From positions 6,504,743 through 6,568,742 of the forward strand of contig CM076962.1 in assembly GCA_039566865.1 (NCBI GenBank): a DNA stretch of 64,000 nt. The letters run 5' to 3'. Below, piece by piece: positions 1-64,000 of the stretch. A model generated the notes under the pieces. The model did no database searches. It was not told the origin of the DNA and saw only the letters and a program-made list of their open reading frames with translations. Position 1 is the first letter of the stretch. Each line of letters opens with the position of its first letter. Origin of the DNA: Aurelia coerulea (lineage: Eukaryota > Cnidaria > Scyphozoa > Semaeostomeae > Ulmaridae). The translations under genes were made by a program, and so were the position numbers.

Positions 1-642
1 AATTCGAACGTCCAAAGCTTAATGAAACCAATCGGTAAAGTGTTACAAACAGCACAGCTAGAAGGAAAGAACTGGAAACAAGAACTCCAAAGATTTCTGT
101 TGACATACCGAACAACTCCGCATGTAACAACTAAAGTACCTCCATGTGAACTTTTATTCAACAGAACAATTCGAGGACAACTCCCTGAATTACCAACAAA
201 GAAGGTACTAAATAAGCATAAGCAAGCAAAGGAAAACATCGAGAAAAAGAAAGAACAAAACAAAGAATACTATGACAAGAAACATAATGCGAAAGAGTCA
301 GAGATAAAAGAGGGAGATACAGTTATTTGTCTACAAAAGAGAACAAGTAAGCTAGTACCAAAGTTCAGCCCCGAAAGATTCATTGTACATGAGCGAAAAG
401 GAACAAAAATAGTCGCGAAAAATCAACGACATATTATAACACGAAATGTATCGCATTTCAAGAAAGTTCCAACAGCGGAAAGATACGACAATGAAGAGGA
501 AGACATCAGTGACAATGAAAGAGGGAAAGGAGAGAAGGAACAAGAAAAGAATCAAGTCGATGATAGACCTAGGAGATCACAGAGATCCAAGATTCCTGTA
601 GCGAGATTTGGATTTACAGTACCATCGAACTTGAAAGTGTGA
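1..642 (+). CDS. Ty3/gypsy-type retrotransposon Pol, C-terminal end of integrase (5' truncated by window edge)
   Basis: The frame is open from base 1 and ends with TGA at 640-642; the first ATG at 22 is internal, because the preceding seven codons fit the region just after the integrase catalytic core. The segment MKPIGKVLQTA, a W at residue 18 and FLLTYRTTPH are typical of the core-to-C-terminal transition in Metaviridae-type integrases. Downstream is a lysine/glutamate-rich linker, then a small beta-rich module near residues 118-150 ending in VSHFKKVP, as in the C-terminal GPY/F-like module, and a basic tail (RPRRSQRSKIP). Integrase inserts the cDNA copy into the genome. A polypurine tract and LTR follow directly, so this is the 3' end of an element whose body lies outside the window. 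The frame is undamaged here, suggesting a fairly young copy. Confidence 0.85.
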   Translation, partial: NSNVQSLMKPIGKVLQTAQLEGKNWKQELQRFLLTYRTTPHVTTKVPPCELLFNRTIRGQLPELPTKKVLNKHKQAKENIEKKKEQNKEYYDKKHNAKESEIKEGDTVICLQKRTSKLVPKFSPERFIVHERKGTKIVAKNQRHIITRNVSHFKKVPTAERYDNEEEDISDNERGKGEKEQEKNQVDDRPRRSQRSKIPVARFGFTVPSNLKV

Positions 643-690
643 ACTGCTCAGAACTTTGAGAACTATGAACATGGACGTGTCGATAAAATC

Positions 691-703
691 TAAAAAGGGG
701 AGC
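691..703 (+). other. Polypurine tract of the Ty3/gypsy element
   Basis: A purine run (AAAAAGGGGAG) lies 50 bases after the pol stop codon and 2-3 bases before the LTR start. This is the position and composition expected for the plus-strand DNA primer of an LTR retrotransposon. Confidence 0.7.
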
Positions 704-705
704 AT

Positions 706-840
706 TGTAGTGGTTATGATTTATCATTATTATTATCATTACTGTATGACTTCATGTGCCTGCGCATATGATTTGAATTTATTCTTATACTATGCAATCT
801 CCCAAACGCACGTGTTTATCTCTGACTTACGAAGTCTACA
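706..840 (+). repeat. 3' LTR, 135 bp
   Basis: The segment begins TGTAG and ends CTACA, a perfect 5-bp inverted terminus of the TG...CA type. It starts just after the polypurine tract and ends exactly where the 164-bp satellite resumes (AGATCATTC). The LTR is unusually short. The matching 5' LTR and target duplication lie outside the window, so the boundary rests on the terminal motif and the satellite junction. Confidence 0.65.
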
Positions 841-1262
841 AGATCATTCAAAGTTTTAAATATGTCCAAAGAAAGAGATGTAAGTCGGGAGACCTGCATC
901 GTACAGTAGCCTGATTTGAACTATAATGAGTCAGATTATTAGGATTTCGCGATGAATAGTTTGAGGTTCTAATTTGAAAAATATAGTTCATGAAGTATGG
1001 ATTCAGATCATTCAAAGCTTTAAAAATGTCCAAAGAAAGAGATGTAAGTCGGGAGACCTGCATCGTACAGTAGCCTGATTTGAACTATAATGAGTCAGAT
1101 TATTAGGATTTCGCGATGAATAGTTTGAGGTTCTAATTTGAAAAATATAGTTCATGAAGTATGGATTCAGATCATTCAAAGTTTTAAATATGTCCAAAGA
1201 AAGAGATGTAAGTCGGGAGACCTGCATCGTACAGTAGCCTGATTTGAACTATAATGAGTCAT
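841..1262 (-). repeat. 164-bp tandem satellite encoding a LINE RT C-terminal segment (minus-oriented array)
   Basis: The motif GATCATTCAAAG recurs at 842, 1006 and 1170, an exact 164-bp period, giving about 2.6 copies. Read on the minus strand each unit encodes a piece resembling the C-terminal part of CR1/Jockey-type reverse transcriptases (IFKALNDLNPYFMNYIF, then an R-N-P-N-N-L patch). Because 164 is not a multiple of three, the frame changes at every unit, so the array is not a functional gene. The array is cut on its left by the gypsy LTR and turns into an opposite-orientation array at about 1263-1277. Confidence 0.85.
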
Positions 1263-1276
1263 ATTTACTTCTCTTA

Positions 1277-1515
1277 GATTTACTTATAGTTCAAATCAGG
1301 CTTACATCTCTTTCTTTGGTCATATTTAAAGCTTTGAATGATCTGAATCCATACTTCATGAACTATATTTTTCAAATTAGAACCTCAAACTATTCATCGC
1401 GAAATCCTAATAATCTGACTCATTATAGTTCATATCAGGCTACTGTACGATGCAGGTCTCCCGACTTAAATCTCTTTCTTTGGACATTTTTAAAGCTTTG
1501 AATGATCTGAATCCA
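1277..1515 (+). repeat. 164-bp satellite, plus-oriented part (left of LINE-B)
   Basis: From about 1277 the same 164-bp unit runs in the opposite orientation to 841-1262, making an inverted junction. It stops within the unit at GAATCCATA (about 1515), where the AT-rich tail of LINE-B begins. The missing continuation of the unit (CTTCATGAAC) resumes at 5637 on the other side of LINE-B. Confidence 0.8.
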
Positions 1516-1746
1516 TATTATTATTTATTATTTTATTATTTCTTTATTTTAATAGGCTAATTTAAAAGAATAGCTACAATACAGCTAATTAAGGCCTACT
1601 TTAAAAATATTACAGATACTAAAACAAATTCATAAAAAAGAAATGTACAATCCGTGTATATTTACAAAAAGATTATATGATAAAAGCATCTATCCTGTTA
1701 GGAACCCCACTTTAGGAATATAAATCTTGCAGAGCCTACAGTTGCA

Positions 1747-2673
1747 TTAATCACCTTTCCAGCATCTAATTCGTTTTTTGAAAATAGGAAGGGTATTGGA
1801 TTGTTTTATTTCTAGCGGTAATAGTTGCCACAGTTTATTTCCAAGGTAGGTTATGCTCTCAATTCCAAATGACGTAGTCCGTACCTTTGGAAGTTGAGCA
1901 TCATTGCCACGCCTTAGATTGTAGCTAATATTTCGTTCCGTGAAAATATCCTTCATGAAAGGTGGGTTTAGATCGAATTTGGTTTTATACATTTCTGTCA
2001 TTAACAACTGTAGGTTTCTTACATGGATTGGTACCGATTTGGTCTGTTCCAAGAGAGAGCCAAAATCATTTCCGTAATCTTTATATGCTACAGTAAGAAC
2101 CCGCAAAATGGAAACCAGTTTTTTCAAAACAGCCTGTTTAGTTTCTTATTAAAAGGTCATTAACCTTGAAACAGGCTGAACGGTTTCTTATCACATGGCT
2201 AAGAAACCTGCACTGATTTCAGTTTAATCTTTCATGAAAACCTAGAGCAAACATTAACGGACAGTGCAGTATGTTCTCGTTACCTAGCATTTTCTCTAAA
2301 TTTACTCAACGATAGCATACATGCCAAATTTATCATTATAGATAGAGATGCAATTGCATGGAATATCTAAATATGTTGGGCACCTGAGTTTCACGAAGAT
2401 TTTCAAATATGAATTTATTTGGGGTCCTTCTATAAGAAACCTTTCTAAAATCAGGCTGAGAAGTTTCTTATATGAGGGCACCATTTCTCAAAAAAATCAG
2501 CCTGAGGTTTCTTATAAAGTGGTTTCTATTTTGCGGGTTCTTACTGTATGCGTAATGCCCTTTCTTGAGTGCGATTTATTCTATGGTCCAAAGTTCTATC
2601 ATAAAACATCCAAACAAGTGGACAGTAACTAAATTGAGATAACACAAACGCCCTCATTAACTGCTGTAGTTTT
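1747..2673 (-). pseudogene. LINE-B reverse transcriptase, C-terminal region, split by a MITE
   Basis: Minus-strand reading from 2673 gives a SQFSYCPLVWMF block and then QERALR. The MITE at 2091-2546 follows, then AYKDYGNDFGSLLEQ, an LNPPFMKDIF segment and a final WQLLPLEIKQS block ending near 1747. These are the usual landmarks of the thumb and C-terminal part of CR1/Jockey-like RTs. If the MITE and one TA copy are skipped the frame is continuous (QERALRIAYKDYG). The join to the catalytic part at 2674 is out of frame and lacks the expected intervening residues, so some sequence was lost there. Confidence 0.8.
2091..2546. mobile_element. 456-bp MITE with TA target duplication (Tc1/mariner-like)
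   Basis: Terminal inverted repeats start CAGTAAGAACCCGC on the left and end GCGGGTTCTTACTG on the right; they extend about 27 bp with one mismatch. TA flanks both sides (2089-2090 and 2547-2548), and removing the element restores the LINE-B reading frame. The interior repeats motifs such as GGTTTCTTAT and has no ORF of note. Confidence 0.85.
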
Positions 2674-3837
2674 TTAAATAAAGTTGTTTGGAAACCATTC
2701 AGTTATTTTGAGGGCATCATTTTCTAAATGCATGATGACATTTTCGATGTTAGGACCACACGCATAAATAGTTGTGTCGTCAGCGTAATTACAGATTTCC
2801 GTTTCCTCCAGGAACATGAAAAGGTCATTCAGGTATATATTAAACAAAAGGGGTCCTAAGACTGAACCTTGCGGTACTTCTCGGACGGTTTCTGTCCATG
2901 TGCTGAATGAACCGTTAACCTTTACCCTCTGCCTCCTGTCAGTGAGATAGCTATGGATAAACAGCAATGCAGATCTACTGAAACCATATGCATTTAATTT
3001 TGCAATTAGCAATTCATGATTCAGGCAATCGAAGGCCTTCGACAGGTCCGTCAAGACAGCACCTGCGACACCCCCATTGTCCATTGTCTTTTTGCAGGCT
3101 TCCACTAGACGTAGGAGTGCATGCTGTGTACCATAGCCTTCTCGAAACCCACAAAGGAGTGAGGACAGGAAACTTTGAACAAAAGGCAACATTTGATCCT
3201 GCATCAATCTTTCATAAATTTTTGATACGGACGGCAAGACTGTGATGGGTCGGTAGTTCTTTTTCATAAAGGCATCCTCTTTTTTGAAGAGTGAACTTAT
3301 ATCTCCAGCTTTCAGTTCTTTGGGAAAAGCACCCTTGGATAGACCAGAGTTGAATAGATTTTGGATGGTAATGGAAAATACTTCAGGATTTTCCTTTAGA
3401 ATTCTTGCAGGTATGCAGTTGACCGGAGACGCCTTATTCAAATTGAGTTTTCTGATTTGAACAGCAACATCTTCAACAGCAACCTCTCTAAATTCAAATC
3501 TTTCGGATAAAGTAATGTTCTCTTTGATTTTGCATATACTTGGATGTGATTCAAATTTCCTTACAGCTTTATCGATTGGATCTATTATGTCATTTGCTGG
3601 CAGCAGTAATGCTTCATTCGCAGAGATCCCTAAACTTTCTGTAATATTGGCGAAAAAATGGTTGAAAATCTCTGCAATTTCAGAGTCCCGACTTACCACT
3701 TTTCCATCTTCAATCAAAGTGATAGCTGAATTTACTTGCACCTTGTCTGAGAATAGTGGTTTTTTCAGTTTTCCAAAATTTATGATTATCGGTAAGGTTG
3801 CCGAGATCAATGTTCCTATAGTAATCAAATTTGGCAT
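2674..3837 (-). pseudogene. LINE-B reverse transcriptase, catalytic region
   Basis: This minus-strand frame carries the ordered RT blocks: a fingers region with YRPITVLPSVSKIYERLM, a GFREGYGTQHALL block, DLSKAFDCLNHELLIAKL (first catalytic Asp), VPQGSVLGPLLFNIYLNDL, and the catalytic box CNYADDTTIYA. RT copies the element RNA at the target site. The frame ends at 2674, before the thumb. The first ~30 residues of the open frame are out-of-frame overlap with the endonuclease/linker frame; the true junction is a frameshift near 3765. About 350 codons, close to the usual size of this domain. Confidence 0.9.
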
Positions 3838-5217
3838 TGCGTAACAACTTCACGCACTTGTTCCTCTGCTTTTTAAAAGCTTTGAGGTTTTCCTCAGTTC
3901 TATCGTCGTTATACTTGTTACGAAGCTTGGTTCTATGCATGTTTTCTTTACGCAAGTCTTTCGTCATGAAAGGCGCATCATTTGCACGGATAGATTTTTT
4001 CTTAACAGGAGCATGTTCATTCAGCACGCCCATGACCACAGCCTCGAAAGCACCATAGTCCCCATTCTCAACTAGCTCTTGTGAAAGCACATTAGAGAGA
4101 TGAGCTCTGAAGTCCACGGCACCAAATCGACTGTAGTCTCTGTAGGTGATTATCTTAGGTCCCCTTTTGATATATCCACCCTTTAAAACGGTGACAATCA
4201 TGGCATGAAAATCTGACAATCCTGTTTCTATGACAAAAGTATTTTGGAAGCTCCTGTTCCTATTTGTCAGAATTAAATCAATGCATCGGGGATTGCCGGA
4301 CTTGAAGCAAGTTGGGCTCCTAACAAAACTATTTAGGTTATAATTGTCGACGAAACTACTGATGACGTCTCCGTCTATTTCGCAGTTAAAGTCTCCTATT
4401 AAAATGAGACTTTCATAATGGCGACAATAATGATCGAGCATTTTTCCAATTTCATTAAAGAAATAATGTTGTGACTGAGAAGGAGGGCGATAGATGGCAA
4501 CTAGAAGCCATTTTTACTTTTTGAGATTTATCTCTATCATTCCACATTCAATATGGTTAGGAGTTCTATATTTTGTGAGCTCTTTGACTGGTGCACGCTC
4601 CCTAACATAAATCAACAAACCACCCCCAATTTGATTTCGATCAGGGGTGGCGCCAGGGGAGGGCTAGGGGGGCTACAGCCCACTCGTCGGAAGCATCTAG
4701 CCCCCCCGTCGGAGGACATTTTGGGTTCTTGTCGGAGGAAATTTGGCAAAATGACGTATAAAAACTGCATTTTCTAGCCATTTTAGCCCCCCCTGTCGGA
4801 AGCTCCAGCCCCTCTGTCGGAAGATTCCTGGCGCCACCCCTGATTTCGATCGTATCTAAATGGCTTCAAAAATCCCTCGATCATGAACTGGCTAGTTGGA
4901 AAAGTACTGTCGATCTTAGTCTCTGCTATTGCCAGAATATCGATGGTTTCCGATATCATGGGTCTCAAAAAGTCGATTTTATTCCTAATTGAATTGATAT
5001 TTAAAAATGCAATGAGAAGACCGTTTCTATTTTTCAGCCGGATATTTTTCAAAGCTGTGTTTACATCATCCCGCTCAGAGACAGATTCGTCATCAGTACC
5101 TTCGTCGAAGTTATGATTAGTAACTGTAGCAGACGAACAAGAGGTATCACAGTTTCCAAAAACATGAAAATTAAAGTTTTCAAGTACCTCAGGTTCATCT
5201 TCTACTTGTTCTGCCAA
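3765..5217 (-). pseudogene. LINE-B APE-type endonuclease and linker, split by a hAT MITE
   Basis: Reading the minus strand, FLNINSIRNKIDFL and AIAETKID near the start are the N-terminal endonuclease/exonuclease/phosphatase blocks (catalytic Glu in AETK). After the MITE at 4642-4842 come an IGGGLLIYVRE block, IGDFNCEID (Asp and Asn of the active site) and LSDFHAM (final Asp-His). A basic linker (KKQRNKCVKLLRNAKFDYY) leads to the RT. An in-frame stop lies near 4513 and a frameshift near 3765. The endonuclease nicks the target DNA to prime reverse transcription. Confidence 0.85.
4642..4842. mobile_element. 201-bp hAT MITE with perfect 8-bp target duplication
   Basis: The element begins CAGGGGTGGCGCCA and ends TGGCGCCACCCCTG. 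The 8-bp sequence ATTTCGAT is present exactly on both sides (4634-4641 and 4843-4850). An 8-bp duplication plus a CAGGGG-type terminus is diagnostic of the hAT superfamily. It is too short to code for a transposase. It interrupts the LINE-B endonuclease; the frame resumes on the other side. Confidence 0.92.
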
Positions 5218-5232
5218 ATGGCAAGTTACACG

Positions 5233-5604
5233 TCATTTTCGCGAAGCATTAAATAAGTTGTCAGCTAATATACTATCTCCAAAGCTGTTAATATGTAATC
5301 TACTGCGATTGAGATGTCTTTCTGCCTGAATGTTTTCATGGTCGATGAATGTAAGATGCTCTTCGTTACACATATCTCTCAGCACAAAGTTTTTCTTTAG
5401 TCGCTTATCCTCCAGGTTGTCCCCCCTGGCAATTAAGCCCGATACAATAACATGAATCCCATGGGCTTCTATCGACTTGGTGAGTGTAATGATCTCTGTG
5501 GAAATTTCAACTTCTGACTTTCTTGTTCGTAATTCGTTAGTGCCACAGTGTAGGATCAGATTGTCCGGATTCTTATCCACTATTGGCTTTGAATAACTAT
5601 TCAT
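5233..5604 (-). pseudogene. LINE-B ORF1 fragment with SGNH-hydrolase (esterase)-like domain
   Basis: The minus-strand frame, about 123 codons, contains LILHCGTNEL, resembling the G-x-N block of SGNH hydrolases, VIVSGLIAR as the next strand, and SRLHINSFG near the end, resembling the catalytic His region. SGNH-like esterase domains are known in ORF1 of CR1/L2-type LINEs, where the protein is thought to aid RNP or membrane interaction. The catalytic Ser block is missing because the element is truncated on its 5' side at about 5635. It stops 16 bases before the endonuclease frame, consistent with a two-ORF LINE. Confidence 0.7.
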
Positions 5605-5636
5605 ATCCCAGGTGGTTGCTCCAGGAAAGTCATAAA

Positions 5637-6222
5637 CATAACTTCATGAACTATATTTTTCAAATTAGAACCTCAAACTATTCATCGCGAAATCCTAATA
5701 ATCTGACTCATTATAGTTCAAATCAGGTCTCTAGACTTACATCTCTTTCTTTGGACATATTTAAATCTTTGAATGATCTGAATCCATACTTCATGAACTA
5801 TATTTTTCAAATTAGAACCTCAAACTATTCATCGCGAAATCCTAATAATCTGACTCATTATAGTTCAAATCAGGCTACTGTACGATGCAGGTCTCCCGAC
5901 ATATTTAAAACTTTGAATGATCTGAATCCATACTTCATGAACTACATTTTTCAAATTAGAACCTCAAACTATTCATCGCGAAATCCTAATAATCTGACTC
6001 ATTATAGTTCAAATCAGGCTACTGTACGATGCAGGTCTCCCGACTTACATCTCTTTCTTTGGACATTTTTAAAGCTTTGAATGATCTGAATCCATACTTC
6101 ATGAACTATATTTTTCAAATTAGAACCTCAAACTATTCATCGCGAAATCCTAATAATCTGACTCATTATAGTTCAAATCAGGTCTCCAGACTTACATCTC
6201 TTTCTTTGGACATATTTAAAGC
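5637..6222 (+). repeat. 164-bp LINE-derived satellite, plus-oriented part (right of LINE-B)
   Basis: About 3.6 copies of the same unit as at 841-1515, starting mid-unit at CTTCATGAAC and ending at the start of LINE-A. Some units are shortened: between 5727 and 5765 and between 5890 and 5915 the part between CAGGT and the next ATATTTAAA is contracted. The orientation is opposite to LINE-A, although the coding content is just what LINE-A lacks at this point. Confidence 0.85.
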
Positions 6223-6225
6223 CAA

Positions 6226-6912
6226 TTAAATTAAAATCGTTGTGACTTCAGTAGAAGAACATTTATATACGAACTGATATGGTCATTATAAAGAAATTTA
6301 AATTCACGTTCTTGTATCTTTTCAATCTTATGAATGGATTTTGCTGAACAGAAATGCCACATTAAGGGACAGTAATTGAAATTTGAATAAACAAAGCTCT
6401 GAACAAGGACTTCTCTCTCTTCGAAACCATAATAAGATCTTAGCCTCTTTAGAACATTAGTTGAGTTGCGGCTTTTCTACAAAAAGTTCTGAAATGTGTG
6501 GATCAAAATTTACTTTATAGTCTAGCTGAATTCCGAGTAGCTTGACTAAATTTTCAGATTCAATAGTCTTGGATAATTATTTTCTCGCCACTGGTATTTG
6601 TCTGATCTTTTTTAATTAACTGCATGAAACTTTGATGGATTCGCAATCATATGGTTTTCCTTTAACCAGTCTAGTGCGACACCTGCCTCTTCCTCTAGGA
6701 CTCGCACCAGATCTGGTAGAATCCTAGAGAAACAAGCAAGTGTGTTGTCGTCAGCATAATTATGTAATGTTGCCTATTTAATAAAGAGAAGAAGATCATT
6801 TATATATACATTAAAAAGAATAGGGCCTAACACCGAGCCTAAGGGGAACCCAAATAAGATTGTTTGGAAGGAACTATATGTATTGTTTATCCTCACGGTT
6901 TGTTCACGCCGT
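6226..6912 (-). pseudogene. LINE-A reverse transcriptase: GSVLGP and YADD blocks to thumb
   Basis: Minus-strand translation near 6912-6800 gives RREQTVRINNTYSSFQTI and FPLGSVLGPILFNVYINDL; around 6765 comes the catalytic NYADDNTLA; then LEEEAGVALDWLKENHM. Nearer 6400-6230 the thumb blocks SFVYSNFNYCPLMWHF and IHKIEKIQERELKFLYNDH appear. Several stops and shifts interrupt the frame. The copy ends at about 6226, just where the segment encoded by the adjacent 164-bp satellite would be expected. Confidence 0.8.
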
Positions 6913-6916
6913 TTAA

Positions 6917-7955
6917 AACCCTAATCCACATGGGGGGGTGGATTCCACCCCCCTCAAGGTTTTCTTTGCCGCGTTTTTAAACGACATTTGCTATGTCCCC
7001 CAGCCTCCCAGAATTTTACTAATTATCTATTAGCCACATTTTGGTGGAAAAATTTGTGAACAATAGGACTCACAGGTCACGTGACATGCCCATATTTGGA
7101 AGGAGGTAGCAGCAAAATAATTGTTTTCAATGATTTCAATGGAATCATTTGATTTAATTATGAAGTATTATACAGCAAATGAATCAGCAAACAAAGGGCT
7201 TCATTTTGATACCGGAATTTCTGGATTTTGATGATGTCCGCATTTTTTGATAATGACGTCATTTTGCCCGCCATTTTTTGTTTTTGTTTTTGTTTTTTCT
7301 ATAACAAATAAGATTTAGAATACATGAAACAAAACACTACAATTTCAATTTAAACTGTTGGGGTGATAGGCAAAAAACCAAGGTTATCGTGTTGCCTCTC
7401 ACACCACAATCTTCGATACCATCTTCTGTTACTGAGTGATTTTGGACTAATTAGCAATTTTTTCAAGTTTTTTTGAATTTTTTCAATGAAAAACACTCTA
7501 ATGATACATTTGTTATTGATGAGCACCATTTCGGAGGATCTTTTGGTCTCTTTTTACATAGAATAAATTAATCGCACAAATGACGTCATAAGAATCGGCT
7601 AATTTCTGCCAAAATATCAATCCGAAATCGTTATTTTCAACAGAATAATATTTTCACCACATATGTTGAAAAACTGAACCAAAAACTGCATAAAGTTCAT
7701 GCAAAATCTTCATTAAACTTGAATTAAATTTGGAAGCCTTATTTTAACAGATTTTCAGCTTCGTGACGTCACTTTGACGTCACAAGGCGAAGCAGCCACA
7801 ACCAAATTATGCTACGAGCTTCAAATTACCTGTTCTATAACTGTGCCAAGTTGTATTGAACTGGGATGAGTCTAAGTCAGTTTTCAGAAGTGGGAGGTGG
7901 AAAGCACCCCCCCCCCCATAAATGGTAGCTCGAAAAAATCCCATATGGATTAGGG
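6917..7955. mobile_element. 1.04-kb non-autonomous piggyBac-like element (TTAA target)
   Basis: Left end AACCCTAATCC, right end GGATTAGGG, with TTAA on both sides (6913-6916 and 7956-7959). The LINE-A frame reads across the empty site as SYL then KRREQ. A second inner inverted block of C/G runs (CCACCCCCC near 6950, GGTGGAAAGCACC near 7898) is shared with the element at 13799-19286, as is the stretch around 7010-7095 (matches 19165-19245 inverted). No transposase ORF. Confidence 0.8.
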
Positions 7956-8023
7956 TTAAGATATGAATAGATCAGTACCAAAGCATTTTCATCTATACCA
8001 TACGCATTTAACTTTGCAATCAG

Positions 8024-8537
8024 TAGCCTGCGCGCAGACCCAATATTCCGAAGAAGAAAGGGTCTGCGCAACAACGACCAAAAGCTTGCCACACAGTGCA
8101 AATCCCTTTATGCCATTCATTTTACTCGGACTAAGGATAAATTATAGCATAGTCATTAGAGAAATCTTAATTTTTCTCTTATGACTATGATAATAGCGAA
8201 CGACATGTTATTCAACACGCTAAAACAACACATCGATAAAAATCATACCTTGTCCAATCCTTTTGGAGTCCTTTTACTAATAAACAATTAAACGTTCAAA
8301 ACAAAAGCCACAATACAATCCAAAACATAAAAATGACGAGAACAAACAACACAATACACGACTGAAGATAAATGTGTGACAGCATATTGTGACAGCAACA
8401 AAACGATACGCATGAATTAGTTACTCATGATTGCATAAATTTGTTTCCCTGAAACCCAGAATTGTTCGGTAGCAAGCTTTTGCTCCTTGTTGCGCAGACC
8501 CTTTCTTCTTCAGAATATTGGGTCTGCGCGCAGGCTA
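8024..8537. mobile_element. 514-bp MITE with TAGCCTGCGCGCAGACC termini
   Basis: Inverted termini start TAGCCTGCGCGCAGACCC at 8024 and end with the complement at 8537; similarity extends about 50 bp (CAATATTC, AAGAAAGGGTCTGCGC). Flanks GCAATCAG (8016-8023) and GCTATCAG (8539-8546) match at 7 of 8 bases, suggesting a hAT-like 8-bp target duplication, but one extra base before the right copy makes superfamily assignment uncertain. It interrupts the DLLIAKL block of LINE-A. Confidence 0.75.
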
Positions 8538-8607
8538 TGCTATCAGCAGATCGTGTGGGATGCAACCAAATGCTTTTGACAAGTCCATGAATACAGCACC
8601 TACAATA

Positions 8608-9237
8608 CCGTTTGAGTCAGAAAAAAGGATCCCCGCTTGGAAGGCCACTGCTCCATGAATATCAAAGCAATGATATTGAAAAATGTCTTGTTTTATTGCC
8701 AATATGTTCAATTAGGTTCAGTAATTTACCAGGCCTTAATCCGCCATTCCTTCTCGTGGACATGGGTGATTTTCTGCAGATAGCCCCTTCAAAAAACCTG
8801 CAAAAACGAATTAAAACAATGAGCACATTTTCCTTCCTAAAATTGATGACACTCACATAAATTCATGTATTTTTTCCTCTTGGGAGAATGGAATCCCCCT
8901 GAATAGGTCATGGATACCAAGGGGAGAAATTGTTCATCCTCCCAAGAAGATAGCACGTGCTAAAGCGTTCACAAGTCATTGCTGTAAGGCCATTGTAAGG
9001 CAGAAATGTGAAGGAAATCTGTTCATGATTTTGGGCACTTTTTGAAGGTTTTTTGAAGAGGCTTTCTGGAGAAAATCCCTCATAATTTCAGAATGGAGTG
9101 GCCGATTTCAGTCAGGTAAATTTTATTGCAGATTTGAACATTTCTACCATTCAACTATATATTTGCCGATATCATTGTCTTGATATCTAGGGAGCTGTGA
9201 CCTTTCGAACGGGGATTCTTTTTTCTGACTCACCCGG
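8608..9237. mobile_element. 630-bp TA-target MITE (CCGGGTGxxxCAGAAAAAAG family)
   Basis: Left terminus CCGTTTGAGTCAGAAAAAAG and right terminus CTTTTTTCTGACTCACCCGG are inverted repeats; TA flanks both ends (8606-8607 and 9238-9239). Skipping it gives an in-frame LINE-A join reading LDNNYIVGAVFMDL across the catalytic Asp block. Same terminal style as the elements at 57949 and 58747. No coding capacity. Confidence 0.85.
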
Positions 9238-9239
9238 TA

Positions 9240-9547
9240 TAATTATTGTCAAGCTTGGTCTTCCAGTCTTCAAGGAGTCTTATTAAAACGTGTTGCGTAC
9301 CATATGATTATCCATAGTCACCTATGAAAACCGAGAGCGTAGTATCAAGATATCGAACTAATTGCTGTTTCATAATTTTTTCATAGATCTTAGAGAATGT
9401 ATTTAAAGCACTGACTGGGCGAAAATATTTCTCAACTGTACGATTTGTCCCACCCTTATCCAAAGGGCAAACTGCTGCGCGCTTTCCTTTATCTGGAAAT
9501 CTGTGGTTTTTTAAACAGCTATGTATGGTGAAGGTTAGTAAGCTCAT
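9240..9547 (-). pseudogene. LINE-A reverse transcriptase, fingers region
   Basis: Minus-strand frame contains a CLKNHRFPDKGKRAAVCPL block, FRPVSALNTFSKIYEKIM (the R-P-[IV]-[ST]-[LA]-L motif before the palm), and, after a stop near 9308, SYGTQHVLIRLLEDW. These are RT domains 0-2a of CR1/Jockey-like LINEs. It joins the DLSKAF piece at 8605 across the MITE. Confidence 0.8.
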
Positions 9548-9742
9548 CTGCAGCCAAATGAATTAGTTTTGGTGGAATTTGATCTTCACCGGTAGATTTT
9601 TTCCGTCCAATGATCTAAGTAGAGCACAGACTTAATGATGTTGTACCTCATGAGATGAGAAAGAATTTGAGATATCACTACATTCCCTTATGGCAAGAAC
9701 ACTGGGGTGATCTTTATACTTCTCGAGAATAAGCCTAAACAG

Positions 9743-10226
9743 TCATTGATCATCGTCAGTTTCAACTGTGTCAGCAATGTTACAAGGTTTCTGTCCATTT
9801 ATTTTTTCGACTATAGCAATGTAATGATTATTGAAAATTTCAGTCAGTTCATAGTCATATGTTACAATTTGGTTGTTGTGAGCCAAGGAAATATTATCAC
9901 CAACCAAGCCTTCTTCATTAGAAAGAAAAGGTTTAACCAGATACCAAAAATCTTGATTGGAAATTGAACCACCTGCAGTTGCTTTTTTGGAATGTTGTTT
10001 GATTGCTTTCTTTCGTAAGGAAACGCATTTGTTGCGCTGCTTTTTATAGTTTATTTCGTTTCGATTTGTAGGATATTTGTTGAGTCTATTTTTCAACCAA
10101 GTTCTGGTATAAATTGCCTTTTTTAGTTCACGAGTCACGAAAGGTGCACTGTTTCCCTGGGCAAGTTTGGCTTTCAGAGGAGCGTGTTTGTCCACTAGAT
10201 TTCGGAAGCTGTTGGTAAGATTATCA
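9743..10226 (-). pseudogene. LINE-A linker between endonuclease and reverse transcriptase
   Basis: The minus-strand frame holds NLVDKHAPLKAK, APFVTRELKKAIYTRTWLKN, KKQRNKCVSLRKKA and FWYLVKPFLSN, followed by a region with EIFNNHYIAIVEKI: the standard DKHAP, W(M/V)T, K.R.NK.V, FW..v.p and FN.yF landmarks that join endonuclease to RT. Its upstream neighbour is found at 25753-25889, across the LINE-E insertion, where the residues before NLTNSFRNLVD continue. Confidence 0.85.
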
Positions 10227-10254
10227 TAAGATTATCGACAATGACACAAGACAT

Positions 10255-10451
10255 ATGACTAGCCTGTATGAGCTGTTCAACTTCAATCAGCTTATCAAAG
10301 AGCCAACCAGGGTCACTTTAGATACCTTTTCCATAATTGATCATATAGCTACAACATGTGCCAGAAACATCATCAAATCAGGAGTGCATGAAGTTTCTAT
10401 GAATGATCATTATATGGTATACTGTGTCCGTAAGTTTTATAGAGCAGTAGT
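10255..10451 (+). pseudogene. LINE-E endonuclease, C-terminal part
   Basis: The frame reads LYELFNFNQLIKEPTRVT, then SIIDHIATTCA and MNDHYMVYCVRKF, the last blocks of an APE-type endonuclease (I-D-H-I in place of I-D-[LHY]-I, and a D-H pair near the end). It is cut by the hAT element at 10452 and resumes with a linker at 11440. The N-terminal catalytic blocks are absent because the element is 5' truncated. Confidence 0.8.
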
Positions 10452-11439
10452 CAGGGGCGGATCCAGCCCTGAATTCTGACCGGTTTATAGGGGGCAAAAA
10501 AGGGGGTCTGGGGGCGAAGCCCCCAAAAAAAATTTTCGTGACCACGCCTTTCAGACTCTCGGAAAACAAGGGCAACGCCCTTTTACATAAATAATGATGG
10601 GTTGCAGGTCGAGAGCTTTTCCATGTAATTTCCACCCCCATCCTCTGCATAATACCTTTATCGACGAATGTCTGTGCACATCGATGTTCGTCACCCCTCA
10701 GACCCTTAAAATTTAAGTTAAATTCTCTTACGCCTTCCTTCAACTTCAAAACTTCCTAAAATACACTCGTATTTTTGTTTTGTGTGCTATATCTCTCCTT
10801 CACTCTTCTCTTCCATGGCACTGTTAAGTGAAGTCGATAAAGATCTTCCTTTTCTGGGTCAGCCATTGCCGTTTGCTGGCCCTTCTCGTTCTTGTTCTAT
10901 TTGATGAAAATCTACTTCCTTTGCAAACATATTTTACTTCCTTCAGAAACGGTTTACTTCCTAATCGACACAGGTTCACTGATTTCGAACAATTGCCGAC
11001 CGGTTCACGGAAGTCGCTGGACAGGTTCACTCAACCCTTATTGGTTCATCAGATTACAAGGACTTGATATCAAAACAATTGCGAAACGTCACAGCCATTC
11101 AAAGCGAATCAAATGTGAAATCTGTTGCGCAACTTGAACTGATAACGCAGGTTTCGAATCACATACCTCCTGGAGAACCATAGCAAATAAAGCCAAATGA
11201 CTGCCATATGTAGGTTGCTTATTGTTTATGAGAAATTTTGTGTAGGAGTACCCTATGTCATGTCTATGAAGACTATCACCTTTTGACTTGAAACTGGTTT
11301 GCGGAGTGAAAATAGGTTCAAGTTATTTTACTTCTCTGTAAAGTTAGGCAGATACCCGGCAGATAATACAAATTTATCTTAGGTTTGGAAACCTGACCGA
11401 TGCACGGAAACCGGTGAAACCGGTCTGGATCCGCCCCTG
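10452..11439. mobile_element. 988-bp non-autonomous hAT-like element
   Basis: Starts CAGGGGCGGATCCAG and ends CTGGATCCGCCCCTG, the widespread hAT terminus. Left flank GCAGTAGT; right flank GTAGTAAT, consistent with an 8-bp duplication that lost about three bases, as LINE-E continues with ATGGGCCATAAA. An inverted G/C-rich block follows the left end. No transposase motif is visible in its short ORFs. Confidence 0.8.
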
Positions 11440-12489
11440 GTAGTAATGGGCCATAAAATGATAAAAACTCGAAAAATGAAAAATTTTAATGAGTAGGCAT
11501 TCCTATCTGATGTTGCTGGGATCGATTAAATGCTTACTAAAACTGATGATATAAATGTGCTTCTTAACCACTGGACTAGCTTATTCTCTCTGATCGTTGA
11601 CAAACATGCCCCACTATGTGAAATGTGTGTCTCAGAAAAGTACTGTCCCTGGATTGATAAGGACCTTAAGGATTTAATGCGGACAAGAAATAAGTTAAAG
11701 AAATCTGCTGTCAAGAGTAAGTCCACACTTCTGTTGGACTCATATAGGCAACTTCGCCATAAAGTCAATTCTCTAAATATCCAGCTTAAGAAAGAGTACT
11801 ACAACAATAACATTTCTGCATGCAAGGGCAACATGAAAGAATCATGGAAGGCAATCAATGAACTTCTCAATAAGAGGTTTAAGTCAAGTAACATTGATAC
11901 TCTTAAGGGGTCTGGTTCAGAAGCTGTTCACAAGAAGGATATTCCTGATGCAATGAACAGTTACTTCTGCTCAGTAGGTAAGGATCTTGCTGATAAGATC
12001 AGTCCAGCTCCAAACCTCCTTCTGTCAGGTGACTTTGAAATGAACTAAAGCAAAGTTTCACTTTAGGTGCAAGAAATCAGAGATACATCTGCAAAGTTTA
12101 AAACAGCAAAGAGCTTTGGAATCGATAATATCTCTAGCTACTTTTTGAAGCTTGCTTTACCTTTCATTGAAATTCCCTTGCTTTCTTATTCAATACATCA
12201 ATTGAAACAAGTATGTTTCCTGACTCATTGAAAATTGCTAGATTTACTTCTATTTTCAAAGATGGGGACAAGGCTGATAAGTCAAATCATCGCTCCATTT
12301 CAGTTTTACCTGTGATTGCAAGGCTCTTTGAAAAGCTTGTAACCAATCAGGTGTATACGCATATGGAAGATAACGGTCTGTTTTCATCTGGCCAATCTGC
12401 CTATTTGCGCCTTCATTCTACTGTAACCCAACTATTTAAAAATACCGACGATTGGTACAATGGGCTGGATCTTGGGAAGCTTGTGGGCC
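11440..12489 (+). pseudogene. LINE-E linker and reverse transcriptase fingers
   Basis: An open frame at 11530-12048 reads FSLIVDKHAPLCEMCVSEKY, PWIDKDLKDLMRTRNKLKK, YRQLRHKVNSLNIQLKKEYY and MNSYFCSVGKDLADK, the linker landmarks. After a stop at 12046-12048 and a frameshift, the frame at 12213 reads MFPDSLKIARFTSIFKDGDK and HRSISVLPVIARLFEKL, then SSGQSAYLRLHSTVTQLF, the RT fingers. The frame runs into the TA-target element at 12492 within a GLDLGKLVG block. Confidence 0.85.
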
Positions 12490-12696
12490 TACACTCCTGG
12501 ACAAAAGTTATGAGAGGGCAGAACGAATGGATGCTTTCCCAAGCTCAAAGTGCCCCCTCCCCCCTAATCAATGTTGTTTGAGGTTGGAGAACGTCGACTG
12601 TCACCAACATGCATTCAGAAATCATTGTTGAACAACATTGATACGGGGGGAGGGGGTTTGCAAATATAAAAGTCCATTTTATTATTGAAAATGCGA

Positions 12697-13655
12697 TTCC
12701 ACAGTGAAACATAAGATCCTTTTGGATGATTACAAAGTCCGTCCTGAGCTAAGCAAGCATAAGAAAATCTGAAAATTGATTTCTTCATAACCCCAAATGA
12801 TCGTTGATGCTGTTTTTAGCTACAGTCAGAGAGATGAGTGTTGCTGCTAAAGTCGCCTTCAATAGAAAATCAAGCGCCTTGTATGTCTCAAATTAGATGT
12901 CATGTGAGATTTCCGATAATGCAAAATCACTTATGTTTATGCAGAACCCTGAAGAATGTTTCTATTCGCGGGCATCTAGTTTGAGACAAGCAGTCACGAA
13001 AATAACGTCCGTGCAGAATCGTATGCATGAAGATGTTTTAGTTCAGTGTGATCATGTGCCTTCCCCCAGTCAATGGGGCCATTGTTTGCTGGAATTCTGC
13101 ACCTTTCCCTCAACTTCACCTGCGACGTTTGCATCCGTAGCTGTGTAGGAGGACGGTCCTTCTACCTTCGGTGATGCTGCGAATGCTAGCCTCTGTGCAG
13201 GCCGCTGGTTACATCATCCCCCAAGGTTGACTTATTTGCATAATGAATACTATCAATAAGTGGCTAATGATGCGTTCGTTCTAGAAAACGATTGTTTTAA
13301 CATCATTAAGCTGCTAATGAAGTCAAGAACGTGCCAATTCTGAGTAAATTTTTTGTTGTGCCAGGGTAAACATCATGGTGATTTATCCATCTTACGGTGT
13401 CAAATCTGTCTAACATGAAATAAGCCGACGTCAAATGTTGCTATAGGATCGCGGGAAACTTCTGTCTTGCATGCGCTTTCTGTGCGCTTTCTTTACTTCA
13501 GTGCCAATTAGCAGAGATAAAACGTTAATTAATTGTTTTAACGAGCGTGACGGACTTTCTTTCTTTCTTTCTTTCTTTCTTTCTGACTTTCTGACTTTCT
13601 GACTGACATCGGAGCCCCTTCTTAGATTACAAAGGACTTTGTAATCAAAAACGAT
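12697..13655 (+). repeat. ~1-kb dispersed repeat, copy 1 (plus orientation)
   Basis: The sequence from CATAAGATCCTTTTGG to GACTTTGTAATC reappears in the opposite orientation at 37546-38740. TGATTACAAAGTC occurs as an inverted pair near each end in both copies, suggesting a mobile unit nested in the TA-target element. The open frame at 12897-13148 has no recognisable homology and is broken in the other copy. Confidence 0.75.
13553..13607 (+). repeat. TTTC microsatellite grading into TTTCTGAC
   Basis: About eight TTTC units followed by three TTTCTGAC-type units. The corresponding GAAA tract at 37594-37620 in the other copy of the 1-kb repeat is a different length. Confidence 0.9.
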
Positions 13656-13684
13656 AGAGTCTCATAACCTTTTGTCCAGGATTG

Positions 13685-13798
13685 TAGCTTTCATTGATCT
13701 AAACAAAGAATTTGACACATTGACCATGTTGACCATGAGATTCTTTGCCAAAAATTGGCGCACTATGGCGTTCAACAGCGGGAACTCGCATTGTTTAA
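13685..13798 (+). pseudogene. LINE-E reverse transcriptase, catalytic FIDLNKEFD block
   Basis: A short LINE-E piece between two insertions. It encodes VAFIDLNKEFDTL, the palm motif with the first catalytic Asp, then an ALF end that resumes after TTAA at 19291 as KSYLCNRKQFC. One frame slip occurs inside it. Confidence 0.8.
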
Positions 13799-16700
13799 CC
13801 CTAATCCTACCGGTCTTTTTTTTATCTAACATAGCCGGAGGGGGTGTGCTTTCCACCCCCCCTCTATAAATAGCCGTAGACTAATGGGAAATTGGCAAGG
13901 ACGTAGTCCTAACTATTCTTAGCCGATTGGCAGATTTGGGTGTGGCCACCTCATTAGGTGACGTCACTATGACGTCATAATGGCGGAAAATGTCAAAATA
14001 TATGGTTTTCCGGCTTATTTGCTATAAAAACGGAATAAAGTTAATCTAAATGACTTTTTCCATTCTTACTTGGCGCATTATTTATTTCCAATTCAAATAT
14101 GATGCATATAGATGTTTTTAGACTGTTATTTTGGAAGAAAATGACAAAAAATTGACGACGTCATAATTAAAAACTGTGTTTTTCTGCCAAAAATTTATAA
14201 TAATTGGCTCAAAATGATTTTAATGTATTGCATAACGCAATTCTATGCATTTTTAATAAAATCTGTTGGAAAAACCTTCAAAATTTGCCAAAATGACCCA
14301 AAATGGTGGCCCGAGTGACGTCATCATTTAAAGTGCCACTGAAGTGTGTTAGTCAAAAAAATGTTAATACGATCCCTAATGGAAAAATCATCGATGATTC
14401 GATTGATGTAAATATTTTTTCATTTTGGTGCCGGGAAATGCCATTTTTTGGGGTGTTTTCACCCCTTGGTCTTGCGAAAAGAGCCTGGGCCGAGTGACGT
14501 AGAATGATTTATCAAGCGTTCCATTCAATTCATCACACACGAAGACACCACTGTGAACGACTGGAAGGAAGGTTCCTGGCTGCCAATGTGCCGTGAGGAA
14601 AAGTGAATATTATTGCATGTTTTGCTGAGACTTTGGAGATAAATTGGATTCCAATCGCATCAGTAGTACCAAGTGACCACGGGATGATAAATAACAAATG
14701 CTGCGGAGTGATGTAGCTGGTTTAAAACTGTTTGAAAGCCGCCGTTTATTGACGATGATTTAGGCCCTCTTGCCCGTATCAAATTCAGGGAAGAGGCGAT
14801 GATGGCGAGATTGGAAGCATCAATTACGGCATGTTGGGAGATCAGATATTCCAATTAATGGACACCTGGAAGTGCTTCTACAATTAAATGGTGAGAATTT
14901 GTGCTTGAATGCTTTATTCGTTTTTCTTTCATGTGTTGATGTGATGGGTTATTTGAATTGGTGTTCGTTGTGATTGTGAGGCTTTTCACCACCACTTGAG
15001 CAAACTTGTCTTGACCAGAAGCACGAAGGGGATCAGATATGAGTTTTCTGCAAACTTATTAAATCAGCAGTAACCTAAAAGGAGCGAATTAAGTGAGCCT
15101 AAGATGGTATGAAACTGAACATGATTTTTGTTACCAGGATTTGCGGTTATCTGCTATTATTGCAATAAATAGAATATCAAGGTTTGCCTGTAAGGTAGCC
15201 AATGTAGAAACATGAAGTTTTGCCTTTTTATCACTATTGACTGTGGTTGGTAAGCCAATTCAGAGTTAAATGTTTTGTTATTTATTGTTATTCAGGTCCA
15301 ACAAATCTGGTATAAACATTGCTTAGAGCATGGTTGACTCCAATTGGATGAGAATATTTCATGCAAAATGGCCTAGAACTTGAACCCTGCAGGACAAGCT
15401 CGAAATTCAAAATTTTATGGATACCAAAACATTTTACAAGCAACTGAAACCTTGCCGCTGATGCTATTTTGTATTGCATTGTATTGTATAACAAGAAAAG
15501 AGTGTGGCTTATCTTAAACAGTGAATTCCACACATGGCAGCATATATTTTTCTCAGCCCAAAATTCTGAGTCTAACACAGTCTCTTGGCCTCGCATCACA
15601 ATACCTGATATTTCTTGTCACAGTAAAAAATAAGTTCAGCTTTTGTTATGTGGTTTCATAAAAAGTTGATAATAGATTGCAGAAGATTAAAAGGAGATGA
15701 GGTGGGAATCATCCTAAATATGTTTTCATATTAAAAGTGAAAAAATTAACTCAGACTTTAGGGCCCAGCTGCACAATAGCAGTAAATCCTTTTGCTAAAA
15801 TGAAAGGTATGATCTGTTTCAAGTGAGGATGGTAGTATACTCTACAATATAAAGTTAGTTTGAAGGATTTGGGAAAACCAAACTCCAAATAACATTTCTC
15901 AATTATGTCTGATATTCAACCTAATGTCTCATTCTATTCCTGCCCTGACCATCCTCCGCAGGCAGCCCAGGGGTCAAAGAATTGCTTGTACAGATGCCTC
16001 AGGGGATGGGGCAAGTCTTTTGGCAAATGCCCAGGGACTTGGCACTGAACACATGCATACTCCCAAAAACTTTATAAGCAAACGCTATAATCACTACTAT
16101 TACCAAATGCCCCTGGAAGCAGGGGAAAATTTGCAGTCAAACGCATGGGGGCCAGGAATATGTTATAAGCAAATACCCAGGGGTGTCCCAGGGAAATGAC
16201 CAGAGTAGGAATTGAATGAAACATAGGTGCACACCAGTTTCCAAATGTTGTAAAATAGGCCCTGTATGCAGTTGTTGAGTTCTTTACATGTACTTCCTCA
16301 TATGCTAAAAATGTGAGTTGTATTTAAGAAAGTTAACAAACAAACTGTGGTTCTATCTGACATTGGTATTGACATTATACCAAAGAGTTCCAATCAGGGA
16401 TATCAGCAGGGAAGGGTTATTTTTATTTACAAAATTGTCTTTGCTCTTCATCAGGCATATTTAAACTGGCAACTGTGTTTTTGTCCTGCCCTACTTCAGT
16501 ATTTCTTTTAAAACTTGCATGTAGGTTAGAAGGTAGCAATAATCCATTTAACATCATTACTGCTTATTTTCTGTTACTTTCTTACTGAGCATGTGTAGCC
16601 AAACTGAAGAAAAATATTGGTAGATTAGGGGCCATCACCATAGCTTCTCATACTCACAGGTTGAAGAAAATCACAGGAAGTGTTTGTCAAATTCTCTGGA

Positions 16701-19286
16701 TACAACTTAGTGAACATTACACATATTTTTTACAAGAAACCAGCCATAAGAAGCTCAACTCTCAGGTCGCCAAAACATTAAGAAACTCCAGTTCTAGGAA
16801 AATTTAACTTAAGAAACTGTTTATTCCATTAAAGAAACTCCTCAGCTTAATTTTACTTCATTTTTACTTGTAGCATATTACTCGGAAGGTGCCTGAGCTT
16901 TTATCAGAAACATAGAAAGGGAGGACACTGGGGGCATGTGCCCCCCCCAAGATTTTGCAATAAAAAGAGTGTGCCTTCTATTTTCAGCAAGTGCCCCTTT
17001 AGCTTTATGAGAAAGATGCCTTAGAAGTGTCATGCCCCCCCAAGTTTGAGATGCTTCCTACATCCCTACCTTTTATAAGAAAGAATCTGAGTCAGTACTG
17101 AAAGTTTCTTAACATCATCAGATTCGCAGTTCTCAGAGTTAAAAGTTTCTCAAAGGTTTCAACAATCTTTGTATTTATGGCCTTTGCCTTTGTGAATATT
17201 TGAAAGCAACATTTTTTGAAGCCTTTCCAGTGTTAGACATTTACTCAAGTACCTCCTGAGTAATATCAGACAGAAAACAAGTGAAAATAAAGTACAGATA
17301 TGACGAGGATGTCCTTTATTAAAACTTGATAGTTTCCTAAGTTATATGTTCCCAGTATTGGAGTCTCATAATTTTGGAGGATCTTAGAGTTGAGTTTCTT
17401 GTAAGCAGTTTCTCATAAAAAGCATGTGTAAATGTCTAAAAAATAGAGGCTTCAACAAATTTGTTTTGAAATTTTCATAAGGGCATCGGTAGTAGACATG
17501 GAGATTGTTATATACAGTAGAACCTTGAAATCTGATAATTTTAAGAAACTCAACACTGGTTCAAATTCTTAGTTTCTTCCAAAATAAGTGGTTTAATTTT
17601 GCACTGAAAGTACATTATCCAAGGAACAGGAAAAGAGAGTTTGATCTCAAGATTTTATTCCTCTTACTACTCTTATTGGTACCTACTCTTACAAGATCAA
17701 TGGCAGGCAGCATTATACTCCATAAATAAACAAGGGTTAAACTAACTCTTTGTCAAAATATATGTAACTGTTTCAGTATCTTGAGGCAGTGAAGGCTGTC
17801 GTCAGGTCACCTTCATTTTCAAACCCAATTCTGTTTGCACTGAGATCATTTTTCATCAAAGAGATTATTGAACAGATATGTCAAATGAGTTCTGCATCTG
17901 CTCTTCATCTTGGTTGACTTGATCTTTCATTTCATCTAAAATATCAAATAAAAATCATAACTCAATGGACAGCAGTCCTTTGGTTAACAAGAGCCAAAAT
18001 AACTGCATCTGCTTTGCTTTTTTATTATTTAGGTAATAGGCACCATATAAGTGGTAAACAAAACCGGTTTCCACCAGGTTGAGAGCATTTTCCTTTCTGT
18101 ATGGTTTGGAAACTAGGACCACAAAAGGCAAGGAACGGTCCTCAGAATTTGGGGTCAGGAGACCGACCTGTTACTAACTGTGCATCCACAGTGCTTTCAT
18201 TCAAATCAAATCTGAAAATACCATTTCATTCATTATAATTCAAAACGGTCCTCGATACTAAACTTAAAACAATCACTGCATCGATATGCTACACCGTCAA
18301 ATCTCAGAGAGCAGCAACACAAGCACAACAAAACTAGCACCCACCTGAAGGAATGAACTCGGGATTTTTTCTTCGCTCCTCAGAGCAACACAGCACAATC
18401 TCTCAGCTTACAGACGTTGATACTATGTTGATCTTACGACGTCTTAGCAGTCTAATTTCGTCAAAAGCCAAGTGTAAAATGTAAATCAATGTTCTCTGCA
18501 GAAAACAGGCTTGTGGAGTTAGTCTTGTTGCTTCAGCTGCCAATAGGCCTAATAACCCTTTTGAGTAGATACCATGCTTATACCAAGTTCTCGATGATTC
18601 TGCTCTTGTTATGGAAGTTTTCCCGAGAACCTGCGAGCTCGTGATTATATCTCATGCAGCTGGCGTTGTTAAATTCACCAGAAAGTGGCATTTTCTGCTT
18701 TTTAAAACAGTTTACCAGAGGCTTCGCGTCGAGCTTCGCGTGACTTCCAGGCTGAACTGCAGTTAAAAACATACCACGCCACAGCGAGTGATAAATCAAA
18801 GTACGTCACACATTCCTGTTTGGCCGCGCATTATTTTTCGCACAAAGAAACTTGATAATTGGCACTTTAGGGCTTAAAATATGATACTTATAGAAAAAAC
18901 ATACAGGAAATAATTACATCATTCGATTCAGCGGCTCTTGTTTATTCGTAATCATTACAAAACTGGCATTATCAAAATTTTCACTACTACACTTCAGTGG
19001 CACTTTAAGAATGCTGACGTCAGCAAATTCCATTGTTGTTGACAACAATAGAAAGCTAATTGTTTGCTGATTCTTTTAAAGTACAATAGTCAAAATTTGG
19101 AACTAATTCTGGGAGTAAAAATATCAAAATCATAAATTTGTCCAATACCTTGCTCCAAATATGGTAGTGTCACCTGTCACGTAACACCTATTGTTCAAAA
19201 ATTTATTTGTCAAAATGTAGCTAATAGATAATTAGTAATTGTCAGAGAGTTTGAGAAACACCCTCCCCCCCCCGGTAGGATTAGGG
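13799..19286. mobile_element. 5.5-kb TTAA-flanked piggyBac-like element without a transposase
   Basis: Ends CCCTAATCCTACCGG and CCGGTAGGATTAGGG are perfect 15-bp inverted repeats flanked by TTAA (13795-13798 and 19287-19290), and the LINE-E frame is continuous across one TTAA. Both outer 0.5 kb resemble the 1.04-kb element at 6917-7955 (C-rich inner repeat at 13850; AATAGATAATTAGTAA near 19220). The middle (about 14500-18800) is unique, has no transposase, RT or other recognised domain, and holds only ORFs under 105 codons, so it looks like captured cargo or decayed interior. Confidence 0.82.
14500..18800. other. Unassigned interior of the 5.5-kb piggyBac-like element
   Basis: I recognise no gene here. 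Features seen: CAAATGCCCAGGG-like short repeats at 16010-16190; C-rich tracts at 16940-17045; repeated AAGAAACTC-type motifs at 16740-17600, which recur at 61160-61250; and a GC-richer stretch at 18300-18800. Open frames at 15288-15599 (minus) and 15924-16199 (plus) are about 100 codons and match nothing I know. A captured host fragment is possible but not shown. Confidence 0.4.
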
Positions 19287-20265
19287 TTAAATCATACCTA
19301 TGCAACCGAAAACAGTTTTGTCGGGATAATGGTGTCAATTCAAAACCGAGGGTATAGATGTTGGTGTGTCCCAAGGCTCATGTATTGGTCCCCTTCTCTT
19401 CCTTATTAATATCAATGATCTACAACAAGCTAACCAAAATTCAGTTGCTTCCATTTATGCCGATGATACAAGTCTGTGCTACCAGTCTTCGAATATAAGT
19501 GTGCTGAATGACGCTTTCAATGATGATTTCAAACAACTAGACACTTGGCTTCATGGCAACAAACTCTCTTTGAATGTTGCGAAAGCAACCTCCATGCTAA
19601 TTTCCACTCAGCAAAAGCATAACATCCTCAAAAATCGAAATGAGGATTTGGATTTGAAAATTCGTGACAACGAGCTCACAGTAATCCAAAAACTAAATAC
19701 CTTGGTGTGCAGAATGATAACTCTCTTAACTGGAAAGAACACTTCAAGACTGTTTCTACTAAAGTTTCTAGAGCTATTGGCTTACTAAAGCATGCCAAAA
19801 ACTTTCCTACCGCAGGAAATTCTGAAGACTCTTTACATAGGTACTGTAGAGCCACACTTTCGATATTATTGCTCTGTTTGGGGGTTGTGCCGGATTGACT
19901 GAGCTGAATCAATTGCAAAAACTTCAAAACCGAGCTGCTAGAATTATAACCAATAGCAGTTTTGACACCCCAAGTGGACCACTTGTTGACAGGCTGGGTT
20001 GGAAAACCATTAAAGAACTTAAAGCTGGTGAATCTAAAACAACGGTCTTCAAGTCCCTGCATGAACTGGCTCTGCAATACCTCTGTGACCTCTTCACCCG
20101 AAACTCAAAGAGCTCTTTGTATGTCCTGCGCAATACAGAGACAGAGTTAAGACTACCCAAGAAAAAGTCAAGTAATGGGCAAAAATGTTTTTCTTATCGA
20201 GGAGCAAAAATATGGAATGACCTTCCTGCTAAAATCAAACAGGCATCTTCCCTAAATAGTTTTAA
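19287..20265 (+). pseudogene. LINE-E reverse transcriptase, palm to C-terminus
   Basis: Reads SYLCNRKQFC, then VGVSQGSCIGPLLFLININDL, ASIYADDTSLCY (catalytic Asp pair), LDTWLHGNKLSLNVAKA, and, after frameshifts near 19690 and 19890, LNWKEHFKTVSTKVSRAIGLL, LNQLQKLQNRAARIITNS, LGWKTIKEL and FSYRGAKIWNDLP. This is the whole second half of a CR1/L2-like RT. The frame is interrupted by TTAA at 20262 within SLNSF; the last codons (KQPI and stop) lie at 25478-25491. Confidence 0.88.
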
Positions 20266-21523
20266 CCCTATCCAGACTGCGGGGGGCTCATTCAGCCCCC
20301 CCCCCACCTACTTAACTGAGCAATGCTCCAAATTGGTTCAACGAACCAGGGAATGGTTTTTTAACTTTTAGTTTCTATCCTTTTGAAGTGTGATTTTGTG
20401 TGAAATTTTGAAAAAAAATTTCAGGGGGCTGGGGGGTGGCTGTTTTTTTCAGAGTGGTCGGGGCCAACTTTTAGGTAAGCTGTTTATGGGTGTAATTACA
20501 GATCACCTCACAATCCTTTGATAGTATCCTTTTTACTTTCTATACTTATAATTTGTAAGGTCTCTTACATTTTTTCCAGGAACAATAGACCAATTATGTG
20601 TCACGTGACCTCATCAAAGACGTCATCATTAAGAAAATGGCAAAAATTAGTTAGCGGTCTCTCTGCGAGGATATTTCGACCCCAAATGTTTTACATCAGC
20701 AATAAATAGATTAAAGCTGATCAACAGGGTTGTTTCCACCTCAGCTATGTAATTTTGTTTGAATTTTGTGCACCATTGGTCGCAAACGGTATAAGATTCC
20801 CCGGGGGTATCCTCATATAGTACTACTAACGATCAGTTTTCATGCATATCTTGAGAATCTGTTTTACAGTGAGAATTTTTTGACTTTAAAGTGTTTAGTT
20901 TGTCAAGATATTATCAAAATCTCACCAAATTACTATCCTCAACTCCCTATTTCTCCCTTCCTTCTTCCTTCCAACTCATTTGCTTACTACTGGGAAAAAA
21001 TGCTGATGTGAGCATTTTTTGCAATAATTAAAACAAAGGTTTCAAAAGGAAAAATGAAGTATGCAACAATCACTTATCATTGAAGTAGTTTTCATTGTAA
21101 TGTATGGAGAAATTCTCTATTATGGCGGCATTTGTCATTTTTCAGAAAAGCAAGATTTTTAATCTCTCTGTCCGCCATCTTGGATTTGCAAAAATCAAAT
21201 TTTTCACTTTATAAGTATATTTTCACCTTCTAACAATGCTTTGATTGGCATAATTTGGTTTCATGAATCAATCTTAGAAAATTATAAAAAAATTTAAAAA
21301 AAGTTGTTTTTTTCATTTTTTTCGTGATTACGTGCCAGTTGGTCTTGAATGATTATGACGTCATATCTATTTTTAGAATTCTTTTTGTGAAAAATGATAG
21401 ATCATAAACACAGCTACCTGCGTGGTGAGTTTCGTCTTCGTAAGTGAAGGAATGGCGATTTTAGAGAGGGGGGCTGAATGAGCCCCCCCCCCAGTCTTCT
21501 AGTAGCTCAAAAAGCCCAGTCTG

Positions 21524-21744
21524 CAATCCTGGACAAAATATTTGGAACAAAGTTGATTTTTTGGTGATTATCTCAGTTCTTCTCACTCTTACATCTGCAC
21601 CACCCCCTTTTACCCCCGAAACAATGTTGGTTGGCATCTTGAAGCTGAAAACATCCAAACAACATTGTATCGGGGGTAAAAGGGGGGTTGTTCAAATGAA
21701 ATTGTAGAATCTTACGTTGTTCCAATATATTTTGTCCACGATTG
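21524..21744. mobile_element. 221-bp CAAT MITE, copy 1
   Basis: Ends CAATCCTGGACAAAATAT and ATATTTTGTCCACGATTG are inverted repeats, continuing inward (GGAACAA / TTGTTCC). The core is a second palindrome around CCCCCTTTTACCCCCG and CGGGGGTAAAAGGGG. Further copies lie at 23394-23614, 25245-25465, 52953-53173, 54152-54372 and 55351-55571. Its recurring 60-codon open frame is a by-product of the palindrome. Confidence 0.85.
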
Positions 21745-21902
21745 TAACACACTGATATTCAGAAATAATGGAGTCTTTTGGCATGAAAAATCTCTATGGT
21801 AACAAATATGGCAGCTTTTCGCAAAGATGGCCGATCTTAGGATTATGTGTTACTTTCAAGTTTGCATCACAATTATCTTATGTATACACTGATGGGCTTT
21901 GG

Positions 21903-22136
21903 CACAGATAACCACACGGGTAACCACAAGGGTAACCAAAATTTCATACTATTTTGTATTGAATAAGCACGGGTAACCACGGGTAACCACGGGTAACCAT
22001 AATATTTAAAAGGAAAGTTATATTTCCTTATAAATATTATGGTTACCCGTGGTTACCCGTGGTTACCCGTGCTTTTTCAACGAAAAATAGTATGAAATCA
22101 TGGTTACCCTTGTGGTTACCCTTGTGGTTACCCGTG
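21903..22136. repeat. 234-bp foldback with GGGTAACCAC / GTGGTTACCC repeats
   Basis: Left arm: two or three CACGGGTAACC or CAAGGGTAACC units, a spacer (TTTCATACTATTTT), three more CACGGGTAACC units, then CATAATATTTA. The right arm mirrors it after a loop of a few bases near 22020. Arms are about 113 bp. The short unit is telomere-like in look (GGTTACCC) but spaced at 11 bp and palindromically arranged, so I do not call it telomeric. Confidence 0.88.
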
Positions 22137-23393
22137 ATCAAATCATATAATGGCACTGTCCCTGCTCTATTTGGATTCCAATAGTTTTTAAAAGAAGCAT
22201 AAAATCATTGTGTCTTTTTTCAATCATTACTGCAGATTTAGTTGAATTCTATAATCATTCTTTTGTGTTCGTTGGGTGTGTCACTTGAGGTGTGGCAAAA
22301 TATTCTTTCTCCTCCATGTAGATGATGGCTACATGTTTGATCGAAAAAGAAGCAAGTTAAACGTTATACAACGTTCACTGTTCACAGGCAAAGTCTAATA
22401 AATCAATGTTTTTGCCAGACTGTCTGTATGAAGAAACTTGTAGGGTTGGTCAAAGAAAGGGGAAAATGCGAAAAATAATTAGAATCTTTACCAGTAAGAT
22501 GGCATCAGTGAAAAAATGTATCATTTGACACTTTTAACAGGATAAATGATCAAATTAGCAAGGAAGGGCTCAGTATTGACGATGGAAATCTTCACACATT
22601 GTCAGAACAACATATCATAAACCAATTTTATAGTACTTACGACAAGTACGGTCATGTCTGACTTTTCTTTATAATTTGGTAGAGAAATAAGTTCAGGCCA
22701 TTCATCCATAATTCCAATAAACACACTGATATTCAGAAATAATGGAGTCTTTTGGCATGAAAAATCTCTATGGTAACAAATATGGCTGCTTTTCGCAAAG
22801 ATGGCCGATCTTAGGATTATGTGGTATTTGCAAGTTTGCATCACAATTATCTTATGTATACACTGATGGGCTTTGGCACAGATAACCGCACGGGTAACCA
22901 CAAGGGTAACCATAATTTCATACTATTTTGTATTGAATAAGCACGGGTAACCACGGGTAACCACGGGTAACCATAATATTTAAAAGGAAAGTTATATTTC
23001 CTTATAAATATTATGGTTACCCGTGGTTACCCGTGGTTACCCGTGCTTATTCAACGAAAAGTAGTATGAAATCATGGTTACCCTTGTGGTTACCCTTGTG
23101 GTTACCCGTGATCAAATCATATAATGGCACTGTCCCTGCTCTATTTGGATTCCAATAGTTTTTAAAAGAAGCATAAAATCATTGTGTCTTTTTTCAATCA
23201 TTACTGCAGATTTAGTTGAATTCTATAATCATTCTTTTGTGTTCGTTGGGTGTGTCACTTGAGGTGCGGCAAAATATTCTTTCTCCTCCATGTAGATGAT
23301 GGCTACATGTTTGATCGAAAAAGAAGCAAGTTAAACGTTATACAACGTTCACTGTTCACAGGCAAAGTCTAATAAATCAATGTTTTTGCCAGA

Positions 23394-23614
23394 CAATCCT
23401 GGACAAAATATTTGGAACAAAGTTGATTTTTTGGTGATTATCTCAGTTCTTCTCACTCTTACATCTGCACCACCCCCTTTTACCCCCGAAACAATGTTGG
23501 TTGGCATCTTGAAGCTGAAAACATCCAAACAACATTGTATCGGGGGTAAAAGGGGGGTTGTTCAAATGAAATTGTAGAATCTTACGTTGTTCCAATATAT
23601 TTTGTCCACGATTG
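23394..23614. mobile_element. 221-bp CAAT MITE, copy 2 (inside array 1)
   Basis: Same element as copy 1, sitting between GCCAGA and TCTGTATG of one 974-bp unit. Neighbouring units at 22429 and 24587 have GCCAGACTGTCTG at the same place, so this site is occupied in one unit only. Confidence 0.85.
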
Positions 23615-25244
23615 TCTGTATGAAGAAACTTGTAGGGTTGGTCAAAGAAAGGGGAAAATGCGAAAAATAATTAGAATCTTTACCAGTAAGATTGCATCAG
23701 TGAAAAAATGTATCATTTGACACTTTTAACAGGATAAATGATCAAATTAGCAAGGAAGGGCTCAGTATTGACGATGGAAATCTTCACACATTGTCAGAAC
23801 AACATATCATAAACCAATTTTATAGTACTTACGACAAGTACGGTCATGTCTGACTTTTCTTTATAATTTGGTAGAGAAATAAGTTCAGGCCATTCATCCA
23901 TAATTCCAATAAACACACTGATATTCAGAAATAATGGAGTCTTTTGGCATGAAAAATCTCTATGGTAACAAATATGGCAGCTTTTCGCAAAGATGGCCGA
24001 TCTTAGGATTATGTGTTATTTTCAAGTTTGCATCACAATTATCTTATGTATACACTGATGGGCTTTGGCACAGATAACCACACGGGTAACCACAAGGGTA
24101 AGCAAAATTTCATACTATTTTGTATTGAATAAGCACGGGTAACCACGGGTAACCACGGGTAACCATAATATTTAAAAGGAAAGTTATATTTCCTTATAAA
24201 TATTATGGTTACCCGTGGTTACCGTGGTTACCCGTGCTTTTTCAACGAAAAATAGTATGAAATCATGGTTACCCTTGTGGTTACCCTTGTGGTTACCCGT
24301 GATCAAATCATATAATGGCACTGTCCCTGCTCTATTTGGATTCCAATAGTTTTTAAAAGAAGCATAAAATCATTGTGTCTTTTTTCAATCATTACTGCAG
24401 ATTTAGTTGAATTCTATAATCATTCTTTTGTGTTCGTTGGGTGTGTCACTTGAGGTGTGGCAAAATATTCTTTCTCCTCCATGTAGATGATGGCTACATG
24501 TTTGATCGAAAAAGAAGCAAGTTAAACGTTATACAACGTTCACTGTTCACAGGCAAAGTCTAATAAATCAATGTTTTTGCCAGACTGTCTGTATGAAGAA
24601 ACTTGTAGGGTTGGTCAAAGAAAGGGGAAAATGCGAAAAATAATTAGAATCTTTACCAGTAAGATGGCATCAGTGAAAAAATGTATCATTTGACACTTTT
24701 AACAGGATAAATGATCAAATTAGCAAGGAAGGGCTCAGTATTGACGATGGAAATCTTCACACATTGTCAGAACAACATATCATAAACCAATTTTATAGTA
24801 CTTACGACAAGTACGGTCATGTCTGACTTTTCTTTATAATTTGGTAGAGAAATAAGTTCAGGCCATTCATCCATAATTCCAATAAACACACTGATATTCA
24901 GAAATAATGGAGTCTTTTGGCATGAAAAATCTCTATGGTAACAAATATGGCTGCTTTTCGCAAAGATGGCCGATCTTAGGATTATGTGGTATTTGCAAGT
25001 TTGCATCACAATTATCTTATGTATACACTGATGGGCTTTGGCACAGATAACCACACGGGTAACCACAAGGGTAACCATAATTTCATACTATTTTGTATTG
25101 AATAAGCACGGGTAACCACGGGTAACCACGGGTAACCATAATATTTAAAAGGAAAGTTATATTTCCTTATAAATATTATGGTTACCCGTGGTTACCCGTG
25201 GTTACCCGTGCTTATTCAACGAAAAGTAGTATGAAATCATGGTT

Positions 25245-25465
25245 CAATCCTGGACAAAATATTTGGAACAAAGTTGATTTTTTGGTGATTATCTCAGTTC
25301 TTCTCACTCTTACATCTGCACCACCCCCTTTTACCCCCGAAACAATGTTGGTTGGCATCTTGAAGCTGAAAACATCCAAACAACATTGTATCGGGGGTAA
25401 AAGGGGGGTTGTTCAAATGAAATTGTAGAATCTTACGTTGTTCCAATATATTTTGTCCACGATTG
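25245..25465. mobile_element. 221-bp CAAT MITE, copy 3 (right edge of composite)
   Basis: Same element and orientation as copies 1 and 2. Its left side abuts array 1 in the middle of a hairpin right arm (after ATCATGGTT); its right side abuts the terminal GGTAGGG of the piggyBac-like host element. Confidence 0.85.
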
Positions 25466-25474
25466 TGGGTAGGG

Positions 25475-25752
25475 TTAAACAGCCTATTTAGAAATACACA
25501 AAATATCTTAAAATGAATAAATAGCCTATTTAGCCTATTTAGCCTATTTAGAAGTTAGTGTTTCTTTTCCTTATCTTAAACTTTGTAAATTGTTATTAGG
25601 TTTTTAAAGTTATGGTTTTTATAGTGTATTTAATCAATTCCTTAGTAATTTTATATCGTAATTAGTGTTTTTAAGTGGAGGCCCCTTGTAAAACAGCTCC
25701 GGCTGAAGGGCAACCCTCCTTAAAAGAATCAAATATCAAATATCAATTATCA
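25475..25752 (+). other. LINE-E stop codon, 3' UTR and terminal repeat tail
   Basis: After the TTAA comes the final codon string and TAG (25489-25491), a TAGCCTATT repeat at 25524-25552, then an AT-rich UTR. The last part (GGAGGCCCCTTGTAAAACAG, GAAGGGCAACCCTCC) can form the stem typical of CR1/L2 3' ends, which the RT recognises. It ends in AATCAAATATCA / ATTATCA short repeats instead of poly(A). Confidence 0.75.
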
Positions 25753-25889
25753 ATTATCCAAACAACAATCATCGGGGACCTCCAAGGCATCAACATTAGT
25801 TCTACGAACATCTGCAAGAAACTTAACTGGCTCGGGATTTTCATTGCTGCGATATTTCATCACCTTGGGTCTAAGACGAGGGATATGTG
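25753..25889 (-). pseudogene. LINE-A endonuclease end / linker piece between LINE-E and pB-1
   Basis: Minus-strand frame reads HIPRLRPKVMKYRS, PVKFLADVRRTN and ALEVPDDCCLDN. This resembles the post-endonuclease region of CR1-like LINEs (P-K-[IV]-[IM]-x-Y-R-x-[YF], then a F-x-x-D-[LV] helix). Upstream it continues at 52647 across pB-1 in the same frame (RFLT then HIPRL), and downstream at 10226 across LINE-E (DN then LTNSFRNLVD). Confidence 0.75.
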
Positions 25890-26309
25890 ACAACCCTTTC
25901 CGCCTCTGTGACCCCATCGGTCCCCGCACCAAAAATACGACCAAAAATAAAAATCACCCGATTGGCACCAAAATCGGTACAAAGTACCTTTTTGACCTGC
26001 TGATTTGAAATCTGGAGACCTTTTTTAGAAATTTTGTCACAAAAGTGGCACAAATGCACTTGAATGTCATAAAATGCTCTGCTGATTATCAAGAAAAATG
26101 TTCATCCGATTTCGACCATACTTGGTACAAAGTATATTTTGGACTTGCTGATGTCATGTCTCATAGCAGATGTGCCAAATAATTGTTACAAAATTGGCAC
26201 GAGTGCCCTAAAATGGGACATATAATGTTTGTCCCACACAGAAAATTCCAAAAAATTAAAGTCACCTGATTGGCTCCAAAATCGGTTAAAAGTAGAATTT
26301 GGACCTGCT

Positions 26310-27331
26310 CAGCCTCGTCCCCAGGGCCTTTTGTCATATTGGGACGGAGACGAAAAGGCACTGGGATCGGCTGGTCACATGGCCATCAATACACCCTCTC
26401 TCATTGGGTGTCATAAATTATAGAAATCATAATGTATGCAGCAGTTTACGTCAGGCTATGGCTGCTGCGTACTTGCTGCAGTTATAGTGGAATTGAATGA
26501 AGAAGACCAAACGGCTGAGGGCTCCAGGCTTCTGTCACTCTCTCAAGACTTGCAACTGGTTTTCATCGAATTATCAAAGTATTTCGCAAATTGAAAGCTG
26601 GTGAAGTGTTTTTGTGGCTCTGATGTGATTCGCCACTTTGCCAACCATCCTGCGCTCCAGTTGCTCCGGGATATTCTCCCATCAAAGTCTCTACAAGCAA
26701 CGTTGTGCTGTCGAAAAACAGATATTCTGCAAATTGTTGTTGTATTTGTTACTGAAACTTCTTTCAATTTGACTAGATATACTTTTCATTCACTTTGGTG
26801 TGGTCACACTGTCAACAAAACAAATGTCATTTTTAGTATAGGCCTATCACTTATAAACTTTGGAAGGAGTGATTTTACATTCACGGACTGCATGAACAAA
26901 ATCCAAGAAAAGTACCAATCTAAACCAGCTTCAAATTTGAGAATGTGTACGATTATTTCTGAGGTTGTTCAATTCCACCTAGTTCCGCTTTCCCGAAGGT
27001 ATTCAGCTTGTTATTCTAAACTGGGATAGGCAGTCTTTCTTCCATTGTTCTGAGCTTAGTTACTCCTTAGTTACGTGGCCATGAAATTCATGCATCAGCA
27101 CGCCTCTATGGCCCTGATTTCTCGGGATAAAGCAAATTAGTGCAAACTTCTGGAATAAACAATCTCCATTCATCAAAAGGGACACAAAGACTGACAACAA
27201 CGAGAAAATGGTTACACAGAACATAATTTGTGTGAAAAGCAATAGCAATCAGATTGCTTATGTGACCAGCCGATCCCAGGGCCTTTTCGTCTCCGTCCCA
27301 ATATGACAAAAGGCCCTGGAGACGAGGTTGG
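26310..27331. mobile_element. 1.02-kb hAT-like element with perfect 8-bp target duplication
   Basis: Begins CAGCCTCGTCCCCAGGG and ends CCCTGGAGACGAGGTTGG; long inverted ends include TGTCATATTGGGACGGAGA and GATCGGCTGGTCACATGG. GACCTGCT is duplicated exactly (26302-26309 and 27332-27339), cutting a 309-bp repeat unit. The interior holds a 142-codon open frame (26601-27029) starting MKCFCGSDVIRHFANHP that I cannot assign; it lacks obvious hAT DDE or BED motifs. A related end fragment lies at 38270-38360. Confidence 0.85.
26601..27029 (+). CDS. Unassigned 142-codon open frame inside the hAT-like element
   Basis: ATG at 26601, stop at 27027-27029. The composition is protein-like at first (MKCFCGSDVIRHFANHPALQ) but there is no domain I recognise. 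It could be a remnant of a transposase N-terminus, a captured host exon, or chance. No splice or promoter evidence was found. Confidence 0.2.
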   Translation: MKCFCGSDVIRHFANHPALQLLRDILPSKSLQATLCCRKTDILQIVVVFVTETSFNLTRYTFHSLWCGHTVNKTNVIFSIGLSLINFGRSDFTFTDCMNKIQEKYQSKPASNLRMCTIISEVVQFHLVPLSRRYSACYSKLG

Positions 27332-27866
27332 GACCTGCTGATTTCAAATCTGGAGACCATTTTTAAAAATTGTGTCACAAAAGTGGCACAAATGGATTTA
27401 AATGGCACAAAATACTCTCCTAATTATCAACAGGTAATGTTCATTCAATTTGGACCATACTTGGTATAAAGTATATTTCAGACTTACTGATGTCATGTCT
27501 CATAGCAGCTTTGCCAAAGAATTGTCACAAAACTGTCACAAGTGCCCTAAAATGAGACAATGTTTGTCCCACAAAGAAAAATGCCAAAAAGTAAAGGTCA
27601 CCGGATTGGCTCCAAAATCGGTATTAAGTACAAATTGGACCTGCTGATTTCAAATCTGGAGACCAGTTTGAACAATTTTGTCACAAAAGTGGCACAAATG
27701 GATTTTAATAGCACAAAATACTCTTCTAATTATCAACAGGTAATGTTAATTCAATTTGGGCCATACTTGGTATAAAGTATATTTCGGACCTGCTGATGTC
27801 ATGTTTCGTAGCAGCTTTGCCAAAGAATAGTCACAAAAACTGGCAGAATTTCCCTAAAATGGGACA

Positions 27867-29328
27867 GAATGTTTTTTTTTTTTTTTATATATTCCATTAA
27901 AAATTTACAATACAATGTTACGGACTACTCTACCACGAACTACTTTACAATACTACAAGGACGATGCCATGAGGAGCAAAAGACTATGACTACCCCATGG
28001 CGTTGTTTAAAAATGCTAACCTACATACAATTTTACATAAATACTACAAACAACTAAAAAAGAAAAACGATGCTTACTATTCTGTGGCCTGTCTAACATT
28101 AGATGTCAGGTTGGGGCTGTAATAACCAAAAAATTGTTCATTTTTTATTTGGATAGCATACCTGACATTTAATGTGAGACAGAAATTACAGACAAAAAGA
28201 AAATTTACTGAAAGGCACTTGGTGGGCACTTGGTGGTTGCATGGCATGTGACTGAAATTTGATATGATCTTAATCAAATCGACCAGTGTTGCGGATGAAT
28301 TGTATAGTAAGTTCGAGTATATTTCTATTTAGGTCATTAGACAGGTCTTGGTCACCATATAATAAAAGGTGCATTAGAAAATCGTTTGAAAGATTGCTGA
28401 TTTCAACAAATGGTCGTAGTATATCTGAAACTCCAGCGAGAAGATCTCGTCGTTGAATGTCAAATGAAGTGCACAGCAACAAAAAGTGCTCCGTATCCTC
28501 AATACCGTCATGCGTTGGGCACATTGGGTTTACGGTGTCCCTGAAATTATGCTTGAATTTGTGAAAGTTTAGTTTGCTGAGACCGACCCTTATTTGGGAA
28601 AGATATGATAGGCCTATTGGGTCATGAATACCAAATACAGGTTTTGGAGGGGGGCGAATTATTGATAGAAGCTTTGTCTTAAAAACAGCAACGGACGGTG
28701 CAAGCCTGACTTCAGGATCAAGTTTATTCCATTCGGAGATGCAGTTTGGATAGAAGCTAGATTGAAATTTTTCTGTTCTTACCTTTATTCGCCAAATAGC
28801 ATCCTGATTGCGAAGGGAGTAATTCGACACATGAATTGGTGGGATTGGCTCCTTTGTATACAACGGGGTGAGATTATTCATAATCTTATAAAACAAAGTC
28901 AGGCGTCTACTCCACCTTCGGGAACTTAGTGACTCCCAGCCAAGCTCTGTGTAAAGCTTTTCACGTGATGTTCCCCTCCATGTCCCTGTTACAGCAAGAG
29001 CAGGAGAATATTGAACAGACTCTATTTTTTCCATTAGATTTGGTAGTATGATGTTTTGACTGAATTCACATACTTTAGATGGAATATGATAGATAACGTC
29101 TCCATATTCCAGGTGGGGTCGTACATAGAGCTTATATAATTCGTTCAGGGTATGTCTGGGCAGATATTTGGAGAGATATTTTAGTAGACCAATGCCCTTT
29201 CTCGTTTTAGAGATAGCAGATTTAACATGAGCTGAGAAAGAAAGCTTTGAGTCCAGGATAATACCTAGATGTTTATGTTCATTTACTTTCTTAACGGGTA
29301 TGTTATTAAAGAGGATAACGGAATGTTT
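27867..29328 (-). mobile_element. LINE-C: 5'-truncated LINE insertion with 8-bp target duplication
   Basis: GAATGTTT occurs at 27867-27874 and 29321-29328, duplicating part of a 309-bp repeat unit. On the minus strand the insert starts abruptly within the RT thumb at 29320 and ends in a T run at 27872-27886, that is a poly(A) tail of the minus strand. The classic hallmarks of target-primed reverse transcription (5' truncation, A tail, short duplication) are all present, and the coding part is uninterrupted, so the insertion is relatively recent. Confidence 0.9.
28270..29320 (-). CDS. LINE-C reverse transcriptase, thumb and C-terminal domain (5' truncated, frame intact)
   Basis: About 350 codons without interruption, beginning inside FNNIPVKKVNEHKHLGIILD, the post-palm motif. 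Then come GIGLLKYLSKYLPRHTLNELY, YVRPHLEYGDVIYH, SVQYSPALAVTGTWRGTS, KLYTELGWESLSSRRWSRRL and YSLRNQ. The C-terminal part holds CPTHDGIEDTEHFLLLC, a C...H...C zinc-knuckle-like motif found at the end of many APE-type LINE RTs. It lacks the catalytic palm, so it is not active. The closest relative in the window is LINE-D, with the same order of blocks. Confidence 0.88.
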
Positions 29329-30370
29329 GTCCCACGAAGAAAAATGCCAAAAAGTAAAAGTCACACGATTGGCTCCAAAATCGGTATTAAGTACAAATTG
29401 GACCTGCTGATTTCAAATCTGGAGACCAGTTTAAACAATTTTGTCACAAAAGTGGCACAAATGGATTTAAATGTCACAAAATACTCTCCTTATTATCAAC
29501 AGGTAATGTTCATTCAATTTGGGCCATACTTGGTATAAAGCATATTTCGGACTTGCTGATGTCATGTTTCATAGCAGCTTTGCCAAAGAATTGTCACAAA
29601 ACTGGCACAATTGCCCTAAAATGGGACAGAATGTTTGTCCCACAAAGAAAAATGCCAAAAAGTAAAAGTCACACGATTGGCTCCAAAATCGGTATTAAGC
29701 ACAAATTGGACCAGTTTAAACAATTTTGTCAAAAAAGTGGCACAAATGGATTTAAATGGCACAAAATACTCTCCTAATTATCAACAGGTAATGTTCATTC
29801 AATTTGGACCATACTTGGTATAAAGTATATTTCAGACTTGCTGATGTCATGTCTCATAGCAGCTTTGCCAAAGAATTATCACAAAACTGGCTCAATTGCC
29901 CTAAAATGGGACAGAATTTTTGTCCCACAAAGAAAGATGCCAAAAAGTAAAAGTCACACAATTGGCTCCAAAATCGGTATTAAGTACAAATTGGACCTGC
30001 TGATTTCAAATCTGGAGACCAGTTTAAACAACTTTGTCACAAAAGTGGCACAAATTGATTTAAATGGCACAAAATACTCTCCTAATTATCAACAGGCAAT
30101 GTTCATTCAATTTGGACTATACTTGGTATAAAGTAAATTTCAGACTTGCTGATGTCATGTCTCATAGCAGCTTTGCCAAAGAATCCCTAAAGTGGGACAG
30201 AATGTTTTCTCCTACACAGAAAAATGACAAAAAATTAAGGTTGTTCGATTGGGTCCAAATTCGGTAAAAGTAGAATTTGGACCTGCTGGTATGAAATCCG
30301 GAAACAGTTTTTGAAAATTTTGTCACAAAGATGGCACAAATGCATTTAAATGGCAAAAAATACTTTTCTA

Positions 30371-30592
30371 CAATAATAAAATAATGAATTTCATTGCAAA
30401 ATTTTCAAAGAAGATCACTTTAAAATAGCTCGAAATGGCGAAAGTCAGGTAGATCACTATCAAATGGTTACGAAGCCGTCAAACAAAATCTGTTCAGCAT
30501 CAGATCTTGAGAAAAGGAGTTACTTTTTCCTTCCTAGGCGGCAGTCCCTTCCAAATCAGTTCACTACATAATTTGTTAGACTACCTATCGCA
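30371..30592 (+). repeat. Inner left arm of pB-1, outer part (before the RTE insertion)
   Basis: The sequence from TTGCAAAATTTTCAAAG to CCTATCGCA is the inverse of about 37120-37320 (GCAGTCCCTTCCAAATCAG against CTGATTTGGAAGGGACTGC). It ends at the RTE target duplication and continues after it at 33978. Confidence 0.8.
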
Positions 30593-30901
30593 CTTATGGC
30601 TCCAAGCACACGCTATCGGCCATATCCCGGCACCGTATCTCGGCTGACATGCCAAGCTAAGCGAGGGGCTAACCACTTTGTGGTGTAGTTAGGGGACGTC
30701 ACCCTTTATAGTGTGTGAAGATTGAGTCGGTGGAAGAGGCAGACGAACTCTATCAAAAGTCAATGGCTCTGAAGGCGTAATCAGCAAAATGTGTGACTCA
30801 TTAGGCATTCTGTGACGCTGAAGGAAAGTTTGGCCAGTCACCTTGGAAAGAATTGGGACTCTACCAAGTACAAGACCCATAGTTAGCTAGATATCATAGG
30901 A

Positions 30902-32641
30902 ATGACGAATAGAAATAACACGGATACAGAGAAAACTGGGACCCCTGCGGTCGACTCTGTTGAAAGCGACAGGGAAGGAGGATCTCATGAAAGGATAGCT
31001 AAGTTATCTGAAAGGATGGTAAATAATGACGAGGAAATTTTAAACTCTGATGAGCAGCTGACTTCTGAGGAGATTAATTTGAATGGAAATGGGACCCTCA
31101 TACGTTTAGGGGCATGGAATGCCCAGACCCTATATCAGGTTGGAAAATTTGATAACTGCTTGCAAGAAATGAACAGAATGGACATTGATATTTTAGGAGT
31201 GTCGGAAGTTAGATGAACAGATTCGGAGAGTATAGAAAAGGATGATCATGTAATGTATTTTTCTGGGGGTGAGAAACACGCAAATGGAGTAGGAATTATT
31301 ACCAAGAAGAAATACTCAAGAGCAACTGAAGGGTATCTAGCTCAGTCTGATAGAGTCATGATGGTTAAGATGGAAGGAAAACCATTCAACATTGTTATTG
31401 TTCAAGTTTATGCACCGACACAGCACCACAGTGAGGTTGAAATTGAAACTTTTTACGAAGACATCGAGAAATGTATGAGTCATGTATGCACAACGGATGT
31501 TGTCATACTTATGGGCGACTGGAATGCAATGGTGGGAGATGAAAAATTAGAGGATATAACTGGAGGTCACGGTCTTGGAACGCGAAATGAACGTGGAGAT
31601 AGACTGGTACAATTTTGTCAAGAAAAAGAACTCGTTATCACTAATACGTTTTTTAAACATCACAAGAGAAGATTATATACATGGGTCAGTCCAGGTGACA
31701 GATACAGAAGCCAGATTGACTATGTGATGATAAATAAAAGATTTAGAAATTGTGTGAAAAGCATTCGCACTTACCCAGGAGCTGACATAATGTCAGATCA
31801 TATCCTCCTGATGGCAAAATTGAAGATAAAACTGAAGCTACCAAGGAAATGCAAAAATAAACCGAAGTTTGATTTAGATCTTCTTAAAGAAGATGAATAC
31901 GAAGAGAAGTTTTCCATTGAAGTAAAAAACAGATATTCTGCATTGATCAATGAAATTCCAATTCAAATTGAGGATAATGAAATAGAAATAGAAAATGAAT
32001 GGAAATGTCTCAAAACAAGTATATTGGAAGCAGAAAAGAATTCACTTCCAAGAATAAAGAAAAAGAAGGATAAGAGTTGGATGACCAAAGAGATCTTAGA
32101 CCTTATGGATGCAAGGAGAAAAAAGAAGGGATCTCCCGATTATTATGAATTAGACACGAGAATCAAACAATTATATAAAAGGGAAAAAGAAAACTGGTAC
32201 AAAAATATGTGTGAAAACATTGAGCAACTTGAGGCAAATCACAAAATTAGAGAAATGCATGAAAATGTAAAGAAGCTTACAAACAGGAAGAAAAATGTAA
32301 GGACTGGAAGTGAATGCATCAAAGATAAGAATGGAAAAATCCTGTTTGAAAGAGAAAATGTTGCAAAGAGATGGGAAGAATACATAACGGAATTGTATGA
32401 AGATGTGAACAGAGATGATCCAATAGAAATTGAAAATGAGGATGGCCCAGAACTACTAAAAACAGAAATCAGACACGCAATAAAGATGATAAAGGGTGGC
32501 AAAGCTCCAGGTGCAGATAAAATTATGATAGAACACATGAAAGCGTTGGATGAAGAAGCGGTAGACATAGTGCTTAACTTATGTAAACAGATCTATGACA
32601 CAGGCATTATACCAGAAGACCTAAGACACACCTTCTCGTCA
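30902..32641 (+). pseudogene. RTE-like LINE endonuclease and linker
   Basis: ATG at 30902. Acidic N-terminus, then RLGAWNAQTLYQVGKFD, DILGVSEVR (catalytic Glu), GVGIITKK, VIVQVYAPTQ, ILMGDWNAMVG (Asp, Asn), YTWVSPGDRYRSQIDYVMI and MSDHILL (final Asp-His): a complete APE-type endonuclease. A TGA at 31214 replaces the Trp normally following EVR, the only stop in 1.7 kb. A charged linker (KKKDKSWMTKEILDLMDARR, YKREKENWY) leads to the RT fingers (GGKAPGADKI). The reading frame shifts near 32625. The encoded protein resembles those often mislabelled craniofacial development protein 2-like in animal genomes. Confidence 0.88.
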
Positions 32642-33961
32642 TAAAATTAGCGACAAAGCGTAAAGCTATGGAGTACACGGAACACCGCACAATTAGCTTA
32701 ATGAGCCACATGGTAAAAATTATGTTTAAAATTATACTGAATAGGAATGAGAAGAAAATAGATAATGAGATCGGAGAAATGCAATCTGGATTTAAGGCAT
32801 CAGTGGGAACGAGAGAAGGCATATTCAATTTAAGAGAAATTTTCGATAAATATCTTGGAATGAAGAAGAATGTGTGCGTATGCTTTATTGATTACGAAAA
32901 GGCTTTGACCGTGTCTACCACAAAGAGCTAATTGAAACAGTCAAACAAATAGTAAATGGATGGAAAAGATATAAGATTCATTCAAAACTTGTACTGGAAC
33001 CAATGTGCTAGCATCAAATTAAGAGAAGGAGAATCAAACAAGTTACAGATCAAAAGAGGCGTTCGTTAAGGCTGTATTTTGTCACCTAAGCTATTTAACT
33101 TGTACACAGAAGAGATTTTCAGGAAATCAGATAAGTTGCCAGGTATTAATATAGGTGGTAAAAATTTCACGAGTTTACGTTATGCTGATGACACAGCATT
33201 ACTGGCAGAGACAGAAGAAGCATTACAAGAAATAGTTGATTTAGTGAATGAAGAAAGTGCAAAGAAAGGTCTAAAAATGAATGTAAAAAAGACCAAAACC
33301 ATGGTAATATGTAGAAGTAAAGAAACACCTCAAATTGAGATTAATGTTGATGGTACCAACCTTGAGCAAGTGAAGCAGTTTAAATACTTAGGACAGCTAA
33401 TTACTGAAGATGGAAAAACTAACAGTGAGATAAGAAGAAGAACTGAGATAGCGCGCAAGAATTTTATGAATATGAAGGATACGTTAATATCAAGGAAATT
33501 GAGTTTAGAAAAGAAAGAAAAGGCTCGTTCGGTGCTACATCTTATCTATCCTTCTGTATGCGAGTGAAACATGGACAATCTCAGAAGAAGCGTGGGCAAA
33601 AATAGAAGCATTTGAAATGTGGATTTATCGGAAAATGTTAAGGATACCATATACAGCCCATATGACGAATAAGACAGTATTGCAATTAGCCAAAACAACT
33701 AGGTCCCTCAAAAGTGAAAAAAAGCATAGGAAAATAAGATACTTTGGGCACATAATCACAGCAAATAAGATACAAAAAACACTATTGACAGGAAAAGTAG
33801 AAGGCAAAAGGGGAAGAGGTCTTCCAAGGAGAACATGGGTCAATGACATCACACAGTGGACACAGAGAAGCATGATGCAATGCGTGCGAGAAGCTAACAA
33901 CAGAGAACAGTGGAGATATCTATCCGCAAATCTACCAGAGGTAGTCGCGACCAACAGGTAA
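32642..33961 (+). pseudogene. RTE-like LINE reverse transcriptase (frameshifted)
   Basis: Three frames together give EHRTISLMSHMVKIMFKIIL, QSGFKASVGTREGIFNLREI, VCFIDYEKA (first catalytic Asp), SPKLFNLYTEEIF, LRYADDTALLAE (catalytic pair), FKYLGQLITEDG, and, at the C-terminus, RIPYTAHMTNKTVL, RYFGHIITANKIQKTLLTGK and GKRGRGLPRRTWVNDI. Damage: frameshifts near 32625, 32902 and 33545 and a stop at about 33067 in the R-G-V-[KR]-Q-G block (Gln to TAA). Usual length for the family, so only point damage. Confidence 0.88.
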
Positions 33962-33977
33962 CAGGTAGCCTATCGCA

Positions 33978-34585
33978 GAGGATTTGCTGGAAATTTTAAC
34001 GCATTTCGTCCTTGGAGATGTTAAAGCATGGTTTCCAGATAGCCGTAAGATGGCGTAAGATGCCGTAAGATGCCGTAAGATGTTGTAAGGTTGCCGTTAG
34101 GTTGCCGCAGCCATTGCTGGAACTATTGCCGCTGGCATGCCGCAACCATTTCAACTTAAATAGAAACCACTGCTCCCAGTACCACCGGCAGCCACAACCA
34201 TGATGGTTGCGGTACCGTAACGACTTGGAAAAAGTTGAATCATTTCAACTTTACTCGATCTTTACGGTATCGTTTCCATTTCGATCGTTCGACTGCGGTA
34301 CCGGGGGCATGGATGGCAGAAGACTGCCGCCCGCAACCTTACGGCACCTTACGGCTATATGGAAACCAGGCTTAATATTCATAAAATACCATTGCAAGAC
34401 ATCTAAGAGTAACAATGTTAGGTATTTTAGTCACCGTTGTTCATCTCTTGTGACTGACTGCTTGCAACGTCGAATTCTCTCCTCGCGTGATAATTGTTCC
34501 AACAGTCTCTCCTTGTCTCAAATGAACATAGGACCAAGGGGTCACCAGGTTTTGAGCACTTTTCACATTTGAAATGGCATTGGCT
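33978..34585 (-). repeat. Inner left arm of pB-1 carrying an inverted copy of the transposase 3' end
   Basis: Repeats rich in GCCGTAAG / GGTTGCCG at 34030-34110 and CTTACGGC at 34340-34360 match 36770-37070 inverted. Beyond them, 34410-34585 is the reverse complement of the transposase C-terminal coding region and its stop (36545-36715): on the minus strand it gives LVLCSFETRRD-like and CWNNYH-like segments. So the left arm is an inverted duplicate of the right end, including coding sequence. Confidence 0.85.
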
Positions 34586-34773
34586 GTAATGTAGTCACAA
34601 AGTTTCTTTGTTAAAGTGTTAGGTTCCACAAATGACCAATTTTTTTGCAAGCAAAGCAGTTTGCAGTCTGGGTTCGAGTCTAGCTAAAGAAAGGCGGGAA
34701 ATTTCTTGCAAGTCTCGCGTCAGCATATTGTCCTTGAAGCAGAATGTGTTAATCTATGAGCTAATCTGTGATC

Positions 34774-36694
34774 ATGGAAGATGACAACTATTCGTCTGAT
34801 GATGATGATTCCTCAGTTGATTATAGTTCTGCTGATGCTTTTGAGACTGAAGATGCTTCTGATGATGAATTTTCTGATGATTATTATCGTGAAACAAGTG
34901 AGGAATCGTTTAACCCAGATGGAGTAGATAGTGACGATGATGCAAATGGCTGTTGCCACTGGTCAAAAACTAAGGAAGATGGCAGACAAGAGGCCTTACT
35001 GCCGGACGAAAATATTCCAGAACATGGCAAGCCAAGTTGTGATTTCGAGAAAATCATGATCATTGAGAAAATCATAGATGATGCATTTATTCACATGTGC
35101 ATTGATTCTACAAATGAACATGGATCTTCAGATCCAAATTTCATTGCTAATATAGGCCGAATTCCCAGTGACGACAAGGGAATATGTTTCCTTAGAGGAT
35201 TCATTGCTATTAAGTGGCACCTGAGACTCCTTAGGTACCCACAGCTCAAATGGGCATGGAGTGAAGACCCACTGCGATGCCAAACTGAAATCAAAAAAGC
35301 AATGCCACTTCGTGTATTTTCGCTTCTGTTGAAGCACTTCCGCATGGTAAAGCAATCAATATTGCCACCAAAGGAGTTTCCCAATTACCATTCACTGCAA
35401 AATATAAAAGCGGGAGTCGAATATCTCAGAGAAAAGTCACTGAATGTTTGGTCAATGGGCTTGAAATTAAGCATAGACGAAGGAAGAATTAGGAGTAAAA
35501 GCAAACGTAACCCCTATAAAACCCGTAATCCGGACCAAAATCAAAAAAGCGATGTCACTTCGTGTATTTTCGCTTCTGTTGAAACACTTCCGCATGGTAA
35601 AGCAATCAATATTGCCACCAAAGGAGTCTCCCAATTGCCATCCACTGCAAAACATAAAAGCCTATTAGAATGGGATGGACAGTCTGCAAGATCAGCGACA
35701 AGGGTACTCGTGGCGGAAACTATGTCGGTGGGAAGAACTATGATATTGTTGATCAGCTAATGGATGGCCTCAAAGAGAGTGGGAGGCTAGTTGTAATGGA
35801 CAGTGGCTTCCCAACGGTCAATTTGGTAAATGATGCAAAAGAGCAGTGAAGGACAAGGATCATTTCAACACTGCAAGGAAACACACAGCACATTTACCAA
35901 AGAACCACAAAGAGAATGTCAGGTCAGCAAAAGAATTTGCAAGAAGATTTACCCAAACACTTCACTCAGAGTTCTCGACAATCACGTATTGGAACGATAA
36001 CAACGTACTTGTCTTCTTGGACAATGGTACACGGTCCGGGAGAGAATTTTGGGACACTATGGAAGTTAACCAGGGTGTAGAACAAGCTGTAATTCATGTT
36101 CCTGAAGCAGCCAAGTTGTACAGAGAAATTTATGGATGGGAGGACAGGTCCAATCAACAACTGTCCTATAACATCACCGAGTGTCGAAGTATCCGCAAGC
36201 AGAATCGTGTCTTTGATTGCCTAAGTGAGATGTATGTCTTGGTGAATGGGCACACACTGTGGCGAAATTTACCAAACCTGACGGATGGGTTGTCAAAGGA
36301 TGCAATCTCCCAGAGTTCCTTCAGATTTGAGGTGATAAGAGTCTGGTATGCGATGTACAAGATGACAAATGGCAGGATGGAGGTACTTCAATACCCAGGG
36401 TTCCGACCGAGTACAACGAAACGAAAATTGGATCAAACTCTCACATTACCAAGGAAGGGTAATCACGATGCTGAAAGGATTGATCCAAGTAATTCATCAG
36501 GTAAAAGATGTAGATTAAAGTGCCATATTTGTAAGCGCAAGACATCTTTCAAATGTGGAAAGTGCTCGAAACCTGGTAACCTCTTGGTCCTATGTTCATT
36601 TGAGACAAGGAGAGACTGTTGGAACAACTATCACGCGAAGAGAGAATTGGACGTTGCAAGCAGTCAGTCACAAGAGATGGACAACGAGGACTGA
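34774..36694 (+). pseudogene. piggyBac-type transposase (PGBD-like), broken
   Basis: ATG at 34774 (34768 is GTG). The acidic Ser/Asp-rich N-terminus (about 60 residues) is typical of PGBD proteins. Then GFIAIKWHLRLLRYPQLKWAW and LSIDEGR (first catalytic Asp codon at 35476-35478). After a 120-bp duplication comes IRMGWTVCKISDKG, then VVMDSGFPTV (second Asp, 35799-35801), and after a frameshift near 35845 a YGWEDRSNQQLSYN block (last Asp, 36143-36145). The C-terminus, CHICKRKTSFKCGKCSKP and CWNNYH, is the cysteine-rich zinc domain that binds terminal repeats. Such transposases cut at TTAA without footprints; TTAA lies at the right end of pB-1. Total about 600 codons, normal for the family. Confidence 0.88.
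35541..35661 (+). repeat. 120-bp duplication inside the transposase gene
   Basis: 35541-35661 repeats 35291-35411 with about eight differences (both start ATCAAAAAAGC and end CATAAAAGC or TATAAAAGC). It sits between the first and second catalytic Asp regions and is read out of frame, replacing the residues that should link RNP to IRMGW. It inactivates this copy. Confidence 0.85.
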
Positions 36695-37320
36695 AATATT
36701 TAGGCATTGTTACTCTTAGATTTTTTGCAATGGTATTTTATGAATATTAAGCCTGGTTTCCATATAGCCGTAAGGTGCCGTAAGGTTGCGGGCGGAAGTC
36801 TTCTGCCATCCATGCCCCCGGTACCGCAGTCGAACGATCGAGATGGAAACGATGCCGTAAAGATCGAGAAAAGTTGAAATGATTCAATTTCTTCCAAGTC
36901 GTTACGGTACCGCAACCATCATGGTTGCCCCTGACGGCGGTACTGGGAGAAGTGGCTTCTATTCAAGTTGAAATGGTTGCGGCATGCCAGCGGCAATGGT
37001 TCCGGCAATGGCTGCGGCAACCTAACGTCAACCTTACAGCTTCTTACAGCTTCTTACGGCATCCCAGGCTTTAACCTCTCCAAGGAAGAAATGCGTTAAA
37101 GTTTCCAGCAAATCCTCTGCGACAGGCAGTCTAAAAATTATGCAGTGAACTGATTTGGAAGGGACTGCCGCCTAGGAAGGAAAAGTAACTCCTTTTTTCA
37201 AGCTCTGGTGCTAAACAGATTTTTTTTGACGTCTTCGCAACCATTTGCTAGTGATCTACCTGACTTTCGCTACTTCGAGCCAATTTCAAGTGATCCTCTT
37301 TGAAACTTTTGCAATGGAAA
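36545..37320 (+). repeat. Inner right arm of pB-1
   Basis: Begins inside the transposase zinc-domain coding region and extends into the non-coding 3' part (CCGTAAGGTGCCG at 36771, GGTACCGCAACCATC near 36905, GCGTTAAAGTTTCC near 37095). It is the inverse of 33978-34585 plus 30371-30592, with no RTE in it, so it shows the pre-insertion state. Confidence 0.85.
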
Positions 37321-37545
37321 TGCCAAATGATCCGCAAGAGCTTCTCTTCGCCTATGCAGGCAGTTTCTGATGATGAAATTTATTATTTCATTATTGTAGA
37401 AAAGTATTTTTTGCCATTGAAATGCATTTGTGCCATCTTTGTGAGAAACTTTTCAAAAATTGTTTCCGGATTTGATACCAGCAGGTCCAAATTCTACTTT
37501 GTACCGAATTTGGACCCAATCCAACAACCTTGATATTTTGCCATT
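37321..37545 (-). repeat. ~309-bp repeat unit fragment, right arm (minus orientation)
   Basis: GCCATCTTTGTGAGA, CCAGCAGGTCCAAATTC and TTTGGACCCAATCC are the inverse of the left-arm unit near 30240-30345. It is cut by the 1-kb repeat at 37546 and resumes at 38735. Confidence 0.8.
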
Positions 37546-38740
37546 TTTGATTACAAAGTCTACTTTGTAATCTAAGAAGGGGCTTCAATGTCAGTCAGAA
37601 AGAAAGAAAGAAAGAAAGTAAGTAACCCACTTCCGTCACGCTCGTTAAAGCGATTGATTAACGTTTTATCTCTGCTAATTGGCACTGAAATAAAGAAAGC
37701 GCACATAAAGCGCATACAAGACAGAAGTTTCCCGCGATCCTATAGCAACATTTGACGTCGGCTTATTTCATGTTAGACAGATTTGACACCATAAGATGGA
37801 TAAATTACCATGATGTTTACCCTGGCACAACAACAAATTTACCTAGAATTGGCACGTTCTTGACTTCATTAGCAGCTTAATTATGTTAAAACAATCGTTT
37901 TCTAGAACCAACGAATCATTAGCCACTTGTTGATAGTGATAGCACTCATTATGCAAATAAGTCAACTTTAGAGGATGATGCATAGAATGATGTAACCGGC
38001 GGCCTGCACAGAGGCTAGCATTCGCAGTATCACTGCAGGTAGAAGGACCACGCTCCTACACAGCTACAGATGCTAACTTCACAGGTGAAGCTGAGAGGAA
38101 AGGTACAGAATCCCAGCAAACAATGGTGCCATTGACTGGGGAAAGGAACGTGACCACACTGAACCAAAACGTCTTCATGAATTTATAACTCTGCACAAAG
38201 GTTATCTTGGTGACTGCTTGTCTAAAATTAGATTCCCGCGAATAACAACAATTGAAACGTTCTGCAGCAACCTAGTCCCCACGGGCTTTTGTCATATTGG
38301 GACGGAGACCTAAAAAGTCCTGGGGATGAGGACAAAAAGTCATGGGGACGAGGTTGGTTCTGGAGGGTTCTGCATAAGTAATTTTGCGTTATTGTAAATC
38401 TCACATGACATCTAATTTGAGACAGATGCACCAATAGTTTCGTGCACGAACAATAGGTATAGGCCTCAAATAGGAAAACTAGGGGTAATAACTTTTGTTT
38501 TTTTGCGTATCATCCTCATTTGTCATAAAGATCAAAATATTGCTTTTCAGGCGATTCTTGTCCTTATGACAGGGGCTTGACGTTCTATTGAAGGCGACTT
38601 TAGCAGCAACACTCATCTCTCTGACTGTAGCTAAAAACAGCATCAACGATCATTTGGGGTTATGAAGAAATCAATATTCAGATATTCTTATGCTTGCTTA
38701 GCTCAGGACAGACTTTGTAATCATCCAAAAGGATCTTATA
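37546..38740 (-). repeat. ~1-kb dispersed repeat, copy 2 (minus orientation)
   Basis: Inverse of 12697-13655. TGATTACAAAGTC at about 37548 and GACTTTGTAATCA near 38712 form the inverted pair near the ends. It is longer because a fragment of the CCTCGTCCCCAGGG hAT-like family lies at 38270-38360. Both flanks are 309-bp repeat sequence, so it inserted into the right arm of pB-1. Confidence 0.78.
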
Positions 38741-38833
38741 TTTCAGTGTGGGACAAAACATTCTGTTCCACTTCAGGGCACTAGTGCCAGTTTTGTGACA
38801 AATATTTGGCAAAGCTGCTATGAAACATGACAT
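38735..38833 (-). repeat. ~309-bp repeat fragment left of the LINE-D block
   Basis: GTGTGGGACAAAACATTCTGTTCC to TGAAACATGACAT, inverse of the left-arm unit. It ends with a 13-bp string TGAAACATGACAT that recurs at 51465-51477 where the array resumes. Confidence 0.78.
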
Positions 38834-39270
38834 TTGTTTTTCTTTATTCATTTAAAAACAACAACTATTTACAAAAACAACAAGGATAATTAACTACGTG
38901 CCATCCATAGTGGGAAAGGACTTACAGTCAGCGAGTTCCCACTATGTATGGCACTTACAATTTAAATCTAAATCGTTCCAAGAATAGTCGTAAGAGAGGG
39001 ACAGCCCAAGAGCACACAATTCGCCATTGTGATTGGCATGGCGCTTTAAGGTATGACGAGCAACATGAACAACTCAGAGATTCTTCTGAGGTCCAGGCTC
39101 GAGGAATCTATCAAGAGTTAGGAATTTAGTGCCTCCAGGCTGTCTCTCTCTTACGACTATATTCCAACAAAAGAGGAAAAAGCAAAATTAACAGAAGTAC
39201 ACACAGACACAGACATACGACAAGAACACTGCAGGCATAAACTAGACAGATACAGTGCACGAAATTCCTA
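38834..39270 (-). other. Probable LINE 3' UTR (minus strand)
   Basis: Non-coding sequence with two imperfect copies of CGTAAGAGAGGGACAGCC (38988 on plus; inverse near 39148) and an AATAAA-type signal at the far end. Which LINE it belongs to is uncertain; LINE-D is the only large minus-strand LINE in this block. Confidence 0.4.
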
Positions 39271-39328
39271 TTTTCAAGGGCTATGTCAATTTTCGTAGTC
39301 TATTGAAACAAAACACCTGGATGATTTG

Positions 39329-39922
39329 AATAGGGATAAGAATGAAATTTTATATCCCAGTTAATTCGCGGAAGATGCTGCGAGCGTTCGTTTATAAAGG
39401 TGTCCCACAACCTTGTTAAGATTCATTTGGCTATGATGTGCGTAACTACACGTATCACTCAATTATCAGCAGATCGTTTTATTCACTTTTCTAATAATTT
39501 AGCACGCTGCATGCATTGCGTCTTGTTGTTTTTGCAAACGAAAACTTTTCAGCAGTCAGTTTTTGTGCTCGGTGATTCGTAAATTTGTTCGTTGTTACAT
39601 GCGTAAAAACACGTATCACTCAATTCCCAGAAGATTGTTTATTCACTTTTTGAATTATTTGGAACACTGCTTGCCTCGCATTTGGCTGGTTTTTAAAAGA
39701 ATACTTTTACCAGAAGCGTAGAAATAGGTTGACCAACAAAGCAGTCAATCTTTCGCAGTATGCGTTTGTAGACAATAGATTTGGAAATCTTTCGATTTGG
39801 TTTTCGCATTCAGTTTAAAAGCCAAAATTGTGTCAAGTTGCCTTCGCATTTGGACATTGGAAGCAAAGCAGAAAGGCGTGGTAAAGATCTGGCATTTCGT
39901 AAGGTTTTGCGATTTCTTTCAC
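39329..39922 (+). repeat. 594-bp direct repeat, block A
   Basis: Same length as 45221-45814 with a few substitutions and no indels (for example TTGTTAAG versus TTGTTACG). It holds a small open frame (39400-39582) with no recognised domain. Sequence on both outer sides differs between copies, so this is a recent segmental duplication, not an LTR (no TG/CA ends). Confidence 0.85.
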
Positions 39923-41830
39923 AAGGCTACGGTGAGACCTGTCCTGTTTTTTCTATTTCTAACGTCCTGTAGCAATGTCTGATAATTCCAGTAGAACGTT
40001 TTAGCACACTATGATTGGGAAAACGTGGATTTAGGATTCAAGACTTCCATGATGTGTATTCGATATGGCCTAAGCCAATCGCAATTTATGCAAGCAAAAG
40101 ACTTAGCATTTAGCCTACAAATTCTTATTTCAGGTAAACCAGCATCCAGTGTTTCTTCAAACCGCTCCTTTGATTTGAATTGCATTTCAATTGGTCATGT
40201 CTTTTTGTCACTTTGCCTACTAAAGGTGCTCAGCCTGGCTTGCTTTCAACCAGCTTATTATCCCAGAATTTTTTGTTTTCTCTTACCAAAATGTCTGTTT
40301 CCAGTGATTTTGTAGTGATGTTCCAGGCTATATTAATGTTATATTCATTTGATATGGGAACAAGCTCGAAACGACGCGTTTTTGGCATCTCAGCTACTTC
40401 TATGATTTTAAGATAATTTACTTATCATTTGGTCGTTTAATTGTTTAAGAACCACATGCAACATTTTTTTTTGTATTTTCCAGGCTACCTATATTTTGTT
40501 GATTTACTTGCCAATGTGGATCTTTTGGGAGCGTTTGGCTCCTGTTTGTTTCAGCTGAAGAAATAGTTATTGGAATGCAATAAACTATGAGGTGTCACCA
40601 ATAAAGTTTCGATTTTTTGGCGGGGTTTAGTATTTTGATAGATCCTCCCAGTCATGCTTGCATCTATTCGTTGCTTGCCTTGTGTTTTTTTTGGGAATAA
40701 TCCCAAAATCAGCAATCAGTAAACAGATTTATTACCGGTCATTACTTCAAATTGATGTAATAGCGTTTGAAACTTTTAGATTCTAACACGACGGTCGTGT
40801 ACTGCTTTAGAATGGCACTTGCAACTTTTTTAAGGGCAATGTCTCCGTGTGAGTTCAGCCGCGTAAACACTCTTGTCGAAATTATGCTGACATGATGCTG
40901 ACGAAGAGCCTTGAGGGATGCGGTGATTGGCAGAATTTGACGGACCACATGCAGGCTAAAGGTTTCAGCTTTGGAAGTGCAACGGCAAGTAGGTCATCAC
41001 TTAGATCACTCTATGCCCGTAGTAAGCTTCATTACCAAGGTGTTCACATGAAATATCACGTAAAATTGACATGCCCCCCGCGGTGCTGTGGTGCTTGTAT
41101 GGACGCATTGCCTTTGAGAAAACTTTTAAACCGTAAGAAAAAGTTTACTGTTTACTGCATTTAATATTCTGGGTTATTGTGAAACGGTAGAGCTGATGCG
41201 TTTCTTGCTTCATTTTCAGGTCTTTCACAGGAATGCACCATCGACTAAACTATAGTCTTTGATATTAACTGGAAGCAACTGCTCAGCAATCGCCAGTAGC
41301 CGCAAAGCAAATAAAATAAAAACAAAAGCAAAAGTGCACATCAGCACACAAAATTAAAATGTTGTAAATGAAGAGCGAAAAGTCTTTTCTTAGTTTTGTA
41401 AAATAGTTCGTCAGCTGAACGGCGGTGGTTCGGTTTTCCCTACGTCAGAATTGACTTGGCTAAGATTTGTGGGTAGTTTAAGTAACGCTTTTCAAGCTTT
41501 GGGTTTTTGGAGTTCATCCCTCAAAGTAAGATCGTTGAAAATGGAGATAAATGGAGCTGAAGATCCATGTTTGGGTTGTTTGAGTGTTTCCCTAGCTTTT
41601 AGGGCTTCGGCTGTATCCCAACTTCGTGCAGGCTGTGAAACTAAAAAGCCTGGTATCAGAAAGTTCATTATGCGAGAAGGTTCACGTAAATTGGGAAGAA
41701 TTTATAAGCTCTTACGTTATGAGCTGTTTATGGTACATCATTTCTATGTTTCATTTTAAGCAACTAACTTTACATTTTTACGTCTGAAATTCAAAGAGAA
41801 TGGAAACGATTCTTAATTATCAGCGACATT
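39923..41830. other. Unassigned sequence between block A and a LINE fragment
   Basis: No domain recognised. Short open frames at 40025-40315, 40892-41164 and 41451-41759 (about 90-100 codons) lack convincing homology and alternate strand shadows. Could be decayed UTR or host intergenic DNA. Confidence 0.3.
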
Positions 41831-41831
41831 T

Positions 41832-43092
41832 TTGTTGAGAGACAATCGAATCCGGGCATTGTTTGATAAGATTAAGGTTGTCCAAAAACTTGTCAGAGCT
41901 GTATCACAGGGCTTTCACTATTCGGCTCTGAAAGCTTGGAACAATATACCCATCAATATCAGAGAGCTCCCTACACTTAGTAGATTCAAAAAACAATTGG
42001 AAAGTTATTATATGAGCTGAACACAAACTAAAACACGACGCCCTGGAAGAGCAGCTGCTACTACATAGATTACTGTACATAATTTTGCTTTAACTGTATA
42101 TAGACTACCGGGTGCGCCAAAATAAACTATGCACATTTGGCAGGCCACGATAAATCGTAAACAGGACCGATTTTGAAGATTTATGACTTAATAGTTAGCA
42201 GAAAGCCTGAATTAGATTCTAGGATTTTTTGCAAATTTTTCTGTTTTCAGTTTTTAGAGCTACAAGCGAGCTTCTTAAAATTTTCGTTTTCGAAAACACT
42301 GAAAACGATCAAAAAACATCGATCAAGCTTTCTAAAGAATCGATATGAATGGACAAAGAGAAAACTTTTTCGTGGTGATTTGGGATTTAGAAATCGACTA
42401 ATTGTAAGGTGCTTTATGAGAGTTCGTACTATATTGGGAGAAATGTAATAATATTTTAAGGGTATAAAGGAATGTCTTTTCTTTTGTAATGTCATTGAAT
42501 GTATGCTTTGGTGCAGGTTGTGTTCCTGTGTCAAGGGGGTTAAAAAGACAGGCGAGAAAGCGTCATGGGGCCAGCAAGCATCGAGTCTTGTTACATTTTT
42601 GATTTTGTGACTGCTTTTGGGGCGGTACTTTATTGTAACTACAACAGAATTTCGCAACAGGCCAATCGTTGAAATAACGCTCGTGCAGAAGTTTACAATT
42701 ATCAATTTCCAAATCTCTAAATCACGCTGAAAATGTTTTCCCTTTGTCCATTCATGTTGATTCTTTAGAAAATTTGATCAACGTTTTTGGATGGTTTTCA
42801 GTGTTTTCGAAAACGAAAATTTTAAGAAACTCGCTTGTAGCTCTAAAAAGTGAAAACGGAAAAATTTGTAAAAACTCCTAGAATCCAATTCAGGCTTTCT
42901 GCTATAGATTAAGTCATAAATCTTCAAAATCGGTCCTGTTTACGATTTATCGTGGCCTGCCAAACGTGCATAGTTTATTTTGGCGCACCCGGTATATTAA
43001 TGTAATTAGGATATTTATTTTCTTATTTAAGTATTGCGTTTGTTAGCTGAAGGGTTTTTGTGTATAAATAATTTAAAATGAAAAAAAAAATG
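41832..43092 (+). mobile_element. LINE 3'-end fragment with A-rich tail, split by a foldback MITE
   Basis: Frame 41832-42020 ends with FHYSALKAWNNIPINIREL and SRFKKQLESYYMS plus stop, the standard last block of L2/CR1-like RTs (F-x-[YV]-x-[AG]-x-x-x-W-N-x-[IL]-P). A 3' UTR follows (CCTGGAAGAGCAGC), a MITE at 42110-42992, and then an A-rich end AAAATGAAAAAAAAAA at 43077-43092. Confidence 0.75.
42110..42992. mobile_element. 883-bp TA-target foldback MITE
   Basis: Ends CCGGGTGCGCCAAAATAAAC and GTTTATTTTGGCGCACCCGG; TA at 42108-42109 and 42993-42994. The inverted arms are far longer than usual, about 260 bp with small differences (ACAGGACCGATTTTGAAG / CTTCAAAATCGGTCCTGT; CGTTTTCGAAAACACTG mirrored; TCTTTAGAAA region mirrored). 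The central ~350 bp is unique. Confidence 0.9.
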
Positions 43093-43820
43093 AAGTAAGG
43101 GTTTGTCCCGTAACGCTAAAAGAACATAATCATCTGCTCAGAAAAGATTGTTTAAACTTTTGCTTTGCTAAACGACAATGCCTTAGTTATTCCTGCTAAA
43201 GGCACTAATCACTGCAACGCTTAAGGTTACTATACGTTCTCTTTTTATAGGAGACCGCTTATAAGAAGCGGAAGGCTCAATTTTTTCAAAAGTTAAACAA
43301 CATCCTTATCTGAATTGAAAAAGCTAAGAAACTTTTGTAATTTGCAAAATGTTTTGTCAGTGTACAGTTATAGCAATTCTTTGGAAATTATTCTGAGTGC
43401 AAATTATGTTGTTTGCTGGTTTTTGGGATCTTGCTGGGTAATTTGGGAGCCCTCTTAACAAGGCTGAATTGGTTCTACACTTCCAGCATTGTGAGTATAT
43501 GAAACACATAAACTGTTGCTAGCAAAATGGCGCAAAACTTTAAGAAATTTCCTACCAGCATCGGACCTTGGTTTCTTAAAAAAAAAAAAAAAACCGATTT
43601 ATTATATTTGTTCTTTTTGTGGCTGTTGTCCTCGTTAATGTGACATTGATACCACACGTATGTGTTGGGTTGCTTACGAAACTTATGTTTTGGTTAAGAT
43701 AAGTAAAGACTACTGTGCATGTTTTCTGTGCGCTAATCTATTGAAGACTAGTTGCAAGCATGCTAATTTAATGGCTGATTATCGAGAAGAAGGTTAATCA
43801 TCGACAGTAGATGTTTATCC

Positions 43821-44000
43821 AAAGTTAATTTGGTGCCATTGAGTTGGTTGTTGCCCAAAGTTTACAAAGTTAATTGGGTGCCATTGAGTTGGTTGTTGCC
43901 CAAAGTTAATAAAGTTGATTGGGTGCCATTAAGTTGGTTGTAGCCCAAAGTTAATAAAGTTAATTGGGTGCCATTAAGTTGGTTGTAGCCCAAAGCGAAT
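43821..44000 (+). repeat. 45-bp minisatellite, four units
   Basis: GGTGCCATT recurs at 45-bp spacing (CCATT at 43836, 43881, 43926, 43971). The unit is about AAAGTTAATTGGGTGCCATT plus AAGTTGGTTGTTGCCC; the last two units share a GAGTT to AAGTT and GTTGCCC to GTAGCCC change. Stops occur in all plus frames. Confidence 0.92.
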
Positions 44001-44528
44001 TAGGCAGTCGTTGAGATGAGATGGTTGCCTGGTGAGCATTGAGATGAGATGTTTACCTTAAGTTAAGTTAATGAAATAGCCATCCATGAGGTGGTTGCCT
44101 GTTTTTATGGCGGAAGATAATTGAAGTAACCATCAAGATGAGGTGAGTCCCTGTTTAGAGGGTTGTAAAGGGTATTTCGTGAAACGTGATCTGCAATATT
44201 TTTGGCCATATTTTCTTCTCGTGAAACGCGAAAAGCCAGTGTTTATTGACTTTAAACGAGTAAACGCTATATTCTTTGTGAAATTGAACATTTTATTTTC
44301 GTGATTCATGATCTTCACCCCCTTTACCATCCTCTGTTTATGGTGGATTGATATCAAATTCAAATAAGTTTACAACAACAGCAATGGAAGATGATTGCAC
44401 GGCCCGCTGTAAATCAGTCCTTTGACTGACGTGGCCACCATGCCTAAAGAAATTAAAATCAAATCAAATCAAATCAAATTGGAATCATGTTGGAATGGCC
44501 ATCGAGATGAGGTGGTTACCTGTTTATA

Positions 44529-44850
44529 GCGGTATTTTGGCAATCGTGTGAGTTTAGATGTTGCCTTGCAAATGTTTTTTCACTTCTCGCAGGACGATAA
44601 AACAAAGAAATCTTAATCAGTTTACTTGGTTTGTAGCAGTATTTTGGCAATCGTGTGAGTTTAGATGTGCCTTGCAAATGTTTTTTTTTCGTCTCTCGCA
44701 GGACGATAAAACGAAGAAATCTTACTCAGTTTACTTCGTTTATAGCGGTATTTTGGCAATCGTGTGAGTTTAGATGTGGCCTTGTGAATGTTTTTTCACT
44801 TCTCGCAGAGCGATAAAACAAAGAAATCTTACTCAGTTTACTTTGTGCAT
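44529..44850 (+). repeat. ~108-bp tandem repeat, three units
   Basis: GCGGTATTTTGGCAATCGTG (second unit GCAGTA...) starts at 44529, 44636 and 44745. Each unit includes GATGTGCCTTGCAAATG, a T run, CTCGCAGGACGATAAAACAA and TCAGTTTACTT. Small length changes in the T run break any shared frame. Confidence 0.9.
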
Positions 44851-45011
44851 AAAAACTAAAAGCAAATTTTATCTAAAGAGGCTAAGCCGAGCTGGCCGAG
44901 CCAAACAAGAAATGCCAGCATGGGGTGTTCTCTCATCTTCGGTAGGGGTCCGGGAGGCTACATTCTCTTTCTCGGATATTTGGGGGTTGGGGGAACACAT
45001 GTGTTCTGTGG

Positions 45012-45220
45012 TGGAGAAAAAATCTAAACATTTTTCTCTAACCCCCAACTATTTCGGTTGCGGCGGGAGTGCACATTTGACCAGTGCATTTGAAATCCCA
45101 AACTTTGGCCCCGGTGATGAGAGAACACTGCCATTGGTATCTGGCAACTGGCAAATTTTATATTTGTGATTGTTCTCAGCTCTGAGGGGCCACATTATTT
45201 TTTCTCTGAAGCAAGAATTA
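45012..45220 (+). repeat. ~210-bp direct repeat, block B
   Basis: Near-identical to 45911-46120 (TGGAGAAAAAATC to AAGCAAGAATTA). Block A' begins directly at its right end, while the other copy is followed by LINE-D, so the junctions record a duplication or template switch. Confidence 0.88.
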
Positions 45221-45814
45221 AATAGGGATAAGAATGAAATTTTATATCCCAGTTAATTCGCGGAAGATGCTGCGAGCGTTCGTTTATAAAGGTGTCCCAC
45301 AACCTTGTTACGATTCATTTGGCTATGATGTGCGTAACTACACGTATCACTCAATTATCAGCAGATCGTTTTATTCACTTTTCTAATAATTTAGCACGCT
45401 GCATGCATTGCGTCTTGTTGTTTTTGCAAACGAAAACTTTTCAGCAGTCAGTTTTTGTGCTCGGTGATTCGTAAATTTGTTCGTTGTTACATGCGTAAAA
45501 ACACGTATCACTCAATTCCCAGAAGATTGTTTATTCACTTTTTGAATTATTTGGAACACTGCTTGCCTCGCATTTGGCTGGTTTTTAAAAGAATACTTTT
45601 ACCAGAAGCGTAGAAATAGGTTGACCAACAAAGCAGTCAATCTTTCGCAGTATGCGTTTGTAGACAATAGATTTGGAAATCTTTCGATTTGGTTTTCGCA
45701 TTCAGTTTAAAAGCCAAAATTGTGTCAAGTTGCCTTCGCATTTGGACATTGGAAGCAAAGCAGAAAGGCGTGGTAAAGATCTGGCATTTCGTAAGGTTTT
45801 GCGATTTCTTTCAC
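45221..45814 (+). repeat. 594-bp direct repeat, block A'
   Basis: Second copy of 39329-39922. It abuts block B on the left; on the right it changes abruptly at CTTTCAC into unrelated sequence. Confidence 0.85.
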
Positions 45815-45910
45815 CCGCCCACCCACAACCTAAGCTAAAATCGTACCATGCTCCTTTATTTCATGACAGGGATGTCTGTCTCTGCCATGGACATTGAGTG
45901 CACTGGTTTG

Positions 45911-46120
45911 TGGAGAAAAAATCTAAACATTTTTCTCTAACCCCCAACTATTTCGGTTGCGGCGGGAGTGCACATTTGACCAGTGCATTTGAAATCCCAA
46001 ACTTTGGCCCCGGTGATGAGAGAACACTGCCATTGGTATCTGGCAACTGGCAAATTTTATATTTGTGATTGTTCTCAGCTCTGAGGGGCCACATTATTTT
46101 TTCTCTGAAGCAAGAATTAA
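45911..46120 (+). repeat. ~210-bp direct repeat, block B' (3' boundary of LINE-D)
   Basis: Second copy of block B. LINE-D coding sequence stops resembling its relative LINE-C exactly at this boundary, so B' replaced or followed the natural C-terminal end of LINE-D. Confidence 0.85.
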
Positions 46121-47466
46121 TGTACTCTAAAAAAGCTTCAAGAATCAGTCTGTTGACAATGTGTGGAAGTTCAGAACTTCCATACAACATCAGTGAGCAA
46201 ACGAAATCGTCATCAAAGTTGGATACATCCAAGCTCAGAATTTCCGAGAGCTGGCCAAGGAAGTTTCTGCGAAGATGATCAAACAAGGGGCAATGCAGGA
46301 GGAAATGCTCATTATCCTCGTTCGCGGTACCGCAATTGCATAGTGGACTTACGATGTTGAATCTTGCCTAAACCTATGCTCATTTAATGCACTGAATTTC
46401 AAACGCAACTTTGTTAAGATTCTAGCACACTCTATATCATAAAAGCTATATACGGAGTTTTCAGTTGGCCTTATTTTGGAAAGGAGTTTTCGCTTAAATT
46501 CAGCAATAGATTTGCAACTTTTGATATCTCTATCAAGTAAATTCCATTCATAAGGGGCATTACAGAAATATGTGTTAGAAAAACGGACAGTTTTACTAAT
46601 AGACGGAGTGTATATGCGCTGATTTCTAAGATCATAGTTTGTTTGCCGTTCAGCAGGGATTTCATTGAAGAGATATTCAGGAGATTGGTTATTTTTTAGG
46701 TTGAAGAAATGACATAAGCGTCGGTACCATCTTCTACTGTACAGGGTTTCCCAGCCTAATTCATTGTAAAGTCTTTGCCTATTTGTACCCCTCCATGCAC
46801 CAGACACAGCTAGTGCTGCAGAGTATTGAGTTTGTTCCAGTTTTTGAGAAAAACCTAGTCGCATTTCAGGGTCATATTTATGGTACAACAGGTCACCATA
46901 GTCAAGATGAGGGTAGGTTAAATTAAGGACAGTTCTAGAGACATACTTGGAGAGATATTTTATAAGCCCAATTCCTCGCCTTGCCTTTAGGATGGCTGCT
47001 CTGATGTGACTCTGAAAGTTTAATTTTGAATCCAAAATCATTCCTAGATGCTTGTGTTCGTTTTCCCGCTTAACTTCATGGTTGCCTAGCTGTAAAGGTG
47101 GGTGGACAATTCTAGTTATTTTGGTAGAGAAGATAACTTCTTCGGTTTTATCCGTATTGAACTGCATTTTCCATTGCCATGCCCAAAGCCGTATTTTCTC
47201 AAGATCTCGATTCGATTCTTCAGCGCCGACAATCTCGTTTTCAATCACCGAAAACAAAGAAGTATCATCTGCAAATAGCCTGACATCACTATTCAGGTTG
47301 TCACAAAGATCATTTATATAAATAAGAAAAAACAAAGGACCCAGCACGGACCCTTGCGGTACTCCTGCAAGTACATCCTTCCACTCTGAAGTCTTCCCAT
47401 TCAAAACCACTCTTTGTTTCCGATTCATCAAAAAGTTGCGAATAAGAGCAAGTATGTTACCAGATA
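46121..47466 (-). pseudogene. LINE-D reverse transcriptase, palm to zinc-knuckle C-terminus
   Basis: Reads LALIRNFLMNRKQRVVLNG, VLAGVPQGSVLGPLFFLIY, VRLFADDTSLFS (catalytic FADD), LWAWQWKMQFNTDKTEEVIF, NEHKHLGMILDSKLNF, GIGLIKYLSKYVSR, YPHLDYGDLLYH, YSAALAVSGAWRG and LYNELGWETLYSRRW. A frameshift near 46350 precedes CNCGTANEDNEHFLLHC, the C-C-H-C zinc-knuckle-like motif, and LFDHLRRNFLGQ. The frame is otherwise open for 408 codons. It runs out at block B'. Confidence 0.9.
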
Positions 47467-48238
47467 CATTAAGTACAAAAATTTTCGGCGGATAAAATTT
47501 CGGACAATAAACTTCGGCGAAAATATTTTCGGACACATTTTTGGTATTTCGGACAAATAAATTTTCGGACAACATTTTTGACTAGTCTTTAGATCATTTA
47601 TGCAATATCACAGCAGCTTTTAAATTTATTGAAACAAAACATCTTCATAAAGTTTGGAATAGAGCCGTAGCATGTCCTAAAGTCCCTTCTAGCATAAAAT
47701 TTTCTAAAGTAGAATAGCAAAAAATTCACCGATTTTCTTGTTTCTATTCGTATTCGTCAATTTTTTGTATACTTGCTTTAAATTGTACTTGGTTGTCATA
47801 GGCACTTTAAATCTGCAAAAGGGTCTCCTTGTTCTGTGTCGTTTTGATAGCATCATTAATTTTGGCCATTTTGATATGAATTCTTTTCGAATTACATCAG
47901 CAATAGTGAGAACATGTAAATGGTGGTAGACGAAGAGGACTTTGTTGTTACTTGTTCTGACCATATGTTCTGACTATGACAATAATATTGGATTGGAACC
48001 GTATTCTTCAAAAACTTTGCATGTTTACAATAACCTTTCGTGACGTGCTGGAGATTCGATTTCAGGTTTCTTGTCTTGGTTCCAATTTTGGGCATTAAAT
48101 TCGCACTACGCATGCGCATATGTATGCAAAAATTTTCGGCGCGATAAATTTTCGGACAACTACATATTTCGGACAAATAAATTTTCGGACAAGTCTTTGT
48201 CCGAAAGTTTGTCACGCCGAAAATTTTTGCACTTAATG
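47467..48238. mobile_element. 772-bp TA-target MITE with TTTTCGGCG termini
   Basis: Ends CATTAAGTACAAAAATTTTC and GAAAATTTTTGCACTTAATG are inverted repeats, with GGCG next to them. TA flanks both sides (47465-47466 and 48239-48240), and LINE-D rejoins in frame as KCNGV then SGNILAL. The motif ATTTCGGACAA is repeated many times near both ends (47490-47575 and 48145-48200), like subterminal transposase sites. Confidence 0.88.
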
Positions 48239-48883
48239 TACTCCATTACATTTAAGTTTATGGATAAGTCTCTCATGCCATACCCTATCAAATGCCTTTG
48301 ATAGGTCAAGGAAAACTGCCCGTGTTTCTTTGTTCGGAGTATCGTCAAACGCACAGTAAATCTTATGAGTTATAAACAATAATTGATTTATGGTGGAGTA
48401 TCCAGGTCGGAAACCAGATTGGTTAGGCGTTAGTAATTGACTTTCACTCAAATGACTGTAGATTGCATCAAATAGCAGTTTTTCAAAAATCTTAGAAAAA
48501 ATAGGAAGCAAAGAGATTGGACGATAGTTAGTTTTGCATTGCCGACTCCCCTTTTTATGAATTGGAACAACATTTGCTTTCTTCCAAGAAGAAGGATAGA
48601 TACCAGTCTCTATGCACCTTTCAAAGATCATACACAAAGGTTCAACGATTGCATCATCACATATCTTAATCATAGTAACAGAAACGTCATCACATCCATG
48701 GGATTTACTGGAATCAAGGGCTTGAATGAGCTTCAGCACCCTTTCCCTGTTAATATCAAGATGCTGCAGGGTTGGAACAAAGTTTTGCACAACATTAGGT
48801 ATACTACTTGATGTTCCTGCTGAACAACACTGTGCTACAAAGTAATCATTCAGCACATTTGCTTTAGTTTCAAAATTCACCAC
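48239..48883 (-). CDS. LINE-D reverse transcriptase, fingers and catalytic DLSKAFD block
   Basis: Uninterrupted frame: ETKANVLNDYFVAQCC, KSHGCDDVSVTMIKI, YPSSWKKANVVPIHKKGS, NYRPISLLPIFSKIFEKLL, LLTPNQSGFRPGYSTINQLL, VFLDLSKAFDRVWHERLIHKL. These are RT blocks 0 to A with the first catalytic Asp. The sequence continues past the MITE at 47466. All key residues are present. Confidence 0.9.
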
Positions 48884-49048
48884 GAAAAGCCCATTTTCAA
48901 GTATCGGGGGAATATTTGGATGTTTTTTGTTGCCAGTCAGCCTGTTTAATGAAGACCAAAATGCTTTAACACCAGTATTAGGGTCTGAGAGTTTTCTGCT
49001 TAATTCTAATTTCTGGAAATAGCTTTCTTTGGCATTAGCGATTAATTT

Positions 49049-50105
49049 TTAAGTTGATTTACGAACTTCCTTTACGTTTTCCCAGTCCTCCATCCTTTTA
49101 CCTCTTTGCACAAACTTCTTGTAAACCCTGTGCTTTCGCTTTATTGCACTTTTCACTTCATGAGATATCCAGGGAGGGTCTTTGTCATTAAACCGCATCA
49201 TTTTATTAGGTATATTTTCTGAAAAAATAGATTTCAATATATCGTAAAGTTTATCTGTCATTTCATTAGATCCCATGCCATGGAAGCAATGATGCCAATT
49301 TACGTTTCTTAAACTATTTCTTATATTCAAAATATCAGCCTTGGGATAATCCCAAACAGTTCCTTTATATTGGGGTGGAAAGGGAATGGCTATATTTAGT
49401 TTCTCATAGATAATTTGATGTTGACAGAAATTATCTAAGGATGGGTTTACACCAGTCTCAACAAAAAAAGCAGGTTGGTCTGTTATTATCAGGTCAATAC
49501 AGGACATACTGTCTCCTCTTATTTTCGTGGGTTCATCAATCAATTGATATAGATTATTAGTTTCAATGAGTTCATCTAAGTCACTCCCCCCAGGTTTTTC
49601 AGTGTCCCCATGCCACCATTGGGACGATCTACAATTAAAATCTCCTGTCAATATTAACGCATGTGGTTTTTCTGCCTTTAGTTTACTGACAATGGATTGT
49701 AACCTATCCATGAACAATGCAAATTGCCCGCTATCCTGACTTGGGCTGTGATAAACAGTAACAAAGAATACTTTTTTGCGAGAGATAGATGCCTCTGTGA
49801 CAATAATTTCTTGCAACAGCTCAAATTCTTTTCTGCGCTTGATTGGCCATATCTTCCCGATAATACAAACAAACGCCTCCAGTTTTAGTGTTACATGGAT
49901 GATCATTGCGGTAAATTTCATTACTAAATCCTTCAATAATAATTTGATCATTGCTTATCGTACTATCCAACATGGTCTCTGAGAGGGCAATGATATCAAG
50001 ATGATGAACTGAATTGTAAGCCTCAAGCAAAGAAATTTTTATTTTATCCCTCGCACAAATACTATTGAGGTTCCAGTTACAAAAGTTCAAAATCTTGCTT
50101 CGTTC
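49049..50105 (-). pseudogene. LINE-D APE-type endonuclease and linker
   Basis: Begins right after the 2A-like motif with ILNFCNWNLNSICARDK, then DIIALSETMLDS (catalytic Glu), GGVCLYYRED; a frameshift near 49860; then RKKVFFVTVYHSPSQDS, LILTGDFNCRSSQWW (Asp, Asn), SCIDLIITDQP, and a region with DNFCQHQIIY where S-D-H-x is usual, so the last catalytic Asp-His pair looks altered to C-Q-H. The linker reads PPWISHEVKSAIKRKHRVYK. The frame ends at 49049; 48884-49048 carries a further frameshifted piece. Confidence 0.85.
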
Positions 50106-50129
50106 AGGTCCAGGATTTGTTTCAATATC
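50106..50129 (-). promoter_or_regulatory. 2A-like translational recoding motif (DIETNPGP) of LINE-D
   Basis: Minus-strand codons spell YSGDIETNPGP, matching the D-x-E-x-N-P-G-P consensus of 2A-like peptides, at which the ribosome skips the Gly-Pro bond and releases the upstream product. Such motifs are known in trypanosome and invertebrate LINEs, just before the endonuclease, exactly as here. The upstream ORF is now separated by a frameshift in an AT repeat. Confidence 0.85.
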
Positions 50130-50143
50130 CCCGCTATATAATA

Positions 50144-50578
50144 TTATATGATATATATAATATTTTGAAGGTAGGCAAGATACAGGCTAATTTGCATTGC
50201 AAACAGAGAGAGACGTAAGAAATGTTTCCGACAAAGAATTTTCGTTACAACCAACTTTGCGCATTGTCTTGTCATGGTAGCCATGAAGAAAACGTGAACA
50301 ACCACGAGGGGCGTGATAAACATGTAAATTTTAACTGGATCTGGAATATTTAGCACCTCTTCATTGACAGAATCCAGTGAATAATAAAGGAACCCAGCAA
50401 TAATTATAGAAATAGGAATAGTAGAAACCGATGCCCATAGGAAAAGATACAAATAGGCAATAGAACGAATACAATTTGAGACAATGCATCCAATTGGAAA
50501 ATTTTTCGTTATTTTGAGAAGTATATGAATCCCACCGGAAGCTATTCCTGCACGCCACTGTTCAATTCCTATTGGCAT
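50144..50578 (-). CDS. LINE-D N-terminal ORF, multi-pass membrane protein of unknown function
   Basis: ATG at 50578 (complement of CAT at 50576-50578), 144 codons, beginning MPIGIEQWRAGIASGG. Three hydrophobic segments are visible: about residues 40-68 (SIAYLYLFLWASVSTIPISI), 84-104 (IYMFITPLVVVHVFF) and 123-144 (LSLFAMQISLYLAYL). No RRM, zinc-knuckle, coiled coil or SGNH block is seen, unlike usual LINE ORF1s. It ends in an ATAT-rich run; a one-base shift in that run would fuse it to the 2A-like motif. It was probably the first product of the LINE-D polyprotein. An unrelated host gene here is less likely, given the spacing. Confidence 0.6.
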   Translation of the reverse strand: MPIGIEQWRAGIASGGIHILLKITKNFPIGCIVSNCIRSIAYLYLFLWASVSTIPISIIIAGFLYYSLDSVNEEVLNIPDPVKIYMFITPLVVVHVFFMATMTRQCAKLVVTKILCRKHFLRLSLFAMQISLYLAYLQNIIYII

Positions 50579-50579
50579 T

Positions 50580-51370
50580 AAGTATATCCATCTCCCTGGC
50601 CACTCAGAATTTCAATAAACAACAACCGTTGAAAACAGGCTAACTTCGTGAAGACAAAGGAACATGGACGACGTAACAAGTAAAAGAAAAACATACAGCA
50701 CTTAAAACACTTACAACAACATATGTAACACAAAGAGGGCATTGACACCATTTCACCAGGGGAATGGCAAGTCATACGCTAGGGGATTGATTCATGAGCT
50801 TGGCGGCTTTGTGTATATCATTTCATTGTTTAAGATAAACTCTACTGTATATTGTAATTTCAAAAAGAAAGCAATGAACTTTTCAATTCAAGTGGATAAA
50901 CAACGTCGTAGCGGAGGAAAATTTATACCGCGCGGTGTGTTTGCTCGATTCCTTTCGCGTGAGATTTTTAAAAGCTGGCTGAGAAGTATTGCCAAACTAT
51001 AGTCGAAGCAAAAACCTAAAATTAAAACAACATTGTCTTGAACAAAACAAAGTGATACTATTTATTTTTCTTCCTTGCGAGAGACCGAGGTACTATTTAA
51101 GAAAAAAAGACATGGAACCAAATAGGGCAGGGTGAGGCAATTTAATCCAGGTTTAAATTGAGCAAAAACCTCTACCATACTCGCTTTTACGAGGAAGAAT
51201 ATTCGTATATAACAAAACAATTTAAATATTCCCATTTTATCTCCCGCAGTTTCACATTACCACATCCTTTCCCTAACCCATCAAATGATCGTCTGACAAC
51301 ACAAAATAAACACAATATATAGTTACCACGGTCTGGAGAGGAAAATTAGATATACGGAAAAAGATGATCA
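50580..51370. other. Possible LINE-D 5' leader and unassigned sequence
   Basis: No clear gene. The stretch next to the membrane ORF (50580-50800) may be leader or promoter of LINE-D. The rest, including the 86-codon plus-strand frame at 50742-51002, has no recognised domain. Confidence 0.3.
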
Positions 51371-51373
51371 GTT

Positions 51374-51464
51374 CAGTCTTCTGAGCCTTGGTCTATTGTA
51401 TCTAATTTTTCTTTCAAATCGTCCATGGAGTCAAAAAAGATGAAATCTCCATTTGCCAGTTTTG
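51374..51464 (-). pseudogene. Short C-terminal coding fragment ending in TGA, origin unknown
   Basis: Minus strand from about 51458 gives ANGDFIFFDSMDDL, KEKLDTIDQGSED and a stop near 51376. The acidic, protein-like wording suggests the last exon of a gene or the end of an ORF, cut by the 309-bp repeat at 51465. No upstream part was found in the window. It may be chance, but 28 codons of non-random wording at a boundary are worth recording. Confidence 0.3.
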
Positions 51465-51477
51465 TGAAACATGACAT

Positions 51478-52610
51478 CAGCAAGTCCGAAATATAATTTG
51501 TACCATGTATGGTCCAAATTGGATGAACATTACTTGTTGATAATTAGGGAAGTATTTTGTGCCATATAAATGCTTTTGTGCCATCTTTTTGATAAAATTT
51601 CCTAAAAATTTTTCCGGATTTGAAACCAGCAGGTCCAAATTCTACTTTGTACCGAATTTGGAGCAAATCGAATAACCTTGATTTTTTGTCATTTTTCTGT
51701 GGGACAAAATATTCTGTCCCACTTTAGGGCACTCATATCAGTTTTGTGCAATTCTTTGGCAAAGCTGCTATGAGACATGACATCAGCAAGTCTGAAATAT
51801 ACTTTATACCAAGTATGGTCCAAATTGGATGAACAGTACTTGTTGATAATTAGGGAAGTATTTTGTGCCATATAAATGCTTTTGTGCCATCTTTTTGATA
51901 AAATTTTCTAAAAATTTTTCGGGATTTGACACCAGCAGGTCCAAATTCTACTTTGTACCTAATTTGGAGCAAATCAAATAACCTTGATTTTTTGTCATTT
52001 TCCCGCGTGGGACAAAATATTCTGTCCCACTTTAGGGCACTCATATCAGTTTTGTGCAATTCTTTGGCAAAGCTGCTATGAGACATGACATCAGCAAGTC
52101 TGAAGTATACTTTACACCAAGTATGGTCCAAATTGAATGAACATTACCTGTTGATAATTAGGAGAGTATTTTGTGCCATTTAAATCCATTTTTGCCACAT
52201 TTGTGACAAAATTTTTAAAAATGGTCTCCAGATTTGAAATCAGCAGGTCCAAATTGTACTTTTTACCAATTTTGGAGCCAATCGGTTGACTTTAATTTTT
52301 TTGGCATTTTCTGTGTGGGACAAACATTATATGTCCCATTTTAGGACACTCGTGCCAGTTTTGTAACAATTCTTTCGCACATCTGCTATGAGACATGACA
52401 TCAGCAAGTTCAAAATATACTTTGTACCAAGTATGGTCAAAATCGGATGATAATTACCTCTTGATAATCAGCAGAGCATTTTCTGACAGTCAAGTGCATT
52501 TTGTGGAAAATTTCTAAAAATGGTCTCCAGATTTGAAATCAGCAGGTCAAAATTGTTCTTTTTACTGATTTTGGAGCCAATCGGGTATTTTTTTTGTCGT
52601 ATTTGTGGTG
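51478..52610 (-). repeat. ~309-bp tandem repeat, right arm of pB-1 (minus orientation)
   Basis: About 3.6 units inverse to 25950-30370. CAGCAAGTCYGAAATATA starts lie near 51478, 51783, 52092 and 52402, a spacing of about 305-310 bp. The outermost part (52560-52643) mirrors 25894-26000 down to the terminal CCCTTTCCGCC. Confidence 0.87.
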
Positions 52611-52647
52611 TGGGGACCGATGGAGACGCAGAGGCGGAAAGGGTTAA

Positions 52648-52890
52648 GAACCGTAACAACAAAGACCATGATACCATGATTGTGGCTAAGACCGGTCTCA
52701 AAACTGGGGTTTTCTGGAAGCTTCTTACTCGGTTTTTGAGAATAACGCCAATCGAAGAGCTGCTGTTTTTGATGAAACAGGTTTTGGCAGTCACTAGATT
52801 TGAAAGTCCAAAAACACCACAAAAGTTTGCGAGCTCCTGATATGCACCATCTTCTTGGTAACGGGTATTAATGTTGACATTCATATTTGT
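52648..52890 (-). pseudogene. LINE-A endonuclease, 5'-most surviving piece
   Basis: Minus-strand frame reads MNVNINTRYQEDGAYQELA (after the usual G-D-[FM]-N block), FGLSNLVTAKTCFIKNSSSS, IGVILKNRVRSFQKT, then a decayed L-S-D-H-H region (LSHNHG in the neighbouring frame) and MVSWSLLLRFLT up to the TTAA of pB-1. It continues in the same frame at 25889. The 5' side is cut at 52953 by a CAAT MITE, so the catalytic N-terminus is gone. Confidence 0.82.
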
Positions 52891-53456
52891 TGCTAATCTA
52901 AAGCTGAATTCAAGGAGATGGAAAGGGCAGAGAAGACGAATCTAAATCTCTACAATCGTGGACAAAATATATTGGAACAACGTAAGATTCTACAATTTCA
53001 TTTGAACAACCCCCCTTTTACCCCCGATACAATGTTGTTTGGATGTTTTCAGCTTCAAGATGCCAACCAACATTGTTTCGGGGGTAAAAGGGGGTGGTGC
53101 AGATGTAAGAGTGAGAAGAACTGAGATAATCACCAAAAAATCAACTTTGTTCCAAATATTTTGTCCAGGATTGTCTGGCAAAAACATTGATTTATTAGAC
53201 TTTGCCTGTGAACAGTGAACGTTGTATAACGTTTAACTTGCTTCTTTTTCGATCAAACATGTAGCCATCATCTACATGGAGGAGAAAGAATATTTTGCCA
53301 CACCTCAAGTGACACACCCAACTAACACAAAAGAATGATTATAGAATTCAACTAAATCTGCAGTAATGATTGAATAAGGACACAATGATTTTATGCTCCT
53401 TTTAAAAACTATTGGAATCCAAATACAGCAGGGACAGTGTCATTATATGATTTGAT

Positions 53457-53690
53457 CACGGGTAACCACAAGGGCAACCACAAGGGTAACCATGATTTCA
53501 TACTATTTTTCGTTGAATAAGCACGGGTAACCACGGGTAACCACGGGTAACCATAATATTTATAAGGAAACATAACTTTCCTTTTAAATATTATGGTTAC
53601 CCGTGGTTACCCGTGGTTACCCGTGCTTATTCAATGCAAAATAGTATGAAATCATGGTTACCCTTGTGGTTACCCGTGTGGTTACCCGTG
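53457..53690. repeat. 234-bp GGGTAACC foldback, array 2 copy 1
   Basis: Same hairpin as at 21903-22136: arms of CACGGGTAACC and CAAGGGTAACC units meeting at a short loop near 53572 (GGAAACATAACTTTCC). A second identical copy is at 54656-54889. Confidence 0.88.
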
Positions 53691-53841
53691 CCAAAGCCCA
53701 TCAGTGTATACATAAGATAATTTTGATGCAAACTTGCAAGTACCACATAGTCCTAAGATCGGCCATCTTTGCGAAAAGCTGCCATATTTGTTACCATAGA
53801 GATTTTTCATGCCAAAAGACGCCATTATTTCTGAATATCAG

Positions 53842-53926
53842 TTTGTTTATTGGAATTATGGATGAATGGCCTGAACTTATTTCTCTACCAAATTATAAAG
53901 AAAAGTCAGACATGACCGTACTTGTC
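53842..53926 (+). other. Exon-like 85-bp segment inside the 974-bp unit
   Basis: An AG acceptor (TGAATATCAG) at 53832-53841 and a GTAAGT donor at 53927-53932 bound a frame encoding FIGIMDEWPELISLPNYK and EKSDMTVLV. The same segment is at 55041-55125, and on the minus strand at 22641-22725 in array 1 and in its sister units. The residues are conserved between arrays except one Leu/Val. Whether it is ever spliced is unknown; no companion exon was found. Confidence 0.3.
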
Positions 53927-55722
53927 GTAAGTACTATAAAATTGGTTTATGATATGTTGTTCTGACAATGTGTGAAGATTTGCCAATTCCATCGTCAATA
54001 CTGAGCCCTTCCTTGCTAATTTGATCATCTATCCTGTTAAAAGTGTCAAATGTTACATTTTTTCACTGATGCCATCTTACTGGTAAAGATTCTAATTATT
54101 TTTCGCATTTTCCCCTTTCTTTGACCAACCCTACAAGTTTCTTCATACAGACAATCGTGGACAAAATATATTGGAACAACGTAAGATTCTACAATTTCAT
54201 TTGAACAACCCCCCTTTTACCCCCGATACAATGTTGTTTGGATGTTTTCAGCTTCAAGATGCCAACCAACATTGTTTCGGGGGTAAAAGGGGGTGGTGCA
54301 GATGTAAGAGTGAGAAGAACTGAGATAATCACCAAAAAATCAACTTTGTTCCAAATATTTTGTCCAGGATTGTCTGGCAAAAATATTGATATATTAGACT
54401 TTGCCTGTGAACAGTGAACGTTGTATAACGTTTAACTTGCTTCTTTTTCGATCAAACATGTAGCCATCATCTACATGGAGGAGAAAGAATATTTTGCCAC
54501 ACCTCAAGTGACACACCCAACTAACACAAAAGAATGATTATAGAATTCAACTAAATCTGCAGTAATGATTGAATAAGGACACAATGATTTTATGCTCCTT
54601 TTAAAAACTATTGGAATCCAAATACAGCAGGGACAGTGTCATTATATGATTTGATCACGGGTAACCACAAGGGCAACCACAAGGGTAACCATGATTTCAT
54701 ACTATTTTTCGTTGAATAAGCACGGGTAACCACGGGTAACCACGGGTAACCATAATATTTATAAGGAAACATAACTTTCCTTTTAAATATTATGGTTACC
54801 CGTGGTTACCCGTGGTTACCCGTGCTTATTCAATGCAAAATAGTATGAAATCATGGTTACCCTTGTGGTTACCCGTGTGGTTACCCGTGCCAAAGCCCAT
54901 CAGTGTATACATAAGATAATTTTGATGCAAACTTGCAAGTACCACATAGTCCTAAGATCGGCCATCTTTGCGAAAAGCTGCCATATTTGTTACCATAGAG
55001 ATTTTTCATGCCAAAAGACGCCATTATTTCTGAATATCAGTTTGTTTATTGGAATTATGGATGAATGGCCTGAACTTATTTCTCTACCAAATTATAAAGA
55101 AAAGTCAGACATGACCGTACTTGTCGTAAGTACTATAAAATTGGTTTATGATATGTTGTTCTGACAATGTGTGAAGATTTGCCAATTCCATCGTCAATAC
55201 TGAGCCCTTCCTTGCTAATTTGATCATCTATCCTGTTAAAAGTGTCAAATGTTACATTTTTTCACTGATGCCATCTTACTGGTAAAGATTCTAATTATTT
55301 TTCGCATTTTCCCCTTTCTTTGACCAACCCTACAAGTTTCTTCATACAGACAATCGTGGACAAAATATATTGGAACAACGTAAGATTCTACAATTTCATT
55401 TGAACAACCCCCCTTTTACCCCCGATACAATGTTGTTTGGATGTTTTCAGCTTCAAGATGCCAACCAACATTGTTTCGGGGGTAAAAGGGGGTGGTGCAG
55501 ATGTAAGAGTGAGAAGAACTGAGATAATCACCAAAAAATCAACTTTGTTCCAAATATTTTGTCCAGGATTGTCTGGCAAAAATATTGATATATTAGACTT
55601 TGCCTGTGAACAGTGAACGTTGTATAACGTTTAACTTGCTTCTTTTTCGATCAAACATGTAGCCATCATCTACATGGAGGAGAAAGAATATTTTGCCACA
55701 CCTCAAGTGACACACCCAACTA

Positions 55723-56476
55723 TAGTCTATATTGGGCATGTTTTTGGGAGACTTTGGGGAGATTCCATACTTGCTCGTGCTCCTTTAGGTACATTGAGGT
55801 GAAACGCCAAATTTCCCCCAAGTAAGATCCTTGATTTTAGTAGGAAATCCCAGCGAAATTATGAGTTTTTGTCGGAAATTCTGAGGAGACCAACCATTTC
55901 CCCAGGTGAAATTAGTAGGAAATTCAGTCGAAATTCTGATTTGTTTTGTAGGAAATTCTAGGGAAACTGATAGGTTCCCTATCCATTATACTATTTCAAG
56001 AGACGCATGATATTTTACTTATTGGATATTTTGGTGCAACATCAAATATGGTCAGCACTACGCGTCCTGGTTTGACATTATAGGAATCATCCCAGATGAA
56101 ACTTCTCCAGAGGATTCTTCTCTCTGAAGGTCTTCCAAATTTTTCTCGGATTTGCCATTCTATCTTTGCAGCACTCAGATTCTGATTCAGATTCTGCGTC
56201 CTCTTTGAACGTACGGAACAAAATCATAATTTTCTATTATTTTGATTAAGCTTGACTCGTATTTTAAACATCATGGCTATATATTTGGAAAAAAACTAAT
56301 CATCCCCTCCTTTGCCATTCTTTTTGTGCGCAATGCTAAGTATGAATTCAGAAAGAAGAAGATATCACATCACTGGCACTTTAATTCATTCAATGGAAAG
56401 AAGTAACTTCTAAACAGTCATGAACGCAACAGCAGATCCTCACAAGTTATTAACGATGCCAACAAATACATACTAC
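55723..56476. other. Unassigned intergenic sequence
   Basis: No ORF of note. GGAAATTC / GAAATTCTG motifs recur at 55845-55965, suggesting a degraded short repeat. Confidence 0.4.
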
Positions 56477-57148
56477 CAGGACCGTCGAGAGGCGGGGGGG
56501 GGGGGATTAGGAGGGATAGGAGTCCCATAGGGCCCAGGTTCCGGAGGAACCCATCAAAATGTTTTGCCACGGCCCCCTGAAAAGCAATTCTTATGGACTG
56601 ACGGGGCTACCGTGCCTAAATAAATAAAAATATTGTTGCACATAAATTAACTATTGCTGTAAAATCTCTTTACAACAACTTTTTATGGCTACCTTAAAAA
56701 CATAGTCATAAGAAACAATTTTCTCATTTGCTATGCGTAAAAGTTTGTGCCCTCCTTTGAAACTTAGTCATCTCGTAAGAGTTGGACTTGCAACAAGTCT
56801 TCCTTTTCGTTCTTAGTAGCTAGCTCCACTGACCCGCGCCGAATGAGCAACGAGCGCGCAGTGGAGCTAGCTACTAAGAACGAAAAGGAAGACTTGTTGC
56901 AAGTCCACGTAAGAGTGAGTCTTCAATCTCTTGATTGTTTACCGTCAATACCAATTTCTTGATACCTTTTTACGGAATATCTGAACAATTTTTCTGACTA
57001 GTTTTCTTGAAAAGGACGTTTCCCTTATTCTCCAAGAGTCTGAAGGGCCTGACCGCGTAAAAATTTTCTTGGGGATTCACCCCCAAACCCCCTTTGGGCC
57101 CGATCCTATGAATCACTCCAGGACCCGACATGGCTCTTGACGGCCCTG
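56477..57148. mobile_element. 672-bp hAT MITE with perfect 8-bp target duplication
   Basis: Begins CAGGACCGTCGAGAGG and ends CTCTTGACGGCCCTG (inverted, small differences). CATACTAC flanks both sides exactly (56469-56476 and 57149-57156). G and C tracts lie next to each end. It contains a nested hairpin at 56784-56906. Confidence 0.9.
56784..56906. repeat. 123-bp hairpin with 48-bp perfect arms
   Basis: Left arm 56784-56831 starts GGACTTGCAACAAGTC; right arm 56859-56906 is its exact complement, with a 27-bp GC-rich loop (ACCCGCGCCGAATGAGC). No mismatch in 48 bp implies recent origin or copy correction within otherwise imperfect MITE DNA. Confidence 0.92.
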
Positions 57149-57156
57149 CATACTAC

Positions 57157-57946
57157 ATGAAACTAAATTTAAAACGTGGAGACTCTTTCCAATGACATCT
57201 TCAGCTTGTGATATAATAATGACAGAAATGTACATTGCAAAACAAGTTCGTTTGAACCGATGAGTGGCAGCGAAAAGACCTTTCCATGATGTTGAACTTT
57301 CGGTGAAGAAACTTAGATCATAGCTTTTTCCAAAATGGTAAGAATGCGAGCAGCAATTTTATTTCAATTCGAGACTTTGCTTTCAACAATTATAAGTTTG
57401 TTTCAATTATGCCAGTTTCTTAATTCTTGCAATCATTCGGGTTCAAAAAGCCATATTATAGCTCTGAAATACAATTCATAGAAATAAAGAAACTCGTTTC
57501 CAAGAAATTTTTACTTTATGAATTGGGTTGCCGTTGAGATGCCCAGAAATTGAGCCCGAATGAATTGTTCAAAGCTTAGAAACCGTACTTCAAAAAAGTT
57601 CAGAGCCAAGTTCCTAATTAGAAATGAATGCGAACAAACTTAGGACCTGCTACTTGGCTAGAAAAAACGCTTGTGAGTTAAATTGGATATTTCATCAAAC
57701 CCTATGAAAACGTGAGTAACAGTCAACCTCTCTTAAGTGAGACTTGCAAACTGTGAGGAAAATCAGGTGAAAGAAGCATATTTTCCAATACAGTGATAAA
57801 CACATGCATAAGCTTTTTCCATGAAAATATATCTCCGTGTCAATGAGAATTATTGAATAAGAAAGTTGCATTTTCGTTCAAGTAGAGACCATGCAAGATA
57901 TTCTGCATGAATATTTACGATCCTGGTTGACTTACAAATTTCTGAG
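57157..57946. other. Unassigned intergenic sequence
   Basis: AT-rich, no ORF above about 60 codons, no repeat recognised within the window. Confidence 0.4.
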
Positions 57947-57948
57947 TA

Positions 57949-58727
57949 CCGGGTGTCTCAGAAAAAAGTACCCCCTTTTCACTGGAGATAGTAACAAAAC
58001 AATAAAATATCATTGCTCCCCGCCTTCACAGCTAAATCTATAAATATTCAACTTAGATGTATAAACCTTGCATTTAGAAATCGTACACCAAACACCGGAG
58101 ATACAAGTTTGCAAAGTCAAAATTCCCAGCTCACCCAAAAGCAGAGGTTCTGAAAAGGGGCCTAGCCATGATTGTGATTTAGGCATATTCCAATGCACGT
58201 GTAGCCCCTAATGTTCAGTTATTTGTTTTGAAAAGAGTAAAAGAGACATGTGCATGGCCCTGATTAAACAAATATAACAAAATGTCACAAGAATGATAAA
58301 TTCGTGCCACATCCCCAAAATAAGCATGCATGTGCTCCTTTTACTCGTGTTTGATACAAAACACGTGGGGTGGAACACAATTCAAGGACCGTTTCATCAA
58401 AAGAAAAATCATTTCAAGAACATTTGAATCAATTCAAGGGATTTAATGTATATAATTCTTTTCAAAAATAAAAACTAACGCTCAAAGTTGAGAATTCTTG
58501 TGCAAAATGTGTGATGTCAAATCATGGCTAGGCCCATTCTCAAAACCTCTGGTTTCAGGTGCACACCAAAATTTTACCTTGTGAACTCGTATCTCCGGTT
58601 TAAAATGCAACGTAAGTGCATTTAAGTTGAAGATCGAGAATGTCACAGGTATGCAGTCAATACGTCCCGATAGTCATCGTTTTGTTCCCTTGTTCGGTCA
58701 AAAGAGGGTATTTTTTTAGACATCCGG
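57949..58727. mobile_element. 779-bp TA-target foldback MITE
   Basis: Left end CCGGGTGTCTCAGAAAAAAG, right end TTTTTTTAGACATCCGG (decayed), TA at 57947-57948 and 58728-58729. Interior arms mirror each other, for example CAGAGGTTCTGAAAAGGGGC near 58142 and the CCATTCTCAAAACCTCTGG region near 58530. Confidence 0.82.
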
Positions 58728-58746
58728 TAGAATTTGAATACGGCTA

Positions 58747-59364
58747 CCGGGTGACCCAGAAAAAAGTGACCCAACACAATCTGTTACAGAAAATTAAGAG
58801 GCCGAATGAAATATTTCAAACGTTGTTCCGTTGCTAAAAGACTAGCTTATGCTATGAGTATTTGTCGCAATTTTTTTCAGCACGGTAAATGTCCAAAATT
58901 AAGGATTTCAAGGAAAAGGACATGTCTGAAATCCTCAAAAAGTCGTCAAAAACAGGGGATCGATATACAGCCCTTTCAAATCTTCAAAACAACGAGGAGC
59001 GTGTTTCATTTCAACCTGGCAATAAATAGGCAACCCAGTAGGAAGTCTTCAGAGCAAGTTTATAGTGCTTAGGCACTTAAAGATATTCTCAGGCAAAATG
59101 AAACACGCTCCTCGTTGTTTTGAAGACCTGAAATGGCTTTAAATCGATCCCTTGTTTTGACGACTTTTTTGATGATTTCAAGCCTGCCCTTTTCCTTAAA
59201 ATCCTTAATTTGGGAACTTTACCGTGCCTACAAAAATTGCAAAAAATACTCGTAATGTAGGCATGTCTTTTAGTAACAGAACGACGTTTGAAATATTTCA
59301 ATCGGCCACTTGCTTTTATTTCTATAACAGATTGCGTTGGGTCACTTTTTTCTGGGTCACCCGA
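58747..59364. mobile_element. 618-bp TA-target foldback MITE with mirrored open frames
   Basis: Left end CCGGGTGACCCAGAAAAAAG, right end CTTTTTTCTGGGTCACCCGA (last base mutated), TA at 58745-58746 and 59365-59366. The arms are about 270-300 bp, so the same frame appears on both strands: 58806-59072 plus and 59089-59301 minus both start MKYFKR and share KLRI, RKR and KTTRSVFHF. Confidence 0.88.
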
Positions 59365-59366
59365 TA

Positions 59367-59860
59367 TGTACTTGTAACGAATGTTAGTATACCATAGTTA
59401 TGAATGGCTGGCTATGCAGTTGAAAGAACATATACTTTCTACTCATCAGAGTCACTTGAGTCTCGAACAAGTGTTTCTTTAGACTTCTTTTAAGGTTTCC
59501 TTTCCATTGGTGACTCTGCAAGAAGCCTTCCCATTCGTAAAACTTGCCTTGCTTCTTCCGCCATCCGTCTTTGACGCCTTTCATCCAGCTCTGCAATCAA
59601 ATTGCCAAGTCAGTTCAAAGTTTATTGCATGTTAATTTTGATATGGTTTGAGAAAATAGGAATAAAACTGTATCGAATTTGTGTATTTTCACTCTTAAAT
59701 TGTGTGTTGAATCCGCAAAATATGGTGTAAAAGAACTAAAAAGCTATGGTATATATGCTCCCCTTCTGGAGTCCCTCAAATTAAATAAGCCCCCGGGGTC
59801 TTAATAGAGCTTTTACGTTCTCCCTTGCACCTACAAGAATTGAAATACCTTTGCTGCCCG
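59367..59860. other. Unassigned intergenic sequence
   Basis: Contains a short minus-strand frame (59384-59596) with no recognised domain. Nothing else seen. Confidence 0.35.
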
Positions 59861-59864
59861 TGGT

Positions 59865-61105
59865 CTGACCGTGTTTTCCACCCCTCTTTAAATGGTGGTA
59901 GACAAATCACGGGCGTACATTCAAATTTTGTTGGGGAGGGTGTCAACATGCTTTGAACCGACTAAATTTTTCAGACCGATTGAACGTATAGGAAGCTGTT
60001 CATACCACTTAATTAGGAGCAATGCAACGAGGGACCTAACGAGGCCTGGGTGCGAGGAAATTCTTTGAGGACATGCCCTCTACTTTGGCTAAGCGCACTT
60101 CTCCCGATCCCATGCTTGCCAGTTTCAAAATAGATTTGTTGACCATTTCGTAACAGGCTCTCTCTCATAAAGTAGAATCCTCATGGAAAATACGTTACAA
60201 ATGCAAAAACTTTCAAACATACCATAGAGAAAATGCTATGAGCTATTCAGAACAAAAATCCGTATAGAAATCGGACCAACGAGTGAAGAGAAATTGCACT
60301 TTGAAGTTCATAAAAATTACTAGGCCATGTTTTTGTTTAAATTTCCGGTGTATCACTTTTGAAATGGGCCTAAACCAAAAATTTCAAATTGTTGTTTCTC
60401 CAGTTGTATTCATCCGATTTCAATAATTTGTTTTTATTAACCCTCAAAGTCTGCACAATCATACAGCGTATCAGTTCTATGAACCCACAACAATTTATTT
60501 GTTTATTTGGCACATATTTTCAAGGGGTACTTTTAGCAGTAGAACTACACGAGACCCCTAAATTTCTTCTTTCCTGGTGCAAACAAAAAAGTGAGGAAAG
60601 AAGAGTCTTAAAACTCATTTCACACTAAACTTTAGGTATCGGTGAAGGTTTCTGCCAAGGGTTCGTACAGGTTCGTACTGGTAAACATTTTATAGCTGAT
60701 ATAAAAAGTCAAGTCATTTAGGCCCATGTATGCTCTGTGATTTTCCGTGATCAGAATGTATATTTTGTTTCTGGTTGGTTCCAATGCTTAATTTTCGTTT
60801 TAATTGCACAGCTGTTATAGCGAGGGTTTGAATTCTAAATAAAAACAGGAATTATTTCATTACCTAACAAGCATATTAGCATTTAAGTGGGTCAAACATG
60901 GTTTGCCAAAGTCTAGCCGACTAGCCTTTTATGTCTATGACTTTGGAGACACTAGGCCTAAGTCCAAACTCCACCTTTCGATCTATTAACTACAGTTCAA
61001 TTTATCATGTTTGGAAAAAGAGCTTCTTCTTGGTGTGGTGCAGATGATACCAACAGGGGGCTGGAAAAACACCCCCTGGTAGTCTGATAGGATTAGGTCT
61101 AAAGC
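59865..61105. mobile_element. Decayed relative of the TTAA/CCCTAATCC piggyBac-like family
   Basis: GTGTTTTCCACCCCTC near 59872 followed by TTAAATGGTGGTAGAC resembles the left inner end of the 13799 element (GTGCTTTCCACCCCCC, then ATAAATAGCCGTAGAC). Near 61060 a GGGGCTGGAAAAACACCCCC block and GGATTAGGTCTAA resemble its right end. The outer left terminus is lost and TTAA is mutated, so the limits are approximate. Confidence 0.45.
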
Positions 61106-61330
61106 ACATTTTTTTAAATTTTCAATAGGATAGGGCACAGGTAATCAATGTGGAGATTGTTATGCAACCTCTAAGAAACTTGTAAGAAACTCTGGTTACT
61201 CAGAGTCCAATAATCTTAAGAAAGTTTCGGTAGTGGCCGAAACTATTAGTTCCTTTTGAGAAAAATGTGTATTGCAAGGAATTATGTTTGTGGGGCCTAA
61301 ATTAAGCATCCTAAAAAGTGATTGATGATG
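61106..61330. other. Unassigned sequence with AAGAAACT motifs
   Basis: 61150-61260 resembles 17460-17600 (GAGATTGTTAT, TAAGAAACTC), suggesting a shared old repeat. No gene. Confidence 0.4.
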
Positions 61331-62265
61331 TACAGGGTGTCCCAAAATTGCACCCAATTTGTGGGCTGCTGTGGAGGAGCTATGTGCTTTATGGTTTTGT
61401 AATAGATGGCGGTGAGGGACTGTTTACCAAGATGAATTGTGTTCGAATTACGAACCTCTAACAATTCTATAGGAATTCAATGAAATAACACAATGCGTCT
61501 TGGTCAAAAAGTTACTTTTTATAACAATAAAATTCCAAAAATAGATTTTTGACAGTTCTCATCAAGGAAAACTGATATGTATCATATCGATAACTTTAAA
61601 GTTATTTATTGATCACTTTTGTTGAAAATTTCAAGTTTTAGGTGAAGAACTAAAATCAGCAAATTTCATTGTTTTGCGTTGCCTAGCAATAGATCATGCG
61701 ACTAATTAGCATATGATGCTATTTCTATGATCATTAATTGTTGGTAATCATGTGTAGCAAGTTGCGTCGTCATTAGGCTTTAGGGTTGCATAGAAAATCT
61801 GGGAGGGCCTTTCTTGCCCCCCCCTCCCTCATGAGAAAGTGGTACACTTGATGTACCCATATATAGAATAGGATACATAATTAGAAAAAGTCATTGACAT
61901 CTCAGCTTAGACTTATGACATTTCATCCCTTGTTTCCCTGCGTTCTTTGATTCGCAGATATCACTTGCTCAATAGGGACTTATATCATTACTCTCGCCAG
62001 TCTAGGCCATTTTGACACAGGGGGCCCACTTTATAAGAGTAATGATATGAGTCCCTATCGAGCAAGTGATATCTGGAAATCAAAGAACGCAGGGAAACAA
62101 GGGACGAAATGTCATAAGTCTGGTCTCAGCTCGCTATCCTCTTCACTCTTGGTTTTATTTTCGAAAGTTTGGATGGGGGGGGGCATTTTATAGAATCGCT
62201 TAAGATTCGCAATTCGAGCGCAATGCATCTTGGTAAAAAGTTCCTCACCGCCATGCCATCTTTAG
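61330..62265. repeat. Inverted-repeat element, boundaries uncertain
   Basis: GATGGCGGTGAGGGACTG and TTTACCAAGATGAATTG at 61404-61440 are mirrored at 62200-62262 (CATCTTGGTAAAAAG, CCTCACCGCCAT). The left end begins ACAGGGTGTCCCAAAATTG at 61332, like the CCGGGTG family; the matching right terminus is not clear. A strong hairpin (61910-62120) lies inside. Confidence 0.55.
61910..62120. repeat. 211-bp hairpin with ~85-bp arms
   Basis: The left arm from GACTTATGACATTTC to ATCATTACTCT is mirrored by AGAGTAATGATATGAG to GAAATGTCATAAGTC with a handful of mismatches; the loop is about 40 bp. Confidence 0.88.
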
Positions 62266-62339
62266 TGCATGCAATCGCGCAAGCATGTCCTTGTCCAACA
62301 ATTTATTGAAAGCCGAATAAAGGAGAACATTAAGGCTGA

Positions 62340-62486
62340 TTTCCAGTCAGTGGAATTTTCCGAGCGGGCGGAATTCCTATTGTATTCGAGAGAAAATGTC
62401 GCTCTGACATTGAATAGAAAGTTACGGCTGAGTGACCTTTTATTGTCTAAAATTCCGCCCGCTCGGAAAATTCCACTGACTGGAAA
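62340..62486. repeat. 147-bp hairpin with 36-bp perfect arms
   Basis: 62340-62375 (TTTCCAGTCAGTGGAATTTT...) is exactly complementary to 62451-62486 with a 75-bp loop. GC-rich core GAGCGGGCGG in an AT-rich setting. Confidence 0.9.
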
Positions 62487-62489
62487 ATA

Positions 62490-63645
62490 GGCTTTAGTGA
62501 TATTTAAAGGGAAAGAAAAGTCTACTTTCAATTCATACCTTGTCTTGGATCGGCCTCTTTTTTGCAATGCTGAGATACTGCACCAACTTTTGAGCTTTGA
62601 AAAAACAAAACAGAAATCAATGTACCACCTGCATTTCTAAATATAATTTTCAAATATGAGAGATGTTCTCTTGGCATGAATACGAGACATTTCCCATCTA
62701 TCAAATGAAGACAACTGACCACTTGTACAAATCGTGCATTCTAGATGCAGATCGGCAGCACGCAGGTTCGATAAAAGTTGGAATGATGGCGCCAACTGAT
62801 ACAAACTTGCGCTGGTCGAGCCATCTAACATTTGATATCAAGGAGGTACAGTCTCCCCTTACTTTATATTTTTGAGTAAGAGCAATAACCGCCAAGGGTA
62901 GTGTTCCTTTGGTTCCCATCTCCGTCCTCTTAGCAAAGTTTTTGCATTAGTCACGCAAAACTTTGACACATGCCTAAGCATGCAGGACTGGAGCAGTTCC
63001 AAAGCAACAGCGGGAAATTACTTATCATGAGAAAGACACTCGGAAAACGTTTAAAGTTAGAAAAGCTTTACGAACCTGACTCTCCTTGACAGAATGACTT
63101 TTGTTTGTTACTGGCCATCAAATGGAAGATAACTGGTTGAAAATTGCAACGTTGGTGTCTTTACTCTGTCTTTGACGATGCACGAAGCAAAAGAAATAGT
63201 TGGCGCCCAAACCGTTGTATAACGCATAGTTGGCAATCGTTCAAAACCTGCCTGTCTTCATGCTGTTTTCATTGACTTCAGTCACGTGATTGAATGAAGT
63301 TAGTCATATTATAATATGATTTCCTGCGGTGGTTTCTTTGTCTGAAGCTCATTCTCTTTAAAGCTTTATTGTCACTATATATAATTGTTGGTCACCAAGA
63401 ATTCAGTTGTTTGATCGCTGTGCAGAGTACGGTCATGGGATTAGCGCGGTTTTCTTTGATGTTGAGTTATCATCACTTTGTGTAGCGTGTAAAACAAAGG
63501 CATTTGATAACCGTCTCTCATGGCGCCACAAGGCAAATGATAAAAGCGAGGCTATGAATGTATTTATAATGACAGTAAAGCTTTAATATTGAACAAATAC
63601 ACTCATTGTTCTTTTATAAGAAACTAAGGTCTGGTGATGGTACGC
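62490..63645. other. Unassigned intergenic sequence
   Basis: ORFs below 75 codons on both strands overlap each other (62637-62919) and show no domain. Nothing else recognised. Confidence 0.4.
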
Positions 63646-63820
63646 CATAAGCGTACGGGAAAAATCTAGGGGGGCGGCCCGACACAAAGTCCATTGTTTA
63701 TCTACATTTTTGCCCAACTGAGGGTAGATTTTTGCCCGATTGGGGCTGATTTTCAATGATTTTTCCAACATTGGGGGGGGGGCTGCGGCCCCCCCGCCCC
63801 CCCCGTCCCGTACGCTTATG
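63646..63820. mobile_element. 175-bp MITE-like element with CATAAGCGTACGGGA termini
   Basis: 15-bp perfect inverted ends (63646-63660 and 63806-63820). Flanks TGGTACGC and TGGTAGGT agree at 6 of 8 bases, a possible decayed hAT-type duplication. The interior has G and C runs and TTTTTGCCC repeats. Confidence 0.6.
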
Positions 63821-64000
63821 TGGTAGGTAGTTTCTTAAATTTTCGGGCCACTTTGCTGAAGTATAGGGTTCATTTTGTTTTGTCTAAAGGCCACCCAAAT
63901 TACTTAGTAAGATCTCAAAGCAAGTAAATAACATAATTCGCACTCAAAATAATGTCCAAACAATTTGCTAGGATTGTATAGTGTCAAAATATTTTTCAGT

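Follow-up and report, generated by a model that had tools for sequence, protein, structure and literature searches.

Positions 25894–52643 of the window, the whole 64,000-nucleotide stretch of DNA analysed here, hold a single DNA transposon of piggyBac type that five nested insertions have split into pieces. The element is very probably a foldback-type piggyBac transposon, now dead and interrupted by many nested sequences; an origin and a working are proposed below. The span of 26.75 kb, labelled giant in the first-pass annotation, results from the nested insertions; without the five of them approximately 7.1 kb remains, close to the 7 kb estimated there, and an un-nested copy elsewhere in the genome measures 5,977 bp.

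Structure of the window element

The extent of the element is based on end matches and self-alignment. The features are as follows.

25890–25893 (+): left flank ACAA, TTAA expected
25894–52643 (unstranded): whole element including nested insertions
25894–26309 (+): left tip with the first of the 309-bp units; matches 52242–52643 in inverse orientation, 88%
26310–27330 (unstranded): nested element 1; target duplication GGACCTGCT, by eye
27331–27875 (+): left array, second block
27876–29317 (−): nested element 2, LINE-like fragment, T-run at left border
29318–30394 (+): left array, third block
30388–30592 (+): outer piece of left inner arm; matches 37118–37321 in inverse orientation, 90%
30593–33965 (+): nested element 3, probably a non-LTR retrotransposon; endonuclease domain
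33966–34574 (+): left inner arm, inner piece, ending at the arm breakpoint
34028–34372 (+): MITE of left arm, also in right arm; ends GGTTTCC..GGAAACC, borders by eye
34427–34574 (−): final 148 bp of the transposase gene, as an inverted copy
34575–36546 (+): single-copy centre between the arm breakpoints
34774–35760 (+): piggyBac transposase, N-terminal and first catalytic part (PF13843)
35834–36694 (+): piggyBac transposase, C-terminal part with Cys-rich end, aligned to relatives
36547–37372 (−): right inner arm, beginning inside the transposase gene; MITE at about 36750–37064
37373–37548 (−): right array, innermost block
37549–38737 (unstranded): nested element 4; further copies at 12699–13651 and in locus L007
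38738–38833 (−): right array, middle block
38834–51464 (−): nested element 5, 12.6 kb, reverse-transcriptase frames
51465–52643 (−): right array, outer block and right tip
52644–52647 (+): right flank TTAA

No RNA families or tRNA are found within the window.

The 15-bp end sequence is present exactly at 25894–25908 (+) and 52629–52643 (−), as had been claimed, and these are the sole matches in the window at up to 3 mismatches; shuffled sequence gives a mean of 0.49 matches, with two or more in 7 of 100 shuffles. The terminal repeat is not limited to 15 bp, however. The inverted similarity of the outer arms (tips and first units) continues for 420 bp at 88% identity and, once nested inserts are left out, for more than 2 kb into the transposase gene. 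The description of the ends as TTAA-type holds for the right flank of the window copy but not for the left, where ACAA is found. CCC tips are common to all three subfamilies distinguished here (CCCTTTCCGCCTCTG, CCCTTTCCGCCTTTG and CCCTCTACGGCCCAGCG).

Self-alignment shows the two arms, of about 2.8 kb (left) and 2.3 kb (right), to be mutual inverted copies from the tips inward to a breakpoint within the transposase gene. The 309-bp arrays, with 6–7 units in the left arm and 4–5 in the right, are oppositely oriented in the two halves of the element, which bears out the earlier reading of inverted arms of about 2 kb or more made of this repeat. The 309-bp unit is an old dimer of approximately 150 bp, and the tip-proximal sequence matches it. 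Dyads in the unit, sought as a sign of binding sites, are at chance level. Both arms also contain the same MITE and share the final 148 bp of the transposase gene, of which one arm has an inverted copy. The inner arm pieces show 90% and 93% identity between arms, and divergence ranges from 3 to 10% across eight aligned segments (overall 7.2%, 104 of 1,445 sites). Half-units pair by position at the array edges (L1–R1 92%, L2–R2 92%, L3–R3 97%, innermost 94%), with separate expansions in each arm between them.

Transposase

The proposal of a central piggyBac transposase is confirmed by PF13843 (DDE_Tnp_1_7) in the N-terminal piece, with 32.4 bits against a cut-off of 22.4; the C-terminal piece alone gives no Pfam match. 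The gene is broken into 2–3 frames and carries a 124-bp internal duplication. The motifs IDEGR, VMDSGFPT (identified by eye in the nucleotide sequence) and GWED (relatives have GWVD), which we take to be the three catalytic Asp positions of piggyBac transposase, are present together with the Cys pattern in three broken frames. PF13843 is found in 12 of 12 relatives of the transposase, and three other Pfam families match one relative each (E 0.004–0.008). Pfam shows no THAP domain in the window transposase or the relatives. Neither transposase piece singly matches a PDB sequence, but a profile of the relatives matches piggyBat (4.8e-11), and fold matches at E < 0.001 are to piggyBac and piggyBat only (6x67, 9c0f). 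No relatives are found in viral_contigs or genome_contigs, searches from which records of the window's own or near genomes were possibly excluded.

Other copies in the genome

A search of the window's own genome (574 Mb) for the exact 15-bp end pattern gives 12 sites, the reversed control none. At 11 of these an array begins within about 60 bp inside the end; the exact end at L024 has no array. One exact pair exists, 5,977 bp apart (L032), and seven further pairs of a one-mismatch form lie 4.8–6.6 kb apart, so that paired ends near the expected distance do occur. An end pair on C9 spans 17.1 kb, and its inside was left out of the analysis.

L032 is the copy free of nested insertions that the first-pass annotation proposed to look for. 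It lies between TTAA sites and shows arrays and the MITE in both arms, the inverted ORF tail, and centre boundaries that match 34575 and 36546 of the window to within 1–2 bases. From the arms and breakpoints that L032 shares with the window element at another place, between TTAA sites, it follows that the armed form arose a single time and was afterwards mobile as a whole, unless L032 is a segmental duplicate of the window locus. With the same exception, L032 refutes a one-off, in-place inverted duplication of a short-ended piggyBac in which the satellite would be host DNA picked up locally. The dead transposase and mismatched flanks of the window element would suit such an event, which is nevertheless very unlikely in view also of the satellite inside 11 of the 12 exact ends. 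L032 and L035 have no complete transposase frame.

Long inverted arms with internal tandem repeats are seen in the window element and in eight two-tipped elements (L032–L039). Among exact or one-letter-variant ends in L024–L038, 18 of 22 are flanked by TTAA (17 of 21 places when the one common to L031 and L032 is counted once); the four remaining flanks are TTAC, TGTT, TTAG and TAAA. TTAA is present on both sides in L032–L036, L038 and the L027/L028 pair, and also in L039, which has an additional A on its left side; L037 has TTAA/TAAA. These flanks bear on the possibility that the window element joins the ends of two separate insertions through ectopic recombination, a process described for Galileo. 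Such joining would explain ACAA opposite TTAA and is consistent with inverted 1.2-kb clusters on both sides; change of at least 2 of 4 flank bases by mutation alone is about 3–7% likely at 7–12% per site. However, since ends elsewhere also show a changed TTAA, mutation may suffice for ACAA, and pairing between the left and right tips is roughly as good as elsewhere in the arms. A chimera is considered improbable.

Sister and third subfamilies

The seven one-mismatch pairs represent a sister subfamily, of which five were sampled (those at C5:3.32 and C11:23.87 Mb were left out). Arrays of a 150-bp unit are found in both arms of 5/5 copies, flanks are TTAA/TTAA in 4/5, and a 632-codon stop-to-stop transposase frame is open in 3/5. 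The four other copies are 97.2–98.9% identical to L033. A third subfamily, sampled through one copy (L039), has arrays with the different tips CCCTCTACGGCCCAGCG; no transposase is detectable in this single copy. The satellite accompanies nearly all exact ends but is not tied to one 15-mer, because L039 carries it with another TTAA end. Across elements the arms are 0.8–2.8 kb long and consist largely of tandem repeats, with unit numbers that vary between arms and between copies. The joint occurrence of ends, TTAA and satellite elsewhere, the un-nested copy and the open sister frames uphold the suggestion of a foldback-type piggyBac lineage.

The further suggestion that the element is the source of a dispersed satellite finds no support among the candidates scored. 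The longest contiguous array among 141 matches (26 clusters, tips known for 12) is 1,757 bp, and no long free array is found among the 40 of 68 candidates scored, in assemblies of a kind that collapse satellites. A 23-mer of the satellite gives no match in viral_contigs, where records of the window's own or near genomes were possibly excluded.

Core motif and proposed working

A 20-bp core recurs at steps of approximately 150 bp in all nine elements examined, with 14 copies in the window element and 12–19 per element in L032–L039, against a background of 11 in 230 kb of other slices. The count is partly circular because the core was picked from these same arrays, and some repeats lack it at the threshold used. 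Orientation is without exception inward, left-arm cores being + and right-arm cores −. The first core (near GGTAAAAAGTACCTTTTTGA) lies about 77–94 bp from each tip, except in L039, where about 231 bp separate each tip from the first core recognised. The spacing is similar to the amount of DNA wrapped in a nucleosome core.

The sister 150-bp unit aligns with the first unit of L032 with a score of 60 (best of 1,000 shuffles, 34). An earlier comparison of this unit with half-units gave p 0.07–0.08 because the half-unit cut split the shared stretch; the match is clear with the terminal 400 bp. The terminal 400 bp of the third subfamily match the unit weakly (14 of 1,000 shuffles as good), and internal 309-bp units match it at chance level (112 of 1,000). 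The 309-bp consensus and that of the third subfamily agree at 49 of 49 positions in a stretch spanning the unit junction, against 83% overall.

It is plausible from these sequences that the cores form an array of putative transposase-binding sites. Alternatively, the arrays may have no role in transposition and be by-products of slippage or unequal exchange in long arms, kept by conversion between the arms. The differing unit numbers and arm-specific expansions, the chance-level dyads, the chance-level match of internal units to the sister repeat, and arrays without detectable transposase in the sole third-subfamily copy fetched all agree with by-products. The conserved junction stretch does not, nor does a core with one orientation and regular steps in all nine elements, recognisable across subfamilies whose remaining repeat sequence failed to align. 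An origin of the arrays as by-products carries considerable weight, though not enough to be called probable.

With respect to origin, one arm would have been copied over the other by conversion or template switch. The tract would have extended into the gene and included its final 148 bp together with a MITE inserted earlier; unequal exchange may afterwards have altered unit numbers separately in each arm. In the proposed working, the transposase would cut at CCC/TTAA while its Cys-rich C-terminal domain, or another DNA-binding part, docks on the core about 77–94 bp from the tip and on further copies at steps of approximately 150 bp inward. Many docking sites per end would help bring the two ends together. 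It is tentatively suggested that a piggyBac lineage independently evolved the Foldback/Galileo design, each end being a phased array of 5–12 inward putative transposase sites at approximately 150-bp spacing that forms a higher-order end complex, and that in the sister subfamily a foldback transposon may still be alive, its transposase functional.

Comparison with known systems

Likeness to the piggyBac superfamily is seen in the PF13843 transposase, the 6x67/9c0f fold, the CCC tips, the TTAA target and the Cys-rich C-terminus. In the coral element AmiPB1, which is 3,668 bp long with 13-bp repeats and a 601-aa transposase, the tip is similar (CCCTTTCCCGTCC; PMC2872659). In a survey of piggyBac elements, drawn on here in excerpt, terminal inverted repeats are mostly under 20 bp and the longest is 528 bp (PMC10813416); the arms described here differ from both in their 0.8–2.8 kb of largely tandem repeats. 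In the open-licence PMC literature, judged mostly by title and abstract, no piggyBac with kilobase tandem-repeat arms was found. Foldback/Galileo architecture itself is already known; no report of it for piggyBac was found in open-licence PMC.

The excerpted sources place Drosophila Foldback and the Mutator/Foldback elements mostly in the Mutator superfamily (PMC3573991, PMC3688188, PMC4079207) and Galileo, a foldback element, in the P superfamily (PMC3573991, PMC3688188). Galileo has a P-type transposase with a THAP domain, whereas the window element has PF13843 and no THAP. Drosophila Foldback and the Mutator/Foldback elements Tm1 and Phantom share the foldback architecture. Tetris, a foldback element of D. 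virilis suggested to belong to Mutator, has repeats of about 220 bp that share sequence with the terminal domain and also occur as satellite arrays with as many as 66 copies, with no transposase known according to the excerpted text (PMC4079207). As in Tetris, tip-proximal sequence here matches the unit; unlike Tetris, no long free array is seen among the candidates scored.

The purpose of foldback repeat arms has been hard to establish, partly because no fully functional Galileo had been identified as of 2013, as far as the excerpted text goes (PMC3688188). Unlike Galileo, the sister copies are near-identical and have an open transposase frame that may be active. A foldback-type piggyBac family with near-identical copies, TTAA on both sides and an open frame makes binding to, and trimming of, the repeats directly testable. 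In the window element and L032, the arm has also extended into the element's own gene and has later been transported to another site. The family would add piggyBac to the superfamilies with foldback architecture.

Extent of the element and its nested insertions

Only two matches to the 15-bp end are found in the window, at 25894 and 52643, even when three mismatches are allowed. Window self-comparison shows the element halves as mutually inverted copies, interrupted by five nested insertions.

Nested insertions found by self-comparison
26310–27330: insertion 1
27876–29317: insertion 2; a piece matches genome slices L004 and L007
30593–33965: insertion 3
37549–38737: insertion 4, from a ~1-kb family whose ends are, by eye, of the GATTACAAAGT type; sits in the right array
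38834–51464: insertion 5, 12.6 kb

Read by eye, the borders of insertions 1, 2, 3 and 5 repeat a stretch of satellite or arm sequence, which is what insertions are expected to show. Insertion 4 has further copies at window positions 12699–13651 and at 714–1757 of L007, an unrelated genome slice. With the inserts removed, ~7.1 kb remain: a left arm of ~2.8 kb, a 1,972-bp centre and a right arm of ~2.3 kb. Insertion 5 also contains direct duplications, 39323–39922/45215–45814 (99.5%) and 45011–45221/45910–46120 (100%).

The element is flanked by two mutually inverted clusters of ~1.2-kb tandem units (21524–25466 and 52951–55722), about 96–100% alike. These contain palindromic TAACCACGGG blocks as well as 222-bp MITE copies, and three of their four borders fall at a MITE edge. 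A 144–164-bp tandem repeat near the window's left end (841–1517 and 5637–6182) has copies that also form inverted pairs, 87–99% identical.

Transposase

The window transposase consists of two long frames with a 124-bp internal duplication. The first frame matches PF13843 above cut-off; the second alone gives no Pfam match. The search gave 26 relatives with up to 65% identity, and the 12 that were aligned all match PF13843. A profile built from these 12 finds piggyBat. The predicted structure of one relative (mean pLDDT 66) has fold matches with E <0.001 only to piggyBac 6x67 and piggyBat 9c0f. With its two frames, its duplication and its changes at residues invariant among the 12 relatives, the window copy is dead.

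Structure and origin of the arms

The tips and first units of the two arms align over 420 bp at 88% in self-comparison. The inverted copy goes on inward of the arrays, 30388–30592 matching 37118–37321 (90%) and, innermost, 34059–34574 matching 36547–37063 (93%). It ends within the transposase gene, thus the left arm bears the last 148 bp of the gene, inverted. A MITE with GGTTTCC/GGAAACC ends occupies the same position in both arms and so predates their becoming alike. Between-arm divergence is 3 to 10% over eight aligned segments, with 104 of 1,445 sites differing.

Units were compared as 20 half-units plus one fused unit, each >100 bp. Half-units at matching positions, counted L1–L3 in the left and R1–R3 in the right array, show 92% (L1-R1), 92% (L2-R2), 97% (L3-R3) and 94% (innermost) identity; mid-array units resemble neighbours of the same arm. 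This is the pattern expected of arms that arose by inverted duplication and then underwent unequal exchange independently.

The two halves of the 309-bp unit align with a score of 46 (1,000 dinucleotide shuffles: 17.8 ± 2.7, maximum 32), which marks the unit as an old dimer. The region ~30–100 bp inward of the tips corresponds to the final portion of the second half-unit, with scores of 60 and 49 (maxima of 1,000 single-base shuffles, 31 and 28), thus every unit contains a copy of the subterminal region.

Other copies in the genome

In the 574-Mb assembly, where the window spans C20:6504743–6568742, the 15-mer end occurs 12 times and its reversed control 0 times. The array begins within about 60 bp of the end at 11 of the 12 sites, the sole exact end without one being C3:14584627 (slice L024). 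Exact ends form three inward pairs (spans of 26.7, 17.1 and 5.98 kb) and six singles. Among the two-mismatch matches listed, the near-end 15-mer CCCTTTCCTCCTTTG shows several pairs ~208 bp apart in outward order on contig C1 of this genome (G000), perhaps an unrelated MITE family.

L032, a 5,977-bp copy of the window form, is flanked by TTAA left and right. It has arrays of 3.3 and 4.5 units, the arm MITE on both sides and the inverted ORF tail. Its centre matches the window centre in three pieces (95%, 95% and 99%), with borders equal to window 34575/36546 to within 1–2 bases. Arms, MITE, ORF tail and centre borders are thus common to both, which argues that the armed structure predates the two insertions and was transposed as a whole. 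L035 (3,376 bp) is a deletion copy: it keeps both arms and TTAA on each side but, of the gene, the C-terminal part alone.

The CCCTTTCCGCCTTTG form of the end, one mismatch allowed, gives seven inward pairs with spans of 4.8–6.6 kb. Five of these (L033, L034, L036, L037 and L038) describe a sister subfamily. In every one of the five, the arms consist of 150-bp repeats (about 4.6–7 units on the left and 6–11 on the right); four are flanked by TTAA on both sides and one by TTAA/TAAA. A 632-codon stop-to-stop frame is found in L033, L034 and L037; in one of the remaining two copies it is split over two frames, and the other is missing the 5′ part. L033 is 97.2–98.9% identical to the other four over 3.3–5.7 kb. 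The transposase of L033, L034 and L037 shows 92% identity to the protein P0005, which comes from other public sources; this hints at close relatives or recent between-host spread.

L039, one copy of a third form, has CCCTCTACGGCCCAGCG tips adjoining TTAA and arrays built from the 309-bp family, 6.2 and 4.7 units long; no transposase match is found in it. In the search table, an L039-like layout of comparable identity appears at C2:9.13, C11:13.07 and C1:30.60 Mb.

Distribution of the satellite

A search with the 309-bp unit, 40 of 68 candidates scored, gave 141 matches in 26 clusters, with no contiguous array >1,757 bp among them. Nine clusters show both orientations, always forward then reverse, and 17 a single one. 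Tips were checked for 12 clusters: 11 adjoin an end with ≤1 mismatch and one more lies at the third-form tips (L039). Three of the other 14 show the inverted layout. The satellite was absent from a genome sample of 23 slices (230 kb including 5 kb N; 21 slices from one contig). The satellite thus appears, as far as seen, mostly or wholly element-bound in assembled sequence; large unassembled blocks may exist.

A core motif in the repeats

The sister 150-bp unit and the first L032 unit have ~70 bp in common (score 60, equalled by 0 of 1,000 shuffles); the remainder did not align. Against internal 309-bp units the match was below significance (112 of 1,000 shuffles as good), and against the third-subfamily end it was weak (14 of 1,000). 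The 309-bp and third-subfamily consensus sequences are 83% identical overall and identical at 49 of 49 places across the unit junction.

The core GGTAAAAAGTACCTTTTTGA, scanned with ≤5 changes, occurs 12, 13, 13, 13, 13, 14, 17 and 19 times over the eight copies L032–L039, 14 times in the window element, out of 16 across the whole window, and at 11 places in the 230-kb sample. In the window element and L032–L039, every left-arm core is forward and every right-arm core reverse. The distance from tip to first core is 77–94 bp in the window element and L032–L038, and about 231 bp in L039. Spacing is ~150 bp, some repeats of the 309-bp forms being missed by the scan. The pattern is only suggestive because the motif was chosen from these same arrays; the oriented, spaced core is a candidate site.

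Comparison with known elements

Foldback architecture has been described for P (Galileo) and, according to PMC3573991, PMC3688188 and PMC4079207, otherwise mostly for Mutator elements. A survey gives piggyBac TIRs as mostly <20 bp, maximum 528 bp (PMC10813416). Coral piggyBacs show 13–16 bp repeats (PMC2872659); tandem arrays within a Xenopus piggyBac-type MITE are cited in a passage of the same paper. No piggyBac with kilobase tandem-repeat arms was found in searches of the open-licence PMC literature.

Units holding a copy of the subterminal region closely recall those of Tetris. For the core, a tip-near site recurring in arm repeats, Galileo is the parallel: its arms lengthen via recruitment of internal sequence and change in repeat number (PMC3573991), and the THAP domain of its transposase binds both ~70 bp from the tip and within the arm repeats (PMC3688188).
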